Assembly (NCBI GenBank): GCA_947561715.1
Contig: OX387198.1
Coordinates: forward strand, 9,052,001-9,116,000
Origin: Ascidia mentula
Lineage: Eukaryota > Chordata > Ascidiacea > Phlebobranchia > Ascidiidae
Direction: 5' to 3'
Length of the DNA stretch: 64,000 nt
Both the position numbers and the translations under genes were made by a program. The notes under the pieces were generated by a model that saw only the letters and a list, made by a program, of their open reading frames with translations, was not told where the DNA came from and made no database searches. This document shows, in pieces, positions 1-64,000 of the stretch. Every line of letters begins with the position of its first letter. The stretch's first letter is position 1.

Positions 1-265
1 ACAATGCACAGAAAGTGATTTGTGGTTCAAACCACTATAAAACATTATTTGTAGTAAAACTGAGCACATACAACATATCCCACAAAAAGTAATGCAAATA
101 ACTAATATCAAATGATAAGCCAAAATCTTTAGACTTAATTGGTTAAGTAGTGGTTGGAATATAAAACTTAAGACTGCTTTTAACATTATAGCTTTTTGCC
201 TTTACAGATTTAACATACAGTTGTTTATCTATATTAAGCTATTCCCCAAATACATGGGCCTTGTG
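1..265. other. 3' flank of the first gene, no feature seen
   Basis: AT-rich sequence downstream of the minus-strand single-exon gene. No open frame, repeat or RNA gene could be supported. Confidence 0.5.
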
Positions 266-586
266 TCAAAAACAATGTTTCTCAGCAACAAATTTTACAA
301 GTTCGTTTACCCACACATACTTTACCTTGAAGTCATCAATTTTTCTCCGTCCACTTAATCTCTGATACACTTCATTTCCTACTCGAAGTGATGTCATAAG
401 ACGATAAAAGTGCTGGTGATCTTCACCATGAAGGATGTAGTTTCTTTGAGCAATCTGGTAACAGCAACAGTGCATGCTATTTTCAGGTTTTAGTATTTTT
501 TTAACAGCAAACCTCACCTGCTGCAAAAATTCCAAGTTGTTTTCCAATGCTCGATCTTTAGCAAATGAATCCAGCAAAAATGACAT
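266..586 (-). CDS. Small protein of unknown function, 106 aa
   Basis: A single uninterrupted reading frame starts MSFLLDSFAK and ends EKHCF before a TGA. It is basic, rich in helix-forming residues, with an isolated HCCCY motif near residue 40, and shows no signal peptide or membrane segment. I do not recognise the family. It stands head to head with the SEA/LCCL gene, whose ATG lies 501 bp away, so the two may share a bidirectional promoter. The sequence has the composition of a real protein rather than of random AT-rich DNA, but a terminal exon of a longer gene cannot be excluded. Confidence 0.55.
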   Translation of the reverse strand: MSFLLDSFAKDRALENNLEFLQQVRFAVKKILKPENSMHCCCYQIAQRNYILHGEDHQHFYRLMTSLRVGNEVYQRLSGRRKIDDFKVKYVWVNELVKFVAEKHCF

Positions 587-1086
587 TATTCGTAATTGAG
601 GTGATACACTATAATGTTAAATGTAGTTAAAAACACCAATTTGCGGAACTTTGTAGGCTACGAAATTCAGTTAAAGTTGAAGACTCAAATTTACGGAACC
701 TCGTAGGCTGTTTTTTTTCTTCTGAGAAACGGTTGCTGCTGTTTTCTGATTTTAATTGAGTGATTAGGTGAATGTTACACTAACAACACCCAAACTAGGT
801 TTTAAATATTTATGTCCAAATAAGTTATCATAAAATAAACACCAACTTCTTCAGTGGAAATATTTTTGTTGTTGTACAAGATTTTAGCGATCACGTGATT
901 GCTTCCAAAACATGCTTTTCGCTCATCCAGTATTCATTTGCTGGTTTTCTGCAAAGTTTGCAAGCCGCCATTTCGTGTTTTGTGTATCAAGTGCAATCGA
1001 CATCCAACGGTTGAAAAAATTAGTTTATTTGACCAAATATATTCATATTTTTGTGGTCCAATTCTGCCAATAACTAAATAAATTCA
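587..1086. promoter_or_regulatory. Divergent intergenic region, likely bidirectional promoter
   Basis: About 500 bp separate two divergent start codons. A short imperfect repeat is visible at about 642-662 and 691-711 (both contain tttgcggaac/tttacggaac and tcgtaggct/tgtaggct). No unmistakable TATA box or known operator was found. The promoter role is inferred from layout only. Confidence 0.4.
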
Positions 1087-4000
1087 ATGGAAGGAAGTGA
1101 AAGCAATGGTAAGCACTATTTGATCCGCCCAATATTTTGTGTAATGGTTTAACTTAATCATTGTCTTGTAATACACATTTTTTATTAGCCTAAAATTTAT
1201 ATATCATACTTGAGTGAAATTTGTTGTTTTGTTATGTGAGGCTTGTTTTTAATACGTTGGTGACATAAAACAAAATTTGTGGTGGTTGCAGATGCAGGTC
1301 ACCAGGACAAACAGACCAGCAAACCCGATACCGGTAAACGAAACAAGCTCATCATTCTTGGTGTGGGGATATTCGTGTGCGTTGCCGGTGTTGCTACTCT
1401 AGTTGCTGGTATGTACTCTGACCTTGTTGCTGTGTATTGAAAATGTATGAACAAAACATTTTTATGAATTACTGTACTTGTTTGCCATCTCTTTGGTTAC
1501 ATCGCCATCTTTAAAAAACACATCTTTACTGATCAAACGTACTATCCAGCTAATATAGACGATATGTATGTGCTTAAATATGCGTCTTCAATGATTAAAA
1601 CTAAAAGCATTCTTTGGACTGATCTTGGTTGTTACAAAAGAGGTGTTGAATTTACTGTTGATCCCAATGCAGCAATGCTACAAGCTGGACCTGTTGATTA
1701 CGAATCCGAGCAGCCAATTTTTACTGGCGCAATCCAGTTTGAAGAAAATGAGGAAGGGATGGTAAAGTGGAGTGACGAGTACAACGACTTGCAATCGGCG
1801 AAAGCGCAGCAATTGATCACAGCCATCGCCCCTAAAGTGTGTTTTAGTATCCTGTTTTGTCATTCAGTTTGGGCGTTAAAAAATCACAACATTTGGTGGC
1901 AGATGAAACACGCGATTGATGCTGAGGGATTTTCTGTTGACGACGTTGAAATCACGGCACTCGAACAGACACAACCTGTTACAGTAACACGCAAAGAACT
2001 GGTGAGTCAACCCAAGACGTTGATCAAGGGTGTGAACTTACTTGACCAATTGAAGACCGAAACCAAAACGGTACGCCTTAATGGAACAAATCCCCGAAAA
2101 TTAGTCATCTTGCTAAGGAAACTTATGTATGTTTAGTATCCTTTCGTTAAATATGTGCGGGCAAAGTTCGCCATTAGGGGCAGGCCCATCAGAAACGCGG
2201 CCACATTTCGAAGCGCAAAACCTGATCAGTTAAAGAAGGTTGGCAGATTGATGGCCACAAGACTGTCCAGCACTGGGTGGACCAGTAGGACAAAAGAGTT
2301 TGAAGGCAAGTATCTGATATTCACGAAACTCCTAGGCGCGAGATGCGTTTGCCTATCTGCATATTATTATTTTTTTAGCGAATCCCCAATTCTCCAAAGC
2401 TGTGGAATCGCTGGTTTCCGAAATGCCGAAAGCAGTTACAAAAGCGCCCATAGCCGCACAGTTTGATTCAGGTGGAGTTGTTTCTCGTTAGTTGCAGAAT
2501 GACCAGTTGACAATTACTAGTTTCAGCATAAATAGGCAGCGCGAATCACTGAACCCTGTGTCGATATGATTTTATGTTGTACAGCATTCATATCCAATAC
2601 TTTTGCCAAAAAGTTAAAGTTTCTTTCCAAACACCGGTAAAAAATAACATCCGTTTGCACCACGTAGCCTTGCCGTGCACCTGCGACACGACGAGTGCCG
2701 ATTTGTCAACAAGCAATCCGCTCATGGCATGTATGTGCGACAGCAGCTGCACCGACGATAGCAACTACATCTATGGTGGTGTGGAGAATCGTTTCACTTG
2801 TGTTGGATCGAGCGTGTGTGCGACCGCCTACTACGCTGGCATTATCGGGGTTTGTATGGTTTCATTTCGGTTTCGCGGTTTAATGTCAGGAGCATTTGTT
2901 TTAAGCCGGACGGTGGAGAGTTTGAGGTCATCTACAGTGGAAAGGGAACGGTGGAAAAAGGTCCGGAAAAGGACGGGTTTGATGTAAACGCGGTCGACGT
3001 AACGATGGGCGTTTGCACATATAAAGGTGAGAAGATTTTTTTTGTTGTTGCCACACCGGGGTTTGAACCCTGGTCATCCTGGGCACGAATCCCGATCAGG
3101 TTTTTCGGCTTAGTATATGGGTAGGGCACTTGACTGATGCTGCCAATTACCAATTCGATTTTTAACCAGGGTGGGGTGGTTTTCAACCATACTGCGACCT
3201 CTAAACCCATTTAACTGTGTAAGCCACCTTATGTTAAAAAAACTTGTAGATTGCCAATCTACAAGTATAAACCGCTGGCCAACTGGTGTAAGCTAATATG
3301 GCAGTCTTGAGACAGTGAGTAACAAATTATGAAGAAGTGGAAACGTTGTGGAGACAGTGCTCCCCATCCTTTCCCCCAAAAAGCCAGAATCACACTTGCA
3401 CATCACAAATGCAACGCTGAGAGTTGCTTGGCGCGATTTGAACATAAAACCACGGAAAATAACACTTGTTTCGATATGCTGTCGCGCAGAAGCGGGAGAA
3501 GTGATCAGTGCAACGACACCGTTTAATCCAGTGGGCGGGGGAAGCTTTCGGACGACCACACCAGTGTACCTCCCGCCGGCCATTTTTAGTGGGGGAGATG
3601 ACGAGCCCCAGTTCAGTCCCGACTTTCCTTTCGACGGCACCGAACACGTGGTCGTCCACATCAAGCACACTAATATCGGCGGCAGGCCAACAAATTACCG
3701 GTACGCTTTTTGGTAATGATTCAATACAGTTTTTCAATATTTGGTATCTTGCTTGAACCTGCTTCAGATTGCACAAAAAAAAAATCCTTGGTCGCAAAGG
3801 CCTATATAGTGGCTATTATTTCTGTGCGGTTTTTATACTTACGCATTATGCCCATGCGCTCCTATAATTTAGCATGGTGAATAAATCTTCAGAACAAATA
3901 GTGTAGCCCATATAACCGATCTAAAATTTATTGTATCAACAATTATTATCAATGTAGCCTACATGCGTAAGCTATGTACCATTATGACTGAAATTTACGT

Positions 4001-4891
4001 AGGCTATAACACCAGAAATAGCTTCGTTTAATAATCAGACCGGAATACGAAGACGTGAAACACAAAGACGTCGTGGACTGGAAAACAGCAGCTGAACCCC
4101 AGGTAAAAATTAGTCAAAGCGCTTTGTTAACCTACAAACAAATTTACCAAATGTTTACAAGAAAATATGGGTTAGGTTAAACGTTTGTTCATTGGATGGC
4201 CAAGAAGACGATATAGGCAGTATTGCGGTTTTGTAACATATCTAATAGGAGAATTAGACTGCGTTACTCCTCGTCAGTTGGTGGTGCTCAGTGTTTACAA
4301 ATACTCGAGTTGCTAGTATTAAGCACAGTGAAAGTCTGGTCTTTCATAGCGCCAAACTGTATGCAGCAGAGTTTATCCGTTTGTGGACAAAGTCTGAATT
4401 TTGAGCATTTGACACTTTATTATCCACAGTACGTGCGAATCTTCGGAAAGATTGGGATAAACTACGACAAGATTACACTTCGCCACGTGGTGGAGCCACA
4501 GGACGGGAACGGTATCGTGTTCGGTCTCGCGTTGGGAGGCGACGCTGGAACCATAGCTTCGGTGTAACTGCGTGGTACGCTAGGGTTACTTTGTTTTTGT
4601 AACAGATTTACTTTAAAGAGCGTACGAGGGAGGTGGAAAGGATACAACGAGTTTAGAGCAAGGGTAAAGGGGGCATTCGGTACCTACGCCACTTTACTCA
4701 ACATCAGATGTAAGTCTAACAATATGCAAGATCGGTAGGCGTAAATCAGTTTAGTCACTAAACTCGTCAAGCTTTGGTGCAATTTAAAGTAGTCGAATAG
4801 AGCTTGTAACAGTCAAGTCACAAACATTACGAGACAAACAGTTTATTTGGGTGTTACAGTTGGACGGGATGTGTTGTCTGCGATGAACTGA
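1087..4891 (+). CDS. Type II membrane protein with SEA-like and LCCL domains, about 601 aa
   Basis: Thirteen exons join in phase: 1087-1108, 1292-1408, 1550-1836, 1903-2070, 2137-2305, 2379-2471, 2668-2849, 2906-3026, 3388-3700, 4039-4102, 4430-4563, 4606-4709, 4860-4891. A short basic N-terminus precedes one hydrophobic segment (about residues 28-47) with no signal peptide, so the bulk should be extracellular. Residues from about 95 (FTGAIQF...YNDLQSAKAQQL) resemble a SEA domain. Exons 7-8 read as an LCCL domain (SSVCATAYYAGIIG, then PDGGEFEVIYSG). The C-terminal 200 residues, with an FPFDGTEHVVVHIKH stretch and a later FGKIGINYDKI stretch, match nothing I know. The intron at 2306-2378 uses a GC donor. 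The last exon is uncertain: another frame of it stays open to 5010. Confidence 0.72.
3050..3290 (-). repeat. Possible tRNA-derived SINE fragment in an intron
   Basis: Inside intron 8 of the SEA/LCCL gene, the minus strand carries a pol III B-box-like sequence (GGTTCAAACCCC) near 3058-3070. A weaker second candidate, ggttaaaaatcg, lies about 100 bp away. No clear A box, tail or target duplication was found, so this is a weak call. Confidence 0.25.
3242..3266. repeat. Perfect 11-bp inverted repeat with 3-nt loop
   Basis: The arms acttgtagatt and aatctacaagt are exact reverse complements around gcc. It lies in intron 8 of the SEA/LCCL gene, next to the SINE-like stretch. Function unknown. Confidence 0.6.
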
Positions 4892-5285
4892 GGGGATTAA
4901 AGGATATTGTGCCAACTGCGTTTTGTTCGTGTAACGTATTCATGTTCATTACATTACTGATTTACAAAGCATTGGGAGGTGTTTTTAAAAAGGAAGCCTG
5001 GTTTTGTTAAGGCTGTACGGAAGTGTTATTTCTCCAAAAAAGCACAGAAAGTTCCTTTTTGTTTTTTTTTAATGCAAAGTCAGGGTATTTTTCCAGATTT
5101 GCGCGGTCTCAAACGTCTCTTCATTACTTTCGGGGCATACAGGTCCTATCACAACAAATAAGATTTAACATAAACAAGCGAATTGAAGCTTTTATTTGTT
5201 AGTGATGTCAAAGTGGCGTCTAGGGACCTAAACTAGTCCCAGTGACGTGCTTGCTTTATGATTTTAGTTTAAAAAAGACAATTTG

Positions 5286-6971
5286 TTACATCGTTATTCG
5301 ATGTCTGGCCTGCATAAATTCGATACAGGTTAATTTAAGGTCAACAGAACTTAATAAATTTGACAAACCTGAGATAGACTATGAAAGAAAATGAGCAAGG
5401 ACATGAATTTTGCAAAAAAAAAATGATGAACAAACCTTTCTGTTTCTGTATTCTTGCTTGGCTTTAATGTAGTCGATTTCTTCTTGATCTTTCATTTCGA
5501 TATCTGCCGGACATTCATCGCTTGTGTATAAGGGCAATGCAACAGAATCATCAGTTTTTACATGAATTGAGCGTACATTTCCCCAACCCTAAAAATAAGC
5601 AGAATATTAAAAAAAAATTATTTCCGCAAAACAAGGTACTATGCACATGAACAATGAAGTGAGGTTAGGTGTAAGACACATACCATGCTAAATAAATGTA
5701 AATGCTTTTTAAATACCATGGTAAAGTAAATGCATTTCAAGTATAAAAACTTAATACTTTTTACCCGTATCATTTCAGAAGCAACCTTTGCAAGGCATGT
5801 TTCAATGTTATCCACAATGTGGTCCAAGGAAAAATTCGTATATGCAGCATGTATCATACTGCAGTTGCCTTTACCTGTCAGCAAAAGCTATATGTTTAGT
5901 GGCATAGTTGTTTGATCTGGTTATACTAGAATTACCTGACAAAATCCAACGTGTTACTGAAAGCTTATTGAAAAATTCTTCTTTGAGGTATTTTGTCCTC
6001 AAATTTATCTGTATAGGCTGCCTAAAACAGAATAAAAGATTTTGGTTTATTGAACTGATGCAGAATTACCTGCCATTGTTATGCCCACTTTTTCTTGACA
6101 TAGAAATGTTTTCCTATTCGTGCAGGAACAAATTTCATAATTCTGTCATCAGCAAGAAATAAATCATAAGAATCACACAAAGATCGCTTGGCTTCGTATG
6201 ATTTATAATCTTTCCTCAAGGAAAGCAGAGGAACAATCTGTAAGTTTGCAAAACATGCTGTCATAACAGCTTCACATTGTCCAGTAATGCAGAAGTATAA
6301 TTATTATAATCTACAAAGAATGTTTTTGAAGGTCAACATGTTCATTTAGGTCAATATTTTCATGTCATAAAAACAGACAGAAAACCATAATTGATGTAAA
6401 AGCAAATTCATTTGTTGCTTGTAAAATGCAACCATACCTTTGGTACAACTCCTACAACCGATTGAAACTCATCTTTATATTTGTCTTCAGTTTTTTCCAC
6501 ATCTTTTCTGTCAACATCATTTGTGAATAGGCAAATTTCTGACTGAGTTGTGAAGATCGGGTGTGGTAGCTTTCTGCATTGCCAACAAAAAATGCATTAA
6601 ATGACAGCAGTTTTTTGTTAAGCGCAAAACAAACCACTCATAAAATGGTTTATACAACAAAAGTGCTTGCAGCTATTGTGGTCGCAGGCCTAGTATTTCT
6701 TAAAGTAATGGCAGAAGACTAACATGAGAACTTTCTTCTCTTTCCTTGACGGGATTTTGTGTGTTACTACAAGAAGATTTACTCTCGGATGTGATGATAG
6801 CAGACTGTTTTTGCTTGACTTGTCAATAACTTTCAGCAAAGAAGTCACACACGCTTTAATCTAAACAAAGATATAAAGTTATTTTTATGTCGGCCTACGG
6901 TTGTTTAATCGCAGTTTCAAGCTACACACCTGGTCCTTTGCAATAGGACACGTATTTTCTTCATCTGCCAT
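5286..6971 (-). CDS. RSL1D1: Ribosomal L1 domain-containing protein, RSL1D1-like, 301 aa
   Basis: Eight exons join in phase from ATG at 6971: 6930-6971, 6724-6860, 6438-6573, 6089-6237, 5936-6021, 5765-5874, 5436-5588, 5286-5378. The protein aligns from memory with vertebrate RSL1D1 along its whole L1 domain: LPHPI and EICLFTND (exon 3), KDYKSYEAKRSLCDSYDLFL and IGKHFY (exon 4), INLRTKYL (exon 5) and VRSIHVKTDDSVALPLY (exon 7). RSL1D1 is a nucleolar protein involved in ribosome biogenesis and stress responses. Human RSL1D1 is about 490 residues; this copy ends soon after the L1 domain and lacks the long lysine-rich tail. An AATAAA signal lies on this strand at 5191-5196. The final small exon is the least certain. 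Confidence 0.9.
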
Positions 6972-8317
6972 TTTTAAACGTGTTTTAAAAACAGAGGGGT
7001 GATAAAGCTATCTGTTGCTCAACCATGTGTCGACACGCTTCACCAGTTTTTGTCTAGATTGTGTCAAAAAAATTACTTCGCTTTGCTGTGCGGCACGTTT
7101 AAGATTTTTGACATATCGATAGGCTACAGGGACGTCTAACTTGCTTAATCCTCGAAAACAGTGACTTATATTTTATTCGTAAGGAAACGTTGCTGGGTCA
7201 CAGCGAGATACAGCACAAATAACTTTTACCATCGATGTTTTTTTGGCTGAAAAAAAAACCCACAGACCAATTGCTTAATGGAAACAAAATATGTACATTA
7301 AAATTTATATATGGACTTGAAAGACATGCGACAACGAATGGTTTTCAGTATATGTGTTATTCTATCCTGTTGTGAACGACTTTACTGTCTACTGTGCCAA
7401 TTCATCGTTTTATTTTATTGCAGGTTTAGGCTTATAGGCCCAACAGGAATTTACCACCGTTCTTACGAGACTTGAACATTTGGCGATCCATCGTAATTTA
7501 TGGTGGTTAGTTACTCACCGCGGTTGATTCTTTTACCGCAATAAAATGTTTCTATTGATGTTAGAAATGCGGAACAAGTGTTTGTGTTATTGTGTATAGC
7601 AGTGACATATCTCCAGCCCCCTTTTTTGGTAGGGGCCAAACACGTTTTGGGGATCAAGCAATCCTACTACAGAAGGTGATTCTCCGTGAGAAGATCACCT
7701 TAAACATAGGCGTCTGACTTGATAACCTTTTGGTTTTATCGGTAATACAACATAAACTTTTGGTAAAAAGTCTTTGTAAAGTTTCTCTAAACATTTGTAA
7801 TACTCCTCCAAAGAAAACTTACCAGCAAAACAAAATTACCAAATTATTTTTTTTTAAATTTAGTAGCAAGGCAGTAAGCTGTATACAAAAACACAACGAG
7901 AAAGGTACAGAACATGGTGTGTGAATTATAAAATCGAGGGCACAGAAACAGTGTGAATTTTAGAATTTGGCAGGAATCATGGACAAGAAATCCGTCTGTA
8001 TGACAAATATATTTAATCACGTTTGTTATCGTTTTACTCAAAACGTAGTTCGTTTAAATTCCAAAGTGTGGAGCAGAATGTATTAGAGAGGAATATATGA
8101 AGTGGGCTAAACAGAAAAGTGTGACAATTTTGCTAAAATTTACCGATAATCCGTGCAATATATAAATTAGCTAATGCATTGATATATGAAAAATGTTGCG
8201 ATCGTCCGCGCAATTAACGATCGCCGAAAAAAATCCTCCGCACAAATAACAAACTTTCCGATCTGGTCAGCACCATGTAAGTGCATGGCTCTTTTGAGCT
8301 GGAACAGTAGCACCATA
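6972..8317. other. Intergenic, no gene seen
   Basis: AT-rich sequence upstream of the RSL1D1-like gene. Only short unsupported frames are present. No RNA gene or clear transposon end was identified. Confidence 0.5.
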
Positions 8318-8977
8318 CGCGTACCAGTATTTTTTAAAGGGGGGTCAATATTTTTTGGGAATTCCCCGATTTTCCGCTGTAAACTAAGGTTAATTGTGGC
8401 CAAGCATTGCAAAATACAAAAGCCAGTGTTGGCGCGAATCGTCACATAAACGGTGGTTTCCTCTGGCTTGCGCAACGCCATGGAACACCCCATGCAAGTT
8501 TTTGCGGTAGTACTTGCACCGTAGTTTTATTACTACTAGTTTGAAAGAAATGCGTAAATGTACGTTTACAAAAAAACATGCAAAAAAAAACAAGTTTGCA
8601 TGCGGGAGCCTTGCAAACGCTAACAGTTTTTTTAAACGTGCGTTATATTGGCAACGTGTTCAACAACTAAACTCATTGACTTAACACACAGGAAAACCGC
8701 TTGCCATTGCAACAACGTGACAACTATAAAAGTAATTTTGTCCTTAAACTGCCGAAAAACGAGGAAAATTCCAATACTCCCTGTTTGGAAACAATGGCCA
8801 GCGCAAGCACGATGCAGTTTTTAGGTCAACGTTGACGTTGAGGAAAGTTTCTGGTTTTCAGGGTAATTTTGACAAAAATAAAACACAATGGCGTTTGTTT
8901 AGTATCAAAACAGACAAAAATATTTCACAAAAAGGGGGGGGGAGTGGGTCCGGACCGCTCGGACCCCCTGGATACGC
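8318..8977 (-). mobile_element. MITE copy 1 (GGCGTATCCAGG-type ends)
   Basis: This is an inverted, diverged copy of the element at 12604-13083. Shared stretches include the C-rich ends, the segment with the AAACAAACGCCA core, and the segment with the aattccccgatttt core. One end reads ggaccccctggatacgc; the other is degraded. Only remnants of terminal inverted repeats remain and no target duplication is clear. It lies about 80 bp beyond the stop codon of gene A and holds an AATAAA on the minus strand at 8526-8531. It encodes nothing recognisable. Confidence 0.65.
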
Positions 8978-9057
8978 AAATGGCTAGCCCTAACGCGAAA
9001 GTGTCATGGAATGTAAGATGGTGTGAGACATTCCAAAATAAATACTTTTACAAATCA

Positions 9058-12000
9058 CTAAAATGGTTTTGTTGAAGCCGAATGTTGCTGTTCTGGGGAT
9101 AGCTTGGGACTAGCTTCTATAGCTTGTTGCAAGTGTTCAGCTAGAAGGGCCTGGCCAGAATCAAAAAAATGCTGTATTATCTCAGCAGCTTCAAGCTTCT
9201 TTCCTTGGGCATTATAAATTTTCTTGAATATACATGCCAGAAGACTGCCCTTTGTATCTGTGCACAATAATAACTTGTTACCCTTAATTTGGATGCAAAA
9301 GATCTGAAAATAATATTTTAACTTAAGAAGTCGAAAAAGGCATCCAGGAACACAAAAAAGCATAATTTTTTTTGATATTGTGAATATTTAAACTTGCAAG
9401 TAAACAAAATATTGTAAACAAAGCCTTATTAAGCAAAACTTGTGCAATCATAATACCCTTAAAACACATACTCTTAGAAAATATATATTGCCACACACCT
9501 TTTGCTGCGGTGCAAAAGATCTCATTGAGGTTGACGTTAAACTTGTTTGCGAACTCCAATATTTGGTTGTCACTGATTTCAATCATATTTTGGTTTTCAA
9601 TTGTCAAAAAAATTTCATATATTGTTTCCACTGCAAAGAGAATTAGGGGCTATTATAAACTATGATAGAGATATTGTTGTGGAATTCCACATAGGTACAG
9701 GCAAACATGATTTTTGTTATATTTTAGCAAAGAAAACTTATCACATACTTTCATTCCCTTCTTTATATGGCTTGCTATTTTCTTCTCTATCCCAGCTTGG
9801 TGGAATACATTTAAAAGTGTCCTTGCTCGCTTCCAGTGGTTGTTGTTTCATCTAGATTGTTGAAAATGTATTGAAAGGAATGCACGAATGGAAACCAATA
9901 AAAACTCAATTCAAATAAGTGGTAAATGGTTTATTAATTGGCATAAATTACAACCAATTATGTCAAGTGATGTATAATCTTTTATTTTGGATGTGCTTTA
10001 CTTCTGTTTACATCCAGAACCACTTATGGCTACAATACCAAATTAGGTTTATGGTTTCTTACCACAAAGTTGTGAGCACTTGATGATATTTTTGAATGGG
10101 TTCCAGAAGACTGTCTACAAATAGAAAAATGAGAAACAAATTGTACAATAGAAATATACTTAAACCATTACATAAAGTACAGATGAGGCATTTAAAACAA
10201 AAACTGTCAAATTTTAATTAAGAAGCGATTTTATGTCTTGATTAGGCATAATAAGAGAAAAGGTTACATGTGAAACAGTAAAATCTGAACTTTTGTATTA
10301 GTAGTGTTTTGGCCTCGGTGAATCTTCTTTTCCATATATTACACAATTTGTATATTGTACAAACTACTGTTTTCCCTTTCTTACTCAGTGTAGGATTTGG
10401 AAGTGGCAGGCGTCTGTATTGAATTTGATGAAGAAAATGAGTCATTGTCACTTAAAGGTTTGCCCTGAAGAAAAGTTAGGTACTGGTAAGTGTATTAAAA
10501 TATTAATTTTTACCATTTAAACATTATGGCTGTGTTTTAAAAATAATTGGTGCTAGCAATGTAGCATGTCTTACTTTTTTGCGTGGCACTTCTGCAATAA
10601 CGTTACTTTCAGATCTTACGAACTTTGGTATGCCATCACTTCCATCACTAAAAATACATTTTAAATTATGATGTGAATGTGAACAAACCTAAATCAGCTT
10701 TCGGCGAACATTAAAACAAATTCAAAACTGTTGTGTTACTTGTGATATTAAGTCTATTTTCCTAGTCCTATTTAACATATTATCAGTTAATACTGTGTAA
10801 TTTAAAGTTTACTGTTTACTGTTCCTTACTGGATGCGGGGCTTGGGACTAGCAGGAATAGGCATTAAATTTGAAGAAGACGAGGTGTTATCACTTGAAGG
10901 TTTGCCCTGAGAAGTTGGTACTGGTAAGTTTTTTTTAACAGTTTTCAATAGGAACAAGTAAACCTTATGATTGTGTTAAATCCAACTAGTATACAACATA
11001 GAATGTCTTACTTTTGAATCTCTCTCTTCTTTAAAAACTTCACATTTGGATGTTTTCATTTTTCCTTGGTAACTGCTTTTATTTTTTTTTAAAAAAAAAC
11101 AATAGTCAATTTATGTTTTCCTTTTTACATAACTTGCTAGCATAACTATTATCAACATATCTGTTGAAACCTATAGAGGGATTTTATTGGCAAACGGAAT
11201 CCAGGTTTTAATAAAGTTGAACTTTGACCAATAAACCAAAACACCAGTAAAAAAAACAAAAGTCAAACTGCACACAGAGAATGCCAAGAACAACTAAAGA
11301 ACCACAGAGCGCTGGCAGACATAAGAAGCGTACATTTCTAAAGGCATGTTTAATTACATGCGCCCGTGTAAGCGTTGCGTTTGATCACCACAATATGTGT
11401 AAAGGTTAAATGGCTTTTTGATTTTTACTCAAAAACACTCCAAAAAAACACAAAGGTTGCTTAAAGTTTAACCAACATATTTAATTCAAAATAAATGACA
11501 AATTATATTTGAATAATTAGTGATGGCGTCTCCTACACAGTGTAAAGCCACAAAAAATTGTAATAGCTTAGTCATGTATTCATTAGTTATTGGATATTTG
11601 AATTACCTTTTCGATGGATGACAGAAATCTGTTTCTGAATGATCCTTGAACAACCGATCTGTACATTTTTTTCTAAAAAGTGCAATTTGCGTTGTTTGGT
11701 AATGTTTCATCATCATAAATTGAATTGACACATTGAAAAACAATCTTTAATTACATCTGTGGCAGTTCAGGATGCTTTGCCATACAACTGCTATCAATTC
11801 AATTGGAGTGAGATTGACAGGAATAACAATCTCTTGGCTCTAATACAGTGGTTCTTAACTGGTGGGACACAACCCCCACCAGTTACTGTTACATCACAAA
11901 AAAGCATTGTGTCACAAAAACAACTTTTTGATGATTCATCTGTTTCGTCGCTGTTCTCTCACTTTTATTTAAAATAAGCAAGCTGAACTTTACACATTAC

Positions 12001-13777
12001 GTTTGGCGAAAAGCAGTGTCAAGTCCAGTGGCAAATCTAGGGGGGTGTTTGGGTTTCAGAACACCCCCCTCAGTATTGTGCTATATTGTTTTGAGGGATG
12101 TAAAACTGTTAGTATTACGCAACGCAGGAGCGAACACTTCGGGTCAGTGTTTGTCTCCGCAATTTTTTTGTTTACCAGTCGTGCCCGATGCGTTCATGAC
12201 TCAAGTCTCTCACAGATGTGTAATCAAAAACCACAAAAACACAATTGCTTTTGGTATGAAACATATTTAAAATGTGTGAGGGGGCGGTGTACAGCACAGG
12301 GCTGTTACTAACGGGGCACATGATAGAAAAAAAAGATGTATAGTATTGTTGGTTCATTTTATCATTAAAGTTTCTTTAAAATAGCATTTAGATGACTATT
12401 TAATAATGTTACATAATAAATATCATTGGCATACCCATCAAAGTCTGTTGTGCTGAGCTTTTTCTCTGCTTGTTGAGTTCTCTTAAAACAATAGAAACTT
12501 GATTTAATAAACAGAAATTCATTGAACAGTGGGCCAATATTTTTGTCACAGACATAGACTAAAAGGACATTGAATATTAACTTGTGTGTTGATATACATA
12601 CATGGGCGTATCCAGGGGGGTCCGAGGGGTCCGGACCCCCCCTTTTGTGAAATATTTTGGTCTTTTTTGATAACTAAACAAACGCCACTGTATATTTTTG
12701 GTACCAGAAATTTTCTTTGACGTTGACCAAAAGCCCGCATCATTTTTCGTCAATTTACGGACGAAACGTCGTTTTTCAGTGGCCACATTGTAAGGACAAG
12801 CGGTTTACTTGCGTGAAAGGCAATTAGTTTAGTTGTTAAACTTTGAAAGCAGTAGTAATAAAACTACGGCGCAAGCACTACGGCAAAACCTCGCATCGAG
12901 TGTCCCATAGCGCTACACAATTGCGCAAGCCAGAAAGCCACCGTTTGTATGACGATTGGCGCGAACACCGGCGCTCGTATTTTTCGATTCTCGTCCACAA
13001 TTAACCTTGGTTTATACCTGAAAATCGGGGAATTTCCTACAAAATTTGGACCCCCCCCTATAAAAATTCCTGGATACGCCCCTTTATACATATATTACTT
13101 TACACCAAGAAAACTATAGTACATTACAAAAACTAAACATTATTGACATATGAGTTCATATGAAACACATTTAAAGATTAAGTTCTTTGCAAAATATCAG
13201 GTTTAGTCTGAGTTATGAAACTCACTTTATTGGTTTTCCTTCTTTTCAAGTGCCAGTAACAAAAATAAGCCCCAACTGCCAACAAAATCGCAACCACCAC
13301 AACAGTCACTCCAAACGCAATTGTGAAACCATTTGGTTTAGTTTGGTAGCTTTGTGCTGTGTTGTCTGTTGCAATAGTGCTTGCTGTGGTGGTGGTGCTG
13401 CTACTGCTGAGCGGAGAACTGTTGGTGGGTTGCACATAGCCTGGAATCGCATCGCAAGTTGTCTGGCTGTGGGCCTTTTTCAACACGGAAGTGCCCGGAT
13501 CACATTTTATGCATTTCGATTGAAGGTTGTTATTGCCACTGAAAAAAAGGCAGTTTTTATACTGTGGGCTATACCATCTCCCCATTTGTCCCCTATGCAT
13601 CTTAATTCATTCTATATTTCGGACACACCAGAGAGTTGCAGCTCACCTACAGATTTCCTCCAGTCTATAACCTGGTGGGCAACCACAGCAGTGCCAATCA
13701 CCAGAGTTAAATAGAGTCCGTCCATTCTCATTTGGTTCCAGATGTGGACATGGTGGTGGTGTCGGGGTTCCGTATAC
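9058..13777 (-). CDS. TNF-receptor-like death receptor A (5' end missing), at least 422 aa
   Basis: Eleven exons join in phase: 13647-13777, 13226-13538, 12435-12481, 11012-11072, 10830-10906, 10575-10647, 10385-10464, 10063-10114, 9749-9851, 9499-9630, 9058-9257. The first encodes a cysteine-rich repeat (PCPHL, then CCGCPPGYRL). The second carries CIKCDPGT, a Ser/Thr-rich stalk and a transmembrane helix (FGVTVVVVAILLAVGAYF) followed by basic residues. The last two encode the two halves of a death-domain-like fold. The Ser-rich exons at 10830-10906 and 10385-10464 both begin GKP(S/L)SDN and are duplicates. A signal-peptide exon is expected upstream, ending in phase 0, but was not found. Two large introns hold transposon remains. 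The family suggests a plasma-membrane receptor for a TNF-like ligand; the ligand is unknown. Confidence 0.8.
11845..11910 (+). mobile_element. Probable hAT-type transposon end (remnant)
   Basis: The sequence from about 11848, cagtggttcttaactggtgg, resembles the terminal inverted repeat of many hAT-superfamily elements. A matching opposite end was not found nearby, so this is likely a truncated relic in an intron of gene A. Confidence 0.4.
12604..13083 (+). mobile_element. MITE copy 2 with inverted ends
   Basis: The element begins GGGCGTATCCAGG and ends CCTGGATACGCCC. Both ends carry C/G homopolymer runs just inside. It is about 480 bp, encodes nothing recognisable, and is the inverted relative of the copy at 8318-8977. 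It sits in the intron of gene A between the transmembrane exon and the next linker exon. No convincing target duplication adjoins the ends. Confidence 0.75.
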
Positions 13778-16635
13778 CTATCAACGAAAATCCCAATAAT
13801 TTCCTTGTTGTATTTGCCTCTTTAGATTTAGTTAAGGCCCTATATCAGCATTTATACCCAAAACCAAGTTTTGAAGGCTATCAGCATTAATACACATACT
13901 GAGTGATTTGCTCTCTTGCCCACAACAATTCCTGTGGTCAATGAACCATGAAAATCTACTGGTACTATTCAAAGAGAAAAAAATTGATTGCAGTTGCATT
14001 GGACAAAACACAGCTTTGAGGAGCCTCTCAGAAGGATCTTTTGTCATATAGGATCGCAAAAACAGTCCTAGGGGCCAGGGGGCAACCAAAGCAACTTTCC
14101 TGTGACATTTTTTGCCATTGCGTATTGGATGAGGTTTTTGCGACTTACATTTTTGCAGCCTATAGGCTATATTTATCTAAAATAATGTCCGACCAGGGGC
14201 CGAAATTAAGGTATACTTCTGTTATTCAATTTTGAGCTACATCCCCTTGAAGATTTTGATGCTTTTTCAACTAACTTTTTCACAGCACCCAGCAGCACCA
14301 AATGACTAGCTGACTGAGAAAATCGAAAAATGCACAAACACGCTGAAAAAAGTCTAAAATTGAATCCAATGCATCACCGGTTGCCTTGTGACGTAACTGA
14401 GTTTCTCTATGACACAGAAGGCATTCCCCGCCGGCGAAACTTTTTTAAAAGAAATACTGATATGAGGTCTAAAAAGAATGTTTATTATCGGTGTAACAAT
14501 GGTTGCATGTCAAGCTCTTCATATGGAACATTTTACATAAATGTGTCGGTTTGTTGTCGTTCACTGCGACACAATTAATTTTTTAAGTTTGCCCTTCTTC
14601 CAAATGAGACTGTAGTATAGTGACTTGCGTGCGACCGTTGTCTCAGACGAACGTTTGTACAAGTGACGGACACTTTTGTTTGTTTTCACAGGCGCTGATC
14701 TAACTTGTGCGACGATGCGAACAGCTTGTCTGTCGGATATGCCCAGTTCGCCATAATTTTCACTCTTTGGTTGTACTACGGCATTTGTGCCTCTAAAAAC
14801 TTAGCTATTCGTTTGTGAAACTACTAAATTTGTATGCGACACCCACCATTCCTGTTTGTGTGAAGAGAATAATTTGTTTCAGGAACAATTCCACCAACAG
14901 CTTAAAACAGGTTGTAGTACTCCCGACTGCTCTCTGTATTGTATGACCCATGCCGCGCATGTGTGAATGTTATACAGGCAGCGAATCCTTTCTTCCTCAG
15001 TTTCTGAAACAGTACCAAATATTTGCTATCACACAAGGTATATTGTCATACGAATACGACCATCCACTTCGGTTTCGGATGAAGTCTACAATACAATCAA
15101 CGACCATCTGTCGTGAAAGGCTGTCACAGTTTGCTAACATATGCGCTCACCAAGGTTTATTTTTCGGGGCTTTCTTCGGGGAACCTCTCTCGGTAGGGTA
15201 TATCCAAGCTGAGGCCAATTATTACACGGCTTTATCTGCACTGTTTACTGTAAGACTTTCTGGCGGAATTTTGATTTGCGTCAGCAGTAAAATTGTTCTT
15301 TTCAAAAACTTTTCACTGACCAGCAGAAACTTTTAATCTGAAATGGCATAAAGTCAAGTCATTCAACCGCAAGTAAAGTAATATAATAGGTTTACCTCCT
15401 CTAAACGCGTGTGCTCATGTAGCACATCAACTTTCGACTCAAAGTAATGCGCTGTTACAAACTGTAATGGTGTCCCGAGAATTTGTGAAACTGCCACGCG
15501 TAATCGTGAATTTTAAGTAACAGGCCACACCTCGTTTTTTTTGCTAGCTGTACAGATCTACTTCACATTCACTTCTTTCGTATGAGCACAACACTTATTT
15601 TCTCTTGAGGTATACCTTTCCCAAACGCAAGGAATGGCTGTATGCCCCCCATGTTGGTGATTACCCGCGCTTTCCCCCGGCGGTGTTTTTCGATGTCGCA
15701 ATGAGCGGTTGGGGAAGTACCCGGGGGTTTTCAGGTGTTTTTCGGACAAAAAACTTCGAGCTAAAATATATTTTTATGCGTGTAAAATAAGCAACGGCAA
15801 TTCAAAATATTGCTTTGTTGCATAGCCAACAAAACAACAATATTTGTATATTTTCATTATTCTGGCGTTTTGTGGGGTATTATCAGTGTGTAATAACCTT
15901 TCATACATCGGTCGCGCGAAGTATTTGTTGTCAACAGCAGATGTTTATAAATTAAAAACTGCTGAATGGAAAGTGTTGGATGTAAGAAATTGAATGGTGC
16001 GTAAGTAAACCCGACGTGATGTTTGCGTTCATTTTAAACGCCCATTCCTCTTGACGCCACTGGCATTTTCTCTTGTAAGTGTGTGGGTTTGCGTGCGTTG
16101 CCCTTCTTGTGTTACATCAACCATGTTAAAACTAAGAGCTCCATTATGCGTCTCGCGTGCCTAGGATTTCTGAGGAAATCACGCGAGTTGTTTCTTATCG
16201 ACAGTAGAATTTATCAAACCGATACTCAATACTCATTCTCTCGTTCCCAAAATAAAAACAAGTCTTTGGGTGCACAATTAAAATAACTGGCAGGTAATAA
16301 AGCGCATTGTGACGTCACAGACACCATTCTTCATGCGTGAGTCACGTATCGCTTCTGTTCTTAAGTTACATTGATTGTGTTGTGGTGAAATTGGGAACTT
16401 CTTATTATAGGATTCAATGGTTGCTTAAAAACATATAATCACATCAAAACGTACATAACTACAAAGAACCATGTCGACTATGTTTACGACTCTAAGCACA
16501 ATCCGTGAATTACCAATTGCAAACAAAATTGATAAATTTCTACACAAAACCGAATATTGAAGATAAAAAGTACATTTAAAGATGACATACAAATGGCAAG
16601 AAGTCGTAACAAACACAACGCTAAGATCTTGGAGA
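13778..16635. other. Intergenic A-B, should hold gene A signal exon
   Basis: No complete gene was found. The signal-peptide exon and promoter of gene A are expected here but could not be picked out. The plus-strand frame at 14950-15336 (128 codons) has no recognisable domain or splice partners and is probably chance. Confidence 0.4.
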
Positions 16636-19600
16636 CTACAGTTTTGTTTCCAGCACCGTCTGTCGCGTCTCGCGCGGCAAATTTTCTTCCAACTTTTGGG
16701 CAAGCAACACTTGTCGTGTCGACTTGAAGTATTGAACGATATCGTGTGACTGCAAGGAGCTGCCATTTGCATTGTAGATTAACAAAAATGTTTCAAGCAG
16801 ACATTCGCTCGTCGAACCTGAAGAAAATGATGGAAACATAGTGAGGTTTGGTGCAACACAATAGTAAGGTTTCAAACAGGACCAGTCCAAATCGGGCCCC
16901 GCAGAAACACAAACAAAATGGTCAAATCCCCCAACTTTATTGTCGGATGACCTTTTCTTAGGTAAAGAATAGGCCCCGCAAAAAGTTATAAATTTGCTCA
17001 TTTGGCCTATTTGTATATTTGTTAAAGTAAGTTTTTAAAACTGGTTGCCGGATAACTGAATTAGCTGCACTCCAGGGTCATTTAACTCCAATGGTTGGAC
17101 AATATTTTGGTTAAAAAGTTGCAGGCCGCGGATCTGCACAATGGCATAGGCTAACATTTACTTGTTTTGGGCGAACAAGCGAAACAGTCTATAATTTTAC
17201 TTGTTTTTGGGCAAACTGTCATATTGGGCCTTAAACGGCACTTTTTAACTTGAAAAAATTCCCATTTTTGGCAGACTGTAATCGAATATAATATATCCGT
17301 ATGGGATTATAATCAGACCAGGAAAAGTTCTAGGAACGGTATGAGCAAAAGACTTACTGTTACGTTTTTGGATTTCTTTCAAAACTTGCTCTCCCAAGTT
17401 GAAGGAACGACCGAACTTCATCACATCACTGTCACTCAATATTATATCCGGGCACAAGTTTGTAATGTTGGAAAAAAAATCTTTGATAGCTGACATTTGA
17501 CCTACACAAAAGAATTGACGTCAAACTTGGTATTAAGTTTCTGTATGCTGTTGTAATTTTTGTAGAAACATCACATAGCTAGGTATAATCTTTCAAACTT
17601 CCGATATTATTATAAAAATGAAATTTTCGTACATTTAAAATGAAACTGTGAGTCAGCGGACAAAAACAACTTACTTTCCTTCCGGTATTGGTTGGTTGTG
17701 GAGCGAGAGTTACTCCTGCTCCTTGCGTCTGAATCTTCTACATCAAATTCTCCAACTGGTGACACAGGTGTGCTCATGTGTTCTTGCTCTCCCGGCTCCA
17801 GCACCTTTGCCGAGCATACGCCTTTTGTATCCTGAATGTAGGTTACCATGTTATGTTGTTGCAGGTTAGAGATTAGAGATTTAATTCCAATGTTGACGTC
17901 ACGCTTACCTCGCAATAAACCTGTGAGTTGCCGTTTGTCTGACTTGTTTCGCCATTTTCTCTGGCTTTCTTAATGTCGACTCTGTGTTTGAGTAAAATTC
18001 GCATCGCGTGGAGCAAAAGTATAAAAGTTTGTACCAAATTCAAATGTTTAATGTTGAACTAATAAAATGATACAGTTCTTTGCAGGTCGTAATAGTTTGT
18101 CCATACTTTTGAAAACAAAATTTAGCATATGAGATGCAAGATTCGAGCATGCGTACAAACGTTAGAAATTGACTCACCTCAAATCGTCAGAATAATTTCG
18201 CGTGTGTTTGAAAGGTTTCAATGGGGCTGCCCTGCGTGTTAAAATAAATCCCAACTTAGAAATGTTTTTATGCAGCAGTTAGCAGTAATTTCTTACGTTG
18301 TTTGTTCTTCTACGGGTGGAAGGTGCTGCTCAAACAACGTGTTGCTTTCATTTGTTTCTTGAAGTGAAGACGTTACGTCGAAATGTTGTTTTTCCTGCGT
18401 AAAAGAATGTGTAAACGTTGTGACGTCACTTCAACACAATTCTAATACAAGTTGTGTTGTATGTTGTAAGTACCGTCGTGTTCTTTCTTCGTTTTCGGCG
18501 GTAGCAAACAATTGTCGGTATTAAAACGCAGCAGCTGACCAACAAGGTGAATGAAATGACGAGCAAGTAAAAATCTGGTCAAGAAAGGCGCATTAGCAAA
18601 TGTCGCAAACATTCCAAACACTATTTGGTGCGATTCAATGTTGGTGATGGATAACGAATAAGTTTTTTATGAACGTTACGTCAACATTCTAAATGCCTTT
18701 CCCTTTTGTTCAGTAATAAAGCATGGCTTCAGCATAAAGATATTTCAGTCACTACTAACTTGTATGGTTTTCGGTAGTGACTACCTCCGTTCCAGTTGTC
18801 ACTTTTGTGTGCGACTTTAACATAAAAGATCGCTTATTGCTGAAAGGAAAGGACGTTAAAATACTCTGTACAAACCCGTCATAACTGGACAAATACGCAA
18901 TATAGCAGAACAATGACCTTGTGGAATGTGAGATTACTGTTGTTGGCATTTCTGTTTTGTTTATGACTGTTGTTGTTGCTGGTGGAGATGTTGTGGTTAT
19001 TGTAACAGCAATTGTTGTGGTGGGACGGTTGTCTACATCGCAAATCCTTTTATTATGGGAGTTGTCGGTAACGTAGAGTCCTTTTGCGCATCGTTCACAT
19101 ATGGTGGTATTGAACTTTCCAGGTCTGTATTAAGGTTACAAAAAAACTGTAAAACCAGTGCTGAATATATGCTGGAACGATCCGGAACGCCGTTCCTTAA
19201 AAAAAAATTCTTGCCAGTTCGCCGTTCCGGTATGAATTCAACGACATGTGTATCCCAAATACATGACAGAAACTAAAATTTTGTTCACTATGTTAGGATA
19301 TGTCGCAGAGTATACGAAGCCACAATGGTTTGTTTTTTCTGTCAATTTAATCGTTGCGGTAAGAATGATTTTTACTAACAACCCTGATTAAAACGACACC
19401 TTCATACATAGGCCGAAGCACCATCACCATACAGACGTGACATTTTTCAAAAAGGTAAGTTTAACAACCTAAGGGGGCGTGGGAGTTCTATTAAACAAAA
19501 CAGTATCCATTATTGCAGTTCTTTTGCTAGTATTTTTGCAAAACGAAAAACAAACTCACATACGTAATTTTGAAATTGTTGCACTTTCCCATAACTACAG

Positions 19601-19931
19601 TGTTTACTTACATGCAACTGAGCACCAGTCTAAATCCTGGCTGACATCCACAGCAATGATGTGTTTCTCCATTCTCACCCATCTCGATTAGTTTTCTGTA
19701 TAAACCCTCTTTGAGATGTGGACAGGGGTCAATTGAGCGACTCTTTTCAACAAACGTATGTCAGAAAAAATGGTTGTTGTATGCTTTCAACATTAAAGTG
19801 CTCTAACAGTTTATATTTATACTCACTCTGGGCTTGCGGCCGTATGCAGTGACGGACACAAGAATGATCCACGACGTGCAAATTTTTAAGAACAGAGTGC
19901 CACAGTTAGTATGAATATATTTTACTTCCAT
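16636..19931 (-). CDS. TNF-receptor-like death receptor B, 443 aa
   Basis: Eleven exons join in phase: 19827-19931, 19612-19742, 18918-19124, 18760-18839, 18474-18574, 18297-18394, 18178-18231, 17909-17981, 17675-17831, 17358-17501, 16636-16817. Residues 1-35 hold a signal peptide (ATG at 19931). The first cysteine-rich repeat (about 36-79) has DPCPHL and CCGCQPGFRL; the second begins PGKFNTTICERCAKG. A threonine-rich stalk leads to a transmembrane segment near 176-198 (FYLLVISFTLLVSCCVLIPT) and a basic stop-transfer. The cytoplasmic part has five linker exons with two TRAF2-type motifs, SLQET and PVEEQ, before a death domain (about 336-430) split at phase 1. Inferred role: plasma-membrane receptor signalling through TRAF-like and death-fold adaptors. 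Confidence 0.85.
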
Positions 19932-20045
19932 ACCAGAATTTTTAAACTAGAAGAATGTCGATTTAAGTTAGTCAATGCATTGTGTGTGTTCTATATTGCC
20001 TTACATTCCATCGCGGCAGTGGATACATAAAGCTGTCTTTATTAA

Positions 20046-20105
20046 GCATTATTTACCAATGACGTAAGCATTATTTACCAATGACGTAGGCATTATTTAC
20101 CAATG
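20046..20105. repeat. 22-bp tandem repeat with CRE-like sites upstream of gene B
   Basis: The unit gcattatttaccaatgacgta occurs two full times and a third time in part, only 115 bp upstream of the gene B start codon. Each full unit holds TGACGTA, the core of CREB/ATF binding sites. Position suggests a promoter element, but this is inference. Confidence 0.55.
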
Positions 20106-22353
20106 TTTCACCTCCTTTCAAAATATTGCGAAATTCCTAACATTTTTTAAGGTTATTGTTGCTTTCTGCGATAACCAGTTTTACCTGCAGTGCAGAAGTA
20201 TTCTATCGAAACAAAATAAATTATCTGACAAAGTTGGTAAAATCGGCTGACGCTGGCGAAAGCTTACAATAAATAAAGGTGGTGCAATCTCCTCGCTCAC
20301 GCGACCAAGCACCGAACCACTACAAGTCTCCTTGGCACAAACTAAAGGTTTCGGATATGAGTAACAAGAACCTCTTTTATTCCTCGACTGCCATCTTTCG
20401 GCATAAATATAATAACGCCTGTGCTTAACGTTTGGGAGACGAGTGTTGAGATATGGAACATTCGGGAAAGGTTTGGGGGGAATAACCGGGTACATTTACT
20501 GTCGCGCAAACAATACTGTTTGTTAACAAGGCTGATGACGTAGCAAATAATTTCGACAGTTGTACACCACAGTTGGGTCAATGATATAATTATAAATACA
20601 AATACTTCAAACTTGCAAATACACTCACCAAAGTTAATTAATCCCGATTTCCGAAATTCAAAAGATATAATTTGAAAAAAATAAATTGCTCAAAAATAGC
20701 AAACAATTTTCCATGCCACGTCTCCAACCTCCATAACGGTGTAATTTTAAAATTTTCGATGAAACAAAATTAAGAACTCTCAATCACAAGTATGTGAAAG
20801 AATGTTTTAAGTTAATTACATTAGGCTCAATCTTAATGTAATTACAAGTTTGTAAGTGTGCTCTATGCATCAAATTTTTGAAGGAGTTATAATAGGCTTA
20901 TAATATCATACACAACATTTATATTATTGCCTTTCTTAAACTCTTACATTTTGCTTTGACGAAATGGAAAAAGTCCAATAGCCATTAACTGCAATGCACT
21001 GATATGTAAAAAATATAAAAAAAATATCACCAAACCTGTCACTATTATATAAAGTGTCATCTAATGCAGAATCTAATATTGCAAGGGAATTTAATGTTTA
21101 TGTGACTAAGCATCGCCTTTGAAGGGTAACGATTTAAAAAAAAAATGGTTAAACATGGGATCTCCTTTTTCCGTCTGTCTAAGATTAAAAAGTTTTTCTG
21201 AGCCACAGGAATTTTGTCATGTGTAAATTTATTAGCAAAGGTTTATCGAACACTGAAAGTGTGTCAAAATGCCTGAATTAGCACTCAACATAATGTTTAC
21301 TAATGAACTATTATAATATTACACATTATAATTTTCTATTAACTTCACAAAATGAAATTATATTATAAGGTGTGGTTATTTTACTGAACTTATCTAGAAA
21401 AAGAATCTATTGGAATTAAAACTCATAGGCACATTTAACACTATGATTATGATACAGAACACGATAATTTTTAAAACATACATTACATGTTAGTAATATA
21501 CAAGAAAACAGCTCGTTTTTTTTTACAAGAAAACAAATAAAATCATTTGAAGACTGTTCAAAATGACACCCAAAGTTCATTCTTTGTGTGAGAATTTTTT
21601 GCAAGGGCAGTATGTCACAGTCATATTAAGTGTTAATAATTGTCTGGTGCCTCTAAAAAATAGTACTGCAGGTAATGAATATAGTACATTAATCCCTTGA
21701 CATTCTCAGTTGTAGAGAATGTTGATGTAGAACACAGGTCAACTATGACCAAGTTTTCAAAAACCTACAACTTCAACTTTAAATATTATCATAACACACT
21801 AAAACACTTGTATTTTGTCCGGTCCCCCATTAAGTTCTACAATAAAGAAATATGTGTAATATGAGGGCATTGTGTATTGGTAAAGCATTGGTGTAAAATT
21901 ATCAGCATTTTCCCTAATGAAGTTGCTACAGGAAGTTATAATGCTATTTCAGGAAGCAGTTTAGTGTTTTAGTTAGGCACAACCACAATTAAGAGCATGC
22001 AGGATTTGTTTGGCACACATTGCACTGATAACAGAAACAGTGGGAATTTCATATCAATCTGAATAGCAGAATACTTGATCCCAAAGGTAACAGTAAAAAA
22101 GGTAACTACTGTAAATGGCAAATTAATACTTGATTATCCTGGCCCCAACATTGTTGACCCAGGTCCATAAGTTTATAAATGTGCTTCAAAACTGCAAATG
22201 TCTGTCACAAAGATTGATCGGTTTGGCACCAATGACAATAAATCAATGGATATTCAGTTTGGCACCAGTGACAATAAAGGCAATGGATATTCATCCGTTT
22301 AGTTTGCAAAACAAATGAAGAAAAGAGTTCAATAAAATAGAAGGAAAAATACT
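20106..22353. other. Intergenic B-C, no gene seen
   Basis: Very AT-rich sequence with only short frames. A small internal repeat with sttggcacca(a/g)tgacaata occurs twice near 22222 and 22260. No transposon ends or RNA genes were identified. Confidence 0.5.
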
Positions 22354-25001
22354 TTACATGTCACTGCTGGTTGTAAGTAAGTCCTTTTCAAGAGTTTCAG
22401 CAAAGCAATTCATTTGTAGCTCTTTCATTTTGTCAATAAACTGTTTGACAGTAAAATCTTTTTTACGGTTCTGACAGTGAGTCACAATGCTCACAAAATA
22501 CTGAACCACATCGCCTACACATAAAACAATTTTTCAATACAAGTTACGATAGATAAATTCGATACAAGTTACAATAGATAAATTCGATAGAAGTTACAAC
22601 AGATAAATTCGAAACAAGTTACAATAGATAAATTCGAAACAAGTTACAATAGATAAATTCGATACACGTTACAACAGATAAATGCAATTTCTGTGAGCTG
22701 CAGACAGATGGCCATAGCTCACAAATCATATTATTGGCTCCACTTTTCTTGGATAAATGCAATACAAGATACAATAGATTTTGCTTACCCTCATGTTGTT
22801 TTGAGATTTGATCACTGTCAATTTCACCGATTCCAAGCATCCTTGCCAGTTTTCTTCCTTCCGCATGGGTGAGGAGGATGTGTTTGTGCTTGTAAGGAAA
22901 CACAGTGATGGCTTTCTTCACTAAAATTGTTACAAGTTAAATGACAGTGGAAGCTTTATGAAGGCAGAAAGAACATAATAACTCTGGGTCTAAGAGCAAG
23001 ACAATCATGTGGCTGTAATCACATTTATGTTAAAGTAATGTATTCCACAAAGAAAAAACAATTTCAACCATACCATAGAGAGTTTGTTAGGTGTTTATTC
23101 AAAAAAATAGGTATCAATGCAAATAGACATTATCATATGTTAGAAAATTTTGCTGTAGTTTTGTTTATTTTTTGTTCTCTCCGACATAAGATCACAAATA
23201 CACTTATGCAAGAATCCAAAAAAATGTTTATCCCAAAACATTATGACAGATGGTAAAGTCTATAAGGGATTAGTTTAAAACTTACACAAGTCAATGTTTT
23301 CTTTGGTGGTACATTTGATCACAGTTGCTCGCTGCACGGCAGTGTATGCTGGAAGAGCATCGCCATGTGCCGTATCCATTGTTGTTTGTATACTGGATGC
23401 ACTTTTGTTCTTGTTAATAGCCTCCACCTCTTCTTTGCGTTGTATTTCCAACAGTTCGACAGCTTCATTTGCTCTGCACCAATACAAGAAACAAATAATG
23501 GCCCACAATGCACAAAAGAGCTTGCTTTTAAACATGATAAGCCTGGCATTGTTTCAACACATATTTTGTCTTTTCGGCATTGTCTAACGTGTATATCATT
23601 AACAGAAATGGCAGAGATTTCCAGTTTTTTTGGTATAGACTCAAATATGCACACAACCAGGAGTAAGTAGGCTCATAATGTTGATACATCTCCTTTTTTA
23701 CCCATTGGTGTTGCCGCTTCTAATGTTTTCTTCCTTGTACATCCCATCCTGGTTTTGTGCATGGTTCACTGTCCTCTAAAAGAATAAATTTTGTTACTTT
23801 AGGACAATCAGAACCATAGCAGTATTACATTCAAAAAATAGTTTTATTGAAAATATTTTAGGACATTTGTACCTATTCAGGGTAAAAATTTTTTGCACAT
23901 ATTACACTGACGTAATTGTCTAACATCCATTATGGAGAGTTTGCATAATATTTGCAAACAAGTTTTTGAAAATGACTTTGCTGTAGTTCCAGACTTTGCA
24001 ATGGAAAAAAATTATTTACCTTTGAGCATTTTGAGCAGAAGATTTTCTTCCAGCTAACATCAGGCGACTTACTACAACCAATTACAACCAAGACGGCAAT
24101 TACACCAGAAACAACACCAACACCAAATGATATTATGTCTGTTGTCATGCAACAAAAACAAACAGTTTATATTTTGAACAGCTGAATGGCTCAAGGGCAA
24201 CATACCTGACACTTCAATAATATTACCACTTGCTGGTGATTTTGTTGTTGGTGGTTCAAAATCTGTGACCAAACATGTTGTTTTGTCATGTAGCTTATCA
24301 GGAATATAAGTTCCATCCTCACACTTTTCACATTGTGTAGTATTGTATTGCTTGAGCCTGCAAGATAAAACTGTGATTGGTATGACCACATGCTAACCTA
24401 ACGACACACAACTAAAGAAAGAAATAATTTTTAACAGAACATGTTAAAAAATTAGTTCCACTGTACAGTGCACAAAACAGGTCAAAGTGACTTTGCAGTT
24501 ATTGTTTGCAGAAACTTGATTTAAGTGTATTACTTGCAGATTTTTACAAGTCGATGATTTGGTGGACATCCACAACAGCGTCTCAAAGTATCATCCTCAG
24601 ACATTTTAATGAGTTTTCTGCCATATTCATCTCCCTTCAAATGTGGACATGGATCAGAGAGGTCTTTCACATTAACTTGCTGAAATGAATAAAGTAAATA
24701 CAATTGATACAAATGTGGTGAATAACAAGACTTAAAATGAGTGGCAGGGGATCAATAAGATTTTCATTGGAATGCAGAAAAAATTCTTTTTCCAACAAAA
24801 ATTTTACTGACGCAGTGGTAGGCCATTGTGATTTGCATTTTGTGCATACTGACATAAAATAGCACCACCAAACAGGACAGGGTGATTTGTATTGTTTAAC
24901 AACTAAATTTTACAACATTTTGGCAAAGCGGATAAAACCAATTCAATACAAAAGAAACTTACCCCCAGAAGACTAAGACTCAGCATCAATGGGAAGAGCA
25001 T
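22354..25001 (-). CDS. TNF-receptor-like death receptor C, 336 aa
   Basis: Eight exons join in phase: 24963-25001, 24534-24679, 24206-24357, 24020-24138, 23702-23775, 23286-23473, 22789-22920, 22354-22514. Exon 1 encodes a compact signal peptide (MLFPLMLSLSLLG). The first cysteine-rich repeat (about 14-61) has DPCPHL and CCGCPPNHRL; the second has CEKCEDGTYIPDKLHDKTTC. A transmembrane segment lies near 115-137 (IISFGVGVVSGVIAVLVVIG). Only two linker exons separate it from the death domain (about 240-330). It is the shortest receptor of the array and perhaps nearest to the basic plan. A 25-bp minisatellite lies in the intron that splits the death domain. Confidence 0.87.
22539..22687. repeat. 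25-bp minisatellite in the death-domain intron of gene C
   Basis: Six head-to-tail copies of a unit like acaagttacaatagataaa followed by ttcgat, with few changes between copies. A seventh degraded copy lies near 22750-22778. It starts 25 bp from the splice acceptor of the last exon. Confidence 0.85.
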
Positions 25002-25671
25002 TGCAGTATATACAGTAACAATTAACTCAAACAGCAATAATAATCAAAAATAGAGAGATATGTTTGACATAAGTGGTTAATTTTCCTAAAGAACATGAAA
25101 TCAAAGAAGTTATCAGAAAAGTTGCCTAGCGATCACCTGGGGAATCACCGCTTGTGTAAAACCCTGGGAAAACAAGAAACATAGAATTGCATGTTGAAAA
25201 TAACTTGTCCAGAACACTTAAATTTATTTGTCACCAAAAAGACAGAATAACCTTTGCAAGTCTTGTTCGAACAGGAGTCAGATATTTTTTTACAGCGTTT
25301 ACTACAGAATCCACGAAAAGTGTTATGTTGCTTGTAACGTCCGTTGAACGCGCCCCGGTTCTTGGTGCGGAACGTCACACGAGGCGGAATTCCCGCAGTC
25401 AAAACGCGTATCCTTAATGGGCCTCAAACTCGCTCACTCAGTTGATGTTATTCTTGTTGTCGAGTGTGCAGTACGCAATCGTACGCAAGAAAGAATGAAT
25501 TTGAAATGAAGACGATATACAGACGTCGGGAGTAGACGAAATACACGTAGGACACGTGGACCCTTAGAACACGGTTTCTACACAGAGGGCAATGTGTCAA
25601 ACAAATACACTTCACACGTAGTTAAACAGTATAAGGCTTACCAACTATTTGGGAACCGGGAATCTCCGGAC
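25002..25671. other. 5' flank of gene C, no further feature
   Basis: Presumed promoter region of gene C. No supported coding sequence; the 85-codon minus-strand frame here has no recognisable domain. Confidence 0.4.
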
Positions 25672-26138
25672 CAGGGCTGCCAGATGGTCAAAACACTTGA
25701 CGGCCAATTTTTTTTTCTCTTACGGCCAAAATTCGGCCAAATCACGTTAAAAGTTTGATAATTTCTACAGAAACGACTATATAGCCGGAAATAAATTCGT
25801 AAATTGTATGTTTAAAACACTGTTATCAATATGCTTATCAGTGGTTTCAAAACCGGTTATGTTGCTAAAGCATTACGATTGCAGCATAATTCTTTGCCAA
25901 CTCAGTCAAGATTAGTTTATGACGTAACAATTTTTCTGAGACATATTTATGACAACACAATCGTCCACAAATCTATTGACAACCTGAAACCAGCAATGCC
26001 TTGTGGATTTATATAGTACCAAGTGAAATTCGGCCAAATATCTGCCTTACGGCCAAACGATTTTTTTGCGGCCAGGCCGATTTTCAAACGGCCAAATTTC
26101 TGGAATTTGGCCGTGAAGACGGCCAAATGGCAACCCTG
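25672..26138. mobile_element. hAT-type MITE, 467 bp, with 8-bp target duplication
   Basis: The ends CAGGGCTGCCA and TGGCAACCCTG are near-perfect inverted repeats of hAT type. The 8-bp direct repeat ctccggac flanks the element at 25664-25671 and 26139-26146, the target duplication size expected for hAT insertion. Several ggccaa/ttggcc words give both ends internal self-similarity. No transposase is encoded, so it is non-autonomous. Confidence 0.9.
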
Positions 26139-26530
26139 CTCCGGACCACATAGACGGTCCAAGCAGTTACTGTCGCACACCTAAACGAAACAAGCAACAT
26201 AAACTACAATGCGCCACTATGACGTAACACACACAATGCTTACCGATAACTTTGGGCGCCAGAAGACTGTGAGTACAAAGGCAGCGTCAACACCGTGTGT
26301 AAACTTAATCACATAAACAAGGGCAGCTATACTGTTCAGCGAACTGACTTCTAAGTCATCGCATTTAAATGCCAAAGTTACAATTTACACATTTGGGTTA
26401 TTTGTTTTGGTACTTCAGTCGTTTCACACATATGTACAAATAGACTCGCCAGAAAATGCTCGCTCGCAACACAAAAAACCTTTTGCAGAATAAAAATTAC
26501 GTAGCACCGTCCTGCACAGTTGTCGGACAC

Positions 26531-28608
26531 AAAAAGCATAGAATACTAAAACATGGAATGGAAACTCTTTTCGTCACGCATGAGTAACACTTTACGCAAA
26601 ATGAAAAATGCATTGGGTTAAATGCGATTTTGGCGTTTTTCGGCGGCGAAAAACTTCAAGTTAATGTAACCATAAGAATTTATTTAAATGTAATTAAAGT
26701 AGTTTCATCCTTAATCTTTTAAAATATATGGATGATTTTAATTATGACGCGCTCCAATACACTTTTTAACCGTGTGTTACAAGTCACCTTACTGACCAAA
26801 AAAATATTAATACGTCATCGCGTCAACCTCAAAGATGACGTAAGAAATGTAATTACGTCATTCAAGTGATGACGTAATGTTTTAGATTTGCATATATGCC
26901 TAAAAAGCAATCATGGGATTCAGAAACCTAATATTTGAACAAAACAGTCTGACCCAGAGGTCACATTTTTGCAGTCATTATTGGGTATGTATCAAAATGT
27001 TTCATAAATCCTCTTTTTGTAAAGACATATGTTGGACAGATAGTTCAGTACTACATGAAGTAGTTTTTGGCCCAAAATGTCAGATTGTAGCTTTTGTAAA
27101 CCAGATAAGATAGGGCCAAATTTAGCTACTTAATTTTAAAGATTGTATTTACTTGGTTAACCATACTTAAATCTGGCCATTTTTCATCTTTTATGCAAAT
27201 AATATTAAATAATAAATAAATAGTGGTAACTATCTAAAACATATTGACATAATCAAATAAATTCTTGTGTCATTTTTTATATTCCATTGGTTTTGAGCAA
27301 TTCATGCCACATATGAGCCGATGCTCTGTGAATATTAATGAACTTGCTTTTTTTGTACTAGTAATCTACCTTATACATTTTTCCCACACATCACTAAGTT
27401 TTCTATTTGATTTCATTGTAAATATTTGGTTGTATATTGTCATTTTTGTCCGAAAGTTCGCCTTTAAGTGTTGATTAGTCCAATATCCCTGAGAAGAAAA
27501 CAAATTTGATTAAAATTATTTTTGTCAAAATTGCACACATAACAGAAGTATATTTTTTTACTCTTATCATAACACTTTGAATGGATGAATGCTCCTGACA
27601 CAGTTGAAAATATGTAATGTTTTGTTGAACTAAACATAATTGCCTTTTGTTTCAGCAAAATTGGACCTTAATATATTAATAACCTTTTTCACTAGTCATT
27701 TTTTTTCTTCGCAGATTAGTTTTAAGTAAAACACAACATAATTTGATTTAGATATGTATTAAAATGCTTCTGAGAGAAACATGTCATGTTGAAGAAAAAG
27801 ATGAAAGTTTTCAGAATTTGCTCGTATGCAAACACTTAAAAACAAATTATAGTTGGTTTATATTGGAAGTATTCCCACTGCCCTTGAGTATTTGCAAGCA
27901 ATCAACATATATTTTGTCAGGGCTTAGCTTTTTCAAACCCATATTATGCACAAAAATGTTGTTTTGTGTTGGACTTTAATGACAACATTTGCACTCAGCA
28001 GTGTGAACATGGTGTTGGTGGGGTATTTCCTGATATCAACTGATTTAATAATTTGGTTCATTATAATATCTCCATCTTCATCAAGATACAGAAATCGCAA
28101 AAAAAAGCAGTCATACTATCGTTTGTCAACTGTTTGTCAAATGCCCTGTTTTTGCAAAATAAATATTCCCAAACAATCGCATTACTGTGTGCAGAGATAC
28201 TGTCCTAGAAAAAAACATAATAAGCAAGTAGTTGATTTTACATAACAAGCATAGTAGTTGATAATATTACTCGATTTAGCCTCCCACTGCTTGCAAACAG
28301 CAAAAGCGCGCAATTATTTGTTTATAGTTCGACCCAAAAGGCAGTAGACAGCAAATCGCCTTAAAAAATGATGCGACGCGATTTATTCAAAATCATCCAC
28401 ATATTTCAAAAGACGAGGGAGCAAACTTCCTGTTTCTTTAAAAAAGTTTCAAATTTTGTTCTATTTAATGGGTTTTTAGGCCCCTTAAAAAACACCAAAA
28501 TCGCATTTAACCCAATGCATTTTTCATTTCGCGTAAAGTGTTACTCATGCGTGACGGCGCACTTTCAACGGAGTTTCCATTCCATGTTTTAGTATTCTAT
28601 GCAAAAAG
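26531..28608. mobile_element. 2.1-kb non-autonomous DNA element with long inverted ends
   Basis: The left end (26531-26775) and right end (28345-28608) are inverted copies of each other. Matching blocks include gcatagaatactaaaacatg, tgaaaaatgcattgggttaa and an inner tatggatgatttt word. Only short unsupported frames lie inside, and no transposase could be recognised. Superfamily is not clear. Four TGACGT-type sites cluster near its left inner boundary (26812-26878). Confidence 0.8.
26811..26880. promoter_or_regulatory. Cluster of four CRE-like sites inside the long-TIR element
   Basis: TACGTCA occurs twice and TGACGTAA twice within about 70 bp, at about 26812, 26847, 26863 and 26870. These match CREB/ATF cores. 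Any regulatory effect on neighbouring genes is inference. Confidence 0.45.
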
Positions 28609-29549
28609 GACAGAACCACGTTGCGTTATCACTTAAAACTTGGTCTCTTATTATTGCGCCACAGACTGTGTGAGATTGCAACACACATTAGTGTAGAGAA
28701 ACTTGTGCATTCATAGAATTCGGCAGTTACTGGCAAACAAGATTTAACATTGCTGTTATATTTTGAAAATTACCAATGAATATTCTGCCACTCGAATACA
28801 AGGATTTTATTTAAATCTAGATGTTCAGTCGTTTGTATGATCTTTTAGACCTCTGAGGCTCTGAACTGTAACGTGTAAAAGAACCATGCAGATTGACGAG
28901 TTACCCGCGTCCAAAGATTTGTTGACTGGAGATTTTCTTTGGTGGCTATAACTTCCTTTGGTTTTAAGACCGCAGTAGTCGGCAACCCAAAGATAAGTTT
29001 CAGACCTAGGAGCGCTGAACATCTACATCACAACGTGCGGTTGGTCACCGAGATCTACGATGATTTATCTGCGTTGTTGTTTTTTGCGCAAAATGCATAT
29101 TATTTCATTTAATAAACGTATGATTGGTCAAGCAGCATGTCTGTTGTTTCCAGAGATTGATAATAAGAGAATCTGCTGTTAATGAGCCTATCAGTTCTCG
29201 AGCCTATCAGTTAATGAGCTGTTAACGAGCCTATCAGTTCCCAAAAAATAAATCCACTTACTATCGCTCTATTTGTTTTGTTGTAGAAAAAAACTACCAA
29301 GCATAAAATTATATTCATTGGTCCCTTGGAGTCATATGGGCTCTGGTGCGCCCTACGAGCTGCATACCAACCTTTCATGGGGCCTGCCCTATTAAAGCAT
29401 GCGCAATGAGTCTGTGATGGGCGGCCACAGACCTATTGGCTAAATGTCTTTTCCAAATGTCGCTATGTGGGAATCAATATCAGCAGTTTAAACAGAACAA
29501 ACACTTCATTATTTGTATTACGGGATAAAATCCCAAGTCGGATGTGTCT
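28609..29549. other. Intergenic C-D, short repeats only
   Basis: No gene found. Near 29182-29240 the phrase gagcctatcagtt occurs three times in tandem-like arrangement with variable spacers. Confidence 0.45.
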
Positions 29550-31961
29550 TGCAGCGTACATGTAGGATTCCCAGTCGCTGCTTTGCTGAAGCTAAAGTCT
29601 GTTTGCGTGTTCTTGCTGATATAGACTACTGAATTAAAAGCTCCGTGAACAGACTTCTTTATTAATGGAAACACACGATTGCAATTACCAGGTGGCTTAA
29701 GTTTAACTTGTTTCAAGCGCGTTTAACACGTGACTGAATTGCAGCGAATTTAACCATTAAAAGAACGTGCGAACGTTTACAGCGCGATGGCAAGAATAAC
29801 GACAGGGCCGAGGGAATACGAGCGACTGAGAGGGTCGACAAGACTAGCCTCGACTAGACTGAAGTGGTTGAAGGATTACGAAATGAGCGTTTTATAACAA
29901 AGTGTCAGAAAAAAATTGTTGTCCAGCAGGATGCCAGAAAGCCTGTGGGAGCTCCTGCAGGAAAGCTTAACACCGTCTGCAGTCTTCGGTCCGTATGTGT
30001 TCCAAATGTGTAAAGAATTAAGTAGGGAAACATGCGTGTTGCTACACATGTCCCTTCCTTGTGAAGATTGATAGTTTCTATCCGAAATCCAGTGTCGTCT
30101 TGACCTTTGGCTGTTGAAAATTGGGTTGCATTGAATTCGGTGATTTGTGGTGGTTATCGGCCGCATTATCGTCTTGGTTTTGCTGTCACGGGGATTCTTT
30201 TTTTCTGCTGTGTACAAAAGAAAATCAGCAGTAAAATGCTCAAACAATTCAAAATATCAAGCGTTTATGGAATTTGCGTGCTGCATGACAAATTAAAAAA
30301 GGTTATTAAAAACTAAAATGAACCACAAATTCCATCGCATTGGAGCGTGCGCAACCAATGCTTACATTTTCTCTTGGGCCGTCAAAAAGCATAGGCAACG
30401 ACCCGCATGCGACTTAATATGCGCGTATAAAAAATAATAAGGGCTCAGCTGGATGGCCGTCAAAAAGTAAATTGGCTCATCTCGTGTAAAGAAATCATCT
30501 GTACTCATTCAGGTACATAAGTGAATAAAGAGCTGGCCTCGCAATAGCAATATGCAACCAATAGTTGTATAGGTTTAACCAATTATCCTCAATGCCAATT
30601 TTTGGAATAATGTCAAGTTTTAAGACACGTCACACTTAATACTTCCAAACTGGAGGTGATCTTCCTAAAAATAATGGACTTACAAGAGTTAGGCGTCCTC
30701 TCGTCAAATTAACGCTACAAGAAAATGTCAAAAGTAGACGAGGACTAAGTTTGTGGCACTAATAGTAGTAAAAAAAATATGTTTTAGGATATGACAGCAA
30801 CAAAGACCATACGTTAAAAGTGGTAGTTTAGTTTAGGATAAATTCATGTCACAAAAATATGGGCCAAAACTTAAAATCATACGTGAGTTAGGTTAATCAG
30901 CAGTTTCATGCTTCAACCAGCCATATAACAACCCTAGCTAAAATAGTGCAAGGATTTCTCCTAAAGGAACGTCAGTCGTGCTTGACTAAATGCCATTGGC
31001 ATAGAAGTCATGTCGTCAAGACCAGGGAAGGTCTAAGGTATTCCGACATTATGACTAAAAATTGTATCTGTGTGACCTTGCTACACGAAGGGCGTCAGGT
31101 CCCCTAACTGCGCCGCGCCTCTGCTGTTGTGCATATGGAGGACTTTCTAAGCAGACAAAATGTTTAGGCTAGGGTCCACAATTCACCATTAAGTAACGTC
31201 AAACACGTATGCCAATAAAACTAACGTTTTAGTTACATGAGTTACTTCAACTAAAGAACCCCTTTCTTGAAACAAAAAGAATATAATACACACATACATA
31301 CATATTGACATAACCATATAGGATAGGCGTTTTACTTGCATAGTATAGTTTCACAGACAAAACATGCTATAAGAGCAGTTTGGCTTTAAACGTAGTGACT
31401 TATAAATATTGCGTTAAAACTTATATATTAAAATTACAGTACCGGGTTATAATTGATTCTTAGTCATTGCGTCCACATCTATTCTCGCGTCCGTCGTGGT
31501 TATAGAGCGAGAAGCACTATCTGCCATTCGCCACGAAATTCACTCCTAAACAAGTAAAATTTCGTGAGAATCACAAAGTACAATGCAATAGAATATTACC
31601 AAAAATAAACGGAACAAACCAACCTGATAAGAGCAATTGTGATCACATCGAGCAAGGTCACCAGTGCAGCGTACAAGTAGGATTCCCAGTCGCTGCTTTG
31701 CTGAAGCTAAAGTCTGTTTGCGTGTTCTTGCTGATGTAGACTACTGAATTAAAAGCTCCGTGAACAGACTTCTTTATTAATGGAAACACACGATTGCAAT
31801 TACCAGGTGGCTTAAGTTTAACTTTTTTCAAACGCGTTTAACACGTGACTGAATTGCAGCGAATTTAACTATTAAAAGAAAGTGCGAACGTTTACAGCGC
31901 GATGGCAAGAATAACGACAGGGCCGAGGGAATACGAGCGACTGAGAGGGTCGACAAGACTA
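29550..31961. mobile_element. Possible short non-coding LTR-type element or long direct-repeat pair
   Basis: Two direct repeats of about 297 bp (29550-29846 and 31665-31961) bracket about 1.8 kb with no recognisable protein. They look about 98 percent identical by eye, so the insertion or duplication is fairly young. Repeats start TGCAGCG and the right copy runs on to ACTACA; GTCT adjoins the left repeat and also follows the ACTACA of the right one. A typical primer site and polypurine tract were not evident, so a simple segment duplication is also possible. Confidence 0.45.
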
Positions 31962-31964
31962 CAG

Positions 31965-32623
31965 TCTTGTCACAATAGCCCATATTGGAAATGCAAATGA
32001 ACTACGGTTCATACGGTAGATCACGTGACGTAAACGTCACTGAACTGTGAGAAAATGGTCTTGAACGGTGTTTTGCGCAACATGGTATCGGTAACACATA
32101 ACGCCTAGTTGTAGTTTTGAAATATCAGTAGCAAAATTGCTACATGTGACAAACAATTACCATCCATTTAACTACCTTGATCTGGTGCTGCACACGCATC
32201 ACTCTGTCAAAAACCTCATATTGTTTGTCATGTTGGATTTTTGTCGCTCCTTTTTTTCTTTTTTTTTGTTTATATTTTTTTGCAAATTAGAAGGAAACGA
32301 TTTACAGTAAAACAAAACAAACGTGTACAAAATAGCCAGTGCAAGTAATATAAAAGACGTACAAAAGCAGTGGTTGCTTTAAAGACACTTGCTGAGTGAG
32401 CACATTAAAAACAACAAAAATTTACAACGTAAAAAAAAGTTAATTGTTCTCCATACTAACCACCAAAAAGACTGATCACCAAAAATAAGCATGAACTTCT
32501 GTTTTTAGAAAAATTGCCCCCAAACATTTTTTATAACCTTGAGGCCTGTCATTTCTTACATGTTGGAACTGGTTATTTCATCATTTTTTCAAGACTGTTG
32601 TTGCATCACTTTAATTCTATAAA
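31965..32623. other. 3' flank of gene D, no feature seen
   Basis: AT-rich sequence between the direct-repeat element and the stop codon of gene D. No supported coding or RNA feature. Confidence 0.45.
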
Positions 32624-35549
32624 TTAGGTGTTGTTGATCACATATCCTTTCCCCGCAAGTGTTTCCTCAAGAACCTCCGCCAATAAAATCATCTCGTTCG
32701 CCCTGAAGTAGTCGACCATCTTCTCCGGGGTAAACTCGCGCCCTATTTTGTTATGCATGCATCGGAAGACGTTGACCAGGAATTCTGTTGTTGTTTCTGT
32801 GGCAAAAACACTTTACTGTGTAGCCTCTACAAAAGAATTGTATGTAGTCTGTACAGAAGAATTGTATTTAGCCTGTAGAGAAGAATTGTACGTAGTCGGT
32901 ACAGAAGAATTGTGTGTATATAGTCTGTACAGAAGATTTGTGTGTAGTCTGTACAGAAGAATTGTATGTAGCCTGTACAGAAGAATTGTGTGTATATAGT
33001 CTGTACAGAAGATTTGTGTGTAGTCTGTACAGAAGAATTGTACGTAGTCGGTACAGAAGAATTGTGTGTATATAGTCTGTACAGAAGATTTGTGTGTAGT
33101 CTGTACAGAAGAATTGTGTGTAGTCTGTACAGAAGATTTGTGTGTAGTCTGTACAGAAGAATTGTGTGTAGTCTGTACAGAAGAATTGTGTGTAGTCTGT
33201 ACAGAAGAATTGTACGTAGTCGGTACAGAAGAATTGTGTGTATATAGTCTGTACAGAAGATTTGTGTGTAGTCTGTACAGAAGAATTGTGTGTAGTCTGT
33301 ACAGAAGATTTGTGTGTAGTCTGTACAGAAGCATTGTATGTAGCCTGTACAGAAGACGCGACTATTGTTATATGTTGTAAAGTGACAACTTACTGGCATT
33401 ACTTTCGCACGTTGAAATCTGATTAACGGAAAGATAGAAAGCTTGTCCAAATTTCTTGATCAGTTCAGACGTGATGTTTACTGTAGAGTTCTCAAGATTC
33501 CAGAGGCATGTTTCTAGCACTGTCACTGCAAATGTAAGTATTTTACGATGGTTTTAGCAATGAGGTGTGAAGAAAAAAAATGGGGCGATGTCAAGTGTAT
33601 CCCAGACAACCAAAATTGAAAATTGGGTTTTAGAGGAAAGAAAGTTTTAGTGTCTTCTTTCAAACCAAATAATTATGCTGGCCTTCTAGTAATTGCTAGG
33701 AGATTGTACGATGAAATGGCACCAAACATTTATATTTAAACTCCCAAAGGCAAGCACTAACTTGCACTGATTAGGTCTTGCATTGAACGTGTAGATGCTG
33801 CAGTGCATGAATTTGTGGCAAAAGCAGGGTTGTCAACACCACCGTTCTCATTCTGGTGGCGAACCGGTGGCGGTAGTTCACTGGTTGTTGCTGCGTTGCA
33901 CCCCAGGTCCTGAAAAGGTTCGGCCAGCAACTTATCCCTGTCAGACCTAAACTCTTGAGCGCTAGTTGTAAACTCCGAACAAGCTGTAGTCGGAACACAG
34001 CTTGCAACTATCCCACTTGCGTCAAGCGAAGACTCCAGGGGTCTGCGAAAGTAGCAAACAACGTATTTCAGGTTAACGATGCTTTTGGTGGTTGCACATT
34101 ACAAAGCGCTAGGGTATTTACAGTTTAACGTGCTAGAATTTGATAAAATGGCAATTTACTTGCTTACAGTTTGGTGGGGTAGTTTTGCGAAAGAGTTCCT
34201 TGTGAACTTTGAGTGGAAAAGTCGGAGGTCTGCTGATGTTCCACGTCGGTACGTGCGCTGTTATTCGTGCTCTGATTCTACGCACAAATGCAAGGCACCA
34301 CAGTATTTACGAGGTGTTTTCACTGTGCAAAGATTTCGTCACCTGATGCGCTCTTCGGTTTTTGCACTTTGAAACAACACAAACGACCCCAACAACGATT
34401 ACCAGAAGCGCAGCAGATACGCCGGAAACCTTTCCCCAGTTTGGGCCAATAAACCCTGACGAAAGGATGTTTATAAAACTTTTGCAATATCTCATTAATT
34501 TCTGTCAATACTAAGTAACGCAATTAGAAGCCAAACTCACGTTTAAACAAGTACCCAAATATTTCGCTGAAACTTGCGTCTTGCAAACAGGTGCAGTTGC
34601 ATGCGTGTCCAAGTCCAAAATGTGGAGTTGAGTTTGCCACTATTGTGTCGTTTATATTCAAATAATTGTTGGTGGCATTTCGAAAATGTCTGCAAGTGTT
34701 GTTGCTCAATGTTTATGATATATAAAAGCCATAATGTTATTATTGAAAATGCTTTTTTAATACAAGTTCGTACTCGATTAGTCACACATTTGCTCAGCCA
34801 AGTTGTTTTTTGTGTATATTACACGCAAGCAGGCAAACCTGGGTTAGCTTGTGTTAACTTTACCTTCAAACGTTTGGCCCTTCAAATTACAGTTATGTAA
34901 CAAGCGCAACCACGCTAAAGCAAGACCAGGATACCACCCTATAACAATTCCACCACACCACAAATTAGCAACCTAGCATACAACTCAGTGTTAAAACGTT
35001 CAAAGAACCATATTGTAACAAGAGGACAGTTGGAAAGACTTCCGAGGTCTATTTGTGAAGGTTTTTGACCTATCGAGCCATCACCCAACATGTTTGCATG
35101 CCATACGTACAACTTCATATTTACAATAGCGCCATGGCTACAGTATCATCGCGCCAGTCGTGTGTATAATGTAAACCCAACCGCATGCGAGGTGTTGACG
35201 CGATGCCTGCAGCTTCAGTCAAGTGCTGGTTCGTCACGTTGTAGTGTAAGTCGGCGTCCTGTGTCGCAGCAACGAGTGGGGCCTGCAAACCATTGGTACA
35301 CAATAAGCAAAATACTATGGGTGAATGCATGTCAGAGGCTGAGAAATGTGTCGCCATTAAACAATAGTATACACGTATATACACTTATGTAGGGTACAGC
35401 GTTGGTGGGAAATGACCACCAACAACAACAACATCAACATTAAACTCATTACTCAATTTATTTACCTTATATTTCAACAGGACTGGTCTTACCTGGAAAA
35501 CGACCACACCGAGCAGGGCGAACAAGGTAACAGTTTGATTCAAGATCAT
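32624..35549 (-). CDS. Death receptor D with cysteine-poor ectodomain, 345 aa
   Basis: Seven exons join in phase: 35493-35549, 35182-35282, 34541-34689, 34311-34455, 33762-34042, 33394-33525, 32624-32796. Residues 1-19 are a signal peptide (TVTLFALLGVVVF core). The ectodomain (about 20-110) lacks the DPCPHL/CCxC repeat of its neighbours: only CNCTC remains, with several N-glycosylation sites (NVT, NAT, NDT, NST, NCT). The transmembrane segment near 112-131 reads VSGVSAALLVIVVGVVCVV. One long linker exon holds SAQEF, a TRAF2-type motif. The death domain follows at about 245-335. The intron splitting it contains a 530-bp minisatellite. Ligand recognition is probably altered or lost. Confidence 0.82.
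32820..33353. repeat. 24-bp minisatellite in the death-domain intron of gene D
   Basis: About 21 copies of a unit like agtctgtacagaagaattgt plus gtgt, some with an inserted tata. The unit length keeps reading frames open on both strands, which creates spurious long frames. On the gene strand every unit contains a pyrimidine-rich TTCTTCTGTACAG that mimics a splice acceptor. Confidence 0.9.
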
Positions 35550-37951
35550 TTGGCAAATTTTCTCTGGTAACAGCTTACTGTATGCTGTGGGGTTTATAAG
35601 ATAAGTTCTTTACTTGCAACAGGTATGGATAAGCATTGCAGCGGAAGTAACTTGTCTGGTAACTTGCAAAGTCACACGTTATCAACCTCTTTATACGTAA
35701 CCGAACCTTTTCAAAACGTCTGTGTGACAGCACTTGTACCTTAATCAAACTTTGCTAAACATTCAATGCCGTAATTCAGATAATTAACAAAGCTAGCACA
35801 ACATTCAATCAGATAATTCTCGGCAATGCCTATGTACGTCAATTAGTTCCGCTGAGACTAGGTTACGAAGTGGGCCGATCACGAGACGACTTGACGTCAA
35901 GGACCCTCAACCAATCACGGTTCGACACACGATTGGAAATAACTTTCGGTGCTTTTTTCGGTGGTGCTGGAAAGGTGAATGCTGCTACGTACTTTTGATC
36001 TGCTTCGCGACGAGAGAAACCAGTGCTTGCGGCACGGGCTGGCAGTAATATCGTACAACACATACCCGCGGAAAAGCAGATAGGTCTTTCTATATTATAC
36101 ATATGGCACTGGGCACTTGTAGTATTACATAGGGCCTAAAAAAATTCCTCACAAAGTGAAACACAAACTTTTGTCTCATTACATCTATGCTATACCTTAT
36201 CATATCACTACTACACCAGCACGAGTTTATGTTTCGCTCTTTCATATCCTTGGCTAGTATTGTGGAGTTGTAAGACGTATTGCATCACCTATGTATATTG
36301 AAGGTTAAGGCGGGTCGCAGGTGGCGTGATTTCTCGTCTGGCACAACGTGATCACTGATCCGTGCAACTTGGGAGTTTACGTTTATTATCTATCTATATG
36401 TGTACACAATGGCACTGTTCAGACATGCGCAGTGTACAAGTATTATTTGCGCAACAGCAACAGTAAACGTGTTTTTATATGTAGCATGGACTGACTCAGA
36501 GTAACACAATTACAACTTTTCATAACAGGCCGTTTGCTCATACCTTTTTTGGTTCTTAAATGCAGTCAGCCAAAAGTTTACGACTAAAAACATATAAACG
36601 TTGTATTATATTCTTCAACAACGTATTTCAAAATTAAATTTGGTGCAACAATGCAATGTTGCTTTAACAGAAATCCAACTTAAATTTGACAATCACACAA
36701 ACTGAAAACGCATTTTGTCAAGCAAAGCACACACTTTTTTATTAATATACATATATACACTTTCTATCGTCGCAAATAAGCGCGATTTTTGTGTGATGAG
36801 ACAAGGTCTTGACGTCCACAATTGCGTATACACACTTGATCACATGCAAGAGTATAGCGTTTCATACTGGTTGCTGTCGGTCAATTTATCACAAGCGATA
36901 TATCTGCTTGGACAATATCACGGCCGAGCAACTCAACAAATCTCGTGAAAACAAGGACAACGTCACTTGTGAGAAGTAAGCAAAAGCACTCAGGGCTTTT
37001 TATAGTAATAATAATATTTCTTTGAATAAAAGTGTTTTGTTTCATGGTAGGAGTATTGCCCTTCGGCTTTTTGGGTCAATTACTGGTTGAACCCACACCA
37101 AACAACCCTCCACATAATAACATCACGTGGGAGAGACGCATTCGACAACAACAAAAATGCAACACAATTCGACATGGCAAAAACATTACTGCTGCTTAAA
37201 AAAAAAACTTATCGTGCGAACAAAGGAAATTCGCCGAAGCATTTTAATTCATTGAAAACAAAAGCATGTCATTAAGCCAACAAATACAGAAGGGAGAAGT
37301 TACACTAACCTATGCCAGTCATAAGTCGTATTATATATAGGTACTAGTTTTGCAGAAAATTGGTACAAATTCACGAAAGTTTGGGGAATAAAATGTCGAT
37401 CTGAACGTTTTTTTGTTACGAGTTTGGGTCTGCGACTGAAAAGTTGTGTAAAAGTGGTCATCGCTTTGTTTCGTATTTTGGAACCGTTAAAATAAATCTT
37501 ACTTCATTAGAGTCAATTTTGCGCATCCAAGACAGGAATAAAACGGTTTCTTGCGAAAAAGAACCAACGTGTGCGCAAACTATCCAAGGGAAATGTAACT
37601 TAATGGACTTCAACCTTGTGCAAACCATCGGATTTACTTAAGCCCAAGTTTGTTGTGAGTGTGAATAACCCTTTAAATCAAGATAAATTCTTTATTTCTA
37701 ACAATGTTAAGCAAAGGTTATCAACCAAAACGCAAGAAGGTATCTTTTTAGCAAGAAACTGGTCACTCCTGTCGCTTAAACAGATCTTTTAAAAGCTCAC
37801 GCAGGGCAATACATCCAAATTTGCCTTTTAATTTTGCTTGCTGGTCCGAATTCAGTCTGGCATGGAACTGCCAATCGTGAGCTTTAAAGAAACTAGTTTA
37901 AACCCTAGTGTTTTGCTTACATAAAAAATACACACGCCTGATCGAAAACGA
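35550..37951. other. Intergenic D-E, includes one arm of a segmental duplication
   Basis: No gene supported. The stretches 36779-37080 and 37741-37920 recur downstream of gene G (48548-48900 and 49688-49880). The minus-strand 79-codon frame at 35863-36102 has no recognisable domain. Confidence 0.5.
36779..37080. repeat. Segmental duplication, copy at the 3' flank of gene E
   Basis: Nearly the same sequence as 48548-48900, including ttgtgtgatgag, gatcacatgcaagagtatag and tttatagtaataataatatt. The second block 37741-37920 likewise matches 49688-49880, in the same order and orientation. Confidence 0.85.
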
Positions 37952-40900
37952 CTAAACTGCTATGTTCATTTTGCGGGCCAGGTAATCAGCCAGGTCCGGC
38001 TTGTGCTCCATCCAATAGTTGATTAATTCTTCTACGGTGAAACTTAGCGAAGTAGCACGAATGGCTCTGAGGGTGTCCACGAGGTACATTACAATGCTTT
38101 CATCTAAAAATGACTTGAAAGTATTGATTGTGCCCCAATGCTTTGGATGCAGAAAGGGCATTTTAGACGAAGTTAAACCAATTTACCAGCGATTTGACAG
38201 ATGGCATTCACAGCGACGCGACAATATCAAGATTACCTCAAACATATTTGGGTTACGTTTACCTCTGTTAAAAATTCTCTTTAACTCATCCTGTTTATTC
38301 CTGTTAACTTTCCAACGAGCAGATAGTCGGGTCACGTGTAGTGATTGTATTGGTACTGTTGTATGAAGCAAGTGGTCTTCAGCTTCGTCAACTGTTGGAT
38401 TGAAACGTAACTCTTTTTTGTTTTGTTTGATAAAAGTGTTTTTATCTTTACGATATAGAGCCGATAATACGTTTATTGAGCTGCAGAATTGACAACTAAA
38501 TAGCCAAGTAAACTAGGTATAACCCTTTCGAAACAAACAAAAGTGATAACACTATGTCCAAGCAAATGCAAAAAGCAATAGTGCCTTCAGGTTCTGCGAA
38601 GCATCTCGCCAAAGAAGTAATGTGGAGAAAATCTAATACACATGAATGTGTACACGTCCTGTTGCGACCTGCACGATTGACTGCTACATACTTTATTCTA
38701 TACCCACTTACGTTTGCGGTTTCGCTCATCGTGGTCTATTTGGGGTACTTCCCGCTCTGTTCTTCCATGCTCCTGGTGTTCTGGAACAAACGCGCCATCT
38801 TCATCGTGCATGTCGTGTGTATTGCTAACGGACACGCGCGGTATGCGCGGAGGCTCTCTAGTCTCCGTCGTTGGTCCTCTGGCGGGAATGGAGGCTTGCT
38901 TGATTGGCGGATCTTCTATGGTATTTCCCATCAGGGGTTCATCTTCTTCGTGCGAATTCTCGCTTACCAACGATTGGCTAAAATCATTTTTATGCATGTG
39001 AAAGTTGGGCGAAAATTCACAGTATAGAAACGCTTACAGCACTTCGCTTGTACAATAAGAAACAAAACAAGAGTAAACTTTCGGTTAGTGATTGTTGATG
39101 GCTTGTCACGATAGATGCTGTTACACAGTTGTAATTGGTCCCCATGTGAAGTGAAATTATGCCACGAAAATGTGGTAGAGTTTGAATGTTGGCCTTTCCA
39201 ACTCATTCCCGAACCATATTTTTTTGCGCTGAGGGATGAATTTTAGAGATACTTACGTTTCAATATCCTTCTTTACATGTATTTTTGGCACCTTCCCCGA
39301 ATCCTGGCTTGACTCGCTGCTGAAAAAAAAAAACAATCAGTAACAACTCTAACAATTTGAAATTCACTGTTTTGGCAGTTTTCCTTTCAGCTTAAACCGT
39401 TTCGATTGGGTGTGCCTTTGTCCCATTTATTATTCAGAAAGTAATTTGTCTTTTTGACAAACTTTTTGCCACACATGATCATAAATATCGCATTTGACCC
39501 TTCGTGAAGGACGGGGAGTCTAAGACAAGAGACAAAAACATTTGTACAGTAAATTGTTGAAATTGTTTGCTTTTCAAGTAGTAAATAATTAACAACACCG
39601 AACTACTGCGATTACAGTTCTTCTCTGATTTCAATTGTGAAATCACACTATCCCAGAATAATTTCCAGCAACAGCAAAATCGAATTTTAATACAGAACCC
39701 TTAATAATTTGTTTTTTACCGTAATATATTTTAAAACATTCTACTGAACTACGATAATTTGTATTTACGATCACTGTACGTTACAGAAACATTTAACTTA
39801 CAAGTGTTCTTCATGTGCATCAACATCAGTGTTCTGAGTTGGTAGGTTGTGTTCACTTCTATGACAGAAGGTTTTTTTACTCACTTCTGTGCGTTAGGTA
39901 TATTGACTTGTTTGGGTGTTCGACATATTTTAAATCATACACTTAATATAAATGAACGGTAGGCTACAACATTATGTGTTACATTTGGTGTAAGTCAGCA
40001 GTACTGCGTTTCGGCGTGTGGTTTTAGCAATGAATGACAAACAAAGGTCAAATGGTAAAAACAAGTGAGTGTACTCACTTATAAGTCACTATTTAACTTG
40101 TGCGCAGTCCTGAAAGCGATGTAAAACGATCGAGAAAATCACAATGGCCCAGTTCCTCCTATCGTAGTTTCGATAGGTGATACCCCCAGGTAGGAACACT
40201 AGTTCCGAGGTTTCTTTTTATTATTAGGGTATGACGTAAACTGTTTTTCAATTGACTTACGGTTGTGAGAAAGCAGTACCCGTTTGTTCCGACTCGTTCT
40301 CAGATTGCTGTTCAATGACATGGCTGAAACAATAACACAAGCCGGATTGAAGGTATGTTGGTCACAACGTCAATGTATTAATGTATGCTGGTAGATAATT
40401 ACGACGTATTTACCTTTCCGATACAACTTCTTGGTCGCTATTTCGTCCATTAAATCTGCAAAATGATTTCAATTTCGTTAGGTCTATTAACAATTTGTTC
40501 TGGCGATTTGTTTCTAAAACTAAGACCAAGGACACAATTTATGTTCATATTTGTTTTTTGTCCACCATTTATCACAGCAAATTGCGTCCCAGCAATTGAT
40601 AAAGGACCTCTTCTTTAATTCTTAATTTTGAGACTTCGCTTACCTTTTAAGTAGGTAAACAAGTTATATTTATATTGCGGTATCTATTACACAATTTTGA
40701 CAAAAACCTCGCTGGTTTTCAATTTACTTACGGTTCTGAATGAGCTGCATCACGTGCGTTGTCAGATTGCTGGGCCATCATTAGTCTAAAAAAAATATGG
40801 TAACTTTTTTAACCTTAATTTTTAGCACATGTAATCTAGAACAAAACAACTTGATGTTGGAATTATTGGCAGGCATTGTTTTGATAGAAGTGGACAAAAC

Positions 40901-42399
40901 ATTTGGCTTTACTAACCTTCCAGATTCAACATCTTGATCGATATTTTGATTGTCAGAGCTGCAAAAAAATGGATTCAGTATTATTGCAATAAATTTTGTT
41001 TGTTGGCTGTTTTTTTTTAAATCTAACTTGCAAAGGGAAATCAAAAAACTTAAACAATCTTTTGTGCATACAAAGCAAGTGATTTTGACAGGTTTAAGCT
41101 AAGATGACCATGTTGATTAACCCTGATCGGACTAACCTTACTATGGATGTGGATACAGATTCTTTTATGTCGTTTGTTCGCAACCTGGAAATTTTGACAA
41201 CTCAGAAATAAAACCAGTAGCTTGACTTATGAGTAAAAGTGATTGACTGAAAATTATTGGCACTTCTAGCAAAGTGTTTGATCAAAAACACCACATATGT
41301 ACTCACACAGTTGACATCCATTGCCGGAATCTCTGGAGAAAACTCTGGAGAAAACTCTGCAGAAAACTCTGCAGAAGTCGCGAGTAAAAGACATGTTCTT
41401 TTAAGCAGACGAATTTGTTTGCCTTATCATACCTTTATTTTCTTTCTCCAGAAGCCTAAGAGGCATATTACAATGATTATACTTCCAAAAATGATGATAA
41501 CATCAATGTAGTTAGATTCTGTATGCTCATCAGCCTTTGTTGTAGTTGACGATACGTCTGTCGTTTGCTGAAGTTCTGGTGAACTGGTCGATGGGACGTT
41601 AGATTCGCTACTGGTAGTTGGTGGTTGTCTATTCGTTTCTTGTCTAAACAAGTATGAAGATTACGAGCAAACTTAAATCAGTTGCTGAAAGAGAGCTTTT
41701 GTTGCTTACATGTTTGACGTTTCCTGTACCACAGAAGTATGGAAGTCTTTTAAAGGTTTGCAGTCTTCTAAACCCTTTATGTGAGCAGTATCGTTTATTC
41801 CTGCCCCAGGTGGGCAGGGCAGGCAAAGGGTGTCATCTTGTTTCTTGCTGCGTAAAGATAATTTATTATGGATCGTTAAACATTACGGAAAACTAATATA
41901 CGGTAATGTTTTACCTGCACGCTTTTTGAAAATACATGTTAACCCCACAAGCACAACACTGAATTAAATTTCCTTTTCCGTCGAAAACCGATTGAAGTTT
42001 ATAATCTTTGGTTTCAAGACTGGGACATGGATCTGTTTGGGATATTTCCTTGACCTTATCTTTGTGTGTCAGAACCCCCTGCAATACAACAGTTTACAAG
42101 GGTAACCCAACAGAAAAGTGTTCGCAAAAAATTTCCAAAACTTTTGTGGAATTTTTTTTTGGATGAAGGACTTTTTAAATCTACATTTGACACCGAAACA
42201 CTGTATAAAAGACTTTGGTCGACGTTTTGGGTTTAAACGATATCTAACGAGATACATCTTACCTAAGTCTAAAAAATATATTGCACCATAAAGTATTTAT
42301 ACGAATACAGCAAACACTCATAGATCTTCATTAACTTACCTTGTTTCCCAAGCAGCAACCAAGCGCTGCATAGAATATGATATTTGTCAGCCCCCTCAT
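37952..42399 (-). CDS. TNF-receptor-like death receptor E, 518 aa
   Basis: Fifteen exons join in phase: 42340-42399, 41915-42078, 41710-41847, 41433-41643, 41307-41368, 41137-41184, 40917-40958, 40732-40785, 40414-40455, 40261-40323, 39802-39858, 39257-39319, 38712-38977, 38257-38391, 37952-38103. Residues 1-20 are a signal peptide. Cysteine-rich repeat 1 has DPCPSL and CCACGVNMYF; repeat 2 has CLPCPPGAGINDTAH. The transmembrane segment is near 168-188 (VIIIFGSIIIVICLLGFW). Two duplicated pairs of small phase-2 exons lengthen the cytoplasmic part, and PTQNTD fits both the PxQxT and PxQxxD TRAF-binding patterns. The death domain is at about 424-518. The 12-bp-repeat exon 41307-41368 is the least certain. 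Confidence 0.82.
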
Positions 42400-44246
42400 T
42401 TCGCTCCAAGTAACTCAAATATTTGCAGTTTATCGGTCAGTGCAGCTACAGTTGTGTTTCTAAGGCCAAAAAATAGCTTAAAACAAGTGTTTTTTTTTCT
42501 TTTTTGACTCTAAATAGTATCCAAGTGATATATGAATTCGGCGGTGTTGACCAGGTACATTGTCTGAATCAGCTGTGCCCGACAGTTTGTTTGTAGCACT
42601 AGCCCGGCCTGATTGCGCCACTGAGGTTTGCCTTTTTTCTTTCGTCTGTGACGTAAACGTAAAGGAAAGTTCTAGACTTCGGCCCAGAACCTATTGAAAT
42701 CTCCAAAATATCAGGCAATATTTTGCGTTATACCACCGTCACCTCAACCTCGATACAAAAAAATTATTTATATTTTAAAGGTTTGTTTGTGCGTACCATC
42801 GACACATCCCAAGCGTCTCATAATATGCTGTGTTTGGATCTAACTTTTCGAATCTGAACCAAAACAATAAAAGTAAACCTTCCTGCAACCAAAACACACC
42901 ATGAAGCTTATTTCAGCGCCAATTGCTAAGTATTTTTAAAATCACGCTTAAGGTAAATCTGAAAACACATCTGAACTGTGGAAAAACACGTCAGATGGTT
43001 TTGTTCTCGAAAAGTTTACCCACGTATTTACCCGGGGACTTCACCGTACGGGTTGATTTGTTTTGAAAAGGCCACAGGAGGGCGGTAGAGAATTGGATTG
43101 GGTGCCAAATGATTGAAAGCAGCCAAAGTAATCAACCACTGTACCAAGAAACATTCAATGAGATTTGCTCGTAGAATATTATGGTCAAATCTCTGCAACA
43201 CAGTGTAGTTTACATATGAACATCTCATCTACCCAACGGGAGTGACCTTGAACACCTTTATTATCAATATTTTTGCACTTTCTCCATTTGTTTGGAGTCC
43301 AGATTTTTCCTGACACCATTTTTTGCCTTTGTTTTGAAGTCTATAGTGCTGAAGCAAAAGGCAGAGCAGGCATCTAGCGGATCAGATGTCAAACATTTAG
43401 TTTTTATCCTGTAGCCAGAAACTAGCTGTTCATATCAAGCAGACATTTGTGTAATTGGTAACATTTATTTACAGATTCTACAACGTACAGTAATATACAT
43501 GACGCCTCCGTATAATAACGAGATTCGTTATAAAATCGGGTCTTGACATTTTGCTCACAAATTGACAAGGCGTCCGCTGCACCATGAACAATTATCAAAT
43601 TATTCAGTGTGCCCATCTGTTTAAACGCCATTTCAATTACAAAAAGTATAACATATACACGATTTGTTTGAAATGCGATTCTGTTTCTTGTGTTTCAACT
43701 TTGGTTAACAACTGTGCCTATAGAAAAAGTATTTTAAAAATGCTTTTGCTACTTGGGCAATATTCGTTTAGATTCTGTTTAAATCCAATGCACGGATCCA
43801 AACGAAACGTACAACGAATCATTTCAGAGAAATGCGCACCTGCATTCTCTTGTTTCAATAATTTCACTCGACGAGAAATACGGTACTCGTCAAGAGAATT
43901 GTGAAAACTAACCACTTAGTTAATTCCTGCATTTGAAATGTCAACACCTAGAAATGTCATGACTTTCTGCAGGTTTAAACTTCCCTACCGACATTAGAGA
44001 TGTTTTGAAGCCTTAATATTATACAAAAATTATATATATCAAGGTCATTGCAAGAAACTGTCAACCAAATGTTGACAAATTGCAGGTTAGCTTTAAGGCG
44101 GGTTTAATTGTAAAACCTTCCTATAACTCCCCACAAGAATTACATCAATTTAATCGTTGTCCCCACGCATTAGTTTGCTAAGTTATGATTTTCATACTCT
44201 TAGTTTGCTAAGTTATGGGGTTCATAAGTAATATAATGCTCTGGTG
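42400..44246. other. Intergenic E-F, no gene seen
   Basis: Presumed promoter of gene E and 3' flank of gene F. Just beyond the gene F stop, tagtttgctaagttatg is repeated at 44171 and 44201. No other feature could be supported. Confidence 0.45.
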
Positions 44247-46672
44247 TCACATCTGACACGAAAGCGGGGCGATCCCGTGCTGGACCGGACGGACAAGACC
44301 CATCTCTTGACTGACAAAGTAACCCAAGGCTGGCTTGTGCTGCATCCAGTAGGCCACTATATCATCAACCGAAAGATTGCTATTGGAATCGCGGATGGAC
44401 CAGATAACCTCGACGAGGTATTCTCTTACATCGCCTATGAACAAAATAGGTTAATTTTCCGTTAAACGTGTAGCACGAATCACAAAGATGTGAATCAAGA
44501 ACTATTGCATAAGTACAAACTTATGTAAGTACAAACTTATGTTTAAAAATCTGTTGCTTTTTTACGTTTTTCAAACTTCCGTTCTAACTCGTCTTGTTTG
44601 TTGATGTTGAGTTCAAAGTAAGCGGCAATTTGCTTCACGTTAAACGGTGTCACGTATATGTTTGCTTTCATGTGGAGTAGGTGCCTCTCCAATTTTTGAA
44701 CTGCAAAGCAATTAAAATGTTAAAGAATTTCCACTACTAGCTGGTTCTTGGGTCCTAAGAGTATTCTTGGGTCTAATATTTGTAAAGGTAAATACATATA
44801 TGGTTTTGTGCGATTAAAGTGCGTCCTGCAAAGTTAAAGAATGTACATTTAAATTTGCTGTTACCATAATATATTGATTGTGGTTGTGAACTTTTCAGTA
44901 AATTTTGCAAGTTAAACATCACTGAGGGACGAATATATCCCTCTGTGGACTATTTCCAGTCTAACGTATTTGTCGCGTACATTGGCGAAGACGCTCCGTT
45001 ATATTTGGCTGCGACGTTGCAATTCCAATTTCTTCATGGTCAATGTCGTTTTCAAAAGCTTGGCGCAAAGGAGGATCTGGTTCCTGAATCAACGTTGATG
45101 GGGAGTCGTCACCAATGGCTTTGTTCTGCTCGATGGCACACCCTTCAGTTACTTCCTTTTGTTCACTGAGAACTGCGCAGACCTTCGAGGGCGGTACAGG
45201 ACCGCTTTTCACCTGAACCACGACGTTGTATAATATGTAAGACGCATTTCTATATTGTATATTTTTGGAAAAGGAACATACTTCGAACTCTGATGAGTCG
45301 ACAGGTTTCCAAGTCTTTGTCTTTGAAATGAACTCCTTCTGCAATGAAATACGTCATTCTAAATTGCAAGTCTAGGAACTGAGCATCACGCAATCTGTTA
45401 CCTTTTTCTTCATTCGTGTCACCCAATACAAAAATAGCAACATGACAATAACCACGCCAATCAGAAGAAAAAATCCGTAAAGCAAAACCAAGCTTGTTTC
45501 GTTGTTGCCTTGATCTTTTGAGAGAAATACTTGTTTATCACCAAAGTTTAAAGGTTCGATTGTATATTGTACCAACCTTGTATCCGAACAAAATCCGATC
45601 GTTTAGCAGTTTGTTTTTTGGCGTCCCAACACAAAATTAGCAACATGACGATAACCACGCAAATCAGAAGAAAAAATCCGTAAAGTAAATCCAAGCTTGT
45701 TTCGTTGTTGCCTTGATCTTTTAAGAAAATACTTGTTTATCACCAAAGTTTTTGGATTGTATTGTAAGGTTGAATTGTATTGTACTAACCCGATCGGTGC
45801 TCTACACACACAAGATGACTCATGTGCCTGAACAGCAACTGCTTGCCATTTAGCAGTTTGTTTTTTGGCGTCTTTAAAATCATCTATTTCTTTTCTTGGT
45901 TGTGCGGTTTTTGGTTCAGCATTAGGCCTGAAAGAACAAATTGGTTTGCACGGCATGTGTAGAAGCAGCACCAAAAAGGAAATATATGTGCTTTGATTAT
46001 GTGATGGGAATGTCGCGGGAAATGAACCTTTATTACACCTACATACATCGCCCAAGTGCTCTGAAAGGTAATGTCAAAATAGAAAAGATTTTCGGAAAGC
46101 GCATCTTTTGTGCCATTTCTTACCCGAATGGCTGCACCTCAATCCCAATCCTTTATTTATCGCTGGGGTGGAACGGTTGTCAATCGTTCAACGCTACATG
46201 GCGCTTTTAACACATAAAACGCTAAAAAGTTTTACTTACAAACATGGGTCTGCGTTCTGCGCGCTCAGTAGGTCCTTTGCACCCGGTTCATTAAAACTTA
46301 TATCTTCACAATTGTCATAATATTGTATCAGAAGAATTTCTCCATTAACGTTGATTTTCTTTGTCCTGTTTAGATCAGAAGTCGAAGTGATTTTACAGGG
46401 TTTAAAATGACCATGGTAATAAAATAACTTTTTAAACTCTTTTTAACCTGTAAATGTTTTTCAGCTCCCTGCATCCATCACTACGGTTGAGAACAAGTCC
46501 GTCAAACGGGCAGAAGCAGGACCCTGCTGTAATTTGCCCCATCACATGCTGTAAAAACGTATTTTATTTTTGTTTCTAAACAATGACTGCTGATATTTTT
46601 CATATTTACCATTTGCTGATTAGTCAGGGGAAGCATCAGAATGATAATCTTCGACAGATTTTGAAGCGACAT
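44247..46672 (-). CDS. Death receptor F with divergent ectodomain, 404 aa
   Basis: Nine exons join in phase: 46610-46672, 46448-46548, 46240-46365, 45790-45927, 45402-45576, 45282-45338, 44981-45212, 44566-44700, 44247-44434. A signal peptide (residues 1-21) is followed by an ectodomain without DPCPHL; instead it has SCFCPFDGLVLNRSDGC, resembling the second-repeat type, then two cysteine-poor exons. The transmembrane segment lies near 172-194 (LLYGFFLLIGVVIVMLLFLY). The linker has IQEPDPP, shared with gene G. The death domain (about 298-390) is closest to that of G (TPFNVKQ, INKQ). A tandem relic of the transmembrane exon lies in the intron 45577-45789. Confidence 0.8.
45600..45789 (-). pseudogene. 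Tandem duplicate of the gene F transmembrane exon
   Basis: This stretch repeats the acceptor region and body of the exon at 45402-45576, including DQGNNETSL and LLYGFFLLI. Its far end repeats DAKKQTAK from the end part of the preceding exon 45790-45927. The duplicate has a one-base length change before DQGNNETS that shifts its frame relative to the used exon, and it lacks a GT donor at the matching place. It therefore looks like a decaying exon copy rather than an alternative exon. Confidence 0.7.
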
Positions 46673-47219
46673 GTTTAGTTGATTTCGGAAAAATACACCC
46701 TGCTGCCTTAAAAACTCTGCAAACAAATTAATTTTTTTGAAAAGCTCTAAATTATTTCTAACTGATCTGTTCGACTATCCGGAAACATATTTTTTTGTAA
46801 AAACGAACAATATACAAGTAGATTAATAAAGCTATATTACACGATTAAAATCCACCAAGGGACAAGCTACCTACAACTAATGCCCATTGCTGGTCTGTTT
46901 CGAAGAGAACTCCTTGTCTAACAGCGGAACTTAAACCAGGGCTCTTTATTGTCGAGGGCGTTCTCGCGGATCATTCTCTGCCACGTACGCAAACTCACTC
47001 AAGCTTATAAATTGTGTGGAATCGAATACGAATACAGTTGCATTACACTTAACGTGAAAGATTTAAATATTGGAGTAAGGTGGCCGAATAGAAAGCACTT
47101 GGAAAAATTAAAAGTAAAACGATTTCCAGTAATTTTCCTTAATTAAAGGTAATGAACGACAGTTGTAACTTGTGGCAATAAAGCAATTACCACAAGCGCG
47201 CGCACCTTGCAACGTAAGA

Positions 47220-47310
47220 TTAGTGGTTAGTTAATATGCGATTTGGTGGTTAGTTTATATGCGATTTGGTGGATAGTTAATAATATGCGATTAGTGGTTA
47301 GTTAATGTAA
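47220..47310. repeat. Four-unit tandem repeat, about 23 bp each
   Basis: Units vary around ttagtggttagttaatatgc plus ga, with small length differences. It lies about 550 bp upstream of the gene F start codon. Confidence 0.7.
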
Positions 47311-48547
47311 GATTTGGAATTAAAAATGTGTACGCACCCAACAATGATTCCCCAGAATACTTTCACAACCTATTCGCAAAGCTGTCAAATTTTTCTGGTG
47401 GACCACTTGTAATGTAATGTGATGAGAATTTAACCTAGCATTAGACGCACAATGAAAACTCTCAACACCCCAAAAAACAAGTACTGGATCCTTATTCAGG
47501 TTACATGCAACACTCAAAACTAACCGATATTTTTCGTCTTAAACTCCCCATTGAACAAAAGATTCTCCGAAATCGTCAATATCACGATCACAACAGATCA
47601 CAGTCTATTCAGGGACGTGGTTAAAGTCGACATTGTCCCTGGAACCATGTCGGACCATATTATGCTAACCCTAGATGTCGCTATAAACCCATCTCTAAAA
47701 GGAAGTTGGCTACTGGAAGCTTAATACAACAACGCATTTAAAAGACGAAAAATGGAACTAATCAAGAAAGTCACAAATAACTTCGTTTTTGAAAATATAG
47801 CAAAAGACACAAACCCACACGTTAGATGGCCGCTAATGTCCTTTTTTCCATGATAATCATACAAAAAAAGAAAAAAAGATTGTGCTGATTGTCATCATGG
47901 GGTTGCCTACTTTCGTGTCACCCGTTTTGGTGTATTGTGATGTATGTGGTAGCTTGGAAATAGATTACTCATGACCAAAGCGAACAACAATTTTTTTGTG
48001 CAAACTTTGTTTTATCTCCACCATTTTTCCAGAAAATTAGAACTCGCCTTTAGTCCAAATATCGCCAAAATTATATCCAGAAAGCTTTACACCTTCATAT
48101 AGTTGTCATAAGTGTGTTTATTGAAATCATGGGCTTGTTATGTCCTACATGTTTCAAACAGCTGGTTGGTAGCATGTTATAAATAAAACCAAAAGTATAC
48201 ATCAATAGCACGATTTATTCACAAACATAAGCTGGCAAAAATGCAAAACACACAAAAAAGCCTAATCAGCCAACATAAAAAACCTACTCATGAACACAAA
48301 GACATCATACATCATAAAGTGACCAAAAACGCCAGTGCTGTGGCCAAATATACATTTCGAATTTGTACTTTTCGTAAAACTTCGTAACATTCAAGGAACA
48401 TGATATTTAGGTTGTTTCACTGTGTTAAGGGGGGTTGTCAAATGCAAATTTTACTTTTGAGTGTGGCACACAATCGAGGAAAACACACGTGTAGGTACAA
48501 AAATTATGTATTTACAACTGTACACCCGGTTAAATCGTCGCGCAGGA

Positions 48548-48900
48548 GGGCGATTTTTGTGTGATGAGGCAAGGTCTTGACGTTCATAATCGCGTATACA
48601 CACTTGATCACATGCAAGAGTATAGCGTTTCATACTGGTTGCTGTCGGTCAATTCATCACAAGCGATATATCTGCTTCGACAATATCCCGGACAAGCAAC
48701 TCAACAAATCTCGTGAAAACAAGGACAACGTCACTTGTGAGAAGTAAGCAAAAGCACAGGGCTTTTTATAGTAATAATAATATTTCGTTTATACGTATGC
48801 AAAAGAATTCAATACTTCAACAGCATACGCATACAAGTATTTCATGACATTTTTTTCATCAAGTATTGCCCTTTGGGCTTTGTGGGTCATTTAGTGGCTG
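48548..48900. repeat. Segmental duplication, copy at the 3' flank of gene G
   Basis: Counterpart of 36779-37080. Both copies end with a similar gaacccacaccaaa stretch, and both lie about 1 kb beyond the stop codons of genes E and G. Confidence 0.85.
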
Positions 48901-49279
48901 AACCCACACCAAATATAGCTTATCATAAAGCACAATACAGAATTCAACAATGCATTAACAAACACTTATTAATTTGCATGTTTTTTTTAATATACCATTA
49001 TACATCAATAAAATACCCTTCTTGTCTAAGAAAGAGGTATATAAACTCAAGTAAGTTTGAAAAGTTCGTTATAACACAAAAAGATACTTTTACGTACACA
49101 ACCCCACTTGCGCAGACACAATGAGGCAGTTTTGGCAAATCTTCAGTAAATAAAATATTTCTAAATGTAGTCAACAACAAAATTGTTGATGAGATGTCTA
49201 TTACATGTTCCGGTTGTATACGTTAAAGTATCATCCGTGACTATAGTTGGGCTTTCGCATGTGCTTTGTGAAACGCGCA

Positions 49280-49427
49280 GTGAACACTTTTACACCACGT
49301 TACATACCAGGAGTAAGGGGATGACCGTCAGTGAAAACACAAGTTGACATTTAGTTGTGGTTTGGTAGTTAAGTGAAATTTCAACGTCGGTCGGTTCCGG
49401 TATGTAACGTGGTGTAAAAGTGTTCAC
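49280..49427. repeat. Perfect 29-bp inverted repeat around a 90-nt loop
   Basis: The arm at 49280-49308 (starting gtgaacacttttacaccacg) is exactly reverse-complementary to 49399-49427. The size suits a very small MITE or a transcribed hairpin. No flanking target duplication was seen. Confidence 0.85.
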
Positions 49428-49927
49428 CGATCTGGGAATTTAGCATTCATACAACTCGAATATAAATTGCAGAAAGTTGGCGGTCAAAACTTGCGTCCAG
49501 GACAAGAGTGAAAAGTTTCTCGCGAAAAAAACAAGTGCTTGTGAAACGTTAAAATACATATCCATTATCTGGCCGCACTCCAAGAGCGTTCAATCACAAA
49601 TGGGTCCCAAAGTAAAACCGTCTAATCTAAATGTATATGTAACACATAACCCTATAGTGGTGACCAAGTTGTACATTTTTTACTTTTTTTTAGCAAGAAA
49701 CCGTTCACTCCTGTCGTTTAAACAGATCTTTGAAAAGCTCACAGGGCAATACTTTCAAATTAGCCTTGGAATTTGTGTTTCGTGGTCCGAATTGTATCAT
49801 GTGGCGATCTGCCGAGTGCTAGCTTTAAAGAAACCGATTTAAACCCTAGTGATTTGCTTACATTAGAAAAGCACATGTGAAGCCCGGGAGGGTCGGCCCC
49901 AATACAGAACCGACCCGGAGCGGACAT

Positions 49928-52900
49928 CTAATGGGGACTGTCCACCCCTTGAGCCATCAGGTATCTCCACAGCTCGGGTTTGTGTTTCTTCCAGTAATCA
50001 AGCAATCTTTCCACCGTGAAATCGGTGGAAGTCTCTCGGATGGATCGAATAACTTCAACCAGATACCATCTTACGTCCCCTGCGTATAGAAATATTCCTT
50101 AGTTAGTGTATGTCGCAAACTGTTTGTATTTTAGGAACACTATTTACGGATTTGCTCATAATTCTGAGAATAATGAGACTGGCCCGTTTGCCAACATTGT
50201 TATGATTCATACGAAAAAACGTTTCGGCAAGAACTTATTTTTTCATCAGTTTGTTTGCATTTTCATTGGAAAGTGGTTTAGTGACGTTGTTTTTTTACGT
50301 GTGATTACCTTTTCCACACTTCCGCTCCAACTCTGTCTGTTTGTTGATGTCCAGTAAAAAAAAAGATGCCAACTGCTTCACGTTAAACGGGGTTATAACA
50401 ATGCCGGTGACGTGCGTTAGGAGAGCTTCCAGTGAGGTAACTATGAAAAGACATCATTTAGATATTCAGCGTTGAAATAGGAAACTCTATGGTAGGCATT
50501 AGATGGTGCACATAATCACACAACATTCAGTGCATCTTTTCGTAACACAAACTGGCTTTCAAGGAACAGGGTTACCTTCACAAGCCAATATGTGTCATGG
50601 TTGCAAAAAAAAATCCCGGCAATGAGAATCTCAATTAAAACAAAAGTTTTGAAAACAGATTACACGCTTCCATTTCATAACATGTGTTCGTCTCGCAATA
50701 TTATAGGACGTAAAAACACAGTAACTTCAAACATGTTCAAAAGACCTAACTAATTCATAATCACCCCAACAATTCCACGACTCATTGACTTACATTTTCT
50801 CTGGCGCTCCGTGTCATTAGGTACTGGTACGATGTTTCTTGGAGGAGCGTTGGGGATTGCCTCCCTTCTTTCCGGGAAAACGCCGTCGTGTTCTTCCCTG
50901 TCGTTGGAGTTTGTAACAGCCCGTCGCGGCGGAGGATCTGGTTCGTGAATCAATGCCGAAGGGTGATTGTCACCAATGGCGTCGACCTTGTTGGTAATCG
51001 GTCCTCCAGTTGTTTGCGAGGATTCGATGAGAGGTTGGGATTGCTCGTCTGTATCGCTCAACTCAGCCTTTTTGGATGTTTTGGGCACTTTAGTTTCACT
51101 GAAAATATTACTTCATTGTACCTTCAGCATGTCATAAATATGTTATCTTATGGCTACCTGACCCAGGTTACTTTTGCTTCGTCATCGCGACTGCCTTGTG
51201 GACGAGACCTGGAAGAAAATGCATTTGTAATCATACAACTACTTTAAACTGTTATGGTGAAAATGTACAATTACCTTCCTCCCCCATTTCCTCCAGTTGA
51301 GTTTATACTATTAAAATATGAGTGTAAAACACACATTTTTTTATCTATTTGCAATATTTCATATATTGAAATTGTTTGTAGATAAATTACTTTATTTACT
51401 ATTGGAACCAACAGGGTCATAAATTTTGACAAAAAGATATCACAAGTTTATACAAATTTTCGTTAATCTTTCAACAACAAACATACGTTTCAGCAGATTG
51501 ATCAGTACTTTCAATTGGGGAAGCCAAGATCTTCAATAAAAATCGGTTTATTATTCGATGGGTATCCTATCTTACACAACTAAATACCTTTTTGCGTTTA
51601 TTTCGTCTCCGGTGACGATACAGCTTCCTTCCCACATACAGAATAATCCCCAGAGCAATAAGTGATAAGCACCCAATCAGAATACCAACAATTTTTCCAT
51701 TGTTGTGGTTTTCATCGCGTCCAACTATATAATTTAAAGTGTCAAAATTTAAAAAAAAAGTTATTTTTTTAGAGTATATTTAGACCAACCTGTACTTTGC
51801 TTTGTACTCGATGTTAGTGGTTCCGCGGTGTGTGGAGATACAGGGATAGAATGACGTTTGGCCTCATTATCAACGTTACTGTCGAAGTCAACCGCAGGAG
51901 AATATGCAGCCTTTGTTGTCGACCTGTGAAAAAGAAGCCGAAATGTTTTATATTGAGTTACTTCGTGCTACATGCCCGGCCACCTGTGAGGGTGCTGGTA
52001 GCAGGTAGCTTTGTTTGATTTGGATGACTGAGATTCAGACGCACGGGTCCATAACACAAAAGGCGACAACACACTTTGTACAATAGCGCTTTATTCATTT
52101 GCTTTATCGACTTCTTTAAATACCTCGTACACCGCCAATAAATTAAATGAAATGGAAGAGGGGCTAAGAAAGGAACAACGGGACAAACAAGTTGTACTGA
52201 TTTCTCATAACTGGGAATGTGAACATAAGTCTAATATACAACTATTTAACATTGTGCAGCCTATACCCACACACTGGATATAACAAGAAATCATGATGTG
52301 TGCTCTCCACACACGAAACCTGATGATGCACAGAAACTGTATTTACTAAAGTTCCACAATTTGCTTTATGACTTACCTCACTGTGGGGACATTCAGTATG
52401 TCCAGAGGCTCCAGGTTTTTGATCGGTGTGCAGTCCGCTAATCCTTTGACATGAGCTGTATCATCTATTTCCGTGCCAGGAGGGCACGTCCTGCAGTCAG
52501 TTGTGTCGAAATATCCCGATCTGAATAAAATCAAATACCAATACATCCGCCGCCAATATATTACAAACAAGGTAACAACAAACAATGGCAGTGGATATAC
52601 AAAATATACACGTGAAATATACAAGAAGACACACAAATATACACGTTCTACAATGCTTTGTGATAGTTGCGAACCTGCAGACTTTGTCCATGTACATGTT
52701 GCGCCCACAAGCACAACAATACACAGATTCCCCATTTCCATCAAAAACTTCGAGAAGTTTCCTTTTATCGGTAATCAGGTGAGCGCAGGGGTCGACCTTC
52801 GAATACTTCTTCACCTCGCTTTTTTGCCCAGCAACTTGCTTAAACACGAAAACATATTTCCACGTTATGCCTCATTATAGCAACGAAAACACGCAGTAAG

Positions 52901-53011
52901 AGTAGGTCTACAGATTAGCACCCCAGCACAGTGGGATTTGGGTATTACCTGACAAATTGTCAGAACTAATACGAATCTCCACATACTTTGGATGATCGAC
53001 TTCACTTCCAT
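49928..53011 (-). CDS. TNF-receptor-like death receptor G, 452 aa
   Basis: Eleven exons join in phase: 52949-53011, 52675-52838, 52377-52520, 51790-51923, 51588-51724, 51487-51530, 51275-51307, 51158-51208, 50794-51098, 50309-50440, 49928-50079. Residues 1-21 are a signal peptide. Repeat 1 has DPCAHL and CCACGRNMYM; repeat 2 has CRTCPPGTEIDDTAHVKG. A Ser/Thr-rich stalk precedes the transmembrane segment near 179-200 (IVGILIGCLSLIALGIILYV), followed by a strongly basic RHRRRNKRKK. The death domain is at about 359-452. The ectodomain is nearest to gene E, while the linker (EPDPPP) and death domain are nearest to gene F, so the gene looks mosaic. Confidence 0.87.
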
Positions 53012-53174
53012 TTTCGTGTAATTTTTTAGGAATTACAAATAACAGTCAAGCAGAAAATTGAAAGGTTCTATTTGCACTGACCGCAAATGCAAAAATGTCT
53101 GAATTGACAAACACTACTTCAATTTAAGGTTAACATGTAAGCATGCCCTAGTTTATATAATAAACTTAACACAA

Positions 53175-53420
53175 CTACCCTAAGTTTGTTTCAAATAAAC
53201 TTTTAGAAAAACTATAGCTGCCTTCATCACCAAGATGATACAGAAATGATTCTAGTTCCGCTTTCAAGTCAGTGCAAGACTTTTTTTCCTCGCCACTGAG
53301 AATGTTCTCGAACAAGTAGGCGTTTTTTGTATTTGCACTTGATTTTCCTAATATACATCCCCTTGCGTTCTTTACGCCGATTGTGCCACACAATGCTGAT
53401 TTAAGCCATTTTCCAATAAA
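53175..53420 (-). other. Orphan open frame with protein-like composition
   Basis: A frame open from about 53420 reads GKWLKSALCGTIGVKNARG and ends SKSLFETNLG before a stop at 53175. The composition looks like coding sequence, but no splice partners or family were recognised. It lies just upstream of gene G on the same strand and could be a terminal exon of another gene, or chance. Confidence 0.3.
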
Positions 53421-56400
53421 TTAGCCTTTACAGCAAAAGTGTTGTCAACGGTAAATGTCATTTACCCCAGGGGCGATATAAATTTCTCGTATTAATATAA
53501 GTTAACAAAGTAGAAACACTCGGTAATTTTCTCACAATAAAAATACGCTGCTCTGTTGCAGTAATAGCTCTCAACGTCAATCTTTAAAACTAACTCTCAG
53601 TGTGACTATGTTTACCTGTCTGGTCTGCAGACATGGCGTCTCGACAAGTCTTGTGACTGTTGTGTTTACCCCCCTTTTTCCCGCCTTACAGTCGGTACTC
53701 TCTATGGGGCTCTGTTGATATGATGTACGAACGAACTTCAAACCAAACTGTTCTTGTAGTTATTGTAGTCACAAAATAAGTGACTGCAGCGAATGTTTCC
53801 ACATACCGAAGTTTAACGTAAGTGACACAATTATTCGTTTTGTCTTGGTTGGCAAATGGCAAATCAAAGTTTGAATAACATCAGGGCAGACATCGTGTGT
53901 GTATATGTGATGTTGTTGGGTTGGTGCTATGGTTAAAGTATTGCATCAAATCAAAATATACTGCATTTCTTTCAAATGAAACAAACATCTCAAATATTAT
54001 GCCCTAATTTCAAAGTGATCATTGTATTTTTTATAGTGAACTGCACACAGGGCAACTGTTTCGACCTAATAGATCTTATCAATGCAGCTATGGTGTGACA
54101 ACGATCATGTCAGCTATATCCCGAATTATTGGCTCTATTGCTTATACATGACTATTGTACAATTGAAAAAAGTTATTCGCATCATCTCCTCATGTCGTAA
54201 GATTGTGTTGACAAGAATAAGATATATGCTGTGCGTTTCCTTCAGTAAAGGTTGAACAGCTTTTAAACCTCGTATTACAATTGCAAAACATACATATACG
54301 AAGAAGGTGTACAAGTTATATGACCTACAGTTACCTCGTGCGTTTTTACTGGTAGACCCAGCGATCGTACGAGTCTGAGCCGACCAAGCATTGCCGCATG
54401 CTAAGAAGATTCACTAAGTTGAGTCAACATTATCTGCGACGCTAGATACAAAATCAACATGCTTTGCGACACTTTGTATGTAGCAACCAAAATTAACGCC
54501 GATGCTTTTATTTCAAATTGTGAGTTTCCTCGCCATTTCCCCCTTCTAATCAATAAATTGACCCCAATAGGTAGTTTACACTGATTAATGGGTAGACGTA
54601 GTGAGGAAGAAATCAACTTCAGTGTTTGACGCAGAAATTGGAATGTTATCATCAGAAGTTCAATGAAAAACATTCCGATTTCGGAAACCATTTCGCAGTT
54701 CGAAGACTAAATAGAAACCATGTTTCGCTTCCACAATCATGTAGGTTTCGATAAGGAGGGGTTATTCAGCTGCAACATTCTTTCCATTCGGCATTTGAAT
54801 ATTTGGGTATTTGTGAACACGACCCCCGGGTACGTTACAAGGCGGCAGTGGTTATTGACGTCATGTTTTCTCAATACTATATCCAACCAACCAGAACAGC
54901 GTAAAAGCCAATAGAACGTCTTTTGAGGGTTCTTACTGTGTGTTTTTTATTGTTTGTTGTTTTCTAATGTTGCCCCTACCACTCGGCCAAATTGCCGGTT
55001 AATGATAAACTTTGAAGGCCACGGTTCGTGAATGAGATATAAGGACGCTGTTGGACTTTGGCTGTTGATGAATCATCTTTTAACTATGCGACAACCGGCA
55101 TCAACCGGTTTAGACTGGCATTCACAAACCAGTCCTGTAACCGGCTTTCGTCGAAATCCTTCCAACGTGCTTCGCTATGTTGGTTTGTGTTACGTTTTGT
55201 TCTACGGCAGACCAAACGAGGATTTAATTTGGTCACGCTCAGTCGATCAAGTACAGAATTCATTTTATTGCGGTCAAATGTATTTCCCCCACTGCACACA
55301 ATAGCTTCTAGAAGTGCTATTTTTATAGCAGACTTGATTTGTTCCTTGTTTAAATCCGTAGTGCCACCCTGTTGCCGATTGGGTAGAAAGAATAGTCACA
55401 GCCGATTGAAACTTTGACTGGGTTAATATTTTGGTGAATCTTTGTATTAACAATGCAGCGCGCCGGGATCCGGAATAAACCGGTTTTGTTTCCGGTTTAA
55501 CGCGGACAACGGACTCCTGGTTATATGGAATTTGCCCCATGATATTTCGCGGTGTTAGGTTTCGTTGGGCAAGACCGAAACGATTTACGTCACACTGCAT
55601 CATTGGCAAATGGTTGATACAACAAACGCGATTTAAAAATCTGGGCAAGCAGTTTCTATTCTTTTGCGGCAAAGCACACACAGAATGTTTTGCCTTATTA
55701 AGATATCCATCCATCCCACTACTTCCTAAAAGCGTGTTGGGTAAAGAATTTGACCTTAATCCTTAATGTGTAATGTTAAATTTCATGCCAGACGTGCCCG
55801 AGGATATTAATGATACACACTACTTCATGTGTTTCTTTCTTGTTTCTTCATGAACATTTTCCTCTGATCACTTGCATTGAAAAAGAGCGCTTAAATGCGC
55901 GCTCGAAGTTTGAATGGCTTTCTTACACTGGTGATTTTGATGCCGTATAATCTGTTTAAAAAGCACATCTGGCATTTCGATTAATCACAAATCTACTTCC
56001 ATACAGGTACGCAAGGAGTTCTGAAGAAAGGAAATGCAATATTCGCATTTGCGTAGTTGCGTTAGTGACGACATCAGGAATGGACTTCGCGGTTTCCACT
56101 TACCTCACCGGCGATGACGTAGAAGCAGGTGGCGTGGTTTTTGACGTGTTCTGATTGGTTGAAAACACAGGCGTTTCCGCGAAAATATGTTCACTTGCGC
56201 CATAACCTGCGCCGTCGCCATGGTGAAAGCAGTGAATGACGCGGGCGCGACGTGCATTGTGACGTCAAATATTTACAGTGAAGCGATCGAATCTCGCTCG
56301 TTCGGCTTCACTCCCCAGCCATGCTCTCTGTGCGTTTATTTCGCAATGTGATTTGTCTGCGGTTAAAAAACGCGTTTTTTTTTCATTGTAAAATAATATG

Positions 56401-57339
56401 CACGTTTGACATTATTTGACAAGATCCAAGTTTCGGTTCAGACAGTCCAGCGCACAAGTGAAAATTAATAAGCCACCTTTAAAGGTCTTATTTTTAAGGT
56501 TACTTCTTCACGTCACCCCAAACTTTGTTTTGTGGACCTAAATAAAGATAAATCAAACTTGTCCAAGAAAAAGGCTCGACGGATTTGAATCATCACTCAA
56601 TCAATATCCTGTGCCATTTAACACAATCATATTTGTTCTGTGGAAATCTTAAATTAAAATCACATCACAAAGCGTAACCGCAAAGCATGTTTCAATGAAT
56701 TTTGTTCATTCATTACCCTAGCAGCACGAGTAAAACAGGTCAAGTATACCGGAAAACAGTTATTAGCATGCCTACAATTTAGCAACGAGATTCGGTACGT
56801 GGAAAATCTAATTTGAACTTGCGCTATTTCGGATTGTTAAGGTGTCGTTTTGATCGTCAAACGATTGGAGTTGTCATTTCGAAAACCAACACTTGTATAA
56901 AATAATATTACAAGTTTTCCGCAATAGGAAGGAAGAACAATGAAGTACAATTCGCAGAAGCAAAGAAAAAAAATACACGCAACAGCTCCAAGAGGTATGG
57001 CTTCACATGGAACAACAAATACCCCTGATTTTTACCATCGGAAAAAGTTGGATCAACAGTGTCCGTAGTTTGAGGTTGTTCGTTGGGTTCGAAGGACCAA
57101 ATTGTGCTCTTGGTGTTGATTTAACCGAAGTATGTTTTGTTGTCCAAGCCATATATGCGTGCACACAAATTATCATTGCGGAGTGCGACGCTTGTTATTC
57201 CCACTCTCACGTCTCTTATCTCTGTGTAATAATACTTGAGATGATGCGTAACAGTTTTCCTCTACACTCCATTTGACTTCAAGGTTGCAACATTTGCGAT
57301 TGTAATAAACCTTCAGAAAGCAGGTCGTCGTTGCGAAAA
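53421..57339. other. Intergenic G-H, no gene supported
   Basis: Minus-strand frames at 54401-54691 (96 codons) and 55274-55714 (146 codons) have no recognisable domain or splice signals. Words such as aaccggttt recur near 55100-55500. Possibly degraded repeats. Confidence 0.4.
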
Positions 57340-59854
57340 TCACGGCTTACGAAGCTCATCCAACAGGAGTTCGTACACTCCCAAAAGCTTGTTGTCCCAA
57401 AAAAACTTCAAGACTTTGGCTGCAGTCAAACTGGTGCCGTGTGTGGTGCAAAGATCTTTAAACACCTCAACTAAAAAGCCGGAGGTGGTGTCTGGACAAA
57501 AACACAAACGTTAACAGATGTTTTTCAGTGTGACTACATACTTTGGGGCATACCTGCGTCACGGTCAGCGGCATTTATCAAGTCGTCGTTCAGTTTAAAA
57601 TGACGTCCGAAATGTTTGACGTCTTCTCTCCTCAACGGGATGTTATTTCGTCGCCTCATGGAACTAAATGCGCCGCTAACTCTTTCCTCTGTTCAAAAGA
57701 AAAATTTAAACAGATCAGGGGACGCGGGTGTATGTAAGGTCAATCTCGTCTGCAACTAAACATAGAGTAATTCTTGCGAAAATAAGGACTTTTTATGTTT
57801 GGTCTTGAAAATCTGTTTTTCGGAACTTACTTTGGATAGTCACAGACAAACGTGTCCGAAATTCAGGCATTTCGTTTTCCTGGTCGTGTTGAGTTTGTGA
57901 GTTTGAAGCTCCTTGGTATCTTATCTGGGTTGGGGGTTCTCTGACGGTAGCCGGGTCGGAATAGGGAGTTTGCAGAGGGTCGGCAAGATTTTTAGAAGTC
58001 GATCGTCCGCTGACGTGTTGCAGTAACGTTAAATTTTCCACTTCTCCGTCGCTGCCTGTGGGGAGTGACTCGTGTGACTGCAACGAACAATATGCTTTAG
58101 TGTTTGTTGTATAAGTCATACAAAGGTTGGCACTTCACGGCAATTTTTTTAACTGTGCTGGTGTTGTCGCAAATACCAAATACGCTTAGTACACGTATAG
58201 GAAAATGCAGAACCACATTAGAGCACCACAAATTGACTTTGTGTAAAATGAATGTTGTATAAAGAAATGTTATTTCACCTCTTTTCTACGTTCATTCACT
58301 GTGGAAAATACTCCGTCTTGTCGCCTGTTTTGGTCCACTGCCGGTGTGTTGTTTCTATCGATGTATACATAGGTCTTTAGCTCAGAGGAAACAGGAATGT
58401 AATCGTGAAACTTACCCTCTCGTACCAACACCGGTGGAAAAAGTGTCACGTGACGAGCCTGGTTCTTGTCCTGCTTCAAATTCGCCTAAGAAACTTCCAC
58501 CATTGCCGCTGTCGCTTCCAACGCTATTATCCCCAACTCCTTTCTTCTGTTATGATATTTCGTAATAGTCGTAAAGAGTTTTCAAACCTTCTACGCCAGC
58601 TTACCTTGTCGTATAGGCAACTTGTTTTATGTTTACGGCAACATAACACCACCACCACCACCAAAATTAACACCATTATGCCACCAATTATCGGACCAAC
58701 AATATTCCACGGAAAACCATTGTGAGTATCTTCAACAAACAAGAAAAAGAGCTTAACATGTATATTTGAAAAAAAGCCGATGTTGATTGATATCAGCACA
58801 ACAACAAATAAAATTGATTTTCTAAATGTCTCACCGTTTTGTTTGTTCGAAGGATCCAAATCATTTGATGGCGATGAAGACGAGTTTTTATTCGACTTCC
58901 TGCGATGTAAAACAATATTAATACGGATGTACATCACTAAGAGCTGCAGACAGGTGTACAGACTGTTTTGACATGTAAGGTCTCATCAGTGCAGCTGGTG
59001 ACTGTCGCACTGTGCTAGCTGGTAGCCTAGCAGGCACACAAATTTTCACTTTTTGCTACCTTTCGGTGAATCGTTGATATGTTGAGTACTAAACTACTAG
59101 GTACCAGTGTGTACACCTGTATGCAGTTTTCATTGGCTATTATGGCTCCTTTGCGCATACAATACATCACTAAATTTCATTAAATTTATAGGAACTGGAA
59201 GGCTATGACTTACATTTCAACAGGCGGTTTATCTGTGGTAAGTTCCTGGACTGGAATAAGGTCGACGGGTGGTTTCTGAACGCATTTGTTGCGTCCTTCT
59301 AGATGTGCGAAAGCACTGAGCACGAGCCCATCAGGGCAGGGAAAACATTCAGTCGTGTTTGGGGAATTTTCTCTGTGCAATGAAAAAACAAAATTAAAGC
59401 GTTTTACAAAGACTCAGCGACCACTGGATGCGCATCAATTTAATGGCCACTTACACGCAAGCTTCACTATAGAAAGAGTTCGGCGGACATCCGCAGCATT
59501 GATAACCCTCAGGAACCCGACGTGTTTTCCTAGTTTGGCCATCGGGCAATTCTAAATGTGGGCACGGGTCCATACTGTGAATCCTGACAGCTGATTTGTG
59601 GTCGGCTCCTGTCACCTTAAACATACAAACCAATATTGAAATACGCACGTCACATAACCTTAGTTTTGGTAGGAAAACGTAAATTTACAAACTGTCTTTT
59701 CACTTACCTTAGAAAGCGCAAAGATGCATAAGAGGAGGAATCCGAAGATAACTGTAGAAATAGTGGCAGGTGAATGGAAGTATTAACGTTTAATTTCTAG
59801 CATGTCACGTTTAATTTCTCCCTACACAATGCGCTTACCTTTCTTTTTAAGCAT
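57340..59854 (-). CDS. TNF-receptor-like death receptor H, 436 aa
   Basis: Ten exons join in phase: 59839-59854, 59708-59751, 59455-59615, 59214-59372, 58835-58899, 58605-58729, 58279-58485, 57831-58077, 57554-57688, 57340-57491. The signal peptide is split over two exons (MLKKK, then VIFGFLLLCIFALSK), unlike the other receptors. Repeat 1 has DPCPHLELPDG and CCGCPPNSFY; repeat 2 has CFPCPDGLVLSAFAHLEG. The transmembrane segment near 158-177 (IVGPIIGGIMVLILVVVVVL) is followed by CCRKHK. Two long linker exons precede the death domain (about 342-436; RREDVKHFGRHFKLNDDL, then LTAAKVLKFFWDNKLLGVYE). A GT-AG intron inside 58279-58485 is possible, but the whole stretch is open and reads through in phase. 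Confidence 0.86.
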
Positions 59855-61734
59855 CTTTTTGTCCTGTTATGTGTGTGCTTGATCTTGTTTAATATTTCAC
59901 AGCTGCAGTGTTTTTTTTTGCTTATTTAAATTTCGTCGACTGTACAGTTCACTAAAGTTCAAGTATGGACCTGCAATAAGCAAAAACGGTTGCTTTACCA
60001 AAGCCAACTTTTAGTATCGAGTACCATGAAGGAATTCACAACTTGACCTGAAGTAACCCAACGCCTAAACCTGTGGCACGTCAATGGGCTGAGCCCAGCG
60101 CGCGTGATCAACACACGTATTAAACATGAAAGTTTACAACATTACTGGACTTCAGAAACTGCTGTTTTTCGTCAGACTTTTGCAGCGCTTTCGACAGTAC
60201 CGAGTTGTTGAACAATAGTGAACCACAATTTGTATATTTCCGAGAAAAATACTATTTTTTTAAATCTTTTACGACAAAAAAATTTTTTTTTGCTGTAAAT
60301 TTTTTCGACAATTAAGGTTTTTTTTCTAATAACTCGTATCTAAACCCTCCGAAATTGATTGTGCGCTTTCCGGCCGCAAACGGCGCACAAACGTAAATGC
60401 TGGTAGTTAAACCTCGTCAACCTGTTGTTCTTTAGCTCGAGCTGTAAAATCCACACGCCAAGCCTGCCACACCATATGCAACCCAGTCACACGATACCCA
60501 CAGCAGCTAAGCTACAAAAGAGAGTTTTCAAGTAGACTCACCACGCTTCGCAGCTAACGCTAATCGTTCAAATACTGTCGGACCATAATTTGTTAATGTA
60601 CAATGATGTACTGTAAAATACTTGACCAACACATATTATTGCACTTTTCAGCAATAGTTATCGCGCAGCTGTCGTAAACACTTTTTTTTAACTGAACCTG
60701 AAAAGCCATCCCTTTACTAACACGTCCTCTCGACACAACACTCAGTCTGTACTAATTCGTCTGACTCAAGCCTAGTCAGATTTCAGCATAAAGCGAGGGG
60801 AGAGATCTTGGGGAATCCCCTAACGGTTCACCTTTCGGATCACCGGAAGGAAGCTTTCTCTTTACATTCGCCTTAAAATAGCTCTTATGGTAGGGTCTAA
60901 ACGTGTTACTGTGCTTCTGTGGCATAACCACTGTGACTAATACAACAAGAACGCAAAAGGTAGGTCTGACGAAGAGAGTTCGTTTGTAGTCGCAACACCC
61001 AGTCCGGAGGTAATAGTTGCAGGTCGATTGGCTGACGCGTGGTCGATGATTGCGCAAATCGAATCATTTCTCGAAAACTTTTGCATTTGTGTCGCATTAA
61101 ACGTTGTTCCCACGCCCTCGCAATCTACATCGTTGTAGTGAATGCGTCTCCTGTTTTGTCCCTCACAAAGAAAAGTCGTTGGCAAAGGCCAAGCAACGTC
61201 ACACGACGGTGGTAATTGTGAAGTTCGGGTTTCCTTAATACCATTCGGCTGAACATAATATTATGTTTGCGATAACTGGACAAGGGCGCCCAGGTCCAAA
61301 GTACAAGGCTTGACAGTTGTTTGCGTGATCCAATTGTTGCCAAACGTGGCTTTTCAATTTGAACATTTTTCCATAACCCGTTAATTATTGGTTAAATACA
61401 CAAAATCAGAATGTGTGGGCCAGTGATTACCGGTAAATCATCTTTAAATACGCCTCCTGAAACCGGAATTGACCGGTTTCGTCTGGCGGGCGTGTAGGCA
61501 ATTGGGGTAAAAGGTTAATGCGCACATGCTCATGGACAAAACAGAAAACATGACAAACAATTTATCTCTTTAAAATTAAAAAAAATATTTATCATGAAAG
61601 GTTTGGATTCAATATTAAAAGCATCGGTAGCACTTTGGTCTCATAACTGGCCAGGAGCCAAAGGTATTTTACTGTCTGAGTCACGTGACGCAACAAAACA
61701 CACTTCACATCACATAGCCAGCATGTTGCGCCAA
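59855..61734. other. 5' flank of gene H and further intergenic DNA
   Basis: The minus-strand frames near 60776-61343 include a cysteine-containing stretch and a short hydrophobic run (FCVLVVLVTVV), but splice joins could not be made consistent. No gene is called. Confidence 0.35.
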
Positions 61735-63740
61735 TTTTAAAGGTTTTGTGTGTGTCGACAGCGATTTGCGTCGCTACGGCGAAGAAAACTGCGGTCGGGG
61801 AGTGGCATTATTACACGCTCGATTAAATCGTTTTCCTTAGACTGCGGCGGTCAAAAGTGTCAAAAGATTAGAACACCACCCTAGAAGCTTTTAATCAGGC
61901 AACTCACGTCATCACGACACAGACGAGGCCCGGACAACCGTAGTACACGTTTTTGGTAATGTCTAGCCAATGATTAACCTTGGGGGTTAGGGGCTTTTGA
62001 TCAAATCCCAAAATTGGTAACGAAAAGGCGTGGCGTAATCTAGAACACAACGGGCGCGCCATGAATCCCCGAAACGCTTTGATATGAACAGTAGCCAACA
62101 ATTACCTTGTAAAAGTGCTCGGATTGTCGCATACGTCACATATCAGACCCCCGCCAAGGGGTTGGCAGAAGACGTCACCATAACAAACAATATTTATGTC
62201 GATACCGATGAAAAACAAACCTCCGGGACGATTTGCCACGCGCAACAACTTCACAAACAATTGAACCCGGCTTTGAATAGTTTTTGACAGTTGCGAGAAA
62301 GACGATTTTCAGATAACCTAACAACGTTTATACCCCAGGGGACAAGAACCCCTGGAGTGGATTTTTAAAGTACAACGCTTGACAATTTGTTTACGTGATC
62401 CAATTGTTGCCAAACGTGACTTTTCAATGTGAAACTTTTCCATAACCCGTTAATTATTGATTACAGAGAAAATAACGTAGATATTTTCAGATATCCTAAC
62501 ACAGTGTATACCAGGGGCAACAACCCCTCGTGTGGATTTTTAATGTCATTCTCGAGTTCACAGCTCAATGCCGTTGTAACATGTAAAATCCCCTATCAGA
62601 AAAGTTAAACGATAAAATTCAATCCGGGAATTCTAAGTTTACCCCGGGAACTTGCAAATATTACGTGATTCAGGCAGTGGGCGTCGTGTGGCAGCAGTTG
62701 CGAAAATATGGCTACATATTATACACACAAATGTGTATAATATGACACGCAAAATCATTGACATACTACGATTTACCAATTAAAATCAAATGTTTAAATT
62801 TATTTTCACTGAAAGTTGAAACAAATTGCCATTTAACTACACCACAAAAAATATATCAATTTAAAATTTGTTTTATTTTTAAAATTTTAAAAGGTTTGTG
62901 TGTTCCGACAGCGATTTGCGTCGCTACTCAGTTTAGTCGTTTTAATTATACTGTGGTGAAATAACAGCGATCGGCAAACGCCAACTGCGGTAGGGGAGTG
63001 GCATTATTATACGCTCTATTAAATACCTCTTTCCTTGGGCTGCGGCGCTCAAAACTGTCACCCCAGACAGAAGCTTTTAATCAGGCTACCAAATGTACAC
63101 ATTTTGGGTTATGTCTGAGCCAATATCGGTAAGCTGTGACATTGCACACATTACACTCCTCAGCGTTTTGGCCAATGATTAACCTTGGGAATTAGGGGCT
63201 CTCGGACCAAATCCCAAAATTGGCAACGAAAAGGCGTGGCGTAATCTAGAACTTACAGAGCGCGACATGAATTCCCGAACCGCAATGATAAGGAAAATAC
63301 TCGCCAAACTTAATCCACATATAAGTCTAAAATTAAAATCTGTGCGAATTTAATAGTAATCTATAAACATGGTGACCACCTGTTATTTTCGGTCATAAAT
63401 TTGAGTTAAATATACTACACAAAGTTATAGCGTTAATACCCACACATATTTCTATGTTACATGGGCTCATATGTGGATCAAGCTTGGAGAAAACTGTGTG
63501 ACCCACTGTAATAGTATCTTCCCTATTATATGTACAGTAGCCGACAATTGCCTTGTGATTCTTGTGAATGTGCTCCAATTGTCACATACGTCGCATGCCA
63601 GACCCCGCCACGAGCTTGGCAGAAGACGTCACCATAACAAACAATATCGATACCGATGAAAAACAAACCTCCTGGGCGATTTGGCCACGCGCGACAACTT
63701 CTAAAACAATTGAATTCGGCTTTGAATAGTTTTGACAGTC
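61735..63740. repeat. Diverged tandem duplication of non-coding sequence
   Basis: Blocks from 61735-62300 recur in the same order at 62885-63740. Shared words include cgacagcgatttgcgtcg, ggggagtggcattatta, aaggcgtggcgtaatctaga, cagaagacgtcaccataaca and gataccgatgaaaaacaaac. The second copy has extra sequence in the middle. A related block with ccataacccgttaattattg occurs at 61310-61395 and 62370-62465. No protein is evident; an old repeat family or duplicated regulatory DNA are both possible. Confidence 0.8.
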
Positions 63741-64000
63741 GCGAGAAAATGACGTAGATATTTTGAAAGTTAATAGTATTTAACCAACGTTGCGCCTGAC
63801 ACTGAGCAAACTTTATCAGAGCTAAAAACAGATTTTCTAAAATTACAATGTCTTACAGTAACAACAGCATAAATACAATCTTGTTAGTCAGGCAACATAC
63901 CTCACCGTGCAATAAACTACGATATAAAAAAGGGTTGAATTGTTGATAACTATCTGGTACGAGGCAACGAAACATGGCGTAACTGTAACTGCGTGACCTT
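63741..64000. other. Window end, nothing recognised
   Basis: No supported feature up to the window edge. Confidence 0.4.

What the first reader, a model, noticed from the sequence alone, without database searches (positions are those of the whole stretch)
9058..59854. Array of eight tandem death receptors, all on one strand
Eight genes with signal peptide, TNFR-like ectodomain, one membrane segment and a split C-terminal death domain lie in 51 kb with no other clear gene between them. Seven are complete and phase-consistent, so this is a living array, not a set of relics. Vertebrates have several clustered TNFRSF genes, but a run of eight death-domain receptors with such variable linkers is unusual and suggests a lineage-specific immune or cell-death system.
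Basis: partly seen in the sequence, partly recalled or inferred. Interest (0 to 1): 0.88.

Follow-up and report, generated by a model that had tools for sequence, protein, structure and literature searches.

The report
Eight tandem sea-squirt death receptors
A sea-squirt chromosome carries a row of eight old, diverged genes that look like miniature TNF-type death receptors which standard domain searches miss, hinting that sea squirts have more cell-death receptors than has been counted.

Summary
The array is real. The window matches chromosome 2 of the ascidian Ascidia mentula. Eight minus-strand loci share one exon plan: signal peptide, cysteine-rich exons A and B, membrane segment, variable linker, and a C-terminal domain cut by a phase-1 intron. 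Five chain from ATG to stop (genes 2, 3, 6, 7, 8); gene 5 has an unresolved linker, gene 1 no signal peptide or linker that I found, gene 4 no exon B. No further copy scored in 20 kb either side. Silent sites are saturated, amino-acid change is not: old, constrained genes. Pfam does not recognise them. Family profiles do: the C-terminal profile's best PDB matches are FADD and Fas, and all five ectodomain matches are TNF receptors, best HVEM; a reversed ectodomain control also gave one unrelated hit, so that half is weaker. TNF ligands, a FADD-like gene and a DED caspase are present. Best reading: a lineage-expanded set of short death receptors signalling through FADD and caspase-8. Expression and signalling are inferred.

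The parts
57340..59854 (-). Gene 8, 402 aa. Start 59854-59839 and 59751-59708 (signal peptide), A 59615-59455, B 59372-59214, membrane 58899-58605, linker 58077-57831, DD1 57688-57554, DD2 57491-57340
   Evidence: Open ATG to stop, in phase; exon choice
49928..53011 (-). Gene 7, 399 aa. Signal peptide 53011-52949, A 52838-52675, B 52520-52377, Ser/Thr stalk 51923-51790 (placed by eye), membrane 51724-51588, linker 51067-50794, DD1 50440-50309, DD2 50079-49928
   Evidence: Open ATG to stop, some weak splice sites
44247..46672 (-). Gene 6, 381 aa. Signal peptide 46672-46610, divergent A 46548-46448 and B 46365-46240, membrane 45576-45402, linker 45338-44981, DD1 44700-44566, DD2 44434-44247
   Evidence: Open ATG to stop; A and B not found by the exon profiles, so their identity as cysteine-rich exons is tentative
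37952..42399 (-). Gene 5. Signal peptide 42399-42340, A 42078-41915, B 41847-41710, membrane 41643-41433, linker within about 39033-38712 (junction unresolved), DD1 38391-38263, DD2 38103-37952
   Evidence: N-terminal part open, death domain open; linker splice not resolved
32624..35549 (-). Gene 4, truncated ectodomain. Signal peptide 35549-35493, A-like exon about 34704-34541, membrane 34501-34311 (as chained), linker 34042-33762, DD1 33525-33394, DD2 32796-32624
   Evidence: Chain from the membrane exon to stop; chain with ectodomain failed; no exon B found
22354..25001 (-). Gene 3, 327 aa. Signal peptide 25001-24963, A 24679-24534, B 24357-24206, membrane 24138-24020, linker 23520-23286, DD1 22920-22789, DD2 22514-22354
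   Evidence: Open ATG to stop, in phase
16636..19931 (-). Gene 2, 394 aa. Signal peptide 19931-19827, A 19742-19612, B plus stalk 19124-18760, membrane 18574-18474, linker 17831-17675, DD1 17501-17358, DD2 16817-16636
   Evidence: Open ATG to stop, in phase
9058..13777 (-). Gene 1. A 13777-13647, B plus membrane 13538-13226, DD1 9630-9499, DD2 9257-9058; signal peptide and linker not found
   Evidence: signal-peptide searches

Best explanation
An old, lineage-expanded tandem set of short TNF-receptor-type death receptors in an ascidian. Each protein has a signal peptide, about one and a half cysteine-rich repeats (an HVEM-CRD1-like repeat plus the start of a second), one membrane helix, a fast-changing linker, and a C-terminal death domain whose coding is cut by a phase-1 intron near its middle. 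Most likely working: a TNF-family ligand clusters the ectodomains, the clustered death domains recruit the FADD-like adaptor, and its DED loads the DED caspase, starting extrinsic apoptosis. Shown: gene order, exon plan, phases, coding constraint, profile links to TNF receptors and to Fas/FADD, and the presence of candidate ligand, adaptor and caspase genes. Inferred: expression, ligand binding, adaptor recruitment and cell death.
For: Common exon plan, five open ATG-to-stop chains, junction phases. pS 0.65-0.99 against pN 0.30-0.56 in 14 comparisons. DD profile against the PDB: 15 of 26 hits are FADD (11) or Fas (4) and the first 11 are FADD, best E 0.0021; with two relatives added 15 of 22, Fas first, E 0.014; column-shuffled control one unrelated hit, E 0.49; profile-profile score not reached by any of 100 shuffles. 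Ectodomain profile: 5 of 5 hits are TNF receptors, best E 2.8e-4. A multi-repeat gene with a TNFR_c6 match above cut-off and relatives of exon A and of the split domain lie together at C2:7.806-7.818 Mb. TNF ligand, DED and FADD-like candidates, caspase by motif. In Ciona a DED caspase takes part in tail regression (PMC10923776, passages).
Against: Pfam gives no TNFR_c6 match and no significant Death match. The DD search also lists 11 unrelated chains of 26, two chlorite dismutases (0.021, 0.022) ahead of Fas, and E-values worsened when relatives were added. Profile-profile probability is only 7.9%, over 32 columns. The reversed ectodomain profile hit an unrelated cytochrome construct at 1.5e-4, so the ectodomain E-value alone is not decisive. 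No fold prediction and no transcript data. Three of eight genes are not complete in my models.
Confidence: 0.6

Rival explanations
1. They are TNFR-type receptors, but their death domains mainly drive NF-kB or JNK signalling in inflammation or development, as vertebrate TNFR1 or EDAR can (recalled), rather than apoptosis.
For: Death domains differ strongly among the genes (mean identity 0.18), which allows different partners; linkers are long and variable.
Against: The DD profile matches FADD and Fas and no other death-domain family among its 26 hits; FADD-like and DED-caspase genes are present. I did not search for TRADD, RIP kinases or TRAFs.
Confidence: 0.25
2. They are cysteine-rich receptors with a helical tail that is neither a TNF-receptor module nor a death domain; the profile matches are chance.
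For: Pfam blindness; the reversed-profile hit; the low profile-profile probability.
Against: Two separate halves of the same proteins point to TNF receptors and to Fas/FADD, in the order expected of death receptors, and a neighbour cluster links them to a recognised TNFR gene.
Confidence: 0.1
3. The array is a set of relics or unexpressed copies.
For: Gene 4 lacks exon B, gene 1 lacks a found start and linker, some splice sites are weak.
Against: Five open chains and strong excess of silent over amino-acid change.
Confidence: 0.05

Closest known systems
Vertebrate death receptors (Fas/TNFRSF6, the TRAIL receptor cluster TNFRSF10, TNFR1; features recalled)
   Same: Signal peptide, cysteine-rich ectodomain, one membrane segment, C-terminal death domain; the TRAIL receptors are also a tandem cluster (recalled)
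   Different: About one and a half repeats instead of several (recalled), far diverged sequence that Pfam does not recognise, eight genes in one row
HVEM/TNFRSF14 first cysteine-rich repeat
   Same: Best ectodomain match, aligned cysteines
   Different: HVEM has no death domain (recalled)
Three TNF receptors of Ciona (PMC4979521 Table 1 and PMC10923776, passages)
   Same: Ascidian TNF receptors; three loci here carry conventional TNFR_c6 repeats
   Different: Table 1 lists Ciona with 3 TNFRs and 0 with a death domain; here at least ten further receptor-like loci (8 in the array, 2 at C2:7.81 Mb), the C2:7.81 Mb pair by its death-domain exons
Tunicate TNF ligand expansion (Marin 2026, PMC12843592)
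   Same: Rapid tandem duplication in the same signalling system, up to 14 ligand genes per species (abstract, section 12)
   Different: Ligands, not receptors; 'mentula' occurs 0 times in its main text

Membership tests
TNF receptor superfamily | Cysteine-rich repeats of the TNFR kind | tested here: inconclusive
   Family profile hits only TNF receptors, 5 of 5, but Pfam TNFR_c6 gives no match and a reversed control scored once
TNF receptor superfamily | Type I membrane protein: signal peptide, ectodomain, one membrane segment | tested here: met
   Five genes read complete with an N-terminal hydrophobic stretch and a membrane exon; judged by eye and by hydropathy, no dedicated predictor
Death-domain receptors | C-terminal death domain | tested here: inconclusive
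   Profile matches FADD and Fas at E 0.002-0.11, shuffle controls negative, but Pfam Death best E is 0.096 in 1 of 8
Death-domain receptors | Binds a TNF ligand and recruits FADD or TRADD | not testable with these tools
   Only candidate partner genes could be found
Tandem paralog array | Copies derive from one another and form one clade | tested here: inconclusive
   Shared exon plan and phases, but 0% of 200 bootstrap trees make the eight one group against the three C2:7.81 Mb rows; long branches

The most novel reading that the evidence does not exclude
Ascidians hold a class of minimal death receptors, unseen by profile databases, that keep one ligand-binding face while their death domains have split into different outputs, so that one or few TNF ligands are read as different cell fates: the reverse of the usual immune receptor array. 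The reported absence of death-domain TNF receptors in Ciona would then be a search artefact.
Probability: 0.25. Interest if true: 0.75.

Novelty: new variant of a known kind. Interest (0 to 1): 0.52.

Why it matters
[quoted passage not shown] An eight-gene array that Pfam does not see suggests that such counts may be too low, and makes it testable whether extrinsic apoptosis in tunicates is driven by receptors. It also supplies a receptor side for the tandem ligand expansion reported in 2026 (PMC12843592).

Tried and rejected
Single-sequence Pfam scans gave no TNFR or significant Death match. Recent segmental duplication was considered because stretches downstream of genes 5 and 7 are 80-93% alike; saturated silent sites speak for old genes with a younger repeat beside them, but I did not test the repeat's copy number. 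A tree of 11 death domains joins genes 3, 5, 6 and 7 with support, but has very long branches and does not make the array one group. A signal peptide for gene 1 was sought three ways without success. Counting homologues in other tunicates was not possible: no other tunicate genome was searchable. Literature searches for tunicate or tandem death-domain TNFR expansions: in an open-licence library; among the titles and abstract beginnings listed (listings of 980 and 38 papers were cut to 25 and 20) I saw no such receptor array. The row g5_DD was read from the wrong phase and its stops mean nothing; one search has it open.

Full report
Where it is. The window is G000:C2:9052001-9116000 in a genome of 195.8 Mb in 79 contigs. 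All seven contig lengths that I saw (C2, C52, C67, C69, C71, C72, C73) agree within 0.01 Mb with chromosomes 2, 3, 4, 5, 7, 8 and 9 of Ascidia mentula (passages of PMC11109543). The published total is 197.0 Mb in 95 scaffolds, so the held copy is not identical in extent. Two weak exon matches to glycoside hydrolase family 6, in animals a tunicate mark (recalled), were found. I take the source as A. mentula chromosome 2.

The observation. Stop-to-stop frames and an all-against-all comparison showed repeated exon classes on the minus strand. An assembler that I wrote, with a simple splice matrix, gave one plan: start exon, phase 0, exon A, phase 2, exon B, membrane exon, phase 0, linker, phase 1, DD1, phase 1, DD2. 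Genes 2, 3, 6, 7 and 8 read from ATG to stop without an inner stop.

Constraint. In 14 comparisons over nine gene pairs, pS is 0.65-0.99 and pN 0.30-0.56. The copies are old and their proteins are held back from change. This says nothing on expression.

What the domains are. Pfam does not recognise them: ten models or domains (five joined by hand), eight DDs (Death at 0.096 in one member, with other families better), and two exact ectodomains. A profile of the eight DDs against the PDB gave 26 hits: 11 FADD, 4 Fas, 11 unrelated, the first 11 all FADD, but two chlorite dismutases ahead of Fas. With two relatives added it gave 22 hits, 15 of them Fas or FADD, Fas first at a weaker E of 0.014. 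A column-shuffled control gave one unrelated hit at 0.49. Profile-profile comparison with six other death-domain sequences of this genome gave score 18.6, E 0.0043, probability 7.9% over 32 columns; 0 of 100 shuffles reached the score (best 15.2). A profile of six ectodomains (genes 4 and 6 left out) gave five hits, three HVEM and two DcR3. Its reversed control gave one hit, a cytochrome construct at 1.5e-4, so the weight lies on the identity of the five hits and the aligned cysteines, not on the E-value.

Relatives in the genome. Pfam TNFR_c6 is over its cut-off at four places in three loci, C72:4.57, C2:7.806 and C73:14.80 Mb; the C72 and C73 loci show conventional repeats. A protein search with gene 3's ectodomain found seven places, six in the window and one at C2:7.813 Mb; gene 2's death domain found four, all in the window. 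At C2:7.813-7.818 Mb lie an exon A relative (E 2.7e-7) and two split death domains with the same phase-1 junction. Pfam Death finds 17 places in the genome and none in the window. A tree of 11 death domains supports genes 3, 5, 6, 7 together, but in 0% of 200 bootstrap trees are the eight one group against the C2:7.81 Mb rows. So the array is part of a wider, older receptor branch on this chromosome.

Likely working. Pfam TNF matches over cut-off lie at C71:4.39 Mb and at three spots in C2:5.885-5.905 Mb, six of seven places listed. A 255-aa frame carries a DED (3.7e-17) and a sub-threshold Death match (0.001), the order of FADD. One frame holds two DED matches over cut-off followed by a caspase-like stretch recognised by its active-site motif from recall, with no Pfam run on it. 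[quoted passage not shown] Ligand clustering, FADD recruitment and caspase activation is the simplest mechanism, by inference.

An unexpected pattern. In 15 of 15 pairs among six genes, the ectodomain core without its cysteine columns is more alike than the death domain (means 0.28 and 0.18; bootstrap interval of the mean difference 0.02-0.19; the pairs are not independent). A pathogen-binding array should show the reverse. This hints that the outputs, more than the binding faces, have diversified.

Novelty. PMC4979521 lists Ciona with 3 TNFRs and 0 with a death domain (passage). PMC12843592 (outline with abstract, passages, section 12) treats tunicate ligands; the receptor passages that I saw are general. 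My searches listed no paper on a tunicate death-receptor array, in an open-licence library only. Miniature ectodomain plus death domain, in a row of eight and below Pfam's sight, makes this a new variant of a known kind.

Noticed in passing
window 32819-33356: A minisatellite (units of 24 and 76 bases) fills most of the intron between DD1 and DD2 of gene 4.
   Followed up: no
window 45422-45762: The membrane exon of gene 6 has a second, 90% identical copy beside it, a recent exon-scale duplication.
   Followed up: no
window 36766-37934 and 48534-49875; 29550-29846 and 31665-31961: Non-coding stretches downstream of genes 5 and 7 are 80-93% alike, and another pair is 98% alike, though the genes themselves are far diverged; probably younger repeats.
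   Followed up: partly
L004-L007 (G000 C2:10.580-10.595 Mb): Four Pfam Death exons, two of them nearly identical, stand close together on the same chromosome: another death-domain tandem cluster of a different kind.
   Followed up: partly
G000 C2:5.885-5.905 Mb: Three spots with TNF ligand matches on the same chromosome as the receptor array.
   Followed up: no
window 61298-63748: Diverged direct duplication, pieces 70-91% alike; no Pfam match in the ORF tested there.
   Followed up: partly
window 8319-8977 and 12606-13079: An inverted pair of stretches 75-81% alike, likely a mobile-element pair.
   Followed up: no
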